Assembly (NCBI RefSeq): GCF_030063205.1
Contig: NZ_JASISQ010000003.1
Coordinates: 1-64,000 of the forward strand
Direction: 5' to 3'
DNA length: 64,000 nt
From: Arthrobacter antibioticus
GTDB taxonomy: Bacteria; Actinomycetota; Actinomycetes; Actinomycetales; Micrococcaceae
Below, piece by piece: positions 1 through 64,000 of this stretch. The position numbers and the translations under genes are program-made. The first letter of the stretch is position 1, and the number at the start of each line of letters is the position of its first letter. A model generated the notes under the pieces. The model did no database searches and was not told where the DNA came from. It saw only the letters and a list, made by a program, of their open reading frames with translations.

Positions 1-180
1 CGCGACGTTTCGCGAGGGAAATGACCTGATCTAGCTTGGATTGGGGCGCCACTATCTACTCCTAAAAATTACGAGGCCGCTGGGTGCGGTCCGTCCGGGA
101 ACAACCCTACAGTCGGGTGCTTGCTTGTGCAGAATTCGTGCTGTTCGGCAGTGGCTGATCTGCCCCACAAAAAACTCTCT

Positions 181-1314
181 CTAGGCGATCAAAATACAGC
201 TCGGGCTGCCAAAATCCAGTGTCTGTACAGGCTCTGTGCCAGGTAGTCCGTTCTTGTCCAGATCAAAGACTGCCACCGTGTTGGAGAGCTGGTTCGCTAC
301 ATACAATTTACTCGCCCGGCCGTCCTTGGCTGGGCTTAGTCCGAAATGGCGTGGCCAGTTGCCAGCACTTGATACTTCACTCAGCACGCCAAGTGTCCTG
401 GGGACCTCACCACCAGCACCCGCACTTTCCAGTGTGCTGACATCCAAAACAAGCACAGTGTTGGGCCCCCGCACCGCTGCATAGAGCTTGCTGCCGTCGT
501 CGGAAAGCTGAATGTGTGAGGGATAAAACTCAGCGGCGCTTTCTAAATCTTGTGGATTTTTCGCCAGCGCTGTTTTGAAGAGCCAGCGCCAGAAGTATTC
601 GTCCGCGTCACCATCCCCACTCGGTGTTTTCCGTAACACGTGCAGGTAGCCGTCCAGCTCGCCCGAGACAAGCATGAAGTCCCCCTTCAACGCCACATGC
701 CGCGGACCGGTTCCTGGCGGGAATTGGGCGGATCGCAGAAGGGCAAAGTCGCCAGGGGCTAGGGCGTATTCATCGACCCTGTCCGCGCCAAGATCAGAAA
801 CCAGAGCCGTTCCCCAAGGGGTCGGCGTCACTTGGTGGGCATGAGATTGGCTTTGCCGCCCCGCAACTGGCCCACTTCCAGGGTGCTCCAGGAGAAGTGG
901 GGCGCTGCTGCTGTGGGCACCGTTATTTTGGATAACGCCGGCCAACGGGAGTACTGAGGTGGTTCCGGAGGAGTAGTTGGCGCTCCAGATAAAATCACCA
1001 ATCAACGCCGCATGGCAGGAATCCGCTCCCCCTGTTGGAGCCGTGCCCACAACCTTGAGGGTCAGCGGATCAAGCACCACAACGCTGCCAACGGCTTTCT
1101 CTTGAACTGCCACCAAGTAGTCCTCCGCGAAGATGACGAATGAAGGATTCACCAGAGCTGGATTTTCGCTTCGCTTCTCTCCCACCGAACCGTCGCTCAT
1201 CAGCTTAAAGCAGCCCAGACCCGGACCAGCACCATCCTCGGTGTAACCGCTAACAAAAATAGCTAACTCGGTAGGAGTAGGAACAGGCATGGTGGGCTCA
1301 GCGTCGGAAAGCAT
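181..1314 (-). CDS. Lactonase family beta-propeller protein (6-phosphogluconolactonase-like)
   Basis: About 377 residues with the repeating WSANY.., VSDLGADRV and LYVANQLSNTV blocks typical of the Pgl/YbhE seven-bladed propeller lactonase family (PF10282). Members hydrolyse 6-phosphogluconolactone or related sugar lactones in the cytoplasm, but substrate cannot be read from sequence. The open frame reaches a TTG at 1329, but the ATG at 1314 has a GAGGAG ribosome site seven bases upstream, so I place the start there. It is divergent from the decayed PadR gene. No pentose-phosphate genes lie nearby, so the physiological role is open. Confidence 0.8.
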   Translation of the reverse strand: MLSDAEPTMPVPTPTELAIFVSGYTEDGAGPGLGCFKLMSDGSVGEKRSENPALVNPSFVIFAEDYLVAVQEKAVGSVVVLDPLTLKVVGTAPTGGADSCHAALIGDFIWSANYSSGTTSVLPLAGVIQNNGAHSSSAPLLLEHPGSGPVAGRQSQSHAHQVTPTPWGTALVSDLGADRVDEYALAPGDFALLRSAQFPPGTGPRHVALKGDFMLVSGELDGYLHVLRKTPSGDGDADEYFWRWLFKTALAKNPQDLESAAEFYPSHIQLSDDGSKLYAAVRGPNTVLVLDVSTLESAGAGGEVPRTLGVLSEVSSAGNWPRHFGLSPAKDGRASKLYVANQLSNTVAVFDLDKNGLPGTEPVQTLDFGSPSCILIA

Positions 1315-1391
1315 GAAAGGTCTCCTCAAGTATTATTGCGGCCCAGTAATTTGGCCCTAATACAACGCTAGCCTTCTCAGCTCCTAAAAGC

Positions 1392-1688
1392 ATGGGGTGT
1401 CCATTGATCGATTGCGGGGTAGACATCGCCGAACGGCTCCACATCCACGGTCTGCTCACCAGCGAGGGAACTCTCTATCCGCTGTTGGCCCGGTTACGAC
1501 GCAACGGGCAGGTACAAAGCAGTTGGCGCGAGTCCAACCAGGGAGCAGCTCGGCGATACTACACACTGACCCCGGAGGGTAAAGACGCTTTGCATGCTTT
1601 TACTGGTGTCTGGAATGTTTTCAATAAATCCGTCAATCAGATAATCAACCCGGCACGGGAGGACTCAGATGAAGCACTTAATCGATGA
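1392..1688 (+). pseudogene. PadR-family regulator, 5' end missing
   Basis: The 98-residue frame carries the conserved PadR winged-helix core: VDIAERL, SEGTLYPLLARL, a WRES..GAARRYY wing and LTPEGKDAL. Intact PadR proteins of this type have about 25-28 residues before the YG-DI-ERL element, forming helix 1; here only eight unrelated residues precede it and a stop lies in frame at 1347. I therefore read it as a truncated remnant. Its end overlaps the next frame by 20 bp, the usual coupling of a PadR repressor to a HAAS-domain membrane protein. That partner is also broken, so the whole module looks dead. A short functional form cannot be fully excluded. Confidence 0.6.
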
Positions 1689-2286
1689 GCCAACAATCCA
1701 GAACTACCTCAGCGCCTTAGAGAGCAGGCTGGTAAATCTGCCGCCCGAGCAGGCAGAAGAGATCCTCTTTGGCATTCGAGAACACATTATTCACGCGCTC
1801 TCCCGAAACGGCAGTTCAGTGTCAGAGGTTCTGTCCCAGCTGGGGAACCCTGATGATGTGTTGGCAGAAATGGCAGGTGCGGAAGCTGCGGACATCACCA
1901 CAGTGCCGCATAGGTCCTCAAGACTGTGGATTTTTACAACGGCTTGACTTCTCAGTTTTGGCGGTTTCATCTTCGGTATCGGATGGTTCGCAGGAGTGGC
2001 AGGACTCTGGATGGGCACACGCTGGAAGCTCTGGGAAAAAGTCATTGGCACGGCTCTGCTGCCGGGCGGCGTCTTTGGCGGATGGGTTCTTTCACGTCTG
2101 ATCCTCTGGCCCATGGCACCCTCCGCAAACGGCGGTTCCGAGCCTGTCATCCCGGGACTTCCTCCGGGGGCAACCGCTATTCTCTTGTGCGTTCCAGTGC
2201 TCGTCTGCGTATACCTCGTGGTCACCGGATTCCGGCGTCCCTCCGCACACCTGTCAGCAACGTCGGCATCCATACGGCACAATTAA
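1669..2286 (+). pseudogene. HAAS-domain membrane protein, interrupted by in-frame TGA
   Basis: Residues 1-70 of the first part form a HAAS (DUF1700-like) helical domain (YLSALESRL, LPPEQAEEI, LGNPDDVLAEMAG). The frame stops at a TGA at 1945-1947 and then continues without another stop through a membrane segment (LLSFGGFIFGIGWFAGVAGL), a basic turn (GTRWKLWEKVIG) and a second hydrophobic helix to 2286. Such proteins continue from the HAAS domain straight into the helices, so the TGA most simply replaces a TGG tryptophan codon. Partner of the truncated PadR gene upstream. A recent nonsense mutation or a sequencing error would look the same. Confidence 0.7.
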
Positions 2287-2289
2287 CCT

Positions 2290-2517
2290 ATGAGTTCACA
2301 CGAGATCATTGAGATTCCCATCCGCGACAACATGATCCGCCTGGGCCAGCTGCTCAAACTAGCTAGTCTGGTGGGGGACGGCGTTGAAGCAACAGAGTTC
2401 ATCAAGAACGGCCAAGTGAAAGTTAACGGTGAGGTCGAAGAACGCCGCGGCCGCCAGCTCCACCCCGGCGACACAGTGAGCATCAACAATGAAACGGTCC
2501 GCATCACCAGCGAATAG
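2290..2517 (+). CDS. Small S4-domain RNA-binding protein
   Basis: Seventy-five residues made almost wholly of one S4 domain: IRLGQLLKLASLV, then FIKNGQVKVNGEVEERRGR and a HPGDTVSIN tail. This is the architecture of YbcJ/YaaA-type single-domain S4 proteins thought to bind structured RNA, probably ribosomal. The gene starts four bases after the broken HAAS gene and ends close to the convergent hydrolase gene. The start codon is ATG. Precise RNA partner unknown. Confidence 0.85.
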   Translation: MSSHEIIEIPIRDNMIRLGQLLKLASLVGDGVEATEFIKNGQVKVNGEVEERRGRQLHPGDTVSINNETVRITSE

Positions 2518-2554
2518 GCCCGCGCAGGCAGGCTACTGCCACGTTCGGCTATGA

Positions 2555-3208
2555 CTATAACGTGGCAGTGCTTGCATCGAGAACCTTGTACTGCAAAAAT
2601 TCGCCAACGTGGGCAATTTCTTGGGCGTTGATGCCGTGCAGAATACCCGTGTATAGGACTTTTGTCAGCTTTACGTGTTGGTGCATCCATGTGTTGGTTG
2701 CTTCGATGGCGAACTCCGGAATCACCGGATCGGCCTGGTCCCGGCCCCAGAAGATCTCCGGTTTCAGGGCAGCCACTGCGGAGTCGTTAAAGTACGGGTC
2801 GGCCTCGGCATCCACTACAAAACCTGACAGACCCACCACCGCGGCATAGTTGGCGGGCTGGTGGCGCAGTAGCGAGGTGGCCATACACATGCCCTGTGAA
2901 AATCCGAGCAGGCTTACAGAGGTGTGGTTGTTCCGGATTCCCTCAAGCCAGTTTTCAACCCCGGCCGCTGCCTCTGTTACGGCCGCCACCGAATAGCTCA
3001 AATCATTGCGCAGCGGGAACCAGGCGTAACCTACTCCCGCTTGTAACGGTGCGCGTACGGACGCCACAGTAAAGTCTGCTGGCAGTTGAGCTGCCAGTGA
3101 GAAAAGGTCTGCCTCATCTGCGCCATAGCCGTGAAAAATCACCAGCAGCGGCGTTCCGGGGCGTTCATTCTCAGGACGTGACCAAAGGACTGTAAGGGAT
3201 TCACTCAT
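2555..3208 (-). CDS. Alpha/beta hydrolase, carboxylesterase/phospholipase family
   Basis: A 217-residue cytoplasmic alpha/beta hydrolase of the short YpfH/carboxylesterase type. The oxyanion region reads IFHGYGADEADLF, the nucleophile elbow is GFSQG with serine near residue 104, the acid lies in GRDQADPVIP and the histidine in GILHGI. The start is set at the ATG at 3208 (MSESLTV); the longer frame to 3250 adds residues that do not look like the family. Divergent from the SGNH hydrolase gene. It probably cleaves small or lipid esters; substrate not determinable. Confidence 0.8.
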   Translation of the reverse strand: MSESLTVLWSRPENERPGTPLLVIFHGYGADEADLFSLAAQLPADFTVASVRAPLQAGVGYAWFPLRNDLSYSVAAVTEAAAGVENWLEGIRNNHTSVSLLGFSQGMCMATSLLRHQPANYAAVVGLSGFVVDAEADPYFNDSAVAALKPEIFWGRDQADPVIPEFAIEATNTWMHQHVKLTKVLYTGILHGINAQEIAHVGEFLQYKVLDASTATL

Positions 3209-3312
3209 AGCCACATCTTTCCATGCAACGGGCACGGTCCAAAAAACCAAGTATAAATTAGGCCGGAATTTTGGACTGGCGAAAGTGCTCGTTTACGGTG
3301 CAGGATGGATAG

Positions 3313-4149
3313 GTGAATGATTCAGCGCAGCAACATCCCTGGTCCCGCTACGTCGCCATGGGCGACTCCTTCACTGAAGGGATCGGCGATCCCGAACCGA
3401 CCAGCCCCGGCGGCTACCGAGGTTGGGCTGATCGAGTGGCGGAAGAACTCAGCAGTGGCTGCCAGGACTTCGGGTACGCAAATCTTGCCATCCGAGGCCG
3501 CCTCTTGGGCCAGATTCTTGGGGAACAATTGCAACCGGCCCTTGCGCTTAAACCCGATCTGATCAGCATCTCGGCCGGTGGCAACGATCTGATCCGACCG
3601 GGCTCCGATCCCGACGCCTTGGCGCAACAACTTGATGTTGCAGTGGAGGAGATGACCGCAACCGGGGCTACAGTTCTGCTGCTTAACGGGCCCGATATTC
3701 GGGATACACCTGTTCTGAGCATGGTCCGCGGCCGAATTGCCATCTACAACGAGAACCTTCGCACAATCGCCTCGCGCCATAATGCCATCGTGGCGGACAG
3801 GTGGTCACTGCGTCAGCTAAGTGACTCACAAATGTGGGCAGGTGACAGGTTACATTTCTCCCCGCTGGGCCACCACACCATAGCCCTGATGGTCTTGGCC
3901 GCACTGAACGTCCAGCACTCGTTGGAGCCACTTGAGCCAACACCGTTGCCGCAGCAAAAATGGCAGGTCGCACGAGCGGAGGACTTCGTGTGGGCCAAAG
4001 AATTTCTGTTCCCTTGGGTGTTACGACGCCTGCGGCATCAGTCTTCCGGTGATGGAATCAGCGCCAAACGCCCCACCCCGGGACCAGTTTTAAAGAACAA
4101 CCATAGGACCTTGTCAGGACAGCCAACTTTTCCTTCACTACCCGACTAA
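3313..4149 (+). CDS. SGNH/GDSL hydrolase
   Basis: 278 residues starting at a GTG. All SGNH blocks are present: GDSFTEG with the nucleophile Ser19, a glycine in block II (LAIRGR), SAGGNDL at about 87-93, and GDRLHFSPLGH giving Asp178 and His181. No signal peptide is visible, so it probably acts inside the cell on ester or acetyl groups. The C-terminal 70 residues after the catalytic core are variable and polar. Divergent from the alpha/beta hydrolase gene. Confidence 0.85.
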   Translation: MNDSAQQHPWSRYVAMGDSFTEGIGDPEPTSPGGYRGWADRVAEELSSGCQDFGYANLAIRGRLLGQILGEQLQPALALKPDLISISAGGNDLIRPGSDPDALAQQLDVAVEEMTATGATVLLLNGPDIRDTPVLSMVRGRIAIYNENLRTIASRHNAIVADRWSLRQLSDSQMWAGDRLHFSPLGHHTIALMVLAALNVQHSLEPLEPTPLPQQKWQVARAEDFVWAKEFLFPWVLRRLRHQSSGDGISAKRPTPGPVLKNNHRTLSGQPTFPSLPD

Positions 4150-4199
4150 GATGGGCACAGGTGCAGTATTTTTCGCACCCCACAAAGAAGAGGTGTGTT

Positions 4200-4628
4200 G
4201 TGCCAGTCATGCTCGGGTCACTAGCAGTTGGCAGTGTCGCTGCATCTTCTTCATCGTCTTTTAGTATTCAGCCCTTTTTTGTACTCGTCATCGTTGCGGG
4301 GGTGTTGATCAGCACCTTTGCCAAAGCGGCAGCTCGCAAGAAGCGCGCCAATCAGGGAAATCCCAATCAGCCCCATCCAACACAGCGTGTTGGAGTTGCC
4401 CACCAGGCAAACAACGTCCCCTACGTGGGAACCCTGCTCAATGGTGTGCCGATGCGCAATTATGACAACACCCATGGGCACCAGACAACTGGTTTCGCCA
4501 ACGAGCGCATGCAGGCAGAGGTTGAGCTCAAACGCCAGCTTGATGCCCTGGACGCCGCTCGTCGCAGTGGGCAGGTTACGGCAGAACAGTACGGCGTACA
4601 TCGCGAAGCGATCTTCAGGAACTTCTAA
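4200..4628 (+). CDS. Small membrane-anchored protein with SHOCT-like C-terminus
   Basis: About 142 residues. I place the start at the GTG at 4200 because AAGAGG sits six bases upstream; an in-frame GTG at 4161 would add 13 residues. One hydrophobic helix (FFVLVIVAGVLISTF) is followed by a basic patch (KAAARKKR), a polar Asn/Gln-rich linker, and a C-terminal amphipathic segment (LKRQLDALDAARRSGQVTAEQY) resembling the short SHOCT motif of actinobacterial membrane proteins. I do not recognise a function. It is convergent with metX, 21 bp away. Confidence 0.55.
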   Translation: MPVMLGSLAVGSVAASSSSSFSIQPFFVLVIVAGVLISTFAKAAARKKRANQGNPNQPHPTQRVGVAHQANNVPYVGTLLNGVPMRNYDNTHGHQTTGFANERMQAEVELKRQLDALDAARRSGQVTAEQYGVHREAIFRNF

Positions 4629-4649
4629 GGTTGCTCCCTGGCTGGCGTC

Positions 4650-5861
4650 CTAGTCTTTGAAAAATGACTTGCGCAAGATTTTCCCCACGGCGCTCACTTC
4701 GGTGAGGAACCCGTCATGACCAATCCCTGAATCGATCATCTGAACGCTAACCTCCCCTGGCAGCGCCTCCGCCAGGGATTCGGATTGGGCCGGGAAGTAC
4801 AGCCGATCGCTGCTGACAGCAGCCACCAGAAATTCCACTCCATCGGCGACTGCCAGCGCCTGCGCAAGTGTGCCACGACCCCGGGTTACATCGTGGCTCA
4901 TGAGCGCCTCAGTAATAGAGATGTAACTATTGGCATCGAACCTGCCCGCCAACTTGTGCGCTTGGTGGTCCAGATAGCTTTCGATCTGGTACCTGCCCAC
5001 AGCGAGCGCTCCGAGCCGCTCGTGGCTGATGGTGCCGCCGTCGTCCTGGGCCTTTCTGCCAAAGCGCGAATCCATCTCAGTTTCACTGCGGTAGGTAATG
5101 TGCGCGATCCGGCGGGCAAGCCCCAGTCCCATGGTGGGAGCCGCGCCGTCGTAATAGTCCCCGCCGGCGAAGTTCGGGTCCTGGCGGACAGCCAGAATTT
5201 GAGTCTGGGCAAATGCGATTTGCTCAGCAGTGCTGGCAGCGCACGAGGCAACCACGGCACAGCGCTGCACCCGCTCGGGGTAGGTGAGCGCCCACTCCAA
5301 AGCTCGGGCGCCCCCCATGGAACCGCCAATGACAGCATGCCAGGAAGTGACACCGAGCTTATCCGCCAAACTGGCTTCCGCACGGACGGAGTCCCGGATG
5401 GTGATGAATGGGAAGCGGGAACCATAGGGCTTCCCGTCCCCGGCAATGCTGGAGGGTCCCGTGGTTCCGTAGCAGCCCCCCACCATATTCGCGCAGAGAA
5501 CAAAGTATTTGTCCGTATCAATGACGGCACCGGGTCCAACCAGGCCTTCCCACCAGCCGTCCTCCTCGGAGTCACCCCGGCTTACGTGGGTGCTTCCCGT
5601 GAGTGCGTGCTGGATGAGTACCGCGTTATCACCCGCTTCGTTGAGTGTTCCCCAGCTTTCAAAGGCCACTGTTACCGACGGTAATGCCCCCCCTGCTTCA
5701 AGTGCCAGAGCGCCTATGTGAACCGAACGCAGTACACCTCCGCCCTGGCCAACGGCAGCTGAGAAGGAACTCCCGGCGCGCTCTGCTGAACTGGTTTCCG
5801 CATCTGTTGGAGCTGCGTTCGCCAGCCCTGCCCCTCTCATCACGTGACTCACATGGCTCAC
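4650..5861 (-). CDS. metX: Homoserine O-acetyltransferase
   Basis: 403 residues of the MetX alpha/beta-hydrolase-fold acyltransferase family, which activates L-homoserine with acetyl-CoA in the first committed step of methionine synthesis. Visible landmarks are the ALTGS..W region, the nucleophile elbow GGSMGGARALEW, and the C-terminal acid/His region ending in DSGIGHDGFL. The GTG start at 5861 directly abuts the metY stop; an ATG eight codons in is an alternative. metY and metX form an operon making homocysteine by direct sulfhydrylation, behind the SAM-IV riboswitch. Acetyl rather than succinyl specificity is assumed from the MetY pairing. Confidence 0.92.
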   Translation of the reverse strand: MSHVSHVMRGAGLANAAPTDAETSSAERAGSSFSAAVGQGGGVLRSVHIGALALEAGGALPSVTVAFESWGTLNEAGDNAVLIQHALTGSTHVSRGDSEEDGWWEGLVGPGAVIDTDKYFVLCANMVGGCYGTTGPSSIAGDGKPYGSRFPFITIRDSVRAEASLADKLGVTSWHAVIGGSMGGARALEWALTYPERVQRCAVVASCAASTAEQIAFAQTQILAVRQDPNFAGGDYYDGAAPTMGLGLARRIAHITYRSETEMDSRFGRKAQDDGGTISHERLGALAVGRYQIESYLDHQAHKLAGRFDANSYISITEALMSHDVTRGRGTLAQALAVADGVEFLVAAVSSDRLYFPAQSESLAEALPGEVSVQMIDSGIGHDGFLTEVSAVGKILRKSFFKD

Positions 5862-7184
5862 TCAGCTCACGGAAGACTTAGCAGCGCGAAACCCTGCCTC
5901 AAGGTCGGCAATGATGTCAGCAACATTTTCCAGCCCCACAGACAGTCGCACCAGGCCCGGGCGCACTCCGGCGGCAAGTTGCTGCTCGGGTGAAAGCTGC
6001 GCGTGGGTGGTGGACGCCGGGTGGATAACCAGGGAGCGGACATCGCCAAGGTTGGCAACGTGGGAGTGAAGTTCCAAGCCGTCAACGAAGCGCTGGCCGG
6101 CTTCCGCTCCACCCACGATGTCAAAGGAGATGATGGCACCGATGCCGTTGGGGGCGTACTTGCGTCCGCGCTCAAACCACGGGCTCGATGGGATGCCGGC
6201 ATAGGCAACAGCCTCAACATTTGCATTACTTTCAAGCCACTGCGCAACACTCACGGCGTTGCTGACATGGCGCTCAACGCGCAGGCTCAGTGTCTCAATG
6301 CCTTGGGCGATGAGGAAAGCATTGAACGGGGAGATAGCGGAACCGAGATCGCGAAGCAGTTGCACTCGCGCCTTGAGGATGAAAGCCAGGTTTGCCCCAA
6401 GTGCACACCCCACGCCGAGGTCCCGGGCGTAGACCAGCCCGTTATAGCTCTCATCCGGGGTGTTGAATCCCGGGAACCTCTCAGGATTGGCGGCAAAGTC
6501 AAAGGTGCCGCCATCAACAATGACGCCGCCAATCGCAGTACCATGACCGCCCAAGTACTTGGTAGCTGAGTGGATGACAATATCGGCACCCCATTCCAGC
6601 GGTCGGAGCAGGTATGGAGTAGCCAAGGTGTTGTCCACAATCAGCGGCACGCCTGCTTCGTGGGCAATGGTGCTGATGTTTTCCAAATCAAGCACGTCTT
6701 GGCGGGGGTTGGAGACAGTTTCACCAAAGAATGCTTTGGTGTTCGGACGCACAGCGGAACGCCATTCATCCAGGTTGTCTGGATCGGAGACGAAGGTTAC
6801 CTCGATCCCGAGTCGCTTCAGCGTGTGGGCCAGTAGGTTGAAAGTGCCGCCGTAAACGCTGGGGCTGGAAACAATGTGATCCCCGGCGTCGGCCACGTTG
6901 AGGATGGCAAGGGTGGTTGCCGCCTGGCCAGAAGACAGCAGCAGCGCCGCAACTCCGCCCTCAAGACTGGCAATCCGCTGCTCCACGGCATCGGTGGTGG
7001 GGTTGCCAATACGAGTGTAAATTGGCTCCAGCTCAGTCAGAGCAAACCGTGCGGCGGCACTTTCCGCTGACGGGAAGACAAACGAGGTGGTCTGGTAGAT
7101 GGGCAATGCCCGTGCACCAGTTGTGACATCCGGCTGCTGACCTACGTGGATCTGACGAGTTTCAAATGACCAACCGTTACTCAT
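5862..7184 (-). CDS. metY: O-acetylhomoserine sulfhydrylase (PLP enzyme)
   Basis: 440 residues of the Cys/Met-metabolism PLP family, in the long O-acetylhomoserine aminocarboxypropyltransferase subgroup. It has the N-terminal ETRQIHVGQQPD, the VYGGTFNLL cofactor loop, DNTLATPYLL and the PLP-lysine motif HSATKYLGGHG. It converts O-acetylhomoserine and sulfide to homocysteine. It is the first gene of the metY-metX operon; the stop is immediately followed by the metX start, suggesting translational coupling. A SAM-IV riboswitch lies about 75 bp upstream, so high S-adenosylmethionine should shut the operon down. Confidence 0.93.
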   Translation of the reverse strand: MSNGWSFETRQIHVGQQPDVTTGARALPIYQTTSFVFPSAESAAARFALTELEPIYTRIGNPTTDAVEQRIASLEGGVAALLLSSGQAATTLAILNVADAGDHIVSSPSVYGGTFNLLAHTLKRLGIEVTFVSDPDNLDEWRSAVRPNTKAFFGETVSNPRQDVLDLENISTIAHEAGVPLIVDNTLATPYLLRPLEWGADIVIHSATKYLGGHGTAIGGVIVDGGTFDFAANPERFPGFNTPDESYNGLVYARDLGVGCALGANLAFILKARVQLLRDLGSAISPFNAFLIAQGIETLSLRVERHVSNAVSVAQWLESNANVEAVAYAGIPSSPWFERGRKYAPNGIGAIISFDIVGGAEAGQRFVDGLELHSHVANLGDVRSLVIHPASTTHAQLSPEQQLAAGVRPGLVRLSVGLENVADIIADLEAGFRAAKSSVS

Positions 7185-7260
7185 GGATGGGTTCCTTCAT
7201 ACTAGGGGCCGTCCGTGAAACCCTCCGGCGCATACGGCTCGGAAGGGCCTTGGAATCTAT

Positions 7261-7378
7261 GGCCCGCGCTTGCACCGTAAACCGGTCGGTTCGGTGCCAG
7301 GTCTTCACCCGGGGCACCCCACCGCGGATGGAGGGTTGCCGGTCAGCAAGCCGGGGCTATCAGCTGACACTCATGACC
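7261..7378 (-). promoter_or_regulatory. SAM-IV riboswitch upstream of metY
   Basis: Read on the minus strand, the stretch begins GGTCATGAGTGTCAGC, continues through GGCTTGCTGACCGGCAACC and GCGGTGGGGTGCCCCGGGTG, closes with AAGACC, and ends in GCAAGCGCGGGCC. These blocks match the conserved core, P1 closing helix and 3' pseudoknot of the SAM-IV class, which is largely restricted to actinobacteria and found before metY/metX. The last conserved base is about 75 nt from the metY start, leaving room for an expression platform. Identification is from remembered consensus, not a covariance search. Confidence 0.85.
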
Positions 7379-7521
7379 TACATCCAGTGTGAAAGAATCC
7401 CCGCATCATCGCAAGATTATGACCGGTTTGTGACTTTTTGCGAAGATTTGCTTGATTTTTGGGCGATAAGAGGAAGTTCACTGAACTAGTGAGAGATTTT
7501 TCGGGCAACAACCGCCCGAAT

Positions 7522-7577
7522 CGTTTAAGCAGCTCCTGTGGGTGTTTGCCCAAAACACCCGCACGAGCTGCTTAACG
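7522..7577. repeat. Long palindromic element, copy 1 (imperfect)
   Basis: CGTTTAAGCAGCTCCTGTGG and its near-complement flank a short centre (GCCC), giving an approximately 25-nt stem with one indel and a few mismatches. The same palindrome with perfect arms occurs at 40274-40334. Here it lies just downstream of tex (stop at 7622) and upstream of the metY riboswitch, so it could terminate tex transcription. A smaller hairpin (TTCGGGC/GCCCGAA) sits beside it at about 7500-7520. The rest of the 7379-7621 gap must contain the metY promoter, which I could not pin down, and no gene. Confidence 0.75.
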
Positions 7578-7621
7578 GATTGGGGATTGCTCGTTACCTA
7601 GTGTTCCTGCTCCTGCCCCTG

Positions 7622-10111
7622 CTACTTTCCCAAACCTGCGCGCCGGAGCGCTTCGGCCATAGCCGTGTTTGCGCTGCTCGGAGCTGCCCCCGGAGCCAAG
7701 TTGGGCTTGGGCTTATGTCCTCGAGGCTGAGCAGTAGCGCCAGCCTCGGATGTGCCGGCTGGATTTCTGGCTCCTGGGTTTCTGGCCCCTGGGTTTCTGA
7801 CCCCAGGGTTTCTGGCTCCTGATCTGGCTCCAGGCCTGCCATCAGGTCTGGTGTCAGACTTGGCGGCTGTGTCATCCAGGCGCAGCGTCAAGGAAATACG
7901 CTTACGCTCGGGCTCCACTTCAAGGACCTTCACGCGAACCACTTGGCCGGATTTAACCACTGTGTGCGGGTCAGACACAAAGGAATTACTCATGGCTGAG
8001 ACATGTACAAGTCCGTCTTGGTGCACACCAATGTCAACGAAGGCACCAAATGCGGCAACATTGGACACTGTTCCCTCAAGGATCATGCCGGGGAGCAAAT
8101 CGGTGATTTTTTCAATGCCATCTGTAAACGTTGCCGTTTCGAAGCGGGGCCGGGGGTCACGGCCGGGCTTTTGCAGCTCCGCAACAATGTCCTGCACAGT
8201 GGGCAGCCCAAAGCTGCCGTCAACGAAGTCGGCCGGGTTCACCGTTGCGGCACCAACAACCCCGCCTGTCACATCCTTTGCCGAAGCCCCCACCGCACCA
8301 AGAATTTTCCGTGCCACACCATACGCTTCAGGGTGCACGCTAGAGGCGTCAAGTGGCTCCGCTCCCCCGGTAATACGCAAGAATCCGGCACACTGCTCAA
8401 AGGCCTTCGGTCCGAGCCTGGCCACTTTGAGCAGGTCCCGCCGCTTGGCGAAAGGGCCATGTTCGTTCCTGTAAGCCACAATGTTCTCACTCAGAAGCGG
8501 CCCCACCCCCGCCACTCTGGCCAAGAGTGCAGGTGAAGCCATATTCAAGTCCACACCCACAGCGTTCACACAGTCCTCAACAACTGCGCCCAAGGAGCGT
8601 TCAAGTTTGGCAGGGGTGAGATCGTGCTGATACTGACCCACCCCGATGGACTTCGGATCGATCTTAACCAACTCTGCCAAGGGATCCTGCAGGCGACGGG
8701 CAATGGAAACAGCTCCGCGTAGGGTGACATCCATACCCGGCAGCTCAGCACTAGCCAGCGCGGACGCCGAGTAAACCGAGGCACCCGCTTCTGAGACCAC
8801 AAGTTTAGTCACCTGACGCTCCGGAGCCAGACGCTTGAGTTCGGCCACAAGCTCGCCAGCCAGTTTGTCGGTTTCCCTGCTCGCCGTGCCATTGCCGATG
8901 GCCACCAGCTCTATCCTGTGCCGCTGCGCCAGCGAAACCAGAGTCGCTAGCGCCTCGTTCCAACGTTTAGCAGGGGCATGGGGGTAGATGGTTTCAGTAG
9001 CCACCACTTTCCCGGTGCCATCAACAACAGCAACTTTGGTACCTGTTCGCAGGCCCGGATCCAGGCCCAATGTGGCCCGGTTTCCAGCCGGTGCGGCCAA
9101 AAGAACGTCACGGAGGTTCGCGGCAAAGACTCGAACGGACTCTTCCTCTGCGCTTTGAAACAGTCGTACTCGCAGATCCACTGACAGCCGGGTCAGGATC
9201 CGGGTGCGCCAGGCAAGGCGGGCACTTGTCATCAGCCAGGTGTCGGCCGGTCTGCCGTCATCATTGATACCCAGGGAGCGAGCCACAGCCTGTTCGTATC
9301 GAGACCGGGCTTGGGCATGAGCTTCAGCATCCTTTGTGTCCGTCTCCGCCAGATCCAGCGACAGCACGCCTTCCTTCTCACCGCGCAACAGGGCCAGCAC
9401 CCTGTGCCCCGGAAGTGTGTGTGGGGGCTGGGCAAAGTCGAAATAGTCCTTGAACTTTTCCCCATCCACAGATTTCCCGCTCTTCGCGGTGGAACGCAGC
9501 CGACCCGTTTTCCAGAGCCTTTCGCGCAGCTCCCCCACAAGCGCCGCATCCTGTCCGGCTCGTTCAATCAAGATGGCGCGAGCTCCAGCCAGTGCGTCAT
9601 CAGCAGTGGCCACCCCTCGCCCAGTATCAACGAAGGAATCCGCCTCCGCAGAAGGGAATCTTGACGGGTCCTTGAGCAGTACATCCAGCAATGGCTCCAA
9701 CCCGGCTTCACGGGCCGTGTCAGCCTTGGTCTTTCGGGTGGACTTGTACGGCAGGTACAGATCCTCAAGATCAGATTTGGTGGTGGCCGCCTCAATTGAG
9801 CGCCTCAGTGACGGCGTCAGCTTGCCCAGCCCGTGGATTGTTTCCAGTACCGCAGCGCGACGAGCTTCCAGCTCTCGCAAGTACCTCAGGCGCTCTTCCA
9901 AATCCCGGAGCTGGGCATCATCGAGTGTCCCCGTGGCTTCTTTTCTGTACCGGGCAATGAAGGGGACGCTGGCGCCGTCGTCCATCAGTGCAATCGCGGC
10001 GCGAACTTGAGCGGCACGCACACCCAACTCCGCGGCAATAACGGTGGCAATGCGGTCCTCACGGGCAGCGGGAGTGGGCAGGGACAGCGGAGCAATACTT
10101 GTTTCAGTCAC
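7622..10111 (-). CDS. tex: Tex-family RNA-binding transcription accessory protein
   Basis: 829 residues with a GTG start. The Tex architecture is clear: an N-terminal helical domain (VPFIARYRKEATG), the YqgF/RNase H-like domain (LGLDPGLRTGTKVAVVD), the helix-hairpin-helix region (NMASPALLARVAGVGPLLSENIV, with FEQCAGFLRI) and an S1 domain near residues 650-720 (GTVSNVAAFGAFVDIGVHQDGLVHVS). Tex proteins bind nucleic acid and act on transcription elongation. The last 90 residues are a disordered tail with tandem GARNPG-type repeats, an expansion discussed as a finding. Monocistronic. Confidence 0.93.
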   Translation of the reverse strand: MTETSIAPLSLPTPAAREDRIATVIAAELGVRAAQVRAAIALMDDGASVPFIARYRKEATGTLDDAQLRDLEERLRYLRELEARRAAVLETIHGLGKLTPSLRRSIEAATTKSDLEDLYLPYKSTRKTKADTAREAGLEPLLDVLLKDPSRFPSAEADSFVDTGRGVATADDALAGARAILIERAGQDAALVGELRERLWKTGRLRSTAKSGKSVDGEKFKDYFDFAQPPHTLPGHRVLALLRGEKEGVLSLDLAETDTKDAEAHAQARSRYEQAVARSLGINDDGRPADTWLMTSARLAWRTRILTRLSVDLRVRLFQSAEEESVRVFAANLRDVLLAAPAGNRATLGLDPGLRTGTKVAVVDGTGKVVATETIYPHAPAKRWNEALATLVSLAQRHRIELVAIGNGTASRETDKLAGELVAELKRLAPERQVTKLVVSEAGASVYSASALASAELPGMDVTLRGAVSIARRLQDPLAELVKIDPKSIGVGQYQHDLTPAKLERSLGAVVEDCVNAVGVDLNMASPALLARVAGVGPLLSENIVAYRNEHGPFAKRRDLLKVARLGPKAFEQCAGFLRITGGAEPLDASSVHPEAYGVARKILGAVGASAKDVTGGVVGAATVNPADFVDGSFGLPTVQDIVAELQKPGRDPRPRFETATFTDGIEKITDLLPGMILEGTVSNVAAFGAFVDIGVHQDGLVHVSAMSNSFVSDPHTVVKSGQVVRVKVLEVEPERKRISLTLRLDDTAAKSDTRPDGRPGARSGARNPGVRNPGARNPGARNPAGTSEAGATAQPRGHKPKPNLAPGAAPSSANTAMAEALRRAGLGK

Positions 10112-10224
10112 CTCTCAATTCTGCCTCACGAGCGGCGCCCCGGAGTCCAAATGAGATCAGATGTCCTACCTCGATAAGGCAACGGTAAGTCGAGAGCTTC
10201 ATCACAAAGTGCCAAGATGAAGCT

Positions 10225-10863
10225 ATGCGAATGGACCATGTTTCTTACGCCAGTGAATCCGATGGATTGGTTGCCACCACGGAGCGAATCGCAACCGCCC
10301 TGGGGGTCGATGCTGTCAAGGGGGGAATCCACCCACGCTTCGGCACCCGCAATATGATTATCCCCCTCACCGACCACCATTATCTGGAAATTGTTGAGTG
10401 CTTAAACCACCCGGCATCGGATAAGGCGCCGTTCGGTCAAGCTGTCAAAGCGCGCTCGGCAGCGGGCGGCGGCTGGATGGGTTGGTGCGTAGCTGTTGAC
10501 GACCTCATCCCGTTCGAAGAACGTCTAGGCCGCAGCGCCGTCCCGGGCAACCGCAAGTTCCCTGACGGTCAGGAACTGATTTGGCAACAGATCGGCATCA
10601 AGGGCCTGATCGCCGATCCGCAGGTCCCGTACATGCTCAAATGGGAGGGCGATCCCACCTTGCACCCATCACAGGCGCGTCCCTCCAGCGTCAGGCTTTC
10701 CTCGCTGACAATCGCTGGCAGCGCTGAACGTGTCACCGAATGGCTAGGCGAGCCCGTGGAAGCGCCTCTGGATGACGTCGCCGTGGAGTGGATAGCCCCG
10801 CGTGGCACCCCCGGAATCATGTCCGTCACCTTTGAAACGGCAAACGGTCCCGTTACTATCTAG
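10225..10863 (+). CDS. VOC/glyoxalase-like domain protein
   Basis: 212 residues beginning MRMDHVSYAS, with the first VOC beta-alpha-beta unit (DHVSY..., GGIHPRFGTRNMIIPL, HHYLEIVE) of the Glyoxalase_3-like group (PF13468). The metal ligands are likely the His in DHVSY, the His in HHYLEIVE and the Glu two residues later. Such proteins are mostly uncharacterised dioxygenase- or resistance-fold enzymes. No linked pathway gene suggests a substrate. A clear intrinsic terminator follows immediately. Confidence 0.75.
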   Translation: MRMDHVSYASESDGLVATTERIATALGVDAVKGGIHPRFGTRNMIIPLTDHHYLEIVECLNHPASDKAPFGQAVKARSAAGGGWMGWCVAVDDLIPFEERLGRSAVPGNRKFPDGQELIWQQIGIKGLIADPQVPYMLKWEGDPTLHPSQARPSSVRLSSLTIAGSAERVTEWLGEPVEAPLDDVAVEWIAPRGTPGIMSVTFETANGPVTI

Positions 10864-10875
10864 CACTTTCGTGCG

Positions 10876-10911
10876 GCGGCACCTTCCCCATGCTGGGCGG
10901 GTGCCGCTTTT
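10876..10911 (+). terminator. Intrinsic terminator after the VOC gene
   Basis: GCGGCACC at 10876-10883 pairs with GGTGCCGC at 10900-10907 and is followed by TTTT, just after the VOC stop codon at 10863. Confidence 0.8.
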
Positions 10912-10954
10912 ATGCCCTCACGTTGGATTGCTGCGCACCGTTGTCCACGAATAT

Positions 10955-10977
10955 TGCGCCACCGGCACGGTGGCGCA
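10955..10977. terminator. Perfect hairpin before the CPBP gene end
   Basis: TGCGCCACCG, a three-base loop, and CGGTGGCGCA form a perfect 10-bp stem 33 bp beyond the CPBP stop codon. It may terminate that minus-strand gene, although the following T-run is weak. Confidence 0.5.
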
Positions 10978-11009
10978 GTATTGGCATGCCACCATGCGCT
11001 CTTGTCATG

Positions 11010-11897
11010 TTAGCCGCCGAAGCCCAACGCCGGGCCCAGCGTGAACGCGGCTATATCCACGAGTGCGTGAGCCGCCACAAGCGGAGCAAGCCTGCCATAT
11101 TTTTTATACACCCAGCCAAAGAGCAGCCCCATGGCGAAGTTGCCTATGAACGGCCCAAAACCTTGGTAGAGGTGGTAACTTCCGCGCAGCAAGGCGCTGA
11201 GTAGGATGGCCGCCCAGGGTCCCAGCCCAATTTTTTCCAGGCGGCCCAGCAAATAACCATTGAGGATAACTTCCTCCAGTACGCCGGCACGAATGGCTGA
11301 AAGCACCAGCACCGGAACTGTCCACCAGTACTGGTTCAGGGCGCTGGGAATGATCTCGGTGGTGATCCCCATGGCCCGTCCGGCAGCATAAAGCCCCAGC
11401 GAAGGAACGCCAATAACAACAAGCAGTCCCAGCGCACCCAAGCCATCGCGAAAAGGGTGCCGGATATCCAGGCCTATCCGCGCGAACGCAGATTTCCCGG
11501 GTTCAGCGAGCAGATAAAGCACCAGCATGACAGGGACCAACGCAAAGAAGATGTCCAGAATCTGGTACGTAAAATCAAAAAATTCGCGGTTGTTGCGCAC
11601 AACATTCAGGGTTGAAGTGCCCTGCGATATGGGCGCCCGGCTCATCTTATCCAGAAGTGATACCACCGAGTACACGGCCGACTGTCCCAGTGAGAGTCCC
11701 AGAACCAGCAGCACTTCACTAATCAGACGGCGGCGCGACTTCACTCCCCACCCCTGATGCTCGACGCCGGATCCGCCGGCTTTCGCCTGCGGCCCCGTCC
11801 CAGCCGCCGCAGCTGGCAACCCGGCACTTGGGGAAGGCTGGGCTGGGGCAGGGCTACCGGCGTCGTTCGCGGCAGAAGTAGGCACCGATTCAGTCAT
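11010..11897 (-). CDS. CPBP-family intramembrane glutamic endopeptidase
   Basis: About 295 residues from the ATG at 11897; upstream codons to 11963 lack family character. A Ala/Pro/Gly-rich cytoplasmic N-terminus of some 60 residues precedes several membrane helices. The catalytic motifs of the CPBP (Abi, CAAX-protease-like) family are visible: EEVILNGYLLGRL with the Glu-Glu pair, R..YHLYQGFGPF with the His, and the final HALVD. Members are membrane-embedded proteases, sometimes linked to bacteriocin self-immunity, but no such locus is adjacent here. Confidence 0.82.
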   Translation of the reverse strand: MTESVPTSAANDAGSPAPAQPSPSAGLPAAAAGTGPQAKAGGSGVEHQGWGVKSRRRLISEVLLVLGLSLGQSAVYSVVSLLDKMSRAPISQGTSTLNVVRNNREFFDFTYQILDIFFALVPVMLVLYLLAEPGKSAFARIGLDIRHPFRDGLGALGLLVVIGVPSLGLYAAGRAMGITTEIIPSALNQYWWTVPVLVLSAIRAGVLEEVILNGYLLGRLEKIGLGPWAAILLSALLRGSYHLYQGFGPFIGNFAMGLLFGWVYKKYGRLAPLVAAHALVDIAAFTLGPALGFGG

Positions 11898-12016
11898 AGG
11901 GTAATCATGCCCGCACTGAAGCGAAATGGCATAGGCGGACTCGCGGCGAGACTTTCGCCGCAAGTCCGCGGAGGCGGAACAGCGGTTGGCGACAAGCAGG
12001 GGTTAGGCTCAGTGGC

Positions 12017-12718
12017 ATGAGCTCCCCACGCCAGATCATCATGATCCGCCACGGACAGTCAGCGGCCAATGTTGACCAGAGCATTTACAACAGAATTCCC
12101 GATTACCGGATCCCGCTGACCGAGCTGGGTGTGGCCCAAGCCAAAGAAGCCGGCCGGAAAGTCAGGCAGCAGCTGGCCGGGGAAAAAGTCCGTGTCTATG
12201 TTTCGCCCTACTTACGCGCCTATCAAACCCTCGAGGCCATGGATTTGGGCGATCTCGTGGAGTCGATCATGGAAGAGCCTCGGTTGCGGGAGCAGGATTG
12301 GGCGAACTTCCAGAACCCGACGGAGATCGCGGACCAAAAGGAGCTCCGCAACTCCTACGGACACTTTTTCTACCGGTTTCGCGAGGGCGAATCGGGGTCT
12401 GATGTTTATGACCGGGTTACCTCCTTCATGGAAACCCTGTTTAGGCACTGGAATAGAAATGAATCCGCCCCCAACGTTCTGCTTGTTACGCATGGGCTGA
12501 CAATGCGACTGTTCTGCATGCGCTGGTTCCACTGGACGGTGGAGTATTTTGAGTCGCTGAACAACCCCGGCAATGCGGAAACTCGCACCTTGGTTCGTGA
12601 TGGCCAGCAGTATCTTCTTGATGCCAATTTTGAGCAATGGACACAGGCTGAGCCAACAACAACCGTGGTGGATCTCCCGGAGCATAGTTGGGGATCGGCT
12701 ACAGAACCGCAACTGTAG
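12017..12718 (+). CDS. Histidine phosphatase family protein
   Basis: 233 residues with the phosphoglycerate-mutase-like RHG motif at 11-13 (IIMIRHGQSAANVD), a second catalytic Arg in VYVSPYLRAYQT, the Glu in EEPRLREQDWANF and the second His in VTHGLTMRLFCMRW. This set indicates a broad cytosolic phosphatase rather than a glycolytic mutase. Substrate cannot be predicted. It stands alone between the CPBP protease gene and the iron-uptake operon. Confidence 0.88.
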   Translation: MSSPRQIIMIRHGQSAANVDQSIYNRIPDYRIPLTELGVAQAKEAGRKVRQQLAGEKVRVYVSPYLRAYQTLEAMDLGDLVESIMEEPRLREQDWANFQNPTEIADQKELRNSYGHFFYRFREGESGSDVYDRVTSFMETLFRHWNRNESAPNVLLVTHGLTMRLFCMRWFHWTVEYFESLNNPGNAETRTLVRDGQQYLLDANFEQWTQAEPTTTVVDLPEHSWGSATEPQL

Positions 12719-12797
12719 GCTCTCCGGGCGTCAGTCGTGTGGGCTCCGGCTTCATTACGCCACACTTAGCTGGCCTAATTATGTTTTTTTACTCTGC

Positions 12798-12816
12798 AAA
12801 GGGTAGCCTTGCCTGA
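12798..12816. promoter_or_regulatory. Probable DtxR/IdeR iron box upstream of efeU
   Basis: On the minus strand the 19-mer reads TCAGGCAAGGCTACCCTTT, which I count as 13 of 19 matches to the remembered consensus TTAGGTTAGGCTAACCTAA, with the central AGGCTA intact. It lies 36-55 bp upstream of the possible efeU starts, a good position for Fe(II)-dependent repression. A less regular TTAG-N5-CTAA element is at about 12772-12784. Confidence 0.6.
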
Positions 12817-12867
12817 GTACAGGGGCAGACCCCCGTTGAAACGTCAACAAAAATGCGGAGTATCTGG

Positions 12868-14484
12868 GTGCTTGCTACATTGGTTATCGGCCTGCGAGAA
12901 GGTCTCGAAGCTGCGCTGATCGTGGGTATGATTGCCGCGTTCCTGCGCCGCAACGGCATTGCGTTGAAAGCCATGTGGCTGGGTGTTGGCGCGGCAGTTC
13001 TACTCAGCGCACTCATCGGCGTCACGCTTGAGATCGTCTCGGCGGCACTCCCCCAGCAGCAGCAAGAAGCCATGGAAACCGTTATCGGCGCCGTAGCGGT
13101 GCTCATCGTGACGTTCATGATTCTATGGATGAGCAAAAATTCGCGCTCCATGAAATCCTCTTTGGAGGCCCATGCCGGGTCCGCACTTAAAGGCGGATCC
13201 GTGTTTGCGCTGGCTGGCATGGCATTCCTGGCGGTGCTGCGCGAAGGCATTGAAACAGCCGTATTTATGGTTGCCGCCTTCCAGTCCTCTCTGAATCCGC
13301 TGGCGGCTGGAACCGGAGCAGTGCTGGGCCTGGTCATCGCCACCGGCGCTGGCTTGTTGCTCTTCCGTGGCGCCGTCAAACTGAACCTGGCCAAGTTTTT
13401 CAAGGCCACAGGCGTGTTCCTGGTGTTTGTTGCTGCAGGTCTGGTGATGAAGTCCCTGCGCACAGCCCACGAGGCTGGCTGGCTCAACGTTGGCCAGGGC
13501 AGCACCATCAATCTGAACTGGCTGGCCCCCAACGGCAGCGCGCGTGGAGCCCTCCTCACGGGCGTTTTCGGGATACCCAACGACCCTCGATTCGTTGAAA
13601 TCCTCGGCTGGGCCCTGTATTTGATCCCCATGCTTGCCTTCATCTTGTGGCCGCGCACCTGGCGCCCCTCCGCCGCCATGCTGCCACGTGTACAGTTCAT
13701 AACCGCCGGAGCACTTGGCGTATCAGCCCTGGCTTTAATTTTGGCTGCACCCTTGGCCGTACCGCCAGCTCCCTTAGCGGAAAGCTCGACGCCGACCATC
13801 ACCACCTCCGGCGCCGTGGGCGTATCGCTGCGGGTCACCACCGCTGAACACGGATTGGGTGCGCAGGCAGCCGGTGCACAGGCAGCCGGAGCCAATATGC
13901 GCGCCGCAACCGCGGGTGAATTCGCAAAAACACTCGTTGCAACCGACCCCGATGGCACAGTAAACAGCTACGCATTAGAATCCCATGGCACCGAATCACA
14001 TGCGGGCCGCACAGCATCCATCTACTCCGCCGCAGCGAACCAGAGTGCCCGCCCGGAACCGCCCACCATCACAGTCGCAGCACTGACCGAGCTCAACGGC
14101 GGCCGGATGCCCGTAGGCATCAGCGCCTCCAGCAATCCTGGTCCGTTTGAGGCCGCGTGGAAACACCAAGGCAATGTCAAGGTATGGCTTGTCAACGGCT
14201 CAATCATTGATGCCGTCAGCACACAAGGATCCTCATTGACACTTAGCGGTGGAGGGTTAGCCTCACCACGGACCATCGCGGTGGCCGATCACGATGGCTG
14301 GCAGGTGCCTGAAGAACACGTCACGGCAGCCGTCACCAAACTAAGCAGCTTTGAGGCCTCCACCGCCGAAAACGTGCTGTGGTCCCGCTACCTGCCCGTG
14401 GTGTTTATCATTTCTGCACTGGTGCTGTTCGCCGCCGGGCGCCGGAATCAACGCCAACTTCTAGTGAGCGCACCCTCGCCCTAG
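12868..14484 (+). CDS. efeU: FTR1-family ferrous iron permease EfeU
   Basis: Membrane permease importing iron released by EfeO/EfeB. The two REGLE-type motifs of FTR1 proteins are present: LREGLE at about 10-14 and LREGIE at about 125-129. Seven membrane helices cover the first 300 residues; an unusual extracytoplasmic Ala/Thr-rich domain of about 190 residues and a final helix (FIISALVLFAAG) follow. I prefer the GTG at 12868 because GGAG lies seven bases before it and the family begins close to LATLVIG; an ATG at 12853 adds five residues. First gene of efeUOB. Confidence 0.88.
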   Translation: MLATLVIGLREGLEAALIVGMIAAFLRRNGIALKAMWLGVGAAVLLSALIGVTLEIVSAALPQQQQEAMETVIGAVAVLIVTFMILWMSKNSRSMKSSLEAHAGSALKGGSVFALAGMAFLAVLREGIETAVFMVAAFQSSLNPLAAGTGAVLGLVIATGAGLLLFRGAVKLNLAKFFKATGVFLVFVAAGLVMKSLRTAHEAGWLNVGQGSTINLNWLAPNGSARGALLTGVFGIPNDPRFVEILGWALYLIPMLAFILWPRTWRPSAAMLPRVQFITAGALGVSALALILAAPLAVPPAPLAESSTPTITTSGAVGVSLRVTTAEHGLGAQAAGAQAAGANMRAATAGEFAKTLVATDPDGTVNSYALESHGTESHAGRTASIYSAAANQSARPEPPTITVAALTELNGGRMPVGISASSNPGPFEAAWKHQGNVKVWLVNGSIIDAVSTQGSSLTLSGGGLASPRTIAVADHDGWQVPEEHVTAAVTKLSSFEASTAENVLWSRYLPVVFIISALVLFAAGRRNQRQLLVSAPSP

Positions 14485-14573
14485 ACACTGGCTCCCACCG
14501 CACACCAGCTACACCATCTACCCCTTCCGCACTCCTTGTCAGATCTGCAAAATTGCCCCACCTAAGGACTCTC

Positions 14574-15809
14574 ATGACTTTTATTCCAAGCACCTACCTG
14601 CGCTCCACAGCTCCGGCATTGTTAGCCGGGGCTGCCGTCCTGGCGCTCACGCTGGCGGGTTGCGGCAGTGCCGAGCCAGCAGAAAAGACATCGGGAACCT
14701 CCGGTGGCTCGTCCGCGCCGGTCAGTAATGGCGCGGCGCAGATAGCGGTCAGCGTGGAAAGGATCGAGGGCGGGGATCAGTGCGTGCCTAACTATTCATC
14801 TGCTCCGGCGGGTCCTGTGACCTTCACCATCACCAATAAGGACGCCTCCGGTGTCAGCGAGGTTGAGCTGCTCAGCGACAAGCGCATCCTGGGTGAACGT
14901 GAAAATGTTATTCCCGGCCTGAAGTCCGTCAGTTTCACTCTCACCCTGGCAGGGGGTGAATACCAGCTGTACTGCCCAGGAGCAGCCACAGAGACTAAGC
15001 CGTTTAGCGTCACAGGTGCCGCCGCATCCTCATCCGCCAGCGGTGTCAGCGAGCTGCTCAAGGAAGGTACCGATGGTTATGCCAAGTACGTTTCAGGCCA
15101 GGTTGATTCTCTGGTTCTTGCTGCAGCTGCCTTGCAGGCGGCCGTGGACTCCGGTGATGTCAGTGCCAGTCAGAAGGCTTATGCCCAGGCGCGCCCATTC
15201 TTTGAGCGCATTGAACCGGTGGCTGAAAGCTTCCCCGATCTGGACCCAGCACTTGACCTTCGCGTGGCCGACGTCGAACCCGGCACCGAATGGACAGGTT
15301 TCCACCCGCTGGAAAAAGATCTGTTCGAGACTCAGGCGATCAGCGATTCTTCCAAGGCACTAGCGGCTGGTCTGGTAAAAAATGTTGCCACACTCAAGAC
15401 TCTGACGGCTGCGCTGGAAGCCGACGGCTCCTACAAGCCCGAGGAATTGGCGAACGGTGCCAGCGGTCTGCTGGAAGAAATTCAGTCTTCGAAGATCACC
15501 GGTGAAGAGGAAGCTTATTCCAAGCTGGACTTGGTGGATTTTGCCGCCAACATCGAAGGTTCTCAGCAGGCTTTCGAATACCTGAAACCGGCGTTGATGG
15601 AGATCGATGCCGAGCTGACGGGCACTATTACTGACCAGTTTGAGATAGTCGATGCCGCGTTGGAGGGGTACAAGGATCCCTCCTCGTTGGGTGGCTGGAA
15701 GCCGTACACGGAAGAATTGAAAAAGTCCGACGCCGCTAAACTCACCGCTTTGATCCAGTCATTGCAGGCACCGTTGGCAAAGATTTCCGAAAAGGTGGCC
15801 ACCGTTTAA
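14574..15809 (+). CDS. efeO: Iron uptake lipoprotein EfeO (cupredoxin plus M75 domain)
   Basis: 411 residues starting at the ATG at 14574; the longer frame upstream overlaps efeU. A lipoprotein signal ends in LTLAGCG with the lipidated Cys30, so the mature protein is anchored outside the membrane. Residues about 55-145 form a cupredoxin-like domain (CVPNY..., VTFTITNKD, EYQLYCPG). The remainder is an imelysin-like M75 domain with the HPLEK metal motif near residue 244. EfeO binds iron and delivers it with EfeB to the EfeU channel. The stop codon is directly followed by the efeB start. Confidence 0.92.
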   Translation: MTFIPSTYLRSTAPALLAGAAVLALTLAGCGSAEPAEKTSGTSGGSSAPVSNGAAQIAVSVERIEGGDQCVPNYSSAPAGPVTFTITNKDASGVSEVELLSDKRILGERENVIPGLKSVSFTLTLAGGEYQLYCPGAATETKPFSVTGAAASSSASGVSELLKEGTDGYAKYVSGQVDSLVLAAAALQAAVDSGDVSASQKAYAQARPFFERIEPVAESFPDLDPALDLRVADVEPGTEWTGFHPLEKDLFETQAISDSSKALAAGLVKNVATLKTLTAALEADGSYKPEELANGASGLLEEIQSSKITGEEEAYSKLDLVDFAANIEGSQQAFEYLKPALMEIDAELTGTITDQFEIVDAALEGYKDPSSLGGWKPYTEELKKSDAAKLTALIQSLQAPLAKISEKVATV

Positions 15810-17099
15810 ATGACTGATTCGATTCCTCCTGCCGAGCGCGTATCCCGCCGTACGTTCTTCAGCGGATCGGTGGCGTTGGCCGGTGCCGGCGGTCTGGCAC
15901 TGGGAGTCGGTGGCGGGGCTGCTCTGACCGGTGCCACGGCGTCCGGAACAACATCGGAAACCAATCACATGGTGGCGGGGTCCTCGCTCACGTATCCGTT
16001 TTATGGCGAACACCAGAGTGGGATTGCCACTCCCCCACAGGACCACTTGGTGTACACAGCCTTCGATGTCACAGCCACGACCGCGATCGAGCTTCAACTG
16101 GTACTTGCCAAATGGTCCGCCGCTATGGCTGAGATGACAGCGGGTGCCCCGGTTGGAAAAGTGGAACCCGCACGTGAGCACGCCATCCCTGGGGACACCG
16201 GTGAAGCTAGTGATATGGGCCCGCATGGTCTAACGCTGACACTTGGTTTTGGGCCGTCCCTGTTTGATCAAAGGTTTGGGTTGGAAAAGTTCAAACCTAT
16301 CGATTTTGCTCAACTGCCAGCCATGGCAGGTGAGTCTCTTGAGCCGTCCATGACAGGAGGGGACCTCTGCATCCAAGCCTGCTCAAACGATCCACAGGTG
16401 GCCTACCATGCGGTTCGGAATTTGGCCCGTATGGCCCGGACAGCGGTAAAGACAAAGTGGACTGTACTGGGATTTGGTCGGGCGTCCGCCGGAGCTAACC
16501 AAACCACGCCCCGGAATTTAATGGGGTTCAAGGACGGCACGCGCAATATCACCGACGCCGAGGATCTTGGCGCACATGTTTGGGTGGGCTCGGAGGCGGG
16601 CCAGTCATGGATGGCAGGCGGAAGCTACCTGGTGGCACGCAAAATTCACATGCTCATTGAAACCTGGGACGAGGACCCAATTGGGGATCAGCAAAGCATC
16701 TTTGGGCGCAGCAAAAAGGAAGGCGCCCCGTTGTCTGGAACCAAGGAACACGATATCCCTGACTTCCATGCGCCCTCTCCTGGCAGCCAGGGGGAGGAAC
16801 CCGCCATTGCAACGGATTCTCACATTGCTTTGGTGGCCCACGAAAACAACAACGGCACCAAGGTGCTGCGTCGAGGCTACAACTTCACGGATGGTCTGGA
16901 CTCCGTGGGACGCTTGGATGCGGGTTTGATGTTCCTGAGTTTTCAGAAGAGCCCGGAGCATTTTGTACAGCTGCAACAAAAGTTGGGTCGCTCAGACAGA
17001 CTCAACGAGTACATCAGGCATGTTGGCTCCGCAGTGTTTGCCGTACCTGCCGGGCTCCCCGCGCCAGGAAGCTACTACGGCAAGGAATTCTTCGACTAA
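15810..17099 (+). CDS. efeB: Deferrochelatase/DyP-type peroxidase EfeB
   Basis: 429 residues beginning immediately after efeO. A twin-arginine signal (SRRTFFSGSVALAGAGG) predicts export of folded, heme-loaded protein. The DyP signature GFKDGTRN with the distal Asp lies near residue 240, and the C-terminal half has LVAHENNNGTKVLRRGYNF and the MFLSFQ element. EfeB oxidises ferrous iron or takes iron from heme in the EfeUOB system. Last gene of the operon; an inverted repeat with terminator geometry follows 15 bp later. Confidence 0.93.
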   Translation: MTDSIPPAERVSRRTFFSGSVALAGAGGLALGVGGGAALTGATASGTTSETNHMVAGSSLTYPFYGEHQSGIATPPQDHLVYTAFDVTATTAIELQLVLAKWSAAMAEMTAGAPVGKVEPAREHAIPGDTGEASDMGPHGLTLTLGFGPSLFDQRFGLEKFKPIDFAQLPAMAGESLEPSMTGGDLCIQACSNDPQVAYHAVRNLARMARTAVKTKWTVLGFGRASAGANQTTPRNLMGFKDGTRNITDAEDLGAHVWVGSEAGQSWMAGGSYLVARKIHMLIETWDEDPIGDQQSIFGRSKKEGAPLSGTKEHDIPDFHAPSPGSQGEEPAIATDSHIALVAHENNNGTKVLRRGYNFTDGLDSVGRLDAGLMFLSFQKSPEHFVQLQQKLGRSDRLNEYIRHVGSAVFAVPAGLPAPGSYYGKEFFD

Positions 17100-17113
17100 A
17101 ACCGCCAGCTCTT

Positions 17114-17213
17114 CCTGTTGAGGTTGGAGATGATGACACCGCGGAGGACGATGGCGCGTCATCATCTCCAACCTCAACAGGGCGGGGGCGTCATCATCTC
17201 CAACCTCAACAGG
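17114..17213. repeat. 24-bp inverted/direct repeat cluster between efeB and deoR
   Basis: A 24-nt arm at 17114-17137 is the exact reverse complement of 17158-17181 (GTCATCATCTCCAACCTCAA then CAGG), and the latter is repeated directly at 17190-17213, a 32-bp period with GGCGGGGGC between copies. A related single copy is at 45101-45126. The inverted pair sits between convergent genes and could act as a bidirectional terminator; the extra direct copy is not explained by that. Confidence 0.85.
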
Positions 17214-17240
17214 GCGGGGGCGTCATTGGAGGGGGCAGAG

Positions 17241-18032
17241 CTAGAGGGCAGGCGCCACTATCACGTTCGTTCCCGCTTCACGGAACGCCTCGAGCTGCTC
17301 CGGGGTGACGCGTGAGTCAGTGATGAGATTCCGGCATGCCAACTCCCCCATGGTCGCAAACGCCCGTTTGCCGATCTTGGAGGCGTCAGCCAAAATATAG
17401 GCCTCAGATGCGCGTCCGGCCATCTTCGAGTTCACTGACGCCTCTCCCTCATCGTTGGTTGTGGGACCGGCTCCCGGCTCAATGCCGTTCACCCCAATGA
17501 ACGCGAAGTCCAGCGCCACACGCTGCAGAATCGAGTCGGCGTACGGGCCAACAAGCTCGTATGAGCGAGGGTTCACAATCCCCCCGGTCACCATAATTTT
17601 GAAGTTGGGCCTGATGGCCAGCTGAGCTGCAATATTGATGGCGTTAGTGACAACTGTCAGCGTTGGTCTGTTGGACGCGAGAATCAAGTCCTCCCGCGTG
17701 GACAATACCTGCGCCAGCGCTGTACTGGTAGTGCCCCCACACAAGCCAATAACGGCTCCAGAGGGAATTAAGGCGCTGGCGGCGTGTGCAATCTGCTGCT
17801 TTTCCTCAGCATGATCGTCACGGTTGTATCGTCCCGGAAGGTCATAGGAAACAGAGCCGCTGGTGGCACCGCCACGGGTGCGCGTCAACAGCCGCTCATT
17901 GGCCAAGGAGTCCAAATCACGGCGGGCAGTGGCCGGGGAAACACCCAGCTGGGCCACAATCCCATCAACTTCAACCTGGCCGTGAGCGGCCAACAGGTCC
18001 AAGATCGCTGTGAGTCGTTCAGTTCTGTTCAT
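17241..18032 (-). CDS. DeoR/GlpR-family sugar-phosphate-responsive repressor
   Basis: 263 residues from the ATG at 18032 (MNRTERLTAILDLLAAHG). The N-terminal DeoR helix-turn-helix reads VDGIVAQLGVSPATARRDLDSLANERLLTRTRGGA; the C-terminal sensor has the DeoRC motifs IGLCGGTTSTALAQVL, VVTNAINIAAQLA, VTGGIVNPRSYELVGP and ILADASKIG. Regulators of this type are released by sugar phosphates. It is the last gene of the aldolase/kinase cluster and most likely represses it. I did not identify its operator. Confidence 0.88.
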   Translation of the reverse strand: MNRTERLTAILDLLAAHGQVEVDGIVAQLGVSPATARRDLDSLANERLLTRTRGGATSGSVSYDLPGRYNRDDHAEEKQQIAHAASALIPSGAVIGLCGGTTSTALAQVLSTREDLILASNRPTLTVVTNAINIAAQLAIRPNFKIMVTGGIVNPRSYELVGPYADSILQRVALDFAFIGVNGIEPGAGPTTNDEGEASVNSKMAGRASEAYILADASKIGKRAFATMGELACRNLITDSRVTPEQLEAFREAGTNVIVAPAL

Positions 18033-18066
18033 GCGCAACTCCTGGACGGCCAACCAGCCGTCACAT

Positions 18067-18918
18067 CTAGTTTTTAGTAGGGGAAGCACCGGCAAACAAC
18101 GCCAGCAACCGTGAAACTTCAGGCACCAGGGCCGCACGTCCGGCGCCCAGATACTTGCGCGAATCCACAACCGAAGGATTGGCTGTCAGGTACTCACGCA
18201 CTGCCCGAGTAAAGAAACCGTTCAGGTGAGTAGAAACGTTAATCTTGGTCATACCTGCTGCAATCGCTGCCACAATGCTCTCATCTGAGACGCCAGATGA
18301 GCCATGCAACACTAGCGGCACCTCAAGTACGGCCTTCAACTCCGCGATTCGGACCAGATTCAAGGCCGCGCTGCGCTCTGTCATGGCATGCGAGGAACCC
18401 ACAGCAACGGCGAGCGCGTCAACACCTGTCGCAGCAACAAACGCGGCTGCTTCTGCCGGGTCGGTCAGCACACCCGGGGCGTGCGCCCCGTCCTTGCCGC
18501 CAACCTTGCCCAGCTCCGCTTCCACATAGACACCCCGCTGGTGGGCATACTCGGTGACACGGGCTGTCACCTCCACATTGTGCGCATACTCAAGGTGGGC
18601 GCCGTCGTACATGACGGAACCGAAGCCCAAGTCAACCGCTTCATAGACCAACGTCTCGTCTTCGGCATGGTCAAGGTGCACGGCTACCGGCACAGACGCC
18701 TTGCGGGCCGCAGCCAAAGTTGCCAGGGCCACCGGTTCCAGACCGCCATGAAACTTTGCGCAATTTTGAGAAATCTGCAAGATAACGGGGAGCCCGGCGG
18801 CCTCGGCACCACCGATCAGTCCTTCGAGGGTCTCAAGGTGGATCACGTTGAAGGCGCCCTGCCCCGTACCGGCATTCGCAGCCAGTTCCATGATGGTGCG
18901 GGTATTTGTCAAAGCCAT
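18067..18918 (-). CDS. Class II fructose/tagatose-bisphosphate aldolase
   Basis: 283 residues of the zinc-dependent class II ketose-bisphosphate aldolase family (GatY/KbaY/FbaA-like). The zinc histidine motif VAVHLDHAED, the LGFGSVMYDGAHLEYAHNV loop, VEAELGKVGGKDGAH, VLHGSSGVSDE and the phosphate-binding KINVSTHL are all visible. The size and cluster fit a tagatose- or fructose-1,6-bisphosphate aldolase cleaving the product of the adjacent PfkB kinase to triose phosphates. It starts 12 bp after the kinase gene. The exact hexose epimer cannot be told from sequence. Confidence 0.87.
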   Translation of the reverse strand: MALTNTRTIMELAANAGTGQGAFNVIHLETLEGLIGGAEAAGLPVILQISQNCAKFHGGLEPVALATLAAARKASVPVAVHLDHAEDETLVYEAVDLGFGSVMYDGAHLEYAHNVEVTARVTEYAHQRGVYVEAELGKVGGKDGAHAPGVLTDPAEAAAFVAATGVDALAVAVGSSHAMTERSAALNLVRIAELKAVLEVPLVLHGSSGVSDESIVAAIAAGMTKINVSTHLNGFFTRAVREYLTANPSVVDSRKYLGAGRAALVPEVSRLLALFAGASPTKN

Positions 18919-18930
18919 GAGGTGCGGTCC

Positions 18931-19899
18931 TTAGTTCTCTGTAATGATCAGTTTTTTGGCCAGTTCAGTGTATTGAGGGGAAATTTCACCGGCCCCTGGC
19001 ATGAGCACGGCGGCCGCGCTCCATGCTGTAGCCTGGCGCAGTATTTCGCGCAGGTCATCCACGCCGGTGGCCAGTGCGACGGCGGCCGCACTCACCGCCG
19101 CGTCTCCGGCACCCGTGGGGTTGCCACACAGCGGTGCCGGGAGTTTGGCTTGGATGTAGCTACCTGGGTTCTCCGCGCTGAAAGCGAGCATGCCTTCCTC
19201 ACCCACGCTCACGAGGACCCGTTTGGCACCCATGTCCATCAGTTTTCGAGCGGCCCTGACCAGGTCCTTCTCCCCCACGGCCTCCATGAGTTCGTGGTTG
19301 TTGGGCTTGAGCAGGTCGGCCCCGGCCTGGGCTGCAGCCAGAATACCGCTGCCCGAGGTGTCAATGATGGCCGGTATACCGGCACCGTGGGCCAACGCCA
19401 CGAGCGCGGGATAGAAATCGGCCGGGGCCTGCTCCGGGAGGGAACCGGAGCCCACCAGCACACCGGGGCGGCTCACGCCGTCGGCGGTCTGTAGCCCGTT
19501 GAGATTATCTACGACGGCGGCGGCGAGCCCCTGCCATTCGGCGGGGGTGAGAGCGGGTCCAGTTTCGTTGAAAATACTCGTGGTGTTTTCATCTGCCGTA
19601 TCCACCAGGGCAATGGTCCGCCGGGTCGCTGCCGCCACGGGCACCAGCTGATGCACAATGCCGGCAGTGACCAGGTCCTGCCGGAATTGTTCACCGGAGG
19701 CTCCACCCACTGTGGCGATGGCCAGTGTGGGGTGACCCAGCTGGTGTGCCACACGAGAAACATTCAGGCCCTTGCCCCCGGCCCGGTACAAAGGCGTAGG
19801 CACTCGATGCGAGGACCCCAAGTGGATACCGGCAACGGTATAAGTGACATCGACGGCCGGGTTGGGCGTGACCGTCAGAACCACGTTATTGGCGCTCAT
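18931..19899 (-). CDS. PfkB-family hexose-phosphate kinase (1-phosphofructokinase/tagatose-6-phosphate kinase type)
   Basis: 322 residues of the LacC/FruK branch of ribokinases. It opens with VTPNPAVDVTYTV, has YRAGGKGLNVSRVAHQLG for substrate binding, LKPNNHELMEAVG, and the catalytic anion hole GNPTGAGDAAVSA near the C-terminus. It should phosphorylate fructose-1-phosphate or tagatose-6-phosphate to the bisphosphate used by the downstream aldolase. The start overlaps the ROK gene stop by four bases, indicating coupled translation. Confidence 0.87.
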   Translation of the reverse strand: MSANNVVLTVTPNPAVDVTYTVAGIHLGSSHRVPTPLYRAGGKGLNVSRVAHQLGHPTLAIATVGGASGEQFRQDLVTAGIVHQLVPVAAATRRTIALVDTADENTTSIFNETGPALTPAEWQGLAAAVVDNLNGLQTADGVSRPGVLVGSGSLPEQAPADFYPALVALAHGAGIPAIIDTSGSGILAAAQAGADLLKPNNHELMEAVGEKDLVRAARKLMDMGAKRVLVSVGEEGMLAFSAENPGSYIQAKLPAPLCGNPTGAGDAAVSAAAVALATGVDDLREILRQATAWSAAAVLMPGAGEISPQYTELAKKLIITEN

Positions 19900-20978
19900 G
19901 CCTGCTCCCCCATTCCAGTGCCAGTACCAGTTCCAAGTCCGGCTCCAGCTCCGGCTCCAACGTTGGGCCCTGGCGTACTAACCTTCTCTGCTGCACTGAC
20001 GAGGCTGCGCGCCTTTAACGCCGAACCGATGAGCCCAGCGTTCTCACCCAGGGCGGCGTGGACATAGTCAGGGCGGCGATGGAAGGTCAGCAACTCATCC
20101 ACCCGTGCAGCCAGCGGAACAAAGAGTGCGGCTCCCGCCATCGACAAGCCACCACCTAAGACAACTGTTTCGGTACCCAGGATTGAAACGCATTGGGCCA
20201 CACTGAACGCCAGTGCATCAATAGCCTGCCTCCAGACAGTGACCGCTGCGGCATCGCCTTTGGCTGCCAGGGCCACCACATCGCGGGCACCGGTTACGGC
20301 CTTTCCCGTAGCTTCGGTATAGCGGCGGGCAACCGCTCCTGCAGAACCCAGGGATTCCAGGATCACCAGCTGACCATCCGGCCCCGGCACCATCGCGTGC
20401 CCAATCTCCCCGGCATATCCCCCGCCAGCAACTCGGCGCCCGTCACAGAGCACAGCCCCGGCAATACCTGTGCCAATCACCAAAACCAGGGCATCTTTCC
20501 GGCCCACAGCGGCACCGAGACGGAATTCAGCTTCACCAGCCATGCCGACGTCGTGCCCAAAACCTACCGGTACCCCCAAAGCCTGTGTCAACGTGGCCGT
20601 GAAAGGGAAATCCTTCCAGCCAAGATTGGCCGAGTAAACACCGATCCCGGCTTCCTCATCGACAATGCCCGGCACCGTAACACCGACGGCGCAAATGTTA
20701 AGATCCGGGTGCGCTGCACGGTAAAGTTCCGTCAGCTCCACGATCCGCGCGCACACACTGTGACCCGAACGGGTTCCGTCAAGCGGGGTGCGATGGCGTT
20801 GAAGATCGCGCACACCCACGTCCCCCGGCACCAGCTCACCTAAAATGATCCCCGATTTCATGTCCGTCCCGCCAACATCAAAGGCCAGTACAACCTCTTT
20901 GCCTACCTCATTGCCTCCGGAAGCGTCCGCCGCAGCGTGAGCACCCGGGCCATGGGACGGATTCATCACAGTTTTCAT
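19896..20978 (-). CDS. ROK-family sugar kinase without the usual zinc motif
   Basis: About 360 residues from the ATG at 20978. The ATP-binding start VLAFDVGGTDMKSGII is typical of ROK kinases, followed by GVTVPGIVDEEAGIG, GFGHDVGMAGEAEFRLGA, VIGTGIAGAVLCDGR and GYAGEIGHAMV. The usual CxCGxxGC zinc motif after the GEIGH histidine is absent here (VPGPDGQLVILESLGS). The C-terminus ends in a simple Gly-Ala/Gly-Thr repeat. In this cluster it probably phosphorylates an amino sugar or hexose at C6. The preceding residues up to 21056 are not family-like. Confidence 0.83.
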   Translation of the reverse strand: MKTVMNPSHGPGAHAAADASGGNEVGKEVVLAFDVGGTDMKSGIILGELVPGDVGVRDLQRHRTPLDGTRSGHSVCARIVELTELYRAAHPDLNICAVGVTVPGIVDEEAGIGVYSANLGWKDFPFTATLTQALGVPVGFGHDVGMAGEAEFRLGAAVGRKDALVLVIGTGIAGAVLCDGRRVAGGGYAGEIGHAMVPGPDGQLVILESLGSAGAVARRYTEATGKAVTGARDVVALAAKGDAAAVTVWRQAIDALAFSVAQCVSILGTETVVLGGGLSMAGAALFVPLAARVDELLTFHRRPDYVHAALGENAGLIGSALKARSLVSAAEKVSTPGPNVGAGAGAGLGTGTGTGMGEQA

Positions 20979-21049
20979 GAAGTTCAAGTTCTTTCGGGTA
21001 CAGATGCCCGCGGGCATGGCGTATGGCGGGAAGGTGGTTGGGTAAGCGC

Positions 21050-21082
21050 TAGGCACCCCACTTCAAGGAAGTGGGGTGCCTA
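21050..21082 (-). terminator. Strong hairpin after the SIS gene
   Basis: TAGGCACCCCACTTC and GAAGTGGGGTGCCTA form a perfect 15-bp stem with a three-base loop, 35 bp past the SIS-isomerase stop codon. It probably ends or attenuates that transcript before the ROK kinase gene, which may then have its own promoter at 20979-21049. Confidence 0.65.
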
Positions 21083-21117
21083 ACATTTTAGCCAGAGATC
21101 CTGACCCGTACCTGTTT

Positions 21118-22023
21118 CTAGTCTTCTAAGATGACCGAACGTGACAGGTTGCGCGGCAGATCCGGGTTCATGCCGCGAGCGCGCGCACGCTCCAACGTAA
21201 CTCGGTGGATGCGCGCAAGCTCAGCCAACGGGTGCGTGGTGGTATTCACGTAGAGGGCACCAGTCTTGGCTACATCGCGGTCCAAACCCTCGGGCTGCTC
21301 GCCAAACATCCAGGTGACACGGTTAGGAGCCGCAATGGAGATGGGACCGTGGCGGTATTCCTTGGCCGGGTAGGACTCGGTCCAGCCCTGCACTGCCTCG
21401 CGCATCTTCAACCCTGCTTCGTGGGCCAACCCTACTGTCCAGCCGGTGCCCAAGAAAGTGAACTGCTCAGCGTCAATCAGTTCCTGCTCAACGGGGGCAG
21501 ATACAGCGGTTTTGGCATCCTCAACGGCTGCGCTGAGATCCATGCCAACACTTGTCAAGAGGTATGTGAGCGCTGTTGTGGCAAAGCGGGTCTGCACCAC
21601 AGAGCGCTCATCGGCGTAGGGAAGTTCAACAACGGCGTCAGCCAGCGTCATGATCGGCGAGTTGGTGTCACCTACCAGGGCAACCGTGTGAATCTTGGAC
21701 TTGATCGCGGTCAAGATTTCCAAAACCTCAGTGGTGGTTCCCGAGCGGGTGATGGCAATGACAGCGTCATAGCCACGATCGGCGCCCAAGAATGCCTCGG
21801 AGGCTGCAAATGCATCCGTAACCCCCTTGCCGGCAGTTTCGCGAGCTGCTGCGTAGCTTTGGGCCATGAACCATGAGGTTCCGCAACCAATAACGGCAAC
21901 GCGCTGACCGTCGGCCGGGAGCAGGTTTTCGCTTTTGGCTTGGGCAATAGCCTTTGCCCAAACCTCAGGCTGGCTGGTGAGCTCTGCATCCATGAAGGGG
22001 CCGAGCTGATTATTCTCACTCAT
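21118..22023 (-). CDS. SIS-domain sugar isomerase/deaminase (AgaS/GlmS-like)
   Basis: 301 residues from the ATG at 22023, with AAGGAG ten bases upstream. Two SIS folds are visible: VIGCGTSWFMAQSYA, ITRSGTTTEVLEIL and LVGDTNSPIM in the first; FLGTGWTVGLAHEAGLKMREAV and the YPAKEYRHGPISIA motif in the second. This is the AgaS/isomerase-only GlmS family acting on amino-sugar or ketose 6-phosphates. With the ROK kinase, PfkB kinase and aldolase it would complete a route from galactosamine-type sugars to trioses, although no deacetylase gene is seen in the cluster. Confidence 0.84.
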   Translation of the reverse strand: MSENNQLGPFMDAELTSQPEVWAKAIAQAKSENLLPADGQRVAVIGCGTSWFMAQSYAAARETAGKGVTDAFAASEAFLGADRGYDAVIAITRSGTTTEVLEILTAIKSKIHTVALVGDTNSPIMTLADAVVELPYADERSVVQTRFATTALTYLLTSVGMDLSAAVEDAKTAVSAPVEQELIDAEQFTFLGTGWTVGLAHEAGLKMREAVQGWTESYPAKEYRHGPISIAAPNRVTWMFGEQPEGLDRDVAKTGALYVNTTTHPLAELARIHRVTLERARARGMNPDLPRNLSRSVILED

Positions 22024-22196
22024 GTTTTGCGTTCTCCTTGATTGGGGCCCGCTAAAGCCGCTACGTGGCACAACGGGGCGTATTGGTTGACCCAACTCTA
22101 ACATAAGATGCTCAAAAGGTGCATGAAAACGTCATGTTCAATCACTATCCGCCCGTGTGCTGACAGCACGATTCAGGCTCCTGCCTCACCCACCAC

Positions 22197-22343
22197 GTGG
22201 AGTGAGCGAGCGTCAGGACAAACACCACTCGGAGTGAGCGAGCGTCACAGTAAACACAACGTGGAGTGAGCGAGCGTCACAGTAAACACAACGTGGAGTG
22301 AGCGAGCGTCACAGTAAACACAACGTGGAGTGAGCGAGCGTCA
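22197..22343. repeat. 32-bp tandem repeat array, about 4.6 units
   Basis: Head-to-tail units of GTGGAGTGAGCGAGCGTCAC plus AGTAAACACAAC start at 22197, 22229, 22261, 22293 and 22325 (partial). Units 3 and 4 are identical; units 1 and 2 differ at a few positions. The array fills most of the gap 22024-22348 between the hutI stop and the SIS gene start. Apart from the likely SIS promoter near 22030-22130, I see nothing else in the gap and no open frame. Confidence 0.95.
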
Positions 22344-22348
22344 GGGGG

Positions 22349-23572
22349 TTAGACCGCCCTGACGCCGGCCCGCCACACCGCGGCCGTCAGCGGAACCCCT
22401 GGGCGGTACGCCAAATGTGTGGCGGACGGGGCCTTGAGCATATGCAGATCAGCCCGATGCCCCACAGCGAGGGAACCCACTGCACGTTTCCCGTTTTCAT
22501 CGAGCCCGGACTCGCGTCCCAGCGCCAGCGCACCCCCATAGGTTGCCGCACGGACCGCCTCATGAATGCTTAGCCGCATCTGCAGGACGGCAGTTGTGAC
22601 ACAAAACGCCATGGATGAGGTGTAAGAAGTCCCTGGATTGCAGTTGGAGGCAAGGGCCAGCGGCACGCCGGCATCCAATAGTTCCCGCCCCGGAGCCAAC
22701 GGTGCACGGGTGGATAGATCACAAGCCGGAAGCGCCGTGGCGACCGTCCCGCGCTGACCGGACCCGCGCCCTCCATTGGCGCCACCATCCCACCCCGACC
22801 ATGACTGCGCCAACAGGGACACGTCCTGCTCCGTTAGAAAATTAACGTGATCAACACTTGCCGCGCCGAACTCCACCGCCAGCTTCACGCCGTCGCCATG
22901 ACCGAGCTGATTGCCATGGACGCGCAATCCCAACCCGGCGTCGCGGCACGCGGAAAGCACCTTTCGGGACTGCTCCGGGCTAAAGGCCCCGCGCTCACAA
23001 AACACATCAGCCCACTTGGCATAGGGACGGACCGCCTGGAGCATGTCAGTGCACACAAGCTCGGTGTACTCATCGGCATCCATACCGGCCGGGACCAAGT
23101 GGGCTCCCAAATAGGTCACCTCATCGGCAATGGTGCAAGCGATCCGGGCACTGCGGGCCTCCTGATCCACGTCCAGACCGTACCCGGTTTTGGTCTCCAA
23201 ATACGTGGTGCCCTGCGAAACGGCTTCAGCTACCCTGCCCATGCCAAGACGGGTGAGATCGTAATCGCTGGCGCTCCGTGTTGCCTCCACGGAGACCGCA
23301 ATCCCGCCAGCACTGTAGCTTTCACCGGCCATGCGCGCCTCAAACTCGGCGGTGCGGTCCCCTGCAAAAATGAGGTGCGTGTGCGAATCCACCCAGCCAG
23401 GCAGTACGGCACGTCCCTGGGCATCCGTATGGACATCCGCGGCTGGCGCATCAGCCGTGGGCCCGATCCAGGAGATCCGCTCGCCCTCCAGAACTATTGC
23501 GGCGTTGCGAAGCGTGCCGTGCTCTCCGTCTTGTGTCATTAACTCGCCAATGTTGCTGATTAATTCACTCAT
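22349..23572 (-). CDS. hutI: Imidazolonepropionase
   Basis: 407 residues from the ATG at 23572 (MSELISNIGELMTQ). It is an amidohydrolase with the metal motif SHTHLIFAGDR, the GTTYLETKTGYGLD substrate loop, RVHGNQLGHGDGVKLAVEFGAASVDH and ASNCNPGTSYTSSM. It opens imidazolone-5-propionate to N-formimino-L-glutamate in histidine degradation. A Gly-rich insertion (WDGGANGGRGSGQRG) precedes the last active-site region. No hutH, hutU or hutF lies in the window, so it is either separated from its pathway genes or expressed alone. Divergent from the LysE gene. Confidence 0.9.
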   Translation of the reverse strand: MSELISNIGELMTQDGEHGTLRNAAIVLEGERISWIGPTADAPAADVHTDAQGRAVLPGWVDSHTHLIFAGDRTAEFEARMAGESYSAGGIAVSVEATRSASDYDLTRLGMGRVAEAVSQGTTYLETKTGYGLDVDQEARSARIACTIADEVTYLGAHLVPAGMDADEYTELVCTDMLQAVRPYAKWADVFCERGAFSPEQSRKVLSACRDAGLGLRVHGNQLGHGDGVKLAVEFGAASVDHVNFLTEQDVSLLAQSWSGWDGGANGGRGSGQRGTVATALPACDLSTRAPLAPGRELLDAGVPLALASNCNPGTSYTSSMAFCVTTAVLQMRLSIHEAVRAATYGGALALGRESGLDENGKRAVGSLAVGHRADLHMLKAPSATHLAYRPGVPLTAAVWRAGVRAV

Positions 23573-23658
23573 GCCCTTAGCGTACGACGCCGGGCAGGCA
23601 CCTTGGGTGCGCGCACCGGGCATTGCGTCTGGCATTACAGATGCCCCCTTATGTGACT

Positions 23659-23680
23659 TCTCACACATGGCCGTGTGAGA
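23659..23680. promoter_or_regulatory. Inverted repeat in the hutI-lysE divergent region
   Basis: TCTCACAC and GTGTGAGA flank ATGGCC in the 222-bp gap between the divergent hutI and LysE starts. The symmetry and position suit a regulator-binding site for hutI; no regulator gene is adjacent. Confidence 0.4.
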
Positions 23681-23794
23681 CGTCCTACATGATTGGGCCG
23701 CCTGTATGACACTACCTGGGTGCTGTCTGGAATTACGGACACCAGGGTGGGCGGGTGGTCATTTAATCGCACCAACCGCCCGGATAATTGCCTC

Positions 23795-24439
23795 ATGACC
23801 TTCGTTTCTTTACTTGGCTTTGCCGGGCTGTGCATCATGTTGGCTCTCATCCCGGGGCCCGACACCTTCATGGTGCTGCGTATCTCTTTAAACCGAGTTG
23901 GTGCAGGTATCTCTGCAGCCGCGGGGTCCGCCACGGGCGCCTTGCTGTGGGGGGCCTTGGTTGGGCTTGGGCTGGCCGCCGTTTTGGAACAGTCCGCAGA
24001 AGTTTTTCGCTGGATTAAGGTTGCCGGCGGATTGTATTTGCTGTACTTGGGCATTTCCTCGTTTTTGAAGGCCCGCAGGGCAGTTAAAGCTGGCCTTGCC
24101 GCCGGTGGCGCTGCCCATCAGCCTTTGGTTTATAGCAAACGTGCTGGCTATGCTGCCGGGACGGTTTCAACCCTCCTCAATCCCAAAGTGGGTTTGTTTT
24201 ACCTGGCCGTGGTGCCGCAGTTCATTCCACAGGGCGGGAACACGTTGGCCATGGCCATGATCTTGGGGGCCACCTTGGGCGTGATCGGCTTCTTGTACCT
24301 GACGAGTATTGCGATCGTGGCCTACAAAGCCATGAAGTGGCTTCGCAAACCAAAGGTCAACACCATGATTGAACGCATTAGCAGTGGCGTATTGGCTGTC
24401 CTCGGAGTAGGCGTCATAGCCTCCGGCGCGGCAAGCTAA
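23795..24439 (+). CDS. LysE/RhtB-family amino acid exporter
   Basis: 214 residues starting at the ATG at 23795. The family signature PGPDTFMVLR follows the first helix, then GSATGALLWGALVGLGLA, the GGLYLLYLG loop and a C-terminal GVLAVLGVGVIAS helix, for about six membrane segments. LysE/RhtB proteins export amino acids or their derivatives using the proton gradient. Being divergent from hutI it might relieve excess amino acids, but its substrate is not predictable. Confidence 0.86.
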   Translation: MTFVSLLGFAGLCIMLALIPGPDTFMVLRISLNRVGAGISAAAGSATGALLWGALVGLGLAAVLEQSAEVFRWIKVAGGLYLLYLGISSFLKARRAVKAGLAAGGAAHQPLVYSKRAGYAAGTVSTLLNPKVGLFYLAVVPQFIPQGGNTLAMAMILGATLGVIGFLYLTSIAIVAYKAMKWLRKPKVNTMIERISSGVLAVLGVGVIASGAAS

Positions 24440-24597
24440 CACCGTTTCCGCGGCTTTATTCACAAATCCGGCGCACCCTTCCCCTAGAAGTACCGGCCCC
24501 ACCCTGGTTTCTCAGCCCTGACTGGTCCTGGCTAGCCCTGACTGGTCCTGACCAACGCCTACAACGGCGCACAGTAACCCTGCATAGACTAGAGAAC

Positions 24598-25650
24598 ATG
24601 TCCTCTTTGGTGCCGCCCGATCCCCCGTCCAGTTGTTGCAGTCCAGGCCGGGCAGAGCACGGCGAACACGTCTCCACAGTTCAGCAGCTTTTTTCGCTGG
24701 AGGTGCCAGCGTCCACTCCCCATTCCCAGCAGCCCCAAGCGTTCATTCCCCCCGGGAGTTTTGCCATGGGCGACCCGTTCGATGAGGGCTATCCCAACGA
24801 CGGCGAAACGCCTGTCCACCAGGTTGAGATTTCCGCTTTTCGCATTGACACTACGGCTGTGAGCAACACTGCGTTTGCCGCCTTTATCAAGGCCACCGGG
24901 TACCGCACGGAGTCTGAGGTCTACGGCAGCTCGGCCGTGTTCCATCTCGCTCTGCAGGCGGATGCTGCGGATGTACTTGGCTCTGCCGCCGGAACCCCCT
25001 GGTGGTTGAATGTCCGTGGCGCTGATTGGGCGCACCCGGCCGGGCCGCGCTCCTCATGGCTGGATATTCCCGATCATCCCGTCACACAGGTCTCCCACAG
25101 CGATGCCCTAGCTTATTGCGCCTGGGCGGGGCGCGCCTTACCCACTGAAGCCCAGTGGGAATATGCGGCCCGTGGGGGTCTCCAGCAGAGCCGCTACCCT
25201 TGGGGCAATGAGCTCCACGGACTGGATTCCTGCGGCCAGCGCCTGCACCATTGCAACATTTGGCAAGGGGTTTTCCCCACGGAGAACACGTGCGACGACG
25301 GATACCTCACCACTGCTCCCGTGAACAGTTTCAAACCCAACGCTTATGGTTTATATCAAACCAGCGGCAATGTGTGGGAGTGGTGCGCTGATTGGTTCCT
25401 GCCCAAGTATTACAAGAGCTGTCTGGCCAAGGGCATTGTTACCGATCCGCCCGGACCAACGATTGGCCGTGGGCGGGTCATGCGCGGCGGTTCATATCTG
25501 TGCCACGACTCCTATTGCAACCGCTACCGATTGGCTGCTCGAAGCGCTAACTCGCCGGAGTCGGCAAGCGGGAACTTGGGCTTTCGCACCGTCGCAGGGG
25601 CCAAGGTCAGCACGGTGGCGTCATCTGATACCTCGCCAATTGCTTTTTGA
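24598..25650 (+). CDS. Formylglycine-generating enzyme (sulfatase-activating)
   Basis: 350 residues of the FGE/SUMF1 family. The fold motifs PGSFAMGD, HQVEISAFRID, RALPTEAQWEYAARGG, YPWGNE and TSGNVWEWCADWF are present. The catalytic copper-binding pair is intact: Cys302 and Cys307 in GGSYLCHDSYCNRYR, followed by ARSANSPES and LGFR. True FGEs convert a sulfatase active-site cysteine to formylglycine. No sulfatase or arylsulfatase gene is in the window. The last 22 residues extend past the usual GFR end, and the gene overlaps the opposite-strand PP2C-like gene tail to tail by 127 bp. Confidence 0.9.
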   Translation: MSSLVPPDPPSSCCSPGRAEHGEHVSTVQQLFSLEVPASTPHSQQPQAFIPPGSFAMGDPFDEGYPNDGETPVHQVEISAFRIDTTAVSNTAFAAFIKATGYRTESEVYGSSAVFHLALQADAADVLGSAAGTPWWLNVRGADWAHPAGPRSSWLDIPDHPVTQVSHSDALAYCAWAGRALPTEAQWEYAARGGLQQSRYPWGNELHGLDSCGQRLHHCNIWQGVFPTENTCDDGYLTTAPVNSFKPNAYGLYQTSGNVWEWCADWFLPKYYKSCLAKGIVTDPPGPTIGRGRVMRGGSYLCHDSYCNRYRLAARSANSPESASGNLGFRTVAGAKVSTVASSDTSPIAF

Positions 25651-26423
25651 TGCGATCTCAGCTCATGCATCAGACCCAGCGCTTCTAGGGTGGTACTGGT
25701 CCTGGCCAGGAACTCTTCGGGTCCACTGACAAGTCCCAAATCAACGGCACGCCAGGCTCCATCGCTTGCCATCACCATGAGCTCTGGAGCAGCAAGCTGT
25801 AACACTTTTGCGTGATCCGCAGCTTCCGGTTCCCTCCGGGCAACCCACAGCCGCCCGGGAGTATTGCGCAGTTCTCGGTCACGTTGCAGTTTTTCCCGCC
25901 GAGTCAGGGAGCTATCCCCGCTGCCAATAGCAGTGCCGCTGCCCGCACTGCCACTATCACTACCAGCACTGCCAGCATTGTCAACGTGAGCGTTTGCTAG
26001 CTGTGCCCGCACCAGATGAGTTGCGCCGTCGTGCGTCCTGACCACCACGGAACAGTCCGCCAGACTGGCAATTTCCACCCCCTGTGCATTCAATTGCGCC
26101 AGGGACAACGCCGCACTGGGGAAACGCACACGTTCGTCCCCTACCAACGCGTTTGCAGTAGCGTCAATGGCAGCAAGTGCCCCGGCCAGCACAGCCCTGA
26201 CCCCCGATCGCCGCGGATCGGTGGGCGCCCCGGCCAGAATGCTGTTCAGCTGGGCAGATAACCACTGCGGATTTGAGGCGGCAGGTAACTCCAGTGGCTC
26301 CAACAAGGTGGTGGCGCCGTCAATGACCCACGCATTGGGCCCATTAAAACCGCAGCTGTCCTCCTGTACATGAGAATCGCCCTCGAACTGAACACGTGCC
26401 CGGATTTCCCATGCCAACGTCAT
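25524..26423 (-). CDS. PP2C-like protein (phosphatase-fold)
   Basis: About 299 residues from the ATG at 26423. Weak PP2C landmarks are visible: QEDSCGFNGPNAWVIDGATTLLEP near the N-terminus, LADCSVVVRTHDG, VMASDGAWRAVDLG, and DDATVLTLAP. The first metal motif (usually DGMGG) is changed to DGATTL, so phosphatase activity is uncertain. A Ser-Gly repeat insert (GSAGSDSGSAGSGTAIGSG) interrupts the middle. The 23 residues after the natural DDATVLTL end overlap the FGE gene and may reflect loss of an earlier stop codon. Confidence 0.6.
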   Translation of the reverse strand: MTLAWEIRARVQFEGDSHVQEDSCGFNGPNAWVIDGATTLLEPLELPAASNPQWLSAQLNSILAGAPTDPRRSGVRAVLAGALAAIDATANALVGDERVRFPSAALSLAQLNAQGVEIASLADCSVVVRTHDGATHLVRAQLANAHVDNAGSAGSDSGSAGSGTAIGSGDSSLTRREKLQRDRELRNTPGRLWVARREPEAADHAKVLQLAAPELMVMASDGAWRAVDLGLVSGPEEFLARTSTTLEALGLMHELRSHQKAIGEVSDDATVLTLAPATVRKPKFPLADSGELALRAANR

Positions 26424-26457
26424 AGTTTCATCCTGCCATGGACACACCGGTGAGTGG

Positions 26458-27669
26458 TTATTCGGCTCCCCCGCGAGCGGCAACAAATGCGCGCACGCAT
26501 GCTTCGACGTCGTCCGCACTGTGGGCGGCCGAGAGCTGAACCCGGATGCGGGCTGCACCTTTAGGCACCACAGGGAAGCTGAAAGCTGTGACATATACGC
26601 CGTGCGCCAGCATGGAATCGGCTACGCGTGCGGCCTCTACGGCATCCCCGAACATGACAGGAACAATGGCGTGCTCGCCCGGGAGCAGCTCGAAGCCTTC
26701 CTCGGTCATGCGGCGGCGGAACAATGCCGCATTCTCGAAGAGCCGGGTGCGCAATTGCGCCGAATTCGCTACCAACTCAAGCGCCTTAAGAGTTGCCGCA
26801 ACAATGGCAGGTGCCAGTGAGTTTGAGAACAGGTACGGGCGCGCCTTCTGGCGCAACATGGCCACAATTTCACCGTGCCCGGACACGTAACCACCGGATG
26901 CTCCGCCCAGGGCCTTGCCGAAGGTTCCTGTGTAAATATCCACGCGATCACTCACGCCGGCGTGCTCTGGAGTACCTGCACCGGTGGCGCCCATGAAACC
27001 TACGGCATGAGAGTCATCCACCATGACCAGGGCGCCGTACTTTTCAGCAAGATCGCAGATGGCTTCCAGCGGGGCCAGGAAACCGTCCATGGAGAATACG
27101 CCATCGGTGACAATAATTGTTCGGCGGGCTCCAACACCCTCACGCAGCTGAGCCGCCGCCTGCAGCGCAGTTTCCAGCTCCGCCATGTCCTGATTTGCGT
27201 ACCGAAAACGGGCGGCCTTGGACAAACGGATGCCGTCAATGATGGAGGCGTGGTTCAGGGAATCGGAGATGATGGCGTCATCGGCACCAAAGAGGGATTC
27301 AAAAACGCCACCGTTGGCATCAAAACAAGAGGAGAAAAGAATGGTCTCTTCGGTGCCAAGAAAGTCAGAGACGGCGCGCTCGAGTTCCAGGTGGAGGTCT
27401 TGGGTGCCGCAAATGAAGCGAACACTGGCCATTCCGAAGCCGTGGCTGTCCATGGCGGACTTGGCGGCGCCAACGATCTCCGGGTGATCGGCCAACCCCA
27501 GGTAGTTATTGGCGCAGAAGTTCAGCACCGGCGCTGCGGGACCGCCCAACGGGCCTGCTAGGACATGGCTGGATTGGGCGGAGGTGATGGCCCGCTCGGT
27601 TTTAAACAGGCCGGCGGTGCGGATTTCACTTAGTTCGGTGGCGAGCTGGTATTTCATGGCGGTGTACAT
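26458..27669 (-). CDS. kbl: Glycine C-acetyltransferase (2-amino-3-ketobutyrate CoA ligase)
   Basis: 403 residues from the ATG at 27669; upstream residues in the open frame are not conserved. It is an alpha-oxoamine synthase with the motifs [60 protein letters not shown] and the PLP lysine in [15 protein letters not shown]. It cleaves 2-amino-3-oxobutyrate with CoA to glycine and acetyl-CoA. It lies 40 bp after tdh, forming the two-step threonine degradation operon. Confidence 0.93.
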
Positions 27670-27709
27670 GGGAACTCCTTGGCTAGTGGTTGGTGTGGGT
27701 AAGGAAAAG

Positions 27710-28759
27710 CTAAGCGAAAACGCTCCAGTCGAGGATGACTTTTCCACCACTGCCGGAACGGGCAATCTCAAAAGCCTGCTCCCATTCGGTGGCGGGCAGC
27801 GTGTCTGTGACCACGGAGGCCACGGCTTCACGCAACACCGGATTGGAGGAAAGCATGGCAGACATGGCATACCAGGTTTCAAACATTTCGCGCCCGTAAA
27901 TACCCTTCAGGGTAAGCATATGAGTGACTACTTTGCTCCAGTTGATGTCAATGGACTCGCTGGGCAGACCAAGCATGGCGATCCGTCCACCATGGTTCAT
28001 ATTGTCTATCATTTCAGGCAATGCCGTGGGGTGGCCTGACATCTCCAAACCAATATCGAAGCCTTCGCACATACCCAATTTCAGTTGCGCATCTCGCAAC
28101 CGGGTGTTGGAGACGTTCACGGCAAGATCCGCGCCCATCCTTGCAGCCATGGCCAGCCTGGGCTCGGATACGTCCGTGATGGCGATCTTACGTGCACCGG
28201 CGTGCCGCGCTACGGCCACTGCCATCAAACCGATGGGCCCTGCGCCGGTGACAAGGACGTCTTCACCAACCAAGCCGAAGCTCAGCGCCGTGTGAACGGC
28301 ATTACCCAGCGGGTCAAAGATGGCGCCAAGTTCGGGAGTGACGGAGGCGTCCTTATGAACCCAGACATTGGATTCCGGGATAACCACGTACTGGGCAAAC
28401 GCTCCATCACGCTGGACACCTACTGAGATCGTGTTGATGCACATGTGCCGGCGTCCTGCGCGGCAGTTGCGACACATTCCGCACACCACGTGACCCTCGC
28501 CGGAGACCTTGTCCCCCACGGCTACGTCGTGAACATCGGAACCAATCTCTACAACTTCGCCGTAAAATTCGTGACCGGCGATCAAGGGGGCATTGATGGT
28601 TTTAGCGGCCCATGCATCCCACGCCTGGATATGCAGATCCGTGCCGCACAGGCCCGTTGTGTGTACCTGAATTTTCACATCCCGGGTCCCTGTTGTGGGC
28701 TCGGGTCGGTCAACGAGTTCGAACCCAGCGTGCGGGCCGGATTTGTAGAGTGCTTTCAT
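27710..28759 (-). CDS. tdh: L-threonine 3-dehydrogenase
   Basis: 349 residues from the ATG at 28759. It is a zinc-dependent medium-chain dehydrogenase: catalytic zinc ligands in GLCGTDLHI and AGHEFYGEV, structural zinc cysteines in [15 protein letters not shown], and the nucleotide-binding [20 protein letters not shown]. It oxidises threonine to 2-amino-3-oxobutyrate with NAD+, feeding Kbl. The operon is divergent from a LysR regulator, with a long inverted repeat between them. Confidence 0.93.
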
Positions 28760-28810
28760 GGGCGGCAGTCCTGTTCTTGGTTGATTGCTTTGTCCATTAC
28801 AGCGCTCTAA

Positions 28811-28866
28811 ACCATTTAGCACAATCGAGATTTTCTCCATCATCGATTTAGGGAATGCTAAATGGT
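28811..28866. promoter_or_regulatory. Paired operator in the tdh-lysR divergent promoter
   Basis: ACCATTTAGCA at 28811-28821 and TGCTAAATGGT at 28856-28866 are perfect 11-bp inverted copies whose centres are 45 bp apart. Two weaker ATCGA elements lie between. They sit 52 bp from the tdh start and 12 bp before the lysR start, the arrangement expected for a LysR-type regulator or a looping dimer repressing itself and controlling tdh-kbl. Confidence 0.6.
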
Positions 28867-28877
28867 AGTTTTGTCAG

Positions 28878-30005
28878 GTGGAACTTCATCAACTACAAAT
28901 TCTGCGGGAGCTAGGCGAGCTGGGCAGCGTCAAAGCCGTGGCGGAGACACTCTCCGTCACACCGTCGGCCGTGTCCCAACAAATCTCGCTCCTCCAACGC
29001 CAGGTGGACACCCCGTTAACCCGCAAAGAAGGCCGGAATCTGGTGCTGACGGCGGCCGGAAGGGTACTGGCAGATGCTGGCACGGAAGTCATCAATGCCA
29101 TGGCCGGGGCAAAAGCAGCCATCGGCGCCTACCAGCATGATTCTGGCGGCACTGTCACCATCAGTGGTTTCCACAGCGCCGGCCAGGCCCTGTTCGCCCC
29201 GCTAGTACGCCGGTTGGCCACTCTGCGAGCCAGCATGGATGCCACCATAGGCGTAGGCGCTTCGGGCGATGGTGCTTCGGGCACAGACGCTGCGGGCACA
29301 GACGCTGCGGGCACAGATGCTGCGGGCGATGGCGCTTTGGGAGATGGCGCGCGCACGGTCGGTTCGCAAGCAGGCGTGCCCCACGTTAGATTCTCAGATG
29401 AGGATGTAGCTCAGCACGATTTTCCGGCATTAACTGCCCGCTACGATCTGGTACTTGCGCATCGGATGGACCACAGCCCGGCGTGGCCGGACACGCGAGT
29501 ACGGGTCATTCCGCTGGCCCACGAACCACTGGATATAGCTGTGGCACCATCCCACCCGCTAGCGGCCAAGGACTCCCTTTCCCCTGAGGATGTGGTTGCC
29601 TACCCATGGGTGACAAGCCGCAGCGGCTACTCACCGGCGGATGTCCTCACCGCCATTGGCGCCGTTGCCAGCCGCCCTGTAGAGGTGCTGCACCGCATCA
29701 ATGACTACTCTTCAGCTGCTGCCTTAGTGTCTACCGGCGAAGTCATTGGCCTGCTCCCCCGCTACACTTCCAGCCCGGCTCTGGCCTCCGGCAGGGCTCT
29801 GGCTTCCAGCCCGGCTCTGGCCTCCGGCAGGACACTGGCCTCCGGCGGGATGCTTCCCCTTGGCGTGGTGCTGCGTCCGCTGACGGGGATAAGCACCCGG
29901 CGCAGAATCGATCTGCTGGCCCGTCCGGAAAATCTTAGGCGTGCCTCCGTGATGTTGGTGGCACAGGCGTTGCAGGATGTCATGGCAGAACTCACTGGCG
30001 AATAG
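28878..30005 (+). CDS. LysR-family transcriptional regulator with repeat insertions
   Basis: 375 residues from a GTG. The N-terminal helix-turn-helix reads LHQLQILRELGELGSVKAVAETLSVTPSAVSQQISLLQ, followed by LTAAGRVLADAG and a linker helix. The effector domain is recognisable (VRVIPLAHEPLDIAVAPSHPLA, VSTGEVIGLLPRYT) but carries two in-frame tandem repeat blocks, Asp-Ala-Ala-Gly-Thr type at about residues 125-155 and Ala-Ser-Gly-Arg type at about 298-325. Length exceeds the usual 300 for this reason. It is divergent from tdh-kbl and probably controls it; inducer unknown. Confidence 0.83.
   Translation: MELHQLQILRELGELGSVKAVAETLSVTPSAVSQQISLLQRQVDTPLTRKEGRNLVLTAAGRVLADAGTEVINAMAGAKAAIGAYQHDSGGTVTISGFHSAGQALFAPLVRRLATLRASMDATIGVGASGDGASGTDAAGTDAAGTDAAGDGALGDGARTVGSQAGVPHVRFSDEDVAQHDFPALTARYDLVLAHRMDHSPAWPDTRVRVIPLAHEPLDIAVAPSHPLAAKDSLSPEDVVAYPWVTSRSGYSPADVLTAIGAVASRPVEVLHRINDYSSAAALVSTGEVIGLLPRYTSSPALASGRALASSPALASGRTLASGGMLPLGVVLRPLTGISTRRRIDLLARPENLRRASVMLVAQALQDVMAELTGE
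29250..29352. repeat. In-frame 15-bp tandem repeats within lysR, block 1
   Basis: Tandem units of GCTGCGGGCACAGAC and close variants (GGCGATGGTGCTTCG) encode (T/G)D(A/G)A(A/S)G repeats in the effector domain of the LysR protein. Confidence 0.85.
29772..29850. repeat. In-frame tandem repeats within lysR, block 2
   Basis: Units based on TCTGGCCTCCGGCAGG and TCTGGCTTCCAGCCCG alternate four to five times, encoding SPALASGRALAS-type repeats near the C-terminal part of the LysR protein. Confidence 0.8.
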
Positions 30006-30020
30006 GACCTCGCAATAAAA

Positions 30021-30085
30021 AACGGGCGCTCGCTCCGGCACTGTGCGCCCGTTTTCACGGGGCAAAGTGCCGGAGCGAGCGCCCG
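30021..30085. terminator. Overlapping bidirectional hairpins between lysR and gatB
   Basis: A 9-bp stem (AACGGGCGC at 30021-30029 with GCGCCCGTT at 30045-30053, then TTC) fits a plus-strand terminator for lysR. A competing 19-bp perfect stem (30023-30041 with 30067-30085) shares its left arm and could serve the minus-strand gatB transcript. Confidence 0.7.
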
Positions 30086-30115
30086 AGGTTTGCAGAACTC
30101 AAGCGGCGGGAAGGT

Positions 30116-31624
30116 TTAGCCTTCCACGCCCAAGGTTTTCAAGATCAATTCCCGCACACGGCCGGCATCGGCCTGTCCGCGGGTGACCTTCATAACCCCG
30201 CCAACAATTGCACCAACCGCCTGAACCTTGCCCCCCCGGATCTTCGCGGCCACATCCGGCTGGGCAGCAAGAGCTTCATCGATCGCGGTCTGGAGGGCGC
30301 CATCGTCGGAAACCACGGCCAGGCCACGCTTGGCCACAACCTCGGCGGGCGTACCTTCACCCTCAAGGACGCCGTCGAGCACCTTGCGGGCCAGCTTGTC
30401 GTTGATGCTACCTGCGGCAATGAGCTTCTCAATCTCAACCACAACAGCGGGCGTGACACCCAGCGCTGCGGGATCCACGTCAGCAAGCTTGGCGCGGCGG
30501 GCAATCTCGCCCATCCACCACTTGCGGGCCGCCGCAGCAGAGGCACCAGCCGCTACTGTCTCCTCAATTTCATCCATCAGCCCGGCGTTGACAACATCAC
30601 GGAATTCCAGATCCGTGTAGCCCCAGTCGGCTTGCAGGCGCTTGCGACGTTCGGCGGGAGGTTCCGGCAAACGCGTGCGCAATTCCTCAACCCAGGCCGC
30701 CGAGGTGACGATGGGCACAAGGTCAGGCTCAGGGAAGTACCTGTAGTCGTCAGCATCGGATTTGGGCCGGCCCGATGTTGTGGACTTAGTATCTTCATGC
30801 CAGTGCCGGGTTTCCTGGGTGATGAGCACACCAGAGTCCAACACGGCAGCGTGGCGCTGAATCTCAAACTTCACGGCGTTTTCAACCGCCCGCAGAGAGT
30901 TCACGTTCTTGGTCTCGGTACGGGTACCGAACTTTTCCTGGCCATAAGGACGAAGGGAAACGTTGGCGTCACAACGGACGTTGCCGCGCTCCATCTTGGC
31001 ATCCGAAACGCCCAGGTTCTTCACAATTTCCCGAATGGCGGCAACGTAAGCCTTGGCCAACTCGGGAGCACGGGATCCAACACCTTCGATGGGCTTGGTG
31101 ACAATCTCCACCAGCGGCACACCCGAACGGTTGTAGTCCACCAAGGAGAAATCAGCACCCTGAATACGGCCCGTTGCCCCACCCATATGGGTCAGCTTCC
31201 CGGCGTCTTCTTCCATGTGCGCACGCTCAATTTCCACATGAAAAACGGTGCCGTCTTCTAGCTCAATATCGATCCAACCGTCGTAGCAGATGGGATCTTC
31301 ATACTGTGAAGTCTGGAAGTTTTTAGGCGTGTCCGGGTAGAAATACTGCTTGCGGGCAAAAGTACAGTGCGGTGCGATCTTGCAGTTCAGCGCCAATCCG
31401 ATCAGGATCGAGGACTCAACAGCTTTCTTGTTCACAACCGGCAGAACACCGGGCAGTCCCAGGCACACTTCATTGACGTTGGAGTTGGGTTCATCGCCAA
31501 ACACGTTCGGGGCGCTGGAGAACATCTTGGTTTTCGTGTTCAGCTCAACGTGCACCTCAAAGCCCAGAACGGGATCATACTTTTCCATGGCTTCTTCGAA
31601 GCTCAAAATGTTCTCAACGCTCAT
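30116..31624 (-). CDS. gatB: Aspartyl/glutamyl-tRNA amidotransferase subunit B
   Basis: 502 residues. The N-terminal GatB catalytic domain has LGFEVHVELNTKTKMFSSAP, CLGLPGVLPVVNKKAVE, ARKQYFYPDTPKNFQTSQYE and NRSGVPLVEIVTKP. The YqeY-like tail domain follows, ending VGAIVGGVMKVTRGQADAGRV. Together with GatC and GatA it transamidates mischarged Glu-tRNA(Gln) and Asp-tRNA(Asn). Its ATG overlaps the last base of the gatA stop (TAATG), indicating coupled translation in gatCAB. Confidence 0.96.
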   Translation of the reverse strand: MSVENILSFEEAMEKYDPVLGFEVHVELNTKTKMFSSAPNVFGDEPNSNVNEVCLGLPGVLPVVNKKAVESSILIGLALNCKIAPHCTFARKQYFYPDTPKNFQTSQYEDPICYDGWIDIELEDGTVFHVEIERAHMEEDAGKLTHMGGATGRIQGADFSLVDYNRSGVPLVEIVTKPIEGVGSRAPELAKAYVAAIREIVKNLGVSDAKMERGNVRCDANVSLRPYGQEKFGTRTETKNVNSLRAVENAVKFEIQRHAAVLDSGVLITQETRHWHEDTKSTTSGRPKSDADDYRYFPEPDLVPIVTSAAWVEELRTRLPEPPAERRKRLQADWGYTDLEFRDVVNAGLMDEIEETVAAGASAAAARKWWMGEIARRAKLADVDPAALGVTPAVVVEIEKLIAAGSINDKLARKVLDGVLEGEGTPAEVVAKRGLAVVSDDGALQTAIDEALAAQPDVAAKIRGGKVQAVGAIVGGVMKVTRGQADAGRVRELILKTLGVEG

Positions 31625-33186
31625 TAGTTAGCCTCCTTGGCTGCGAAAGCGCCCTGGGCGGCGTTTACGCGCTCAGATAACGACGGCGCCTGGTTGAGCA
31701 TGGTGGTGCCCCACTGGGCTTCCAACATCGATTCCAACACAGCACCCACACGGTAGACGCGGGCATCTTCTCGGGCGGGAGCCAGTAGCTGGATACCTAC
31801 GGGCAAGCCGTCTTCATCAGCCAAACCGCCGGGCAGGGTCAAGCCGGGGATGCCGGCCAGGTTTGCCGGAATGGTGGCAACGTCTTGCAAGTACATGGAC
31901 AGCGGATCGTTGATTTTTTCACCCAGCTTGAACGCCGTGGTGGGCGTTGTCGGAGACATCAACACATCTACCTGGGCAAAGGCCGCCTCAAAATCGCGCT
32001 GCACAAGTGTGCGCACTTTCTGAGCGGAGCCGTAGTAGGCGTCATAGTAGCCGGCGCTCAACGCATAGGTGCCAAGGATAATCCGGCGCTTAACTTCTGC
32101 CCCAAATCCGGCGGCACGAGTAGCCGCCATGACGCGCTCAATGGTGAGCGGACCTTCGGTGGGCAACGTGCGCAAACCAAAGCGGACGCCGTCGAACTTG
32201 GCAAGGTTTGAGGAAGCCTCACTTGGCATGATCAGGTAGTAAGCCCCCAATGCGTAACCAAAGTTGGGGCAGGAAACCTCAACGATTTCTGCTCCCGCAC
32301 TGCGCAGCAATTCAACCGATTCGTTGAACCTGTTTTCCACACCATTCTGGAAACCTTCGCCGTGCAATTCCTTAATGACACCAATTTTCATGCCCTTGAC
32401 ATTGCCCATACGCGCAGCCGCAACCAGACCGGTTGAGGGATCACTCAGCGAGGTGGAATCCTGAGGATCGTGGCCGCCAATGACTTCTTGTAACAAGGCC
32501 GAGTCCAGAACAGTCCGTGAAACGGGACCAATTTGGTCTAACGAAGAAGCCATCGCGATGGCCCCGTAGCGTGAGACTGCACCATAGGTGGGCTTGACGC
32601 CCACCGTGCCGGTCACGGAACCGGGCTGGCGGATGGAGCCGCCAGTGTCGGTGCCCAAAGCCAGGGGTGCTTCAAAGGAGGCCACTGCGGCAGCCGATCC
32701 ACCGCCTGAACCACCGGGGATCCGGTCAAGATCCCACGGGTTGCGGGTGGGGCCGTAGGCGGAGTGCTCTGTGGAGGAACCCATAGCGAATTCGTCCAGG
32801 TTGGTCTTACCCAGCATCGGCATGCGCGCAGCACGGATCTTCTTGATCACCGTGGCGTCGTAAGGGCTCATCCAGCCCTCCAGAATTTTCGACGCTGCCG
32901 TGGTGGGCTGGCCCTTAGTGACAATCAAGTCCTTGATGGCGATCGGCACACCGGCCAGCTCATGCAATTCCTCGCCAGCGGCACGGCGCGCATCAACGTC
33001 GGCGGCAACCTCGAGTGCTTCCTGGGTATTGATGTGCAGGAACGCATTGAGACCGCGTTCACCACCGTCAACCTCAGCAATACGGTCAAGGTGCGCCTGG
33101 GTCAGCTCTACGGCTGAAACCTCATTGGCGGCTAATTTAGCGGCCATTTCGGCCGCGCTGGAACGGATCAAATCATGTGCATTCAT
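31624..33186 (-). CDS. gatA: Aspartyl/glutamyl-tRNA amidotransferase subunit A
   Basis: 520 residues of the amidase-signature family. The catalytic Lys lies in [12 protein letters not shown], and the Ser-cisSer pair in [31 protein letters not shown]. GatA releases ammonia from glutamine for transfer through GatB. It starts three bases after the gatC stop codon and its stop overlaps the gatB start. Confidence 0.96.
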
Positions 33187-33189
33187 GGA

Positions 33190-33486
33190 TCAGCTTTCCT
33201 CCAGAATTGCTGGAACTTTAAAGCGTCCATCAGCAGAATCGGGTGCCCCGGACAGGGCTTCTTCAGCGGTGAGCACGTGGCCAACCACGTCTTCACGCAT
33301 GACATTTGTCAGTGGAATTGGGTGCGAGGTGGCGGGAATATCATCCCCGGCAACCTCACTGACGCTCTTCACTGAATCCACTATCACTGCCAGCTCTGTG
33401 GCCATGCGGTCCAGTTCGTCGTCACTCATCTCGATGTGAGCCAGTTGCGCTAGGTGCGCCACGTCCTCACGGTTGATCGCAGCCAT
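33190..33486 (-). CDS. gatC: Aspartyl/glutamyl-tRNA amidotransferase subunit C
   Basis: 98 residues, the normal GatC length. It opens INREDVAHLAQLAHIEMSDDELDRMATEL and contains PLTNVMREDVV, the belt segment that wraps the GatA-GatB interface. First gene of gatCAB. The gene is divergent from the ROK regulator across about 190 bp that holds the ROK operator at its far end. Confidence 0.95.
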   Translation of the reverse strand: MAAINREDVAHLAQLAHIEMSDDELDRMATELAVIVDSVKSVSEVAGDDIPATSHPIPLTNVMREDVVGHVLTAEEALSGAPDSADGRFKVPAILEES

Positions 33487-33651
33487 GGATCTCCCCTGTA
33501 AGCAAAAGATTAATTGTGTCCCTTCTAGCTTAGTCTCCTTGCCACATAAAGATTTCCAGAAGCCCCCGGCTCACATACACCGTGCACCTGAGTGCTACAT
33601 CACAGTTTGGCAACAACTATCCAAAAGGACAGAAACTCGTAGCATTTCTTT

Positions 33652-33672
33652 TGTTAGTAGAGTTTACTAACA
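33652..33672. promoter_or_regulatory. Palindromic operator just before the ROK regulator gene
   Basis: TGTTAGTA, a five-base spacer and TACTAACA form a perfect inverted repeat ending three bases before the start codon at 33676. AT-rich TTAGTAAA/TTTACTAA-type palindromes are typical binding sites of actinobacterial ROK repressors, so autoregulation of the operon is likely. Confidence 0.7.
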
Positions 33673-33675
33673 TCC

Positions 33676-34833
33676 ATGAACAACTCCAGGAACCGCTACA
33701 GAACCGCAGGAGAAGGCCTACCCAGCCTGCCCTCGGATGGCCGAGCCCACAACCTCGCCCTCGCGCTCCGCACCCTGCACGCAGCAGGACCCATGAGCCG
33801 GGCAGACCTGTCCCGCGCCATGGGCTTGACACGGGTGACCATCTCCGATTTGGTCACCGAGCTCATTGCCCGCGGGCACGCTGTGGAATTGGGCCTTGAT
33901 GAAACAGTTCGTCCCGGAAAACCGGCAATATTGGTAGACATCAACCGGCGCGGACTGCAAATCATCGGCCTTGATTTGACTGAGAATGCCATTCTGCGCG
34001 CGGCCGTCATGGATCTAGACGGCATGATCCTCGCCAGCTTTGCCAGGCCCATCACCAACGAAACCGGCGAACAGCTGACCGCTCTGATTGTGGAACTGGC
34101 CCAGTCCGCCGTCGAACTGGCTACCGAAACGTTGCTGGGTATTGGCGTCGGCTCCCCCGGCATCGTGGATTCAGCGGGGGTGGTTCTCACTGCCCCGAAC
34201 CTTGGTTGGACAAACGTTCCGCTGCAGGCCATTATCCAGGAAGCCACCGGTCTCCCCACTCTTGTGCACAACGATGCCGACGCCGCTGTTCACGGCGAAT
34301 ACACCTTTGGTCACGGCGCTGATGACCTGATCCTGGTCCGAATTGGCCGCGGTGTTGGTTCCAGCCTGATGGTGGGAGGGGTACGCGCCCGTGGCGTTCA
34401 CTCGGCCGCAGGCGAGATCGGCCATGTCACCGTCGGAGCTCCGGAGGCAGACGCCATCGTATGCCAGTGCGGGCGAACAGGCTGCCTGGAAACCTGGCTA
34501 TCGGTCCCCGCCTTGCAAGCAGCTCTTGCCGCGACCACCCAAGAACATGACCCCAAAAAAGCCGCAGATGCAGTGTTGCACACGGCCGGGGAACGACTCG
34601 GAATTGCCCTTGCCCCCATTGTTGCGGCGCTTGATCTGGCAGAGGTTGTCCTCTGTGGTCCGCCGCAGCTATTGGAAGGGGCGCTGCTAGAAGGCGTCCG
34701 CGAAACGCTCGCTCACAGAGTACTTCGCCTCATACCACCCCCAACAAACGTCCGGCTCACGGACGAACCGGAAAATACTGTTCTGCGAGGAACTGCCGTC
34801 ATGGTCCTTTCCAACCAGTTGGGAGTGGATTGA
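33676..34833 (+). CDS. ROK-family transcriptional repressor (NagC/XylR type)
   Basis: 385 residues. An N-terminal winged helix-turn-helix (LALRTLHAAGPMSRADLSRAMGLTRVTISDLVTELIARG) precedes a ROK sugar-binding domain with GVGSPGIVDSAGVV, VHNDADAAVHGEYTFG, GEIGHVTVG and the intact zinc motif CQCGRTGCLETW. The kinase-type DxGGT motif is replaced by GLDLTENA, as expected for a regulator. It heads the operon for sugar ABC uptake and a GH3 hexosaminidase, so its effector is probably the imported amino sugar or its phosphate. Confidence 0.9.
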   Translation: MNNSRNRYRTAGEGLPSLPSDGRAHNLALALRTLHAAGPMSRADLSRAMGLTRVTISDLVTELIARGHAVELGLDETVRPGKPAILVDINRRGLQIIGLDLTENAILRAAVMDLDGMILASFARPITNETGEQLTALIVELAQSAVELATETLLGIGVGSPGIVDSAGVVLTAPNLGWTNVPLQAIIQEATGLPTLVHNDADAAVHGEYTFGHGADDLILVRIGRGVGSSLMVGGVRARGVHSAAGEIGHVTVGAPEADAIVCQCGRTGCLETWLSVPALQAALAATTQEHDPKKAADAVLHTAGERLGIALAPIVAALDLAEVVLCGPPQLLEGALLEGVRETLAHRVLRLIPPPTNVRLTDEPENTVLRGTAVMVLSNQLGVD

Positions 34834-34906
34834 ATCACCTGCACCATCCCGTTCAGGCACGGATTACCTCTAAGTAGTCACGGCCGCCCCTTTTGAGAGG
34901 TACAGC

Positions 34907-36247
34907 ATGAAAAAGAAGTACATAGGAGTAGCAGCCGTCGCGGCCGCCACTCTGGCATTATCAGCTTGCGGAGGCTCCACCGCAGCAAACAACCCGGCCG
35001 ACAACGCTGATCGCTCCATCACGTTGTGGCTGGTTGGTGGCGACACCAGCGATGATCTGCGCACCTACTTGACCGATACGTTCAAGACTAAGACCGGCGC
35101 CACGTTGAAGATTGAAGAGCAGGGCTGGGGTGACATCGTTACTAAAATGACCACAGCCATGCCGGATGCCAAGAACACTCCGGATGTAGTGGAAATGGGC
35201 AACACCCAGTCACCCACCTTCACCAACATCGGCGCATTCAGCGATATTTCGGATATGTATGAAGAATTGGGGGGCGAGAAGCTCCTGCCGTCCTTCGTTG
35301 AAGCAGGTGCCGTGGATGGCAAGAACTACACCTTGCCTTACTACTTCGGCTCGCGCTACATGTTCAACCGCACGGATGTCTGGACGGAAGCCGGTATCCA
35401 AACGCCCAAGACGCTGGATGAGTTCAACTCAGCTGTACAGACAATCACCGAGAAAAACCCGCGCGACATCAAGGACTTCTCGGGTTTCTTCTTGGGTGGT
35501 CAAGACTGGCGTAACGGCGTCTCCTGGATCTTCGCCAATGATGGCGACTTAGCCAAGAAGCAGGACGGCAAGTGGGTTTCCACCTTGTCTGACCCGAACA
35601 CGATCAAGGGCCTGACTCAGCTCCAAGGCATCTACAAGAACGCCTCCAAGGCACCTGCAGATGCTAAGGATGCCACTCCGTGGTTGTACATCAACGACAC
35701 TGACGTGATCCTCGATGATGACGGCAAGCCCACTGGCGAGACCAACCTCGCTGCAGCCACCATCATGGCTCCGGGCTGGGCTCACTGGTCCATTGGTGAC
35801 GCTGTGAAGAAGGATGGCAAGGATGCTCGCGAGTGGAACGATAAGACCTTTGGTGCTTTTGTTCTCCCCGGCAATGACGGCAAGCCCGCCCCGGTTTTGG
35901 CAGGTGGCTCCAACATTGGTATCTCCGCTGCATCCAAGAACCAGGACTTGGCCAAGGAACTGATGCGCATTATCTACTCCGCTGACTACCAGAAAATGCT
36001 CGGTGGCGCAGGCCTCGGCCCGGCTAACGCCGAATACGTAGATGCTCTTGGCACAGACCAGTTCGCCAAGGCTGCCATTGCCTCAGCCTCCAACTCCAAG
36101 CTAACCCCCGCCGCTCCGGGCTGGGCAGCTGTTGAGTCCTCCTCAATTCTGGAAGAGTTCTTCGGCAAGATCCGTGACACGGATGATCTGGCTGCTCTGG
36201 CCAAGGAATACGACGAAAAGATCACCCCGAAACTGAACTTGAAGTAA
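34907..36247 (+). CDS. Sugar ABC transporter substrate-binding lipoprotein
   Basis: 446 residues with a lipoprotein signal ending LALSACGG (Cys21), so it is tethered outside the membrane. The mature part is a family 1 (MalE-like) solute binder: ITLWLVGGD, FKTKTGATLKIEEQGWGDIVTKMTTAM, PDVVEMGNTQSPTF and YYFGSRYMFNR. It captures a mono- or oligosaccharide, probably an amino sugar judging from the GH3 enzyme in the operon. A strong hairpin separates it from the permease genes. Confidence 0.9.
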   Translation: MKKKYIGVAAVAAATLALSACGGSTAANNPADNADRSITLWLVGGDTSDDLRTYLTDTFKTKTGATLKIEEQGWGDIVTKMTTAMPDAKNTPDVVEMGNTQSPTFTNIGAFSDISDMYEELGGEKLLPSFVEAGAVDGKNYTLPYYFGSRYMFNRTDVWTEAGIQTPKTLDEFNSAVQTITEKNPRDIKDFSGFFLGGQDWRNGVSWIFANDGDLAKKQDGKWVSTLSDPNTIKGLTQLQGIYKNASKAPADAKDATPWLYINDTDVILDDDGKPTGETNLAAATIMAPGWAHWSIGDAVKKDGKDAREWNDKTFGAFVLPGNDGKPAPVLAGGSNIGISAASKNQDLAKELMRIIYSADYQKMLGGAGLGPANAEYVDALGTDQFAKAAIASASNSKLTPAAPGWAAVESSSILEEFFGKIRDTDDLAALAKEYDEKITPKLNLK

Positions 36248-36256
36248 ACATAGTTA

Positions 36257-36289
36257 GCGGTGGCCGAGGCGAAGAACCTCGGCCACCGC
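36257..36289 (+). terminator. Intercistronic hairpin between binding protein and permease genes
   Basis: GCGGTGGCCGAGG and CCTCGGCCACCGC form a perfect 13-bp stem with a seven-base loop followed by ATCTTTT. It likely attenuates read-through or protects upstream mRNA so that the binding protein is made in excess of the permeases. Confidence 0.75.
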
Positions 36290-36365
36290 ATCTTTTCGCC
36301 ACCGCAAGAAAAAACTGCCCCGCAGGCAGGAGAACCACGGCCACCGCCGTCACGAAAGGCCCCCT

Positions 36366-37328
36366 ATGTCCACGGACGCCCCAGCGCCTCCAGCTACTCG
36401 CAGAATGAGTAGGCCGGCCCCGTCGAACAGTTTCGTCCCACGCAAGAAAAAGACTTCTAAGGTCCCTTTCTTCCTCATTTTGCCCACCATTATTGTCCTG
36501 CTTGCAGCACTGGGCTATCCCGTGATTTGGCAGACCATCACTAGCTTCCAGGAATTTGGTCTCAAGCAACAGTTTGGCGTCCAACCCGAATTTGTTGGTT
36601 TAGCTAATTACACTGCCTTGCTCACCAACCAGGAATTCTGGGTTGTCCTTGGCCGTTCACTGCTCTACTGCTTCATCTGTGCCGGCGCAACCGTGCTCAT
36701 CGGAGGCTCGCTAGCCTTGCTGATGAAACGGGTTGGCACCTTCGCTCGGCTGGTATTGCAAGTTTCCCTGCTCCTAGCCTGGGCCATGCCCATCGTGGCA
36801 GCCATGACCGTATGGGTCTGGCTTATTGATTGGCGCCGCGGAGTACTTAACTGGCTACTCGTCCAGTTTGGCATTGATGCCCAAGGCCACAACTGGTTAG
36901 CGGACCCGGTCACGTTCTTTATCATCGCCGTCGTCATCGTTGTGTGGATCAGCGTGCCCTTTGTGGCCTTAAGTATCTACGCGGGCCTAACCCAGATTTC
37001 CGGCGAAGTCCTCGAGGCCGCGGCTATAGACGGCGCCAGCGGTTGGCAGCGTACCCGGTTTATCATCATGCCGCTGATTGCCCCGGTGCTCTCCATCGTG
37101 TTGCTGTTGCAACTCATCTGGGACTTGCGTGTATTCACACAGATCAAGCTGCTCCAGGATGCCGGTGGCATCGCGAACGAGACAAACCTGCTTGGCACCT
37201 ACATCTACCAGCTAGGTGTTGGCTCAGGCGACTTCGGTACGGCCAGCGCCGTTTCCATCCTGCTTTTGATCATCACCGTTGCCATCAGCTGGTACTACGT
37301 CCGCTCCCTGATGAAGGAAGAAGTATAA
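36366..37328 (+). CDS. Sugar ABC transporter permease, MalF-like
   Basis: 320 residues with six predicted membrane helices, starting LPTIIVLLAALGYPVIWQTITSF. The cytoplasmic EAA loop that docks the ATPase reads ISGEVLEAAAIDGASGWQRTRFIIMPLI. Partner of the following MalG-like permease, with one base between the genes. No ATPase gene is in the operon; actinobacterial sugar importers of this family commonly share one MsiK-type ATPase encoded elsewhere. Confidence 0.91.
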   Translation: MSTDAPAPPATRRMSRPAPSNSFVPRKKKTSKVPFFLILPTIIVLLAALGYPVIWQTITSFQEFGLKQQFGVQPEFVGLANYTALLTNQEFWVVLGRSLLYCFICAGATVLIGGSLALLMKRVGTFARLVLQVSLLLAWAMPIVAAMTVWVWLIDWRRGVLNWLLVQFGIDAQGHNWLADPVTFFIIAVVIVVWISVPFVALSIYAGLTQISGEVLEAAAIDGASGWQRTRFIIMPLIAPVLSIVLLLQLIWDLRVFTQIKLLQDAGGIANETNLLGTYIYQLGVGSGDFGTASAVSILLLIITVAISWYYVRSLMKEEV

Positions 37329-37329
37329 A

Positions 37330-38169
37330 ATGCGGCTGAAATCCGTCTCCAACACCCTATACACGTTGCTGGCATTGGTAGTTGCTGCCTTGTGGGCGTT
37401 CCCCGTCTACTGGATGTTCAACTCATCTTTCCTGCCAAACATCGTCTTGCAGTCCACAACACCGACTTTTCTGCCTTTCGGCGGGTCGCTGGATAACTTC
37501 AAGAATGCCCTCAGCGATGGCACATTCATGAAGGCACTTGGCATTTCATTGGCCGTCACCCTGACTACGGTTGCGGCTGTGCTGATTATTGCTTTCCTTG
37601 GTGCGCTGTCCATCAGCCGTTTCAAGTTCAAGGGCCGGAAGTCTTTCATTCTTGCCTTGCTGCTGATCCAGATGCTCCCCGCTGAAGGAATGTTCATTGC
37701 CCAGTACAAGATGATGAGCTCGGTTGGCATGCTGAACAACATCATTGGGCTGACAGTTCTTTACACGGCGGCAGTAGTCCCGTTCACGGTGTGGATGCTG
37801 CGTGGGTTCGTTGCCGGCGTTCCGGCAGAACTTGAAGAGGCCGCCATGGTTGACGGGCTTTCCCGTACGCAGGCATTCTTGAAGATCACCTTCCCGCTGC
37901 TCGCCCCAGGCTTGGTGGCATCCGGAGTGTACGCATTTTTGCAGGCATGGAACGAGTTCACGGTGGCATTGGTCATTATGACCGAGGACCAAAGCAAAAC
38001 GCTGCCGCTCTGGTTGCGCGGCTTTGTTCAGGCTTCGGCCAACCGTGAAACGGACTGGGGCATGGTGATGGCCGCCTCAATGCTGGTAGCCGTTCCGGTG
38101 ATTATCTTCTTCTTGATTGTCCAGGGCAAAATGAGCTCCGGTCTTGTCAGCGGTGCGGTGAAAGGCTGA
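37330..38169 (+). CDS. Sugar ABC transporter permease, MalG-like
   Basis: 279 residues, the usual size of the second permease. It begins with a helix (LYTLLALVVAALWAFPVYWMFNSS) and has the EAA loop VPAELEEAAMVDGLSRTQAFLKITFPLLAPG and the characteristic LQAWNEF segment. The stop overlaps the start of the GH3 gene by one base (TGATGG), so all four downstream genes appear translationally linked. Confidence 0.91.
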   Translation: MRLKSVSNTLYTLLALVVAALWAFPVYWMFNSSFLPNIVLQSTTPTFLPFGGSLDNFKNALSDGTFMKALGISLAVTLTTVAAVLIIAFLGALSISRFKFKGRKSFILALLLIQMLPAEGMFIAQYKMMSSVGMLNNIIGLTVLYTAAVVPFTVWMLRGFVAGVPAELEEAAMVDGLSRTQAFLKITFPLLAPGLVASGVYAFLQAWNEFTVALVIMTEDQSKTLPLWLRGFVQASANRETDWGMVMAASMLVAVPVIIFFLIVQGKMSSGLVSGAVKG

Positions 38170-39584
38170 TGGTTATGAAATCTTCCCAACTTCGACGTTT
38201 GGCTGCCGGATCACTGATGCCAGGATTTGTTGGCACCACGGCACCGCAATGGCTTCTTGAAGCGTTCGACGACGGTTTGGCCGCGGTGTGCTTGTTTGGC
38301 ACCAACCTGCAGTCATGGGAGCAGTTGAGTGATTTGTGCACTCAATTACGCCAACGCGCACCCCACGCGTTGCTTTCAGTAGACGAAGAGGGCGGTGACG
38401 TCACACGGCTGCATTACCTGACCGGCTCAAACCAACCAGGCAATGCCGTCTTGGGCCGCCTGAATGATCTGGAAGCCACCACCGCCTCAGCCGCAGCGAT
38501 AGCTAGTGAACTTGCCGCTTTTGGCATCAATTTGAATCTGGCCCCCGATGCGGATGTGAACTCCGCAGCAGATAACCCTGTCATTGGATCGCGGAGCTTC
38601 GGCGCCTCGCCGCAGCTTGTGTCTGCACACACCATTGCGTGGATTGACGGGATGCAGAGCACCGGCGTGGCAGCGTGTGCCAAGCATTTCCCGGGGCACG
38701 GAGACACCTCCACTGATTCCCATGTGGATCTACCCCGCATTTTAGTGGATGCGCAAACACTGGCGGCGCGGGAGTTGTTGCCTTTCCAGGCGGCAGCGGC
38801 TGCCGGAGTGGCAAGTATTATGACCAGCCACATCATCGTTGACGCTTTGGATCCGCAGAATCCAGCCACGTTCTCGCGCATTGTGCTGATGGATGTGCTG
38901 CGCGGCCAGCTGGGCTTCACTGGCGCTATCATCACAGACGCACTGGATATGGTGGGCGCCTCCGGAGAGATCGGCGTTCCGGCAGCAGCGGTTAAGGCTC
39001 TAGCTGCTGGCGCTGACCTGCTGTGCATTGGTTCGGAAACAACACAAGAGCAGTACCTGCAGGTTCTTGATGCCATCGAGGCTGCTGTTGTGGATGGAAC
39101 TCTTCCGCTCTCACGCCTGCGCGATGCTGCTGACCGCACTGCGGAATTGGAAGCCAACTACCCCGCCACGGTCAGCCTGACACCGGAGGCTATTTCGGCA
39201 CCGGATCCTGTTCCCACACCAGGAGGCATCCGTGCCGCCTTTGAGGTCACACCCAAAGCCGTATCCTGGCTGGAAGACCCCTCGGATGCTGCCCTGGTTC
39301 AGGTTGAAACCACCACCAACTACGCTGTGGGAGTGGTCCCCTGGGGACCTGCGGCAACGGGTGCCACGGTTGACGTTGCTCAGCTTGTGCCTGGACAAAA
39401 GGTGGCTGTTTCCGGACGTGGACTGGCCAAGGACCACCAGGTGTGGGAAGTTGCACAGACGTTGCGCGCCGCGGGACACCACACCATAGTGGTGGAATGC
39501 GGATGGCCTCGCGGTGGCGCCGATATTGTCACCTATGGGGCCTCACTTGCCGTCTCCGAAGCCCTCGTGGAGCTGCTTAGCTAG
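38169..39584 (+). CDS. Glycoside hydrolase family 3 beta-N-acetylhexosaminidase
   Basis: 471 residues with no signal peptide, so it probably acts on imported sugar in the cytoplasm. The GH3 N-terminal domain shows LLSVDEEGGDVTRL, the NagZ-type loop KHFPGHGDTSTDSHVDLP with the His general acid/base, and IITDALDMVGASGE with the Asp nucleophile. This loop distinguishes N-acetylhexosaminidases from other GH3 enzymes. The C-terminal 130 residues form an additional domain. It would release GlcNAc from chito- or muro-oligosaccharides taken up by the preceding transporter. Confidence 0.88.
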   Translation: MVMKSSQLRRLAAGSLMPGFVGTTAPQWLLEAFDDGLAAVCLFGTNLQSWEQLSDLCTQLRQRAPHALLSVDEEGGDVTRLHYLTGSNQPGNAVLGRLNDLEATTASAAAIASELAAFGINLNLAPDADVNSAADNPVIGSRSFGASPQLVSAHTIAWIDGMQSTGVAACAKHFPGHGDTSTDSHVDLPRILVDAQTLAARELLPFQAAAAAGVASIMTSHIIVDALDPQNPATFSRIVLMDVLRGQLGFTGAIITDALDMVGASGEIGVPAAAVKALAAGADLLCIGSETTQEQYLQVLDAIEAAVVDGTLPLSRLRDAADRTAELEANYPATVSLTPEAISAPDPVPTPGGIRAAFEVTPKAVSWLEDPSDAALVQVETTTNYAVGVVPWGPAATGATVDVAQLVPGQKVAVSGRGLAKDHQVWEVAQTLRAAGHHTIVVECGWPRGGADIVTYGASLAVSEALVELLS

Positions 39585-39602
39585 GCTGCCACTTCGCTAA
39601 AC

Positions 39603-40100
39603 TTATACTTCCAAGCGGTACACGCGCAGCATTTTGCCATTCTCCGGGACGGGCCAGTCTCGCTCGGGCACCCTAACGAATCCCATCTTCTGGTACAGCG
39701 CATGGGCACCATGCCAGTCATCGCCGGTGGTCAGGCTCACCGCGTTGATACCGTCCATGGCACGTGCTCTCTCCAGAATTGCCGCCACCATGGCTGTCCC
39801 GGCACCGCTGCGTTGAATAGCCGGGTCCACCACCAACAGGCGGAACTCGAGTTCATCCGGCAGTGCAATATCAGCCCAGACATCTCCAAACACGGCCAGG
39901 GTCGCCGAGCCGACCACCACTTGCGCACTTTCGGCAACAATGACAGTTGCCACAGCTGCCCGCTCCCCTACACGTAGGATCTTCTGCATATAGGGGTATT
40001 CAATGCTGTCAAAGTAGCCGGCGCCAAGGTATGCCTCGGCCGTAATCCGGGCCACTATCTCATAATCTGCTTCGGTGATGGGCCGGACAATCTGTGTCAT
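39603..40100 (-). CDS. GNAT-family N-acetyltransferase
   Basis: 165 residues from the ATG at 40100 (MTQIVRPITEADYEIVARITAEAY). The acetyl-CoA site follows the GNAT pattern: FRLLVVDPAIQRSGAGTAMVAAILERAR, then VSLTTGDDWHGAHALYQKMGFVRVPERD. The acceptor is unknown. The open frame continues upstream to 40316 through the palindromic repeat, but those residues are not family-like. Convergent with the GH3 gene, 18 bp away. Confidence 0.85.
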   Translation of the reverse strand: MTQIVRPITEADYEIVARITAEAYLGAGYFDSIEYPYMQKILRVGERAAVATVIVAESAQVVVGSATLAVFGDVWADIALPDELEFRLLVVDPAIQRSGAGTAMVAAILERARAMDGINAVSLTTGDDWHGAHALYQKMGFVRVPERDWPVPENGKMLRVYRLEV

Positions 40101-40273
40101 GTCTCTAGTTTCTCTGGATGCTAATGCCTGGTGAATGCGCCACCACGGTGGAACGTGCCTTCCTAGTCTTCCGTATCGAGGTGTCACTGAGGAAATTCGT
40201 AGCCATTTCGCCGCATTTTCAGGCCACCAGGAAGAAAAACGACGCCCACATCCGCAGAATCTCCTAATCCTGA

Positions 40274-40334
40274 TTCGTTTAAGCAGCTCCTGTGGGTGTT
40301 CGGGCCAAACACCCACAGGAGCTGCTTAAACGAA
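40274..40334. repeat. Long palindromic element, copy 2 (perfect)
   Basis: Arms at 40274-40300 and 40308-40334 are perfect 27-nt inverted copies (core CGTTTAAGCAGCTCCTGTGG) with a seven-base loop. It is a second copy of the element at 7522-7577, here in the 310-bp gap between the divergent GNAT and AbiEi-like genes, where a terminator is not expected. I see no gene or other clear site in the rest of 40101-40411. Confidence 0.9.
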
Positions 40335-40411
40335 ATGAAGGGCAGGGGCAGATGCCGCGAACCTGTGGATAACCGGCCGCAGGGTGGGCGTTTCTAGGCA
40401 AGACTTGATAG

Positions 40412-41338
40412 ATGGTTAGCAGACCGCCACTTCCTGCCGCGTTGGGACGGAGGTCCTTCACTTACGAAGAAGGGCTCTCCGCCGGTGCGACCCTGAGCAG
40501 GATGCGCGCCAAGGACCTCTCCAGTCCCAGCCGGCAAGTTCGGGTGCCGCGGGGAGAATCGCAGAATCTACTTGACCGGGTTCGCCCGTATATTGCATTG
40601 TGTGATCGTGGCTGCATCTCCCATGTCACGGCTGCCCAATTACATGGGATGCCGCTTCCGTGGTTCGAGCAAGATATCAAAACTGTCCACATCACCCGGC
40701 CCGCCGCATCAGTTCAGCCGCGGCGCAAGCACATCATTGGGCATAGCATCAGACTGCCGGGGGAAGACATCATGGACTTTGGCGGTGTACCTGTAACAAC
40801 CCCCGCCCGGACGTTCTTAGATCTGGGTCACATCCTGGATCTGCAAACGCTTGTTGCCGTTGCAGATTTTCTGATTTGTGCGCACAATCGGCATTTTGAG
40901 CCACCAAAGTTAGCCATCATCTCCGCTGCCGAACTGCGCGCCTACATCGCCAGTAAGCACAATGTCCGCGGTCTCACCAAGGCCAGAGCCGCCGTGGAGT
41001 TGATGCGTGTTGGTGTGGACTCGCCGAGGGAAACTCGTTTGCGCCTGCTCTTACAGCGGGCGGGGCTTCCCACATTCACCACAAATTACTCCATAGCCGG
41101 GGATCCACCGGTGGCACCTGACCTTGCCTGCGAAGAGTACAAGACATGCGCTGAGTATGAAGGGGACATCCACAAGACATCCCAGAAACAGCTTTTCGAC
41201 CGCAACCGGGATGTGCGCACGGCCGCTAGAGGCTGGCAACAAGTAAAGGTATACAAATCCGATATGCAGCGAGGTGACGCGTTTGTCATCGCCATGGTCG
41301 CAAAAGCCCTCAAGCAACAGGGCTGGCATCCAGGCTGA
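40412..41338 (+). CDS. AbiEi-antitoxin-like protein with DUF559 nuclease-fold domain
   Basis: 308 residues. The N-terminal 200 residues resemble the type IV AbiEi-like antitoxin/regulator fold common in actinobacteria (a wHTH-like segment, then VTAAQLHGMPLP, TVHITRP and VPVTTPARTFLDLG). The C-terminal part (ETRLRLLLQRAGLP, then PDLACEEYKTCAEYEGDIH) matches DUF559, a Vsr-like restriction-endonuclease fold; the PD...E-x-E pattern departs from the usual PD...E-x-K/D. No AbiEii-type nucleotidyltransferase toxin is adjacent. Function unknown; family assignment is from motif memory. Confidence 0.6.
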   Translation: MVSRPPLPAALGRRSFTYEEGLSAGATLSRMRAKDLSSPSRQVRVPRGESQNLLDRVRPYIALCDRGCISHVTAAQLHGMPLPWFEQDIKTVHITRPAASVQPRRKHIIGHSIRLPGEDIMDFGGVPVTTPARTFLDLGHILDLQTLVAVADFLICAHNRHFEPPKLAIISAAELRAYIASKHNVRGLTKARAAVELMRVGVDSPRETRLRLLLQRAGLPTFTTNYSIAGDPPVAPDLACEEYKTCAEYEGDIHKTSQKQLFDRNRDVRTAARGWQQVKVYKSDMQRGDAFVIAMVAKALKQQGWHPG

Positions 41339-41352
41339 GAAAAATTAGCGGA

Positions 41353-42198
41353 TCACTCACTGGTTGGGGCGAAGCCGCCTTCTAAGCCCGGCACGCACGC
41401 GGCGGTCCATACCGCCAGCACTTCTTCGCGGGTGGGTAGCCCCTCAACTGCCGGGCTCAGAACAGGACGGTGCACCCAGGCACCGGCTTCTCCAGCTATC
41501 AGTCCACCGGCTGCGAAGTCGTGCTCAAACAGGCCGTATTCCAAGTAGGCATCAACCGATCCTTCAGCCACAGCGCACAATTCAAGGGCTGCCGAACCCA
41601 AACGGCGGAAATCACCAAAGTGATCCATTCGAGTGTTCAACTCGGACACCAGCTGGCGGCGCACCACAGGGTCATAGGTCAGTGCCGTTGACAGCAGCGT
41701 CCCACCCCGTGCTTGAACAGGACCGTTGAGACGGCGAACCGATTGCACACCGTCGGCCCGGATTTCATCTAGCCACGCCCCACCATCGAGGGAGGCAAAG
41801 TAGATCCTCCGCAGGGCGGGTGCGTTGACCACCCCGGCCAACCATTCGCCGTCGGGCCCCATCACCGCCACCGAAGTTCCGTAGTAGGCAATGTTACGGA
41901 TGAAATTCATGGTGCCGTCGAGGGGATCGATGCTCCACCGGTACCCCGAAGGATCGGCGGGCAGGGCAGGCGCAAGTTCTTCCCCGGTGATGACGTCGTG
42001 CGGGCGGGCGCCGGTGATAACAGCCCGCACAGCATGTTCGGCGGCCAGATCAAAAGCTGTCACCCAATCGGCGTCGGACGACTTTTCCGTGGCCCCAAAA
42101 CCATCAGGATCCCGGACAGCCAGCACGGCGGCACCCGCTGCGGCAGCGCGCAAAGCAACATCAAGTAGTTCGGCAACTAATACGGCGTTCGGGGTCAT
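41353..42198 (-). CDS. Inositol monophosphatase family protein
   Basis: 281 residues of the Mg2+-dependent IMPase/histidinol-phosphatase/CysQ superfamily. The metal motifs are GEELAP (Glu), WSIDPLDGTMNFIRNIAYYGTSVAV (Asp, Asp) and the last Asp in the FEHDFAAGGLIAGEAGA region. Substrate could be inositol phosphate, histidinol phosphate or another small phosphate ester. It follows ligA at 36 bp on the same strand. Confidence 0.87.
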   Translation of the reverse strand: MTPNAVLVAELLDVALRAAAAGAAVLAVRDPDGFGATEKSSDADWVTAFDLAAEHAVRAVITGARPHDVITGEELAPALPADPSGYRWSIDPLDGTMNFIRNIAYYGTSVAVMGPDGEWLAGVVNAPALRRIYFASLDGGAWLDEIRADGVQSVRRLNGPVQARGGTLLSTALTYDPVVRRQLVSELNTRMDHFGDFRRLGSAALELCAVAEGSVDAYLEYGLFEHDFAAGGLIAGEAGAWVHRPVLSPAVEGLPTREEVLAVWTAACVPGLEGGFAPTSE

Positions 42199-42234
42199 GG
42201 AGATCCTTTACAAGGTGATTGGTGGAGCGAGAAG

Positions 42235-44577
<2,343 letters not shown>

Positions 44578-44709
44578 TTAGGCACTGTGGTGCACCACCG
44601 CTTATTCCATTTCTTAACAGAACAAACCCACAGTAGTGGAGGAATGTAGGCCACTTGGGCACTATTTTCTCGCCAGTACTGCAGGTTTGTTTGAGCTTGT
44701 GGGCTCTGC

Positions 44710-44979
44710 TTACTTGGAAGCGTCGAGCTGCTGCTGCTTCTGCTTGTTCACAATGACCTTGACGTCGCCGAGGTCGCTGATGACGCGGGCAAGTGACTTC
44801 TTGGACGTGGGCCACTGGGTGCCCTTGAAGCGGGTGGCGTCGGGGCCTTCCCACTGAACGGACTGTGCCTTGCTGTCCAGGGTAGACATGACCTGAGTGA
44901 TCTGGTCAATGGCGGTGCCGAGCTTTGAGGCCAAATCGGCCATGTCCTGGGGATCGTTACCAATCATTCCAGCTGCCAT
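44710..44979 (-). CDS. WXG100-family secreted protein
   Basis: 89 residues from the ATG at 44979, preceded by AAGGA eight bases upstream; an upstream ATG at 44988 would have the ribosome site too close. The helix-turn-helix hairpin of ESAT-6/EsxA proteins is clear: a first amphipathic helix, the turn motif VQWEGPDATRF with W-E-G, then a second helix, ending in a Gln/Lys-rich tail. Such proteins are exported by type VII systems as dimers. It is the last gene of the large operon, 175 bp after the EssC-like ATPase, in the normal order for its cognate motor. Confidence 0.88.
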   Translation of the reverse strand: MAAGMIGNDPQDMADLASKLGTAIDQITQVMSTLDSKAQSVQWEGPDATRFKGTQWPTSKKSLARVISDLGDVKVIVNKQKQQQLDASK

Positions 44980-45100
44980 GCTGCACATCCTTATGTTGAA
45001 GTAGATGCCCCGCTGGCTTGTCCAACCGGGCGACTAATAGAAATCTAACAAGATTGCGGACCAACGTCGATGGGGACATCTCCCCGTCGGCCGATGTGAC

Positions 45101-45126
45101 GTCATTATCTCCAACCTCACCGAGGG
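45101..45126. repeat. Single copy related to the 17.1-kb repeat
   Basis: GTCATTATCTCCAACCTCAC lies in the gap between the EssC-like gene and the WXG100 gene and differs at few positions from the 24-mer repeated at 17158 and 17190. CCTCAC and GTGAGG here also form a small hairpin. Confidence 0.6.
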
Positions 45127-45153
45127 GTGTGAGGGTATTATCTCCCGCAATTT

Positions 45154-48100
45154 TTACCGCTCGTGGTCCATAGTGGTGGCCACCTGCAGCTTGAACGCCT
45201 TTCCACGACCAACCACATAGCCCCGGCCCGGGATGAACTTATTGTTGGAGACCCGTCCAAGGGAAGTGTTCATCAAGGTGTCCCCTTCCACATCACCGGG
45301 GTTCATGAGCAGCCCGCGCCGGCCCGCCTTGAAGAGTCCGGCTAGGCTCCACGCCCCGGACCAGGTGGAGGTTTCTCCCTCACCCACAACAAAGCAATTG
45401 GTCTTCACCGCCGCTTTGATCAAGGTCACCAGGTCCATTTCGGCTTCGGAGTCGGCAAACTCGGTTACGCCCTCCATGAAGAAGGCAACCGCTTGGCTTT
45501 CACTTTCCACTAGGTCAATCAAGCGCTGCAGTTCAGGCTCCAGCTCCCCCGGCGTCACAATGGATTCATCCCACAATGGCAGGTTGGCGATGGCGGAGCG
45601 GCGCGAACCAAAGTAAATGCGCCGTGTTCCCGGAGTTGAACGTTTAAGCGCTTCAGCCAGGGTCACCAGAGCTGTTGTGCGCCCTGACGACGGCGGACCC
45701 GTGAGCATGAGCGCACCGGTGGCCTGCAGACCGGTGGGTTCAAGATTGTAATCGTCAACACCAATGATCACATTTCCTGGAGTTGCTGCCGGCAGCACGT
45801 CCAAGTCAAGCATTTCAGGCAACGACTCCACTCGGGGAGCTGCCACCACGCCTTGGCGCCGGAGGGTCTCGGCCAGGCTGGCCACTTGGCGGGCCTGGAG
45901 GGCCAAGTTGGAGGTGCCACCAAAGATTGCCACCTGGATTTCACCGCCGTCAATCATGCCGCGGCCGGGCGGTGAGGCCGGAGTCAGGACGTCGCGCGGC
46001 AAGCCCAGGTTGGAGTAATCATCGGCGGTGGCCAAACGGAACACCAAGAGGCGCTGAACAGATGAAGCCAACGACGCCGGGAGCGACTTCGGGCTGTCAC
46101 CGGCAATGACAATGTGCACGCCCATGGGACGGCCATCGGTGGCTATCTGCTGCAGTGTTTCAAATTGGTTCATGCCCACGCGGAACTCGTACAGTTCACG
46201 GAACGTGGCCAGACCATCGACCATGACAATGATGCGCGGTTCATTCGGCTTGTTGGCCAGCTTTCGGTACTCGGCAATACTGCCGGCCTTGACCTGGGCA
46301 AAACTCTCCGCGCGCGTCTCGATGATGCCGCGAACGTACCGCAGTAGACGCCCAACCCTTTCGCTGTCCTCGGCGTTGATGATCCCACCGACGTGCGGGA
46401 GTACCTCAAGCATTTGTAACCCGTTGGAGGCAGCGTCGATGCCGTACACCTGCACGGGACCGCCGCGTGGTGTGATCGCCGCGGCGATGGCAATGGTACG
46501 CAGCGCGGCCGATTTGCCGGAGCCACTGGCCCCCAGGACGGCCATATTTCCATCCTTGTCCGGCTCAAAGAACACGGTTGGCTGGGCCTGGTGCTCGGGA
46601 TCATCCATGACACCGAGAAGAAGCTGCTCATCGGTGCGTGGTGTTGGCAGCTTCGAGAAGTCATAGATCTCGGGCAACTCACCCAGCCACGGTTTGCGGG
46701 GAGGCTTCACGCCGAGTTCCACGGCAGCCAGAGAAATGTTGGAAACCACGCGGGAGATGTCATTGGGCCCGGCCGAATCCTCCACGGGTGCGGCAACCAT
46801 TTCCTGCTCCCACGGTGCGCCAGCCCCAAAATCCATCTCAACAATGTCAATGCGCGGACGCTGCGGGGTACGGCTCGTCCAGCCACCGGCATAGCCGGTC
46901 TGGAATCCCTGGATCCGTCCGGGCCCCGTTTTAGCCGCGCCACGTCCCGGGATGGACGGGCTAAAGTACGCTGCCGTGGAGTCACCGAGAATGTCCTGAG
47001 AGTCATCCACATCTGCCATACGCAGAGCGATGCGCATATTGGTGTTGGCCCGCAGGCTGTCCTTGATAACACCTGAAGGACGCTGCGTGGCAAGGATCAG
47101 GTGCAATCCCAGGGAGCGTCCGCGGGCAGCAACATCGACAACACCGTCCACAAACTCGGGAACCTCCTTGGCCAATGCGGCAAACTCATCAACAACAATG
47201 ACCAACGACGGCGGTGCTTCCGGATCTGCTTCACGCTCCATGGCCAGCAGGTCTTTGGCCTTCTTGCGGTTGAGCAGGTGTTCCCTGAAGTGCAGTTCGG
47301 CTCGCAAGGAAGTCAGCGCGCGGCGGACCAGGTGCGGGGACAGGTCAGTAACAAGACCCACTGTGTGCGGCAACTGCACGCAGTCAGCAAAAGCAGCCCC
47401 ACCCTTGTAGTCAACGAACAGGAAGGAGAGCCTATCGGGACTGTAGGCGGCAGCCATGCCCAGCACCCAGGCCTGCAAAAATTCGGACTTTCCAGCACCG
47501 GTGGTACCGCCAACAAGGGCGTGCGGGCCTTCAGTCTTTAGGTCAAGGTACATGGGTTCAACACCTTTGGAACCAACCAGAGCTCGCAAGGAACCCTGGT
47601 GTTTACGGTTCTTCACTGCCCGGGAGGAGACAGAGTTATTTTCCAGCCACCTATCGGTGATCCCGGAGGTGCTTTCCACAAGATCGTGTCCGGCGAGCGC
47701 AACGTAGGAGACGCTGCGGGGAAGGTCGGAATCATCATCCACTGGTTTGCCTGCATCAACCACCGGTGCCAGCATGCGGGCCAGCTGTGCGGCAAGTTCC
47801 AAACTTACGCTTTCACAACTCACCGGAAACGTTAGCTGCCCTAGCCGGACCTGACCTGTTGTTGCCGTTTCAGCCACGTGGATGAAGTCACGGCAGGAAG
47901 CAGGCAACGCTTCAACAGATCCTGCTACCCACATAATGTGCACGCCCACATCGGCACCGTATTCGGTCAGACGGGTGAGACGGGCCCGGTCAACCTTAAC
48001 GTCGTCCTCAATAATGACGAGCAACGCGGGCGTGGCTGGCGCGGGAATCTCAAGCTTATTGGGATCCAGGATACCCCTGTGGGCTGCGCCGTTTGCCGCC

Positions 48101-49590
48101 ATATTGACACCGCGGTGCACCATTAAATCTTCAAGAGCTGCAAGCAGTACGCTGGCCGCACCGTTACCTGAGGCCAAGTGCTCGCCGGTCAGCGGAGAGT
48201 GCACGGAGCCTACGTGAGGGAGCCATTGGAGCCATTCCCACCGCTTCTTGGATTCAGCAGAGGTCATGGCGGCCACTGCCAGTTCGGCCGGCGAGTGCAG
48301 CCCAACCGCTTGAAGCACCAGAGCCCGTGCCACATCATCAACCACTCCCCGAGGCCCGGCAACACCCAATGCACCGCTGGTGCGGAACTGGGCTACAACG
48401 GGAACTCCATCAATATCGGTAAATTCCGTTTTGATGTCCTCGATCTCCGCCATGTACTCGGGCAGAGTTTTATTATCGCTTGGCGCCTTCACGGGAGTGC
48501 GTGAGGGTTGCCGGCCAACACCCAAACGCAAGGAAAGAAACGATTTGTGTTCAGGTCGGTGGGTCCACATCAGCGGACCGAGTTTGTAGATCGCATCAAC
48601 TGTTTCAGCCGTTGAGGGGCTTTCAGCCAACCGCACGGCACGTTCCACCTGTTGGCGTTTGGTCATTTGCCGACGAAACTCAACAATTGCCCCGCGGAAC
48701 TGAACTATGGCCTCTTTTAGGTCACGTTTGGCGTTGGCTTTTTGATCCATCCAGCTGCCAATCATCATCAACGGCATCATGGCCATGAAGACAACACTGA
48801 ACAAGCTCCGGGTCACAGCAAACATGACAGCACCCATCAGGATGGGTGCCACCAACATGATGGTTGGGAAGCGCTGGCGCTGCGGGCGTTGGGGTCCGGA
48901 GGGCAGCATTTGTTCTTCAATTTTAAACTGCGCCACAACGCGCGGTGACCGGTTGAATTCAACCAGAGGGCTGCTGGGACCCTGCTGTGCGCCCCGGCCC
49001 AGGCTCACAACTGAAATAGTTGTCTCGCCCAGGGTGACTTCATCGTAGGATCCCAAAACGGCACGGGAAACCTGGGTGCCTTCCATCATCAGACCATTGG
49101 CAGATCCGGTGTCAGAAATCTCGATAGTCTCACCGACGGTAATACGGGCATGCCGTTTTGAGGTCATGGGATCGCTCAGTCTGACATCTGCGTCATAGTC
49201 GCGGCCCACATAACTTGTCCCCGCAGGCAACGCGAATTCAGCGCCCGCATCCGGTCCGGAAACCACACGAAGGGTCGCGGCAGCCGGTCCGCGGTCCTGA
49301 TTTACTGCTGCGAAGCTCTCGCTAACCTGGGTGAGAGAGACGGTTGCGCCAGGGCGCAAACCCGATTCAAGGAGGTTACTTTCCGGTGGCAGCGTGCGGC
49401 CGCGAACACCGCCCACAATGGATTGCTCCACCAATAATGAGAGGTTTTGCGGGGCACTGGCCCCCTTGCGGGAAGGGTCAGCTAAATATAGTTCTGTGGC
49501 GATGTCCCCCACAGACGCCAGTCCGTCCACTGTGACGGCTAGGTTTTTATCCTCTTGCGGTTCACGCTTGAGGGTCAGCCTGATCCTCAT
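45154..49590 (-). CDS. EssC-like FtsK/SpoIIIE ATPase with ubiquitin-like and FHA domains
   Basis: 1478 residues, the presumed type VII secretion motor. Residues 1-95 look ubiquitin-like (YukD/EssC N-terminus); 105-200 are an FHA domain (SYVGRDYDADVRLS, SKRHARI, GSANGL). Two membrane helices span 241-278. FtsK domain 1 has an intact Walker A (GGTTGAGKS, 694-702) and Walker B (LVIVVDE, 796-802). Domain 2 has GASGSGKS (1020-1027) but a DG instead of DE. Domain 3 is degenerate (GPPSSGRTT, 1298-1306). Its start overlaps the upstream FHA/wHTH gene by four bases. Single-chain architecture resembles EssC of Gram-positive bacteria more than split mycobacterial EccCa/Cb. Confidence 0.92.
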   Translation of the reverse strand: MRIRLTLKREPQEDKNLAVTVDGLASVGDIATELYLADPSRKGASAPQNLSLLVEQSIVGGVRGRTLPPESNLLESGLRPGATVSLTQVSESFAAVNQDRGPAAATLRVVSGPDAGAEFALPAGTSYVGRDYDADVRLSDPMTSKRHARITVGETIEISDTGSANGLMMEGTQVSRAVLGSYDEVTLGETTISVVSLGRGAQQGPSSPLVEFNRSPRVVAQFKIEEQMLPSGPQRPQRQRFPTIMLVAPILMGAVMFAVTRSLFSVVFMAMMPLMMIGSWMDQKANAKRDLKEAIVQFRGAIVEFRRQMTKRQQVERAVRLAESPSTAETVDAIYKLGPLMWTHRPEHKSFLSLRLGVGRQPSRTPVKAPSDNKTLPEYMAEIEDIKTEFTDIDGVPVVAQFRTSGALGVAGPRGVVDDVARALVLQAVGLHSPAELAVAAMTSAESKKRWEWLQWLPHVGSVHSPLTGEHLASGNGAASVLLAALEDLMVHRGVNMAANGAAHRGILDPNKLEIPAPATPALLVIIEDDVKVDRARLTRLTEYGADVGVHIMWVAGSVEALPASCRDFIHVAETATTGQVRLGQLTFPVSCESVSLELAAQLARMLAPVVDAGKPVDDDSDLPRSVSYVALAGHDLVESTSGITDRWLENNSVSSRAVKNRKHQGSLRALVGSKGVEPMYLDLKTEGPHALVGGTTGAGKSEFLQAWVLGMAAAYSPDRLSFLFVDYKGGAAFADCVQLPHTVGLVTDLSPHLVRRALTSLRAELHFREHLLNRKKAKDLLAMEREADPEAPPSLVIVVDEFAALAKEVPEFVDGVVDVAARGRSLGLHLILATQRPSGVIKDSLRANTNMRIALRMADVDDSQDILGDSTAAYFSPSIPGRGAAKTGPGRIQGFQTGYAGGWTSRTPQRPRIDIVEMDFGAGAPWEQEMVAAPVEDSAGPNDISRVVSNISLAAVELGVKPPRKPWLGELPEIYDFSKLPTPRTDEQLLLGVMDDPEHQAQPTVFFEPDKDGNMAVLGASGSGKSAALRTIAIAAAITPRGGPVQVYGIDAASNGLQMLEVLPHVGGIINAEDSERVGRLLRYVRGIIETRAESFAQVKAGSIAEYRKLANKPNEPRIIVMVDGLATFRELYEFRVGMNQFETLQQIATDGRPMGVHIVIAGDSPKSLPASLASSVQRLLVFRLATADDYSNLGLPRDVLTPASPPGRGMIDGGEIQVAIFGGTSNLALQARQVASLAETLRRQGVVAAPRVESLPEMLDLDVLPAATPGNVIIGVDDYNLEPTGLQATGALMLTGPPSSGRTTALVTLAEALKRSTPGTRRIYFGSRRSAIANLPLWDESIVTPGELEPELQRLIDLVESESQAVAFFMEGVTEFADSEAEMDLVTLIKAAVKTNCFVVGEGETSTWSGAWSLAGLFKAGRRGLLMNPGDVEGDTLMNTSLGRVSNNKFIPGRGYVVGRGKAFKLQVATTMDHER

Positions 49591-50291
49591 TCAACTTCCG
49601 TTCCACGCTGAGAATCCAACAAGGGAAGATCATCCGGAGTGACCAAGTGGGAGGTGACTGAGTGTTCAACCAGCCTGGCTCGCCTGTTTGTGGCCAGTTT
49701 CCCACCACCTCCACGCAGCCCAACCACACCAACACGGTCAAGTTTGTCGCAGACATTATCCAGTTTCCGGTTGAAGCGCGTCAGCGCCCAGCCCAACCGT
49801 TTGGCGGCCTGCGCCGAGGAGGGGATGGAGCTGAAACCGGTTCCGCCACGACGCAGCATGGGCTCAGCCAGGGCAACTATTAAAGCCTTCTGCGAGTCGG
49901 TGAAGACCACCGGACCAATGGTGGTGGAACCGGCTGAGTCTTCTTCGCGGCTTTGGGACATGAAGGACGGCGCCGTGAGGTGAACCGAGAACTCGTAGGT
50001 GGTGGGACCGGCAGTGAAGATCACGTTTGTCTGGCTAAAGACAAGCGGAATCCGTGCCCCGGGAGCCATCCAGGCCTGCATGCCACCGGCGGCGTCAGCA
50101 ATGGTTGCCGAAAGCATGGTGCCGGCGTTCGTCAGCCACCAAATGCCGTCGTACTTGCTAACCTCCAAAAACTTCCTGTGCAGGTAGGGGTTGTCATCTA
50201 CCTCAATATCGCCTTCACGGCCGATGCTGAAAATGGTCTCCGGTGACGGTTCGTACCATTCGCCACAGAAATCTATGGTTAGTTCGGCCAT
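49587..50291 (-). CDS. Small FHA-like protein with C-terminal winged helix
   Basis: 234 residues from the ATG at 50291. The N-terminal 105 residues are FHA-like (FSIGREGDIEVDDNPYLHRKFLEV), with the conserved GR but an atypical HRKF in place of the S-x-x-H loop. Residues about 130-205 form a helical/winged-helix module (DSQKALIVALAEPMLRRGG, AAKRLGWALTRFNRKLDNVCDKLDRVGVVGL). It lies between the kinase gene and the EssC-like gene and may be a phospho-dependent adaptor or a regulator of the operon. No named family recognised. Confidence 0.7.
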   Translation of the reverse strand: MAELTIDFCGEWYEPSPETIFSIGREGDIEVDDNPYLHRKFLEVSKYDGIWWLTNAGTMLSATIADAAGGMQAWMAPGARIPLVFSQTNVIFTAGPTTYEFSVHLTAPSFMSQSREEDSAGSTTIGPVVFTDSQKALIVALAEPMLRRGGTGFSSIPSSAQAAKRLGWALTRFNRKLDNVCDKLDRVGVVGLRGGGGKLATNRRARLVEHSVTSHLVTPDDLPLLDSQRGTEVE

Positions 50292-50346
50292 GATGGCAGC
50301 CCCCTTGTTTGCTTGTAAGTCATCTGCCTGTGTGCGGTCCCGATCG

Positions 50347-52143
50347 TTAGGAACACTTTTTTGTCTCCGGCGAGGTCTGCCCGTTCTTACGAACAAGCTT
50401 CACTGAAATACAGGATTGATCGTTGGAACTGTTGACAACAAATGCTCTGGTCTCGGTACTTGCTTTGAACACCCCGGAGTCAACTGCGCTGACTGAGGCC
50501 CACAGATATTTGTCTCCGTCTTGCGGATCTGGGTTGGTCCAGGTCCATTCGGAGCCGCCATTTTTCGGTGTGGCCTTCAATTCGGTCACGGCTGGAACCT
50601 CGGCGCCTACAACCAGCGCCGTGGGTGGCACTGAACTTTGTTGCGCAAGCGTATCCTCTGGGGCTGTGGGGCCTACCGTCATGAACACAATAATTCCCAC
50701 CACGACGGCGGCCACCAGTCCCAGCCCCGCCACCAGTCCCGGCCATAGTCGTTTTTTTCGAACCGGGGCTACCGCCGCAGCTGGATGAGCATCGGGGGTT
50801 GGTGCCAACAGTTCACTGCGTTGAATGGTTGAGTCAAGAGCAAAACCCGGGACAATTGGTAATTCCCCCCGGTAGGCCACGGAATCATTCCACGCTGTGG
50901 GCGAGGCCATGTTTGAAAAGCCTTTGCGGAACGTTGGGCCATCTACCGAGTCTGCAGGGGCTCCAGTGTCAGTGCCGGAGTTCGGGTGCACAGAAAATTC
51001 TGACCGCTGTGCCGGTCTCTGTAGCTGTGCCGGTCCCTGTGCGAGGCCCGATCCCTGTGAGGGTACAGTCTGACCGTTGCGAGTCAGCCCAGAAGTTGAA
51101 CCGGATGTTGAACCAGTCATAGAGCTAGCGGTTGAATCAGTTGCCGTTGATGCCGCTGCACGTGATGGGAAAGTCGGGTTGGAGAAGCCAGCCTCAGGGT
51201 CAATGGAGACAATGCTGCGAATTCGTGTCTCTTCGGCCTGATCCCCCGGGCGCGCCTCATGGGAGGGGACTTCTTCCTGGACTTCAAACGGGGTGACAGA
51301 CAAGTTCAAGTCCGCTTGTACACGCATTAAAGCACGGGCAAAGTCCTTGGCCGAACCGTACCGGGAGGTGGGCGATTTCGCCATGGCAGTAGCCAACACC
51401 AATTCAAGGGCTTCGGGAATGTCGGCACGGCCCAACCGGGGCAGGGGTGCTGAATTGATCCGGTCCATCAGTTGCCGTTGGGAGTTGTCGGCCCCCGGGA
51501 CAACAAAAGGTGAGTGCCCCGCCAACAAGGTGTAGATCGTGGCACCGAGGGCCCAGACATCCACCCTGACACCGTCCGTTGCCCCGGCTCCAAAGGACTC
51601 TGGTGGCGACCATGGGATTGACATTCCACCGCCGTCGGCCTGGACGGTATCCATGGCACCGGAAATACCAAAGTCGGTCAGGGCGGGCCTGTTGTAGTCG
51701 GTGACAAGGACGTTGGCCGGCTTGATATCCCGGTGGGCAATGCCTGCGCGGTGCGAGGTTTCCACCGCTGAGGCCACCTGAATACCAATTTCCAGCGCCT
51801 TGTCCGCGCTGAACCGCCCCTGTCTATATTGCAAGTCAAGACTTGGTCGGGAGCAGTACTCCATCGCCAGGTAGGAGTGGCCCGATTCGGTGATCTCGGC
51901 CTCAAAAATGGTGACAATGTAGGGGTGCGCCGACAGTTGGGCCATGAGGTTGGCCTCCGACTCAAAACTGGCTCTGGCCCCTTCAGTCTTTAAATCCGCG
52001 GTCAGGACTTTGATGGCCACTTTTCGGCGTGGCCGATCCTGCTCATAGAGGTACACATCCGAGAACCCACCCGAACCCAGCACCGAAATGAAGCTGTAGC
52101 CAGGCAGGACGGGAGGCGCTGCCGGAGGGCGTCTGGCACTCAC
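50347..52143 (-). CDS. Transmembrane serine/threonine protein kinase (PknB type)
   Basis: 598 residues from a GTG overlapping the upstream stop by four bases. The kinase domain (about 15-275) is intact: glycine loop LGSGGFSDVYL, Lys45 in VAIK, HRDIKPANV at 137-145 and DFG at 157-159; the APE motif reads PPE. A Ser/Thr/Pro-rich linker follows, one membrane helix at about 473-497 (LVAGLGLVAAVVVGIIVFM), and a 100-residue extracytoplasmic domain with two cysteines. It would phosphorylate FHA-partner proteins encoded in this operon, reversed by the PP2C enzyme. Confidence 0.92.
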   Translation of the reverse strand: MSARRPPAAPPVLPGYSFISVLGSGGFSDVYLYEQDRPRRKVAIKVLTADLKTEGARASFESEANLMAQLSAHPYIVTIFEAEITESGHSYLAMEYCSRPSLDLQYRQGRFSADKALEIGIQVASAVETSHRAGIAHRDIKPANVLVTDYNRPALTDFGISGAMDTVQADGGGMSIPWSPPESFGAGATDGVRVDVWALGATIYTLLAGHSPFVVPGADNSQRQLMDRINSAPLPRLGRADIPEALELVLATAMAKSPTSRYGSAKDFARALMRVQADLNLSVTPFEVQEEVPSHEARPGDQAEETRIRSIVSIDPEAGFSNPTFPSRAAASTATDSTASSMTGSTSGSTSGLTRNGQTVPSQGSGLAQGPAQLQRPAQRSEFSVHPNSGTDTGAPADSVDGPTFRKGFSNMASPTAWNDSVAYRGELPIVPGFALDSTIQRSELLAPTPDAHPAAAVAPVRKKRLWPGLVAGLGLVAAVVVGIIVFMTVGPTAPEDTLAQQSSVPPTALVVGAEVPAVTELKATPKNGGSEWTWTNPDPQDGDKYLWASVSAVDSGVFKASTETRAFVVNSSNDQSCISVKLVRKNGQTSPETKKCS

Positions 52144-54245
52144 AGCAAACCGTCGAAGAGCAGCGAAACACCGTCACCCAATTCGGCAATGTCCCCGTTC
52201 AGCAAGATGGCTTCTTCTCCCTGGCTCAAACGACGCGGGGCGGCACCCTCACGAACAAGCACAGTGCCGTTAGTGGCCTTGAGGTCAACAAGGAGCACGT
52301 CCCAGCCGTCAAGACGGACTTCCACATGGGAACGGGAAATATCGTCGTTACCGCTCTGGACTTGAACCAGGCGAGGCATGGCTCCACCCATGACCCGGGA
52401 CACTGAAGGCTGGCGGCCAATGATGAGCGAATGGTCAAGTTCCACCAGTTCGCCGGTAGAAATGTGCATGGTGCCAAGCCGCGGCCGGCCCACTTCACGC
52501 GGTTCCGAATTGATACCGGCACCGCAGGCTGAACACTGCGAGCGGCTTGGCGGGTTGGCATGGCCATGGGGGCACATCCGGGCCAGAACCATGGGACCTG
52601 TTGGCGGACGGGACTCCAGAGGCTCGGCAACCGGTGGTGCCGACTCGGCGGCAACATCTCCGCGCATCACAGTGTGACCGTCATGATCGGGATCGTAGGA
52701 TTCGTTGGCTTTAGAAACATCCTGCCCCGATGCCACCGGAGCAGACTGGTTCTGGTTCTGCTTCTGGTTGCCAGAATTCCCCCAAGGCACGGAGTCGATC
52801 ATCTGGCTATCCGGGTTCGCCTCCGGGCTCTGGAATGTTCCCGCCACGGAATCAACGGCTTCCTCTGCCTCGCTGCCAGAACCTGAGCCGGAGCCGCCAG
52901 CATCTTCGGAGTCAACTGCGGCATCTTCTGCCGGTGCGCCTGCCACATTGCCTGCCACGGGGGGCTTCGGTGGTCGCGGCGGCAGGGCAGGCTCCGAGTT
53001 TTCCTGTTGCAGAGGCTGGCCGTTTTCATCCAATCTGACAGCAGCAGCTTCCACACTTTGAGCCATGGTGGTGGCACCAAACAAGTAGTCGTAGTTGATG
53101 GTGAATCCATCATCGACTTGTTCCTGCCCCGACGGTGCCGATTCCCCGCCCAGGGTACCCGCAGCGCTGGCAGAGGGCTCATGCTCGTCAGTCTTCTCGA
53201 CTGGATCATGGTCACCACTGAGGTCCTGGTCTTCGCTGAGGTTCTGGTCTTCACCCAATTGGTGGTCTTCACCCATGTCAGGGCGGATCGTGCGGCTTAA
53301 GTCCGGCTCTGGTCCGTCACCTGCCACGTCCAGGGGCGCCAGCTGGGCGTTCCACTCGGCGTCGGCAGCCTCTGCGGCTTTTGCAAAATTCGCTAACGCT
53401 TCTGCGTCTTCGTACCTGTCATCAGCTTCGTAGTCGCCATCAGCGGAGTTCTCTGCCTCCGCGTTCTCTGCCTCCGCGCCATCTGCCTCAGCGGAGCTCT
53501 CATCTTCCGAGTCTGAGCCGTCCTCTTCTGCTGGCTCGTGGCTAGGTGAATCATGCACGGCTACAGCATCCTCGCCACCATGAGCCTGCGAATCCCACAG
53601 CCTGGTCTCGGTTTCTGCGTGAGAGCCGGCGTCCCCGCTGCTGGCATCAGCGACAAAAACCTGTGCGTCATTTGCTTGCTCGTGAGCATGGGCGGCGAAT
53701 GGCAACAGAGGCGCCACCGCGTCGTCGTACGTTTCGGCTGAGGAGGCGCTGTGCCCCATGACTGTCCCTGAAGGCCCAACGAAATCGGCAGACTTGGAAT
53801 CCACTAGCCGAATCGTCAGCGACTGCAGGGCCACAACCCCTTCGCCAAGCGGCAGAACAAGTGCCGTACTGTATGAATCGGGCTCGGCCATTGTCAGTTC
53901 AATAGATTCGGCAAGCGGCAACGAGCGCTCACTCCAGGTGGTGACGTCCCGGCCCGAAACAATCTCCGTGCCGTTCTCCGTGTGCGCCAGCAAGGTGATG
54001 TCCCCACGCAAAATTGCGTGCAGGCGGTCACTTTGAACCACCACGGCGAAGTCCGGCATGCCTGTGAGGCCCGTACCAAATTTCTCGGTGACTTCATTCA
54101 GGACCCCGTGGATGGTTGGCTTTTGGCCAAGGTACTCCCACAGGTAATTGACGGTGGCCGAATCGGTCTGTGCTTCTAAAATGATGACCGAACCTGAGCG
54201 CACAATTCCAAGCCAGGAACCTGTACTGTACTGGGTGCTAACCAT
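52140..54245 (-). CDS. Zinc-ribbon/FHA protein with long acidic linker
   Basis: 701 residues from the ATG at 54245, with GAGGAG upstream. Residues 1-150 form a conserved-looking globular domain (STGSWLGIVRSGSVIILEA). About 200-550 is acidic and low-complexity, with Glu-Asp-rich and short LGEDQNLSEDQDLSGD repeats. A zinc ribbon (MCPHGHANPPSRSQCSACG) near 558-575 leads into a C-terminal FHA domain with LIIGRQPS, ISRSHVEV and ATNGT. It should bind phosphothreonine on partners of the adjacent kinase. Cytoplasmic; its start overlaps the PP2C gene end by eight bases. Confidence 0.85.
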   Translation of the reverse strand: MVSTQYSTGSWLGIVRSGSVIILEAQTDSATVNYLWEYLGQKPTIHGVLNEVTEKFGTGLTGMPDFAVVVQSDRLHAILRGDITLLAHTENGTEIVSGRDVTTWSERSLPLAESIELTMAEPDSYSTALVLPLGEGVVALQSLTIRLVDSKSADFVGPSGTVMGHSASSAETYDDAVAPLLPFAAHAHEQANDAQVFVADASSGDAGSHAETETRLWDSQAHGGEDAVAVHDSPSHEPAEEDGSDSEDESSAEADGAEAENAEAENSADGDYEADDRYEDAEALANFAKAAEAADAEWNAQLAPLDVAGDGPEPDLSRTIRPDMGEDHQLGEDQNLSEDQDLSGDHDPVEKTDEHEPSASAAGTLGGESAPSGQEQVDDGFTINYDYLFGATTMAQSVEAAAVRLDENGQPLQQENSEPALPPRPPKPPVAGNVAGAPAEDAAVDSEDAGGSGSGSGSEAEEAVDSVAGTFQSPEANPDSQMIDSVPWGNSGNQKQNQNQSAPVASGQDVSKANESYDPDHDGHTVMRGDVAAESAPPVAEPLESRPPTGPMVLARMCPHGHANPPSRSQCSACGAGINSEPREVGRPRLGTMHISTGELVELDHSLIIGRQPSVSRVMGGAMPRLVQVQSGNDDISRSHVEVRLDGWDVLLVDLKATNGTVLVREGAAPRRLSQGEEAILLNGDIAELGDGVSLLFDGLL

Positions 54246-55257
54246 GATTCTCCTCGTGCAAGGGTGCTGCACTATTTTCTAGCAATGCAGTGGGTTGGAC
54301 TGACGGGACTGATTTTTCGGGTGTTCGTACAGACGCCGGGATGGACTCCAGAACGTCTTCGGGAATAACTTCGGTAGGAGCTTCCAAGGTGTCCTTCTCC
54401 GGGGCCAGCATCCGTGGAAGTGTGTCATCACCGCCGGTTTGAACTGCCATCTGAGCGGTTTTCGGATTGTTCAATGTCTCATCCCCGGCCACTCCATTGA
54501 CATGGCTGGCGTCAACCACAATAACTGTGATGTTATCCCGGCCCCCGGAGCGTAACGCGGACTGAATCAGTGAATCCACGGCATCTTGAGGGTGGCTCAG
54601 GGTACTGAGCGTCCTATGAATCGCACTGTCGCTCAGTTCCCCCGACAGGCCGTCCGAGCAGACAAGAATTCTGTCCCCTTCCTCAACCGGCACAAGCCAA
54701 AAGTCAGCTTCGGTGTCGGAACCGGCGCCCAGCGCCCGTGTGACCACGTGGCGGCGGGGGTGGGTCAGCGCCTGCGCGGGTGTGATGAACCCTGCATCAA
54801 CGAGTTCCTGAACCTCGGAATGGTCCACACTGACCTGGCGAAAGCTGCCCTGACTCAAGCGGTACGTCCGGGAGTCGCCCACGTTGAACACCAGCCAATA
54901 AGGCACCCCGCGTTCCTCTACCAAAACCACACCTGAGACGGTTGTTCCCGCTTTATCGCTGGTGACTTCACGGATCCGTGCGTCCGCGCGGCGAAGCGCC
55001 TGTTGCAAATCAGCTGCGGTAGCCGTGCGGGAGGCGGCAGTGAGGAAGTCCTGGTTGCTCAGAATGGCAATACATTCGCGGCTGGCAACCTCGCCCGCCT
55101 CGTGTCCGCCCATTCCGTCGGCAACAGTGAATAACGGGTCTGCCGCCAAGAAGGAATCTTCGTTCAATTCCCGGCGCAGGCCACGGTCAGTGCCAAACCC
55201 AAAGCTGAGTATGACACCCGCAGAGGTATCTTCGCCAACACCATCTACCGGGCTCAT
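54238..55257 (-). CDS. PP2C-family protein serine/threonine phosphatase
   Basis: 339 residues with complete PP2C metal motifs: RGLRRELNEDSFL, VADGMGGHEAGEVAS, FNVGDSRTYRL, VCSDGLSGELSD and GGRDNITVIVV. It is soluble, unlike PstP-type enzymes that carry a membrane helix after the catalytic domain; the last 80 residues are a polar tail with no helix. It should dephosphorylate targets of the operon kinase. Its ATG overlaps the stop of the RDD-FHA gene by four bases. Confidence 0.92.
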   Translation of the reverse strand: MSPVDGVGEDTSAGVILSFGFGTDRGLRRELNEDSFLAADPLFTVADGMGGHEAGEVASRECIAILSNQDFLTAASRTATAADLQQALRRADARIREVTSDKAGTTVSGVVLVEERGVPYWLVFNVGDSRTYRLSQGSFRQVSVDHSEVQELVDAGFITPAQALTHPRRHVVTRALGAGSDTEADFWLVPVEEGDRILVCSDGLSGELSDSAIHRTLSTLSHPQDAVDSLIQSALRSGGRDNITVIVVDASHVNGVAGDETLNNPKTAQMAVQTGGDDTLPRMLAPEKDTLEAPTEVIPEDVLESIPASVRTPEKSVPSVQPTALLENSAAPLHEENHG

Positions 55258-56798
55258 GCGCGTCCCACCACAAATGAGCGGTCGCCAAAGTGCACTCGGG
55301 AACCAACATCAGCTAGTGCGGGCGCGCCAGCGCTCAAGGGTTTCATGGCACCGACCAAGTTGGTTATGGCGCTACCGTTGGTGGAGTTTCGATCCGTGAC
55401 CCAGAGACCATCCGCGCCCACGCGTAGGTGCAGATGTGTTTTGGACACGGACCTGCTGGAGTCCTGAACTGAGATGAGTCGCGAAATCATCTCTCCATCG
55501 TAACCGGCGGGGTTGCGTCCAATGAGTGCAAGGGCATTAACGTCCTCGAAGCGGCCATCATCAAAGGTCAACCGCAGGGCTGGGATGGCTGGCTCGGGGC
55601 GAACCCGGGTCTCCCCCACCTCATCGTCTGCACCAGCTAAAGGAGCGTGCGCAAAGGGATCCGGGACAGTTGGCGCGGTTTGGCCGGTTGGGCGTTCGGG
55701 GACAAACTTGGCGCTGAACCCCGGTATGGAACTGATGGGGCCCTGCTCAGCAGGAGTCTGGATTGGCTGGGCTTGCTGGTTTGGCAGAGCTTGCGGGTTT
55801 GGCTGGGCTTGCTGGTTTGGCTGTGCTTGCTGGGACGGCGGCGCAAAAGGATTCTCTTGCTGGCCCTGTTGCTTTGGCTGCTGTTGGTTTTGGAACGCAA
55901 CGGGCTGGGGCGCAAACAGCTGGGGCGCAAACAGCTGGGGCGCAAAGGAATCCTCGGCACGGTTGGTTGCCGGGCGGCTCAGCGGTGATCTGACCTCGGA
56001 AATTGTTGGCACGCCGGCTGGAGAGAAGTTCTCCCGTTCAGTGATTCCGCCAGTTTCAAGGGGGTCGCGGCCCTTTTTTACGTTGAAAACCAGTGTGTGC
56101 GCCACCTTGTCATGCCAGCCCTGCTTCTTCTGGTTTGAATCCCAGGAGTTGGAAATGATCACCAGCAACGGACCCACCGTTGGAACAATGTTGCTCACAC
56201 CGATGATCAGGTAGCGCAGAAAGATTGCCAGGACCCCTGCCGGGCTACCTTCCATATTGGTTGTTCGCAGTCCCACCATGAGGTTGCCAGGTGTTTTCCC
56301 GGACTTCGCTTCCCAAAGCCACAACCAAATGCCATAGGCCACAGAGAGCAGGCTGGCGATGCTGATCAGGATCAGCAACCAGCTCAAGTCCAGTTGGACT
56401 GAACTCCCCATCTGGGTGGACTTGATGTTTAGTGCACCAATACCAGCGGCTGCGCCCACCAAAATGAAGGGCAAAACACCGTCGATGACTTTAGCGCCCA
56501 GGCGGCGTCCTGCACCTCCGGGCACCAGCGCGGTTGCAGCAGCGATGCGCGGGTCAACGCCAACCTGTTGCGGAGCCATGAGCGGCGCCGTCGATGACAT
56601 GCCTACTTCAATGATGCCTGGGAGTGTGGAAGGCTGCGTATTTTGAGCCGGACCTCCCAAGGGTACCGATGTTGGCGCCGGCGAGGCGGCACGATTAGCC
56701 ACAGCGGCACCGCACAGGGTGCAGAAGGCTGCACCGGGTGCCAGCTCTGCTCCACAGTTCCGGCAAAGATCCGACTCTTTTTGCGCCATTTGACTCAT
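55254..56798 (-). CDS. RDD-family membrane protein fused to zinc ribbon and FHA domain
   Basis: 514 residues. A zinc ribbon (Cys12, 15, 26, 29: LCRNCGAEL, FCTLCGAAV) is followed by an RDD membrane domain at about 95-245 (GGAGRRLGAKVIDGVLPFILVGAAAGIGA, SGKTPGNLMVGLRT), a Gln/Pro/Ala repeat linker at about 290-355 (FAPQLFAPQLF, NQQAQPN), and a C-terminal FHA domain (ALIGRNPAGYD, VSKTHLHLRV, DRNSTNGS). Thus it tethers a phosphopeptide-reading module to the membrane. It starts eight bases after the transglutaminase-like gene. The Gln-rich block is a tandem repeat at the DNA level. Confidence 0.87.
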   Translation of the reverse strand: MSQMAQKESDLCRNCGAELAPGAAFCTLCGAAVANRAASPAPTSVPLGGPAQNTQPSTLPGIIEVGMSSTAPLMAPQQVGVDPRIAAATALVPGGAGRRLGAKVIDGVLPFILVGAAAGIGALNIKSTQMGSSVQLDLSWLLILISIASLLSVAYGIWLWLWEAKSGKTPGNLMVGLRTTNMEGSPAGVLAIFLRYLIIGVSNIVPTVGPLLVIISNSWDSNQKKQGWHDKVAHTLVFNVKKGRDPLETGGITERENFSPAGVPTISEVRSPLSRPATNRAEDSFAPQLFAPQLFAPQPVAFQNQQQPKQQGQQENPFAPPSQQAQPNQQAQPNPQALPNQQAQPIQTPAEQGPISSIPGFSAKFVPERPTGQTAPTVPDPFAHAPLAGADDEVGETRVRPEPAIPALRLTFDDGRFEDVNALALIGRNPAGYDGEMISRLISVQDSSRSVSKTHLHLRVGADGLWVTDRNSTNGSAITNLVGAMKPLSAGAPALADVGSRVHFGDRSFVVGRA

Positions 56799-56805
56799 AC
56801 CCTTC

Positions 56806-59286
56806 TTAGGATTTCTTCAGAAACCGGGCCAGCTTGGAGCGTTTTTCCGCCCCGCCCTGGCTATTGGCCACACCACTACTATTTGCCGCTTCGCTGGAGC
56901 GAAGACCACGCTGACGTGCTTTCTTGCCGGCGCGCACTTTCGCCTCAGCCAGCAGCGACCGTGGGGAGAACTTGGCCCGTTGCCGCTTCCAGAAGCCTAC
57001 CGACCCAGTCATGCCGTTGACGGAATGGTCCACGTTCTGCCAATAGGTGGCTACTTCCTCTTCACTTGGCTGACCGGGGCCAAAAATAGCCGCATCCGCC
57101 CGCTCGGCCAGCAGCGCCGTACTGGCTTGGCTTGCCGGGAAGGCGCTGCTAAGCGAGGCTGCGCTTTCCCGACGAGTCCCGTTGCCGCCCACTTCGGCAC
57201 CAAGGTCGGTGGCCAGACTCAATACTTCAGACCATCCCCCACCCACACGATCGGTGGGAAGACCTGTGCTGTGACGCTTCTTGCGGCGCCGAGTCTTAAG
57301 CACCACTATAAGAACCAAGGGCAGGGCAATGATGATGATGGGGATGGCTGCCACCCCAAGAATCATCAGAATTGTTCCGAAGATCCCTGCTTGGTTATTC
57401 TTTTTACCATCAGTGTCCAAAGCATCGGGGGCGCTATCTGGTGGCAGGTCGGCCGGCTCCTGCGGCGGCGGCGGAGGCTGCAAGACCTGAGGCTTGGGTT
57501 TCGAAGCATTCTGGGGCTCTGGTGGGTTGGGGATGTGGTCTTTATCCGGGGTGGGGTTGAAAGGTACCCAGCCCACGCCGGCAAAGTTCACCTCAACCCA
57601 GGCGTGAACATCGGATCCTTTGACAACCACACTCCCGGCACCATTGTTAGGGTCCTTCTCATCCAGGTAGAAACCCATGACAACCCTGGCCGGAATCCCC
57701 AAATGCCGTGCCATTAGGGCCATTGTTGTTGCATACTGCTCGTCATCACCCACCATCTCTTTCCCGCTCAGCATTTTGGTGATGCGGGCCGCGCTATGGC
57801 CAGAGTTGGAGGTGGTTTGACCCTCAAGGCCGTTGCTGAACTTACCCTCACGCTGCAGCGCACTCTCCAGCGCCTGGACCTTCTTCAACGGTGTGTCAAC
57901 TTCTCCGACAATTTCGTTGGCCTTGGTCCCTACCACCGGTGGTACATTTTCAAGCTTGGGCAGGGGAACTGAACCAAAACCGGACCCGGCAAGTTTATTA
58001 GCATCAACGCTGGGAAGCTGCACATCCATGGTGTACTCATCCCCCTTGGCCACACCTGCCAGGTTCAATGCTGTGCCTGAGGCCTTGTTCAAGTACAGGT
58101 TGGGTGATTGGCCGCTAATGCTTTCATAGCTAAGGCTCTGTGCGGCGGAGACGGTGGGAATCCACACGTCGCTGTAACCATCTACAACAACGCCAACACT
58201 TGTTCCTGTTCCGGCTATGCCGTTGTTCAATGATTTGGGGTCCCCGATCGGGGCAAAGGAGGCAGAACTGTTGGGGTCCACGTTGAAAACGACGCCGTCA
58301 TAATTGTCCATGGCGGCAAGGCGGACGCGGCCATTCTTTGGCAGGTCCTTCACCGTCAACAATGCTGTGTCTTTTTCATTTTTAACGTAGTCACGGAACT
58401 TTGTCAGCGGGGATGGCAAATTGTGGAGGTCTGGCGGTGGGATCACTGTGTCACGCAAAACATCACGATCGGCGCTGACAGTCAGTGCGGGTGCCGCCGC
58501 CATTGTCACGGCACCGGCAACAAGGATGACACCTGCGCCCATGCCGATACGGCGGAGCAGTGAAGTCAGGGTGGCTGCTTTGTCCTGGATTTGCTGGTTG
58601 GCAGAAATTGCACCTGCAGTTTCGCGGCGGAGGACTTCATGCCGGTAAGCGAACCAGGCGATGGCACCTGCAGCCAAGAGAGATCCACGCAGTACCGGGA
58701 GGAAAACTTCCGTGGTGCCAAACAGAATAGCTGTGATGAATAAAACCGCCACGGGGATCATGGCCCAATAACTGTTGCGCAGGCGCCAAGCGAGCGTTGC
58801 CGTGAGAATGGCTGCCACAAAAGCGGCTAAGTACGGGACAACTAATACCTCTACGCTCGTCCCTACGGGAGGTGCCAGGGTCAGCAGTTGTTTCCATGAA
58901 AGCATGATGCCCAGCAAGAGTCCACGTAATGATCCAAGGCTGGGGATGAAGCCAAGGATCGATTCTCCGGGAGCGGCCAATGCGCTGCCAAAAACCATGT
59001 AAACAACAAAACCAAAGCCAATCATGGTAATCAGGCCCAAACGCCAGTGGGCACCCAATGCGCCCACACCGAGACCAAGAACAATGGCACCAAAACCGGC
59101 AACCAGGTAATGCGGGTTATGCCCAAATGCCGGCCCGAAACCCACAACGGCCACGCCCAGCAAAATAGCCAATACGGCGCCGTCCAGGAGGAAATGCCAC
59201 CACCGGCGCCCTCCGGCAAAAGCCGAAGGACTTGCCGAAGGACTCCGGGTGGCAACGGCCGGGTGTGCTTTCCTGCGGGCGCTCAC
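56806..59286 (-). CDS. TgpA-like membrane protein with transglutaminase domain lacking cysteine
   Basis: 826 residues: about six membrane helices up to residue 270 (DUF3488/TgpA-N type), a periplasmic-side domain, a transglutaminase-core-like region at about 495-585, a Pro-rich stretch, a further helix (IFGTILMILGVAAIPIIIIAL) and a cytoplasmic basic tail. The catalytic-Cys motif (G-x-C-E-Q-[FY]-A) reads GDDEQYA with Asp515 at the Cys position, while DVHAWVEV (His561) and NPTPD are kept. I find no Cys anywhere in the protein, so classical transglutaminase activity is excluded. Overlaps the DUF58 gene by four bases. Confidence 0.88.
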   Translation of the reverse strand: MSARRKAHPAVATRSPSASPSAFAGGRRWWHFLLDGAVLAILLGVAVVGFGPAFGHNPHYLVAGFGAIVLGLGVGALGAHWRLGLITMIGFGFVVYMVFGSALAAPGESILGFIPSLGSLRGLLLGIMLSWKQLLTLAPPVGTSVEVLVVPYLAAFVAAILTATLAWRLRNSYWAMIPVAVLFITAILFGTTEVFLPVLRGSLLAAGAIAWFAYRHEVLRRETAGAISANQQIQDKAATLTSLLRRIGMGAGVILVAGAVTMAAAPALTVSADRDVLRDTVIPPPDLHNLPSPLTKFRDYVKNEKDTALLTVKDLPKNGRVRLAAMDNYDGVVFNVDPNSSASFAPIGDPKSLNNGIAGTGTSVGVVVDGYSDVWIPTVSAAQSLSYESISGQSPNLYLNKASGTALNLAGVAKGDEYTMDVQLPSVDANKLAGSGFGSVPLPKLENVPPVVGTKANEIVGEVDTPLKKVQALESALQREGKFSNGLEGQTTSNSGHSAARITKMLSGKEMVGDDEQYATTMALMARHLGIPARVVMGFYLDEKDPNNGAGSVVVKGSDVHAWVEVNFAGVGWVPFNPTPDKDHIPNPPEPQNASKPKPQVLQPPPPPQEPADLPPDSAPDALDTDGKKNNQAGIFGTILMILGVAAIPIIIIALPLVLIVVLKTRRRKKRHSTGLPTDRVGGGWSEVLSLATDLGAEVGGNGTRRESAASLSSAFPASQASTALLAERADAAIFGPGQPSEEEVATYWQNVDHSVNGMTGSVGFWKRQRAKFSPRSLLAEAKVRAGKKARQRGLRSSEAANSSGVANSQGGAEKRSKLARFLKKS

Positions 59287-60614
59287 GCGACTGCCTTCCT
59301 GAGAACAATGGCAAGATCAGCCAAATCGCCCAGTGTCAGCACTGTGAGATCTGCAATATTTGCTCTGGCGGGTTCGGCCCCCGAGTAACAGCGCACAGCA
59401 AAGGCGCGCACTCCTGGCGGGACAGCGGCAGCTGCACTGCGCAACTGTGAGGGTGTAACCCTGGAGCCAACAACAAAGAACACCACCGAGGCGTTGGGAA
59501 CGGTGTCAGAGAGTGTGCGGGCCAGATCCACGGCTGTGCCTCTGCGGTTGTGACTTTGCAACCGTGTCATATCATCAAGGAGGTTCCGCCCTGTTTCACA
59601 GCGGATGGGTCCGCGCTGCGTCATAACGCTCAACTCACGGTTCTCCTTGATCGCTTGACGGCCCAGCGAAGCCGCAGCCGAGATCGCTAACTCAAGATCG
59701 TCGTCGTGCGCGTATTCATCCATGTTCACCGAAAGCGCCACCGCCATGTGGGAGCGACGCGTCTCCTCGAACTGACGGACCATCAATTTACCGGTCCGGG
59801 CAGTAGTCTTCCAGTGGATGTGCCGGCGATCGTCACCGGGGACGTAGTCACGCAACGCATGGAAGGCGATGTCCGAACTTGAGAGGTCCTTGGTGGTGAG
59901 GCCTTCCAGATCCTTCAGGAATCCAGCGGCCGGCCCATCAAGGGCGGTCGTGTGCGGGTGCACAAAGAGATCGGTGGGATCGGTCCACAAAACCTGGCGA
60001 CGCAGCAGCTGTAATGGATCAGCACGCACGGAACGCACGGGCCCAACGGTGATCACAGCACGGCGTGTGGTGGGGATGGTAAAGAGGTCCTCATGGACCT
60101 GCCCCGGCGCCATGCGCGGCAAATGGAAGAGCGCAGTTGCCGCGCCCACCGGAAGTTCAAGAGAGGCAGGCAGCACAGCGTGGGGGGAGGTATTTGTAAC
60201 GGCGATGCTACCAACAGCGCGATCCCCAACGGCCACACGGGTGCGCGCTAGATCAAGAGTCACCTCATACATTGACTTGCCCAGGATGAAGGCGATGGCG
60301 ATGAGCAGCAACACCACGCTAAACAATGCGGCAATCTTGGCTTCCTGCCAGCCAAAGACGGCACCAACAATCCACAACACTATGGCTGCACCCATGGCCA
60401 CGAAGCCTAAGGTACTAATGGTTTCAAGCACCGGTACCACGTGACGCTTCCACCACGTGGTGACTTTCAACCACACGGGAGCGCCATAAATGCTGGCGAA
60501 ACTGCCGCCCTCACGCCACAGGGACGTGGGGTGCAGGCGTGTGGGTGTGCCTTCGCGTTGGAACGGCCGGGAGAGAAACTCTTTGGCCTTTCCTGCGTTG
60601 GACTTCATACTCAT
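59283..60614 (-). CDS. DUF58 domain protein
   Basis: 443 residues. Two membrane helices near residues 60-110 are followed by a beta-rich domain and the DUF58/vWA-like signature FHALRDYVPGDDRRHIHWKTTARTGKLMVRQFEETR. DUF58 proteins are encoded beside MoxR ATPases and transglutaminase-like proteins throughout bacteria and are thought to be clients or adaptors of MoxR. A second start codon lies two codons in. It follows the MoxR gene at 90 bp, the largest spacing within the upstream half of the operon. Confidence 0.9.
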   Translation of the reverse strand: MSMKSNAGKAKEFLSRPFQREGTPTRLHPTSLWREGGSFASIYGAPVWLKVTTWWKRHVVPVLETISTLGFVAMGAAIVLWIVGAVFGWQEAKIAALFSVVLLLIAIAFILGKSMYEVTLDLARTRVAVGDRAVGSIAVTNTSPHAVLPASLELPVGAATALFHLPRMAPGQVHEDLFTIPTTRRAVITVGPVRSVRADPLQLLRRQVLWTDPTDLFVHPHTTALDGPAAGFLKDLEGLTTKDLSSSDIAFHALRDYVPGDDRRHIHWKTTARTGKLMVRQFEETRRSHMAVALSVNMDEYAHDDDLELAISAAASLGRQAIKENRELSVMTQRGPIRCETGRNLLDDMTRLQSHNRRGTAVDLARTLSDTVPNASVVFFVVGSRVTPSQLRSAAAAVPPGVRAFAVRCYSGAEPARANIADLTVLTLGDLADLAIVLRKAVA

Positions 60615-60704
60615 CTTTTACCTTTAGCTCAATGCGCTGTAGCTGGGTGGGCACCAGCTCGGCGGGGCGTGGTGGCTTTGCTGCTTTAACGTGGCCTAGC
60701 GGGA

Positions 60705-61676
60705 CTAAACTGACGCGCGCTGTTGGGGTGCGGCCACTTCGGCCAGGACACGGCTGAGAACAACCTCAGGAGTGGCGCCGGCAAACTCAGCTTCCGGATC
60801 CATGACGAACCGGTGTGTCCACACGTAAGGGGCAAGTTCCTTCACATCATCTGGCAGTACGTAGTTGCGGCCCTTTGAGGCAGCCCACACCTTGGCGATG
60901 CGAACCATGGCGATGGCACCGCGTACTGACACACCCAAACGAGTTTCAGGAGCGCTACGGGTTTCTTCACACAGCCGTGAAATATACTCCAACACCGCCG
61001 CATCGGCATGCGCAGTTGCAGCCAGATCAGCCATTTCGGCAACGGCCTGCGGTGTAATGATGGCTTGCAGCGTTGAAGTCCTATCCCGCTGGCCGGAGCC
61101 GGAGAGCAGCTGCACAGTGGAGGCATGATCCGGGTAACCAATTGAGGTTTTGACCAGGAAACGGTCCAGTTGGGCTTCGGGCAGACGGTAAGTACCGGCC
61201 TGCTCAATGGGGTTCTGGGTTGCCAGCACCATGAACGGACGGCCCGTCTCATACGTGGTGCCATCCATGGTCACACGGGACTCTTCCATAACTTCCAACA
61301 GAGCCGACTGGGTCTTGGGTGAGGCCCTGTTAATCTCATCCGCCAGCACAATGGTGGCGAAAATCGGGCCCTTGTGGAACTCAAACTCCTGCGCCTTCTG
61401 ATCGTAGATCATGACTCCGGTAACGTCTGAGGGCAGCAGGTCGGGGGTGAACTGGATACGGGAATTAGTTCCCTTGACAGTTGCCGAAATGGCCCGGGCC
61501 AGCATGGTCTTGCCCGTGCCGGGAGCATCCTCAAACAACACGTGACCTTCTGCCAGCATTGCCGCAAGGGTCAGGCTAATGACATGAGACTTGCCCAAGA
61601 TTGCCTGGCCAACGTTAGAGACAAGTTTCTCAAACGTTCCTGCAAACCATGTGGACTGTTCCGGGGTCATGGACAT
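60705..61676 (-). CDS. MoxR-family AAA+ ATPase
   Basis: 323 residues from the ATG at 61676, with AGAGGA just upstream. Walker A is FEDAPGTGKTML, Walker B VLADEINRASPKTQSALLEVMEE, and sensor/arginine-finger elements VLATQNPIEQAGTYRLPEAQLDRF. MoxR ATPases act as chaperones that assemble or activate partner complexes, typically with a DUF58/vWA protein, as encoded next. The gene starts 160 bp after the fibronectin-III gene. Confidence 0.93.
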   Translation of the reverse strand: MSMTPEQSTWFAGTFEKLVSNVGQAILGKSHVISLTLAAMLAEGHVLFEDAPGTGKTMLARAISATVKGTNSRIQFTPDLLPSDVTGVMIYDQKAQEFEFHKGPIFATIVLADEINRASPKTQSALLEVMEESRVTMDGTTYETGRPFMVLATQNPIEQAGTYRLPEAQLDRFLVKTSIGYPDHASTVQLLSGSGQRDRTSTLQAIITPQAVAEMADLAATAHADAAVLEYISRLCEETRSAPETRLGVSVRGAIAMVRIAKVWAASKGRNYVLPDDVKELAPYVWTHRFVMDPEAEFAGATPEVVLSRVLAEVAAPQQRASV

Positions 61677-61835
61677 AGTTCCTCTTTCGATCGTGTTATT
61701 GCGTGCCTGGCACACAGCAAACCTGCATTAGTTTATCCAGTAATTAGTGTTACTCGCCATTGGCGGGCCTACGGGAGTTGATTTTCCTAGTTAGCCGGCT
61801 TTGTAGAACGGCAGCATCCGGTGAAGAAAGTACCG

Positions 61836-64000
61836 CTAACACTCCCCCATACCGCCCGGAGTTGGTATATTCGTAGACTCGGCCTTCACATATCCCCAGT
61901 CGCTGTAGCCGGGCGAAGTGATGTGATACCACTTGTGCGAATCATTCCTGCCACCCCAATACTTGTAGCAGTTGACCTGCACGGGGGTGTTGGCCTCCAA
62001 CCACTGCGATGAGCAGTTGGCAGGGCTGCCCGGGGTGAAGTGGTCACCGTTGCCGGACGCCTTCTCCAGGCAGCTCCGCGGATTGACCGAAAGAGTCCAC
62101 GAGGTAGGCTTCGGTGGCGTCTTTTTCCCGCTCTTGGGCGTGACAGTCTGCACAGGACCGTACTGGCCAATGGAGTTCACCGTCCGTGCCTGGATGGTGA
62201 CCTGGGTGTCATATCCGCCGGTATTAAACGATGCACTTCCATTCCCATTCTTACTGGACCAGCCACCACTTGGGAGGAGAATCTCCACGTGCTTGGCGTC
62301 CACGGCTCCTCCGGGGAAACTCCAGGAGTAGGAAACAGAGGTGCTGTCAGCACCACCATTGCTGCCGCTAAGTCCGGCTGTCCCTGGGGTGCCGTAGGGT
62401 TTCACCGAGTTCGACGGCGCCGAGGCACTTCCAGAGCTGGCGAACACTGCCGATTTGGCTCGCACAGTGACGGTGGTGTTTGCACCATTGGTGGCGGAAA
62501 TCGTTTGTCCTGATGTCACAGGTATGTTGTTGGCCCCTGGGCTCACATTGGCAAAGTACGTTATCTCCCCTGGCGTGGCCCCACCCAGGGCAGCGCCGCT
62601 GAGGGCCGGGAAAGTAAGAGTGACCTGTCCACCGGATCCGCCTGTGTTGGCCAAAGCGATAGTAGGTTGGCCCACTTGACCGGGCTGGCTGACTGATCGC
62701 CAGCCAGCAGATGCCGGGCTCAGCTCAGATCCTGACACTTCGGTAGTTGCCTGGACCTTGAATGTGTAGTTGGCAACCGCGTTGGGCAGGGACACCGTCT
62801 GGCTTGTTTGCGTGGTGGTGATGGCATCTTTTTGTGCCCCATCCAAATACGTGAAGAGCGTGTATTGCTTGAGCACTCCGCCATTGAGTTTTGGTGCGCT
62901 CCAATTGACCCGCACCTGGTTTTGATTGCCCACCTGATCAACCAGTGAGGTTGTTGGCGGCGCAGGGGCAAATGGTTTACCAGCCGGTGAAACCGCCTTG
63001 GCGGTGTACGCACTCCACTCCGATGGCTTGGGCGCGCTGTTAATTGCCTGTACCCGGAACGTGTACTCTGTCCCGTTGGTCAGGCCCGGCCAAACAAGCT
63101 TGTTTCCAGTCACCGATTTTTGCGGGTTCTGGCCGGCAGGAACCGGGGAGATCTGCACGTTGAAACTCTTGACGGCAGAGTACTCGCCCACCGGGGTCAC
63201 CCAGCTCACATCCAGCGTTGTGTCACCACGGACAATGGCGGGCGGTGCCGGCTTATCCGGCTGTTGGTCGGGGGTGGCCGAGGCAGAGGCTTTGGAGAAG
63301 GCGGACTCCCCCACAGCATTTTTTGCACTCACCGTAAAGGTATAAGGCTTTGAGTTCGTCAGCCCCGTAATCAAACAGGTGTTGGTGGCACAGCTCTGGG
63401 TGAGACCGTCACTGCGTTTGACTGTGTAACCAGTTAGTGGTGAGCCATTGTCCACCGGTGTGCTCCACTTCAGCAGCACGGATTTACTCTTGACCTCCTG
63501 CACCAGCGGAACAGCCGGAACGGCTGGCTTGCCTTTCACATTCAAGGTAATGCGTCCATCCACGTGGCGTGCCGGATCCTCGGTTTTGTCGGCCACCGTG
63601 TAAAGAACAACTACGTTGCCGGTGAAATCCTCCGGAGCCTGCACTGTGACATTTGATCCCGCAACAGACACCTGTGTGCTGGGGGCACCCGTGACCATCT
63701 TTGCATCCACTATTTTCAAGGCGGTGTCAGGGAACGGATTGACATCATTCTCCAGCACAGGAATCGTTTCCATCCTGCCTGCGTGCGCATCAGGAACTGA
63801 GTCGGCATTGGCCACGGCCTTGGGTTTGGTTGAGGAGCTCACTTTGATATTCACCTCGGCTGTGACAGGTGGGTTGTGCCCATCCTCCACTGAAATTCCT
63901 ACAGAATGAGCCGAGCCCAGTCCTGCCTCTTTTGCCGCCTCAACGGTGAGGCTCGCGCCGTCGAGCTTGGTCTTGAGGCCGGCGGGACTATCTCCGGTGA
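61836..64000 (-). CDS. Large Ig-like/fibronectin type III surface protein (C-terminal part)
   Basis: The frame stays open to the right edge, so the true start is outside; at least 721 residues are visible. The N-terminal visible part is Ig/cadherin-like (VSVEDGHNPPVTAEV, PEDFTGNVVVLYTVADKT), followed by about five fibronectin-III repeats (VLLKWSTPVDNGSPLTGYTV, SKPYTFTVSAKNAVGES and similar). The last 100 residues are different: a Lys/Pro linker, then a domain with four cysteines (RSCLEK, ANCSSQW, VNCYKYWGG, GMGEC end) and aromatic residues resembling an SH3-like or secretory module. Likely exported and cell-surface bound. First visible gene of the MoxR-kinase-EssC operon. Confidence 0.88.
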   Translation of the reverse strand, partial: TGDSPAGLKTKLDGASLTVEAAKEAGLGSAHSVGISVEDGHNPPVTAEVNIKVSSSTKPKAVANADSVPDAHAGRMETIPVLENDVNPFPDTALKIVDAKMVTGAPSTQVSVAGSNVTVQAPEDFTGNVVVLYTVADKTEDPARHVDGRITLNVKGKPAVPAVPLVQEVKSKSVLLKWSTPVDNGSPLTGYTVKRSDGLTQSCATNTCLITGLTNSKPYTFTVSAKNAVGESAFSKASASATPDQQPDKPAPPAIVRGDTTLDVSWVTPVGEYSAVKSFNVQISPVPAGQNPQKSVTGNKLVWPGLTNGTEYTFRVQAINSAPKPSEWSAYTAKAVSPAGKPFAPAPPTTSLVDQVGNQNQVRVNWSAPKLNGGVLKQYTLFTYLDGAQKDAITTTQTSQTVSLPNAVANYTFKVQATTEVSGSELSPASAGWRSVSQPGQVGQPTIALANTGGSGGQVTLTFPALSGAALGGATPGEITYFANVSPGANNIPVTSGQTISATNGANTTVTVRAKSAVFASSGSASAPSNSVKPYGTPGTAGLSGSNGGADSTSVSYSWSFPGGAVDAKHVEILLPSGGWSSKNGNGSASFNTGGYDTQVTIQARTVNSIGQYGPVQTVTPKSGKKTPPKPTSWTLSVNPRSCLEKASGNGDHFTPGSPANCSSQWLEANTPVQVNCYKYWGGRNDSHKWYHITSPGYSDWGYVKAESTNIPTPGGMGEC

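Follow-up and report, generated by a model that had tools for sequence, protein, structure and literature searches.

Eleven minus-strand genes of Arthrobacter antibioticus, located at the end of the window analysed here (64,000 nucleotides of contig NZ_JASISQ010000003.1), point to a form of type VII secretion that is poorly known and may be under signal control. In the best reading a type VII secretion system (T7SS) variant is controlled through a PFNA-type module, which probably also supplies parts of its envelope structure. That this variety is neither T7SSa nor T7SSb, and is built on a PFNA-type surface and phosphosignalling module serving it, we consider modestly probable. Gene content, linkage, conservation of catalytic and phospho-binding residues and co-occurrence of WXG proteins are established at the level of sequence.

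The gene row and its junctions

The genes run in the order cadherin/FN3, MoxR, DUF58, TgpA-like transglutaminase (TGM), RDD-FHA, PP2C, zinc-ribbon/FHA protein (Zn-FHA), kinase, FHA-helical, EssC and WXG100 (Table 1). This same-strand order had been proposed in a sequence-only reading of the DNA, and coordinates and Pfam assignments bear it out. A tandem FN3 paralogue of 2084 aa lies upstream of the 2033-aa FN3 gene.

Table 1. Features of the gene row, in gene order
Feature	Position	Strand	Evidence and remarks
Giant cadherin/Ig-like + FN3 surface protein	61836..64000	-	Cut by window end; Big_9 x9, fn3 x3, cadherin-like (Pfam)
FN3 protein, full length 2033 aa	G000:C15:61836-67937	-	Full-length homologues in other loci
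MoxR AAA+ ATPase	60705..61715	-	Pfam AAA_3 1.5e-61, AAA_lid_2
DUF58 membrane protein	59283..60614	-	Pfam DUF58 1.2e-13; three hydrophobic segments
TgpA-like membrane transglutaminase (TGM)	56806..59286	-	Transglut_core 7e-23, TgpA_N 4e-16; eight hydrophobic segments
RDD-FHA: zinc-ribbon, RDD membrane domain, C-terminal FHA	55254..56798	-	RDD 3e-17, zinc ribbon, FHA 0.0022
PP2C-type Ser/Thr phosphatase	54238..55257	-	PP2C_2 7e-13; Stp1_PP2C 9e-59, under its cut-off
Zn-FHA with zinc-ribbon-like Cys motif	52140..54272	-	Pfam FHA 5e-6; likely ATG start 54245
Membrane Ser/Thr kinase	50347..52143	-	Pkinase 5e-40; one TM 470-488 by hydropathy
FHA fold (predicted) + helical C-terminal domain	49587..50291	-	Family alignment A2; structure model; FHA-domain matches in Foldseek
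EssC-like ATPase	45154..49590	-	FtsK_SpoIIIE 1.3e-51, FHA (Pfam); TIGR03928; model; PDB profile matches
WXG100 protein	44710..44979	-	89 aa from likely start; family profile matches EsxA structures

The row had also been described as a single operon with many overlaps of 1–8 nt. The tight overlaps are present in part: 4-nt overlaps occur at four junctions, and a fifth junction overlaps by 35 nt (8 nt when counted from an in-frame ATG). One further junction is a gap of 7 nt, and wider gaps separate FN3 from MoxR (120 nt), MoxR from DUF58 (90 nt) and EssC from WXG100 (165 nt). By alignment, FHA-helical starts at a conserved ATG at 50291, 55 nt past the kinase gene with no overlap; the listed open reading frame, which starts at 50396, is probably too long. 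The WXG100 start is probably 44979, supported by a second copy. Across the cluster, promoter-like sites (6 against a mean of 5.3) and terminator-like sites (21 against a mean of 19.4) occur at the level of shuffled sequence. With these signals at noise level, and with the three wider gaps, a single transcript over the row is conjectural.

Phosphosignalling proteins and the secretion core

The kinase keeps the catalytic Lys, HRD and DFG in 100% of 43 aligned sequences, and its tail of about 110 aa is predicted to lie outside the membrane. In PP2C the Asp of the DG, SDG and DN motifs is conserved in 46/46 sequences. At least four FHA or FHA-like modules had been expected and four are found; EssC, RDD-FHA and Zn-FHA carry the canonical motif and the fourth lacks the Ser. 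The motif is conserved in RDD-FHA (G-R, S and H, and N-G each 40/40), in EssC (G 52/52, R 51/52, S 51/52, H 52/52, N 49/52, G 52/52) and in 37 sequences of Zn-FHA (H 36/37). The zinc ribbon of Zn-FHA has no Pfam match and is assigned from its conserved Cys (34 of 34–35). The FHA-helical protein is very conserved (A2, 43 sequences, 68% mean column identity), and as listed (269 aa) it has no Pfam or NCBIfam match at E 0.1. Modelling predicts an FHA fold for its N-terminal half, in agreement with one part of an earlier FHA/wHTH assignment. The wHTH part found no confirmation: PDB sequence matches include none better than E 0.45, and the 50 Foldseek matches listed consist of FHA folds and Smad MH2 domains, plus a single enzyme with no relation to them. 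A kinase–FHA gene fusion, hinted at by long open frames in some loci, was rejected; no ORF of the set matched both profiles at the thresholds used.

Matches of EssC to FtsK_SpoIIIE and TIGR03928, and of the WXG family profile to EsxA structures, uphold the view that the EssC-like ATPase and WXG100 form a type VII core, and the broad hallmarks of such secretion, an EccC/EssC-type membrane ATPase and a WXG100 partner, are found. EssC comprises a predicted ubiquitin-like region (residues 1–90), an FHA domain (103–196), two TM-region helices (243–289) and FtsK-type ATPase domains. It matches TIGR03928 (T7SSb) over residues 211–1220 (E 6e-160) with 534 bits, the cut-off being 778; against the NCBI EccC models (T7SSa) it scores 361 of 509 and 313 of 347 bits, both under cut-off, and a Streptomyces EccC control passes with 762 and 727 bits. 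Ahead of a canonical phosphothreonine-type FHA domain, EssC is predicted to begin with a fused ubiquitin-like domain, an assignment based on the strand order beta-beta-alpha-beta-beta-beta in the model (pTM 0.40) and on a weak PDB profile match to a redesigned ubiquitin (E 0.0023); among the 50 Foldseek matches listed the ubiquitin fold is absent and only FHA folds appear. The single WXG100 sequence is sub-threshold (18.4 of 27.3 bits in Pfam, 27.0 of 44.85 in NCBIfam), and the family profile matches EsxA structures with E 8e-7. A search of the organism's own genome gave no EssB/YukC (PF10140) match at E ≤ 1 and a best EccB score of 10.5 bits (E 0.26), under the cut-off of 27. The genome has another FtsK/FHA gene (L008), which adjoins galactofuranan genes, lies outside this EssC clade and was rejected as a member of the cluster.

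Conserved linkage and candidate clients

As the sequence-only reading supposed, the two halves of the row co-occur, and a gene-order survey finds the same-strand pairing in many related bacteria. In 248 genomes of the order, which are not phylogenetically independent, 24/26 of the closest EssC orthologues have a same-strand TGM no more than 15 kb away, and in the remaining 2/26 TGM is on other contigs; in more distant EssC tiers the counts are 11/18, 5/28 and 0/43. An EssC orthologue is present in 13/61 family genomes; in 13/13 of these its contig also carries TGM, in the same orientation, and the two genes share a strand in all 28 fetched loci that contain both. The linkage is kept despite rearrangement: EssC directly follows TGM in L045–L050, and the kinase precedes FN3 in L045–L047. 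On the sequences compared the EssC–TGM pairing is old, and linkage and EssC/WXG co-occurrence exceed chance.

Related WXG proteins were sought with a profile (A3) that was built from operon-linked and own-genome members and therefore favours its own family; they number 3–8 per genome, many of them long, in 13/13 EssC-bearing family genomes and occur in 0/48 others. This match defines a set of candidate secreted proteins. At the scale of the order they are present in 26/26 genomes of the closest EssC tier. They were not found in 5/11 TGM-adjacent genomes of the 1250–1600-bit tier, nor in 3/5 TGM-adjacent and 20/23 non-adjacent genomes of the 800–1250 tier. G182 and G209, with a solitary EssC of the same clade, have one weak WXG relative each.

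TGM is present without an EssC orthologue in 14/61 family genomes (TGM at at least 43% identity; 27/61 in all); the front half thus has a function independent of EssC, a point against the joint reading. Also against it, some EssC proteins of the same clade stand alone, or with the RDD-FHA gene only (L057–L063, L067–L070). The FHA-helical gene lies 21, 77, 426 and 2530 nt from ligA in four EssC-less relatives and 4972 and 5137 nt from it in two EssC-bearing ones; EssC and WXG are missing as a unit between these two genes in the EssC-less relatives.

The FN3 protein, proposed in the sequence-only reading as a possible substrate or receptor, has one N-terminal hydrophobic segment (16–34), typical of a signal or anchor, and no C-terminal one. 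It persists with kinase, PP2C and FHA genes in the EssC-less loci L071–L075, whose genomes also lack the related WXG proteins. These two observations make FN3 an unlikely T7 substrate. Export or surface display of the FN3 giants by the motor, for which adjacency alone speaks, we regard as very improbable; WXG-headed proteins fit better as clients.

Relation to described systems and alternative explanations

T7SSb (EssC, EssA, EssB, EsaA, EsaB, EsxA) resembles the row in its FHA-type EssC, its WXG100 and a membrane protein with a kinase-like cytoplasmic domain, but here EssB has no match, the kinase keeps its catalytic residues and EssC scores under the T7SSb cut-off. T7SSa/ESX shares an FtsK-type ATPase and WXG100, whereas EccC models and EccB stay under cut-off here. 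The PFNA operon of bifidobacteria, in the portion of the source cited here (Nezametdinova et al., 2021, PMC8430577), has fn3, AAA-ATPase, DUF58 and transglutaminase genes in the same order, followed in some species by phosphatase and FHA genes. Its kinase gene comes first, whereas the kinase here is eighth, and RDD-FHA, EssC and WXG100 are additional. The likeness claimed for the front half thus holds for FN3-MoxR-DUF58-TGM and not for the place of the kinase, though the rearranged loci described above have it before FN3. From its gene order, family f4 would be the Bifidobacteriaceae.

T7SSd of Actinomycetota, as part of its description has it, consists of WXG100, an FHA-ATPase, a kinase, TsdH (a small one-TM protein) and TsdI (large, Ig-like, with a Sec signal and C-terminal TM), and is presented there without a ubiquitin-like protein (Garrett, Higginson and Palmer, 2024, PMC11217815). 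With T7SSd and T7SSe the row shares an FHA-ATPase with a phosphothreonine motif, WXG100, a membrane Ser/Thr kinase and a large Ig-like surface protein, and with T7SSe it has in common a phosphatase and an FHA protein distinct from the ATPase; MoxR, DUF58, transglutaminase, RDD-FHA, Zn-FHA and FHA-helical are additions relative to that portion of the source. Such shared components would suit a cluster that is simply T7SSd with extra neighbours, and the ATPase of the T7SSd-like locus L092 misses the same NCBI cut-offs, so T7SSa/T7SSb cut-off scores cannot separate EssC from T7SSd. We nevertheless find this identity improbable. L092 and L093, T7SSd-like by gene content (kinase, a 147-aa protein, a 1798-aa protein with Ig-like matches in L092, and EssC), fall outside the PFNA-linked clade in an EssC tree that is midpoint-rooted, built without published TsdC and labelled by eye. 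In G137, the genome that contains L092, TGM is separate, lying on the opposite strand at a distance of about 31 kb, and the ubiquitin-like part described as absent from T7SSd is here predicted as fused to the ATPase. L097 was excluded from the T7SSd-like comparison, its large protein being an RHS protein.

The row might also hold two separate machines, a PFNA-type envelope module and a merely co-expressed T7SS, with kinase and FHA proteins acting on the front half and linkage reflecting shared expression timing. The family genomes with TGM and no EssC orthologue, the relatives in which no EssC and WXG stand between FHA-helical and ligA, and the gap before WXG favour it. We think it rather unlikely, given that EssC itself contains an FHA domain of canonical type, conserved across 52 sequences, that the linkage outlasts rearranged gene orders and that the genome has no EssB match and no EccB over cut-off.

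In the preferred reading of a T7SS variant served by the PFNA-type module, EssC would export WXG100 and also long WXG-headed proteins whose genes lie at other sites in the genome and of which some have hydrolase-like tails, and the neighbouring module would stand in for EssB- or EccB-type partners. The membrane kinase may sense the envelope and phosphorylate partners; FHA domains of EssC, RDD-FHA and Zn-FHA would then bind phosphothreonine, so that the machine is assembled or switched, and PP2C would reset it. MoxR, DUF58 and the transglutaminase would install the giant cadherin/FN3 proteins, which may reach across the wall and act there as an anchor, a sensor or a conduit. We infer export, gating and, for the front-half proteins, these structural roles. 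More tentatively, and with rather less than even confidence, the row may represent a further Actinomycetota T7SS subtype, in which an active kinase–phosphatase–FHA circuit and wall-spanning cadherin/FN3 giants take the place of the membrane partners known from other systems. Its ATPase would include the ubiquitin-like component as a fused part, and phosphorylation would be the signal that triggers release of WXG-headed enzymes encoded at scattered sites.

The finding joins the literatures on T7SS variants and on the PFNA operon, which make no mutual mention in the two sources: MoxR, transglutaminase, DUF58, fibronectin and Arthrobacter are absent from the main text of PMC11217815, and 'type VII', 'WXG100', 'FtsK' and 'ESX' from the text of PMC8430577. 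Were the subtype real, the bifidobacterial PFNA operon, so far studied as a sensor of host immune signals, would be related to, or a leftover of, its control and envelope part. If the preferred reading is right, PFNA-type genes have an older role, common to Arthrobacter and many other actinobacteria, for which host cytokines are not needed, and the row would offer a compact T7SS outside the well-studied pathogens in which control by threonine phosphorylation could be tested.

Gene row and its linkage across genomes

Gene calls and Pfam/NCBIfam profiles confirm the row of eleven genes, all on the minus strand, that the sequence-only reading had described in this genome (3.79 Mb, 99.99% complete). 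It runs from a giant cadherin/FN3 gene through MoxR, DUF58, a TgpA-like membrane transglutaminase (TGM), RDD-FHA, PP2C, an FHA protein with zinc-ribbon-like cysteines (Zn-FHA), a kinase and an FHA-helical gene (together the front half) to the motor, an FHA-EssC ATPase (EssC), and WXG100. The FN3 gene extends beyond the window end and has a 2084-aa paralogue and an adenylate-cyclase-like gene on its 5' side; NAD-dependent DNA ligase and inositol monophosphatase genes lie 3' of the row. Four junctions are 4-nt overlaps, one is a 35-nt overlap (8 nt counted from the in-frame ATG) and one a 7-nt gap, with wider gaps of 120, 90 and 165 nt. Promoter- and terminator-like sites in the row do not exceed the shuffled-sequence level, and a single transcript across it is plausible.

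EssC relatives in named genomes come from ten loci (Arthrobacter 78-91% identity, one Psychromicrobium 71%), which marks the source as Arthrobacter-like. In the host's family EssC is present at ≥ 61% identity in 13 of 61 genomes, two further genomes having a distant EssC alone (29-32%), and TGM at ≥ 43% identity is present in 27. In all 13 EssC-bearing genomes TGM and EssC share a contig and a strand; 14 genomes have TGM without window-type EssC. The order-scale survey (248 genomes) scored the best two EssC and best four TGM candidates per genome, which makes its absences lower bounds. On this basis EssC has TGM at most 15 kb away and in the same orientation in 24/26 cases at ≥ 1600 bits to window EssC (on a different contig in the other two), 11/18 at 1250-1600 bits, 5/28 at 800-1250 bits and 0/43 rows at 400-800 bits, a band that left out five rows (two second fragments of counted EssC genes, three at 403-405 bits). 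The BLAST threshold misses some TGM, since window-protein profiles found it beside EssC in four loci (L043, L064-L066). Sixty hand-picked loci of ≤ 20 kb (40 via EssC, 20 via TGM) were annotated with these profiles; 41 have EssC above 1400 bits, 28 of them also TGM, always on the same strand. A class-wide draw gave EssC matches at E ≤ 1e-180 in 14/246 genomes, four of these outside the order. The two halves co-occur on the same strand in other genomes, and by sequence comparison their pairing is real, conserved and beyond chance.

Window gene order is kept in the host's family and several others. Loci L047-L050 have the order kinase, FHA-helical gene, FN3, MoxR, DUF58, TGM, EssC, WXG (some genes undetected in some); L045-L046 have kinase, FN3, MoxR, TGM, EssC, which is the published order of PFNA, the bifidobacterial operon, plus EssC. 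In L057-L063 the sole companion of EssC is an RDD-FHA gene, and in L067-L070 EssC is solitary. The RDD-FHA and EssC pairs of L057-L063, L109 and L110 have no nearby WXG gene of this family, and their TGM, where found, is elsewhere in the genome.

Eight EssC-less loci were inspected. Four of them have ligA 3' of the FHA-helical gene and in its orientation, at distances of 21, 77, 426 and 2530 nt; the corresponding distances in two loci with EssC are 4972 and 5137 nt. The other four gave no ligA within the stretch. At E 0.01 none of the eight showed a remnant of EssC or WXG, in a search that matched both EssC-bearing control loci, one of them also by WXG.

Coordinates of individual features (G000, source genome; L numbers, loci examined)
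Feature	Location	Description
WXG100 gene of the row	window:44710-44979	minus strand
Second WXG100 copy	G000:C14:136648-136914 (L020)	coding region identical to the first
Tandem second cadherin/FN3 giant	L007:8131-14385	2084 aa; past window end, upstream of FN3 gene
Second FHA-FtsK protein	L008:8321-12616	1431 aa; distant from window EssC; UDP-galactopyranose mutase and galactofuranosyltransferase genes adjoin
Distant EssC, then kinase gene and RHS-repeat protein	L097:12020-19404	RHS-repeat protein 1803 aa
WXG-headed protein	L117:2046-3218	tail is a near-perfect 13-residue repeat, GGGIGSAAGAGAA

EssC and the signalling proteins

Against the T7SSb model EssC reaches 534 bits (cut-off 778), and against the T7SSa models 361 and 313 bits (cut-offs 509 and 347); a Streptomyces EccC control exceeds the cut-offs of its own models. 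Two members of the window EssC clade (L047, L058) fall below all three cut-offs, and the same holds for L092, which is T7SSd-like, and L096, which is more distant, so the scores separate window EssC from T7SSa and T7SSb only. The whole genome has no match to EssB, a T7SSb part, and at best 10.5 bits to EccB, a T7SSa part.

A model of EssC residues 1-290 (38 sequences, mean pLDDT 80, pTM 0.40) predicts beta-beta-alpha-beta-beta-beta order in 1-90, an FHA sandwich at 103-196 and two helices in 243-289. The best PDB match of the 1-92 profile is a redesigned ubiquitin (E 0.0023); Foldseek matches listed for the N-terminus include FHA folds and no ubiquitin. The FHA motif is kept in EssC (G 52/52, R 51/52, S 51/52, H 52/52, N 49/52, G 52/52), RDD-FHA (40/40) and Zn-FHA (37 sequences; H 36/37). 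In the FHA-helical protein (49 sequences) G-R, H, N and G are retained and Ser is not. Kinase P-loop glycines, catalytic Lys, HRD and DFG are invariant in 43 aligned sequences (100%, gaps excluded), and the PP2C Asp residues in 46/46. By hydropathy, the kinase has one transmembrane segment (470-488), the transglutaminase eight hydrophobic segments, RDD-FHA three and FN3 one, near its N-terminus.

In a midpoint-rooted FastTree of 70 EssC sequences, built without named T7SSa, T7SSb or TsdC (T7SSd) references, PFNA-linked EssC form one clade (support 0.975), which also includes unlinked RDD-FHA-EssC pairs and solitary EssC; the T7SSd-like L092 and L093 fall outside it. EssC of L094 and L096, both near MoxR/TGM genes, join this clade with support 1.0, which suggests that EssC-TGM linkage is older than the clade. 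These two more distant EssC also have WXG genes.

WXG proteins as candidate clients

The WXG profile was built from 25 WXG domains, operon-linked and own-genome members, and is biased to this family. With all candidates scored (E 1e-6), every one of the 13 family genomes with window-type EssC has 3-8 relatives, and none of the 48 without it has any; 43 of the 69 family matches are in open frames of ≥ 290 codons. At order scale up to 20 candidates per genome were scored and negatives are less certain. Relatives occur in 26/26 genomes of the closest EssC tier, in at least 6/11 TGM-adjacent and at least 6/7 non-adjacent genomes at 1250-1600 bits, and in at least 2/5 and at least 3/23, respectively, at 800-1250 bits. 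Genomes without such EssC are positive in at least 22/176, several bearing more distant EssC.

In a joint scan of 24 long WXG-headed proteins, ten Pfam families had matches (E 1e-3): WXG100 (3), WXG100_2, Calpain C2 and DUF2515 (1 each), and, of alpha/beta-hydrolase type with possible overlap, PGAP1 (3), Abhydrolase_8, Abhydrolase_6, Lipase_3, Thioesterase and Palm_thioest (1 each). In 19 of 20 long WXG-headed genes a same-strand ORF of > 80 aa starts within 150 nt after the gene. Such a position recalls that of immunity genes, which often come after toxin genes. The two WXG100 copies match over 295 nt (98.6%), ending about 15 nt or less outside the coding region on both sides. Equal-scoring WXG pairs occur also in three other genomes (G026, G006, G067), and the paired copies hint at gene conversion or recent duplication.

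Known systems and a possible machine

Garrett et al. (2024; PMC11217815), in the main text, describe T7SSc-j, T7SSd being the Actinomycetota kind. None of the words MoxR, transglutaminase, DUF58, fibronectin, Arthrobacter and Bifidobacterium occurs there, the last of them having another spelling in the abstract. PMC6803598, searched for six terms, gave zero matches. No paper was recognised, by listing alone, as describing the joined halves, subscription literature being mostly outside this scope. The PFNA review (PMC8430577) terms the FN3 protein unique to bifidobacteria. The proteins compared with window FN3 were those of loci from family f4; they share its domain make-up, and the homology spans nearly the whole length. 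Gene order in f4 suggests Bifidobacteriaceae, and if that holds, the homology argues against uniqueness. Loci L085-L090 of f4 are PFNA-type clusters in small genomes, probably of bifidobacteria, with FN3 homologues near full length, and two f4 genomes (L092, L093) have a separate T7SSd-like locus as well.

In the closest tiers, WXG-client genomes have the front half beside EssC; motor-less family genomes miss the clients too and often keep the front half. This asymmetry suggests a motor dependent on the front half, and not the reverse. Exceptions are G182 and G209, each with a solitary clade EssC and one weak WXG relative; G184, where EssC and WXG come after genes for RDD-FHA and Zn-FHA and the stretch has no TGM (L100); and eight TGM-adjacent genomes of lower tiers without WXG relatives among the up to 20 candidates scored per genome.

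The sequence-only reading, which proposed a phosphorylation-gated export or surface-assembly machine, is partly supported. Sequence data show the linkage, the co-occurrence and the conserved residues; export, gating and the list of parts are inferred. In the simplest mechanism the membrane kinase would be a topological analogue of EssB, and the giant cadherin/FN3 proteins would be analogous to TsdI, a T7SSd part, or EsaA, a T7SSb part; together with the MoxR-DUF58-transglutaminase set they would provide membrane and wall parts and control, and EssC would join the machine via its FHA domain.
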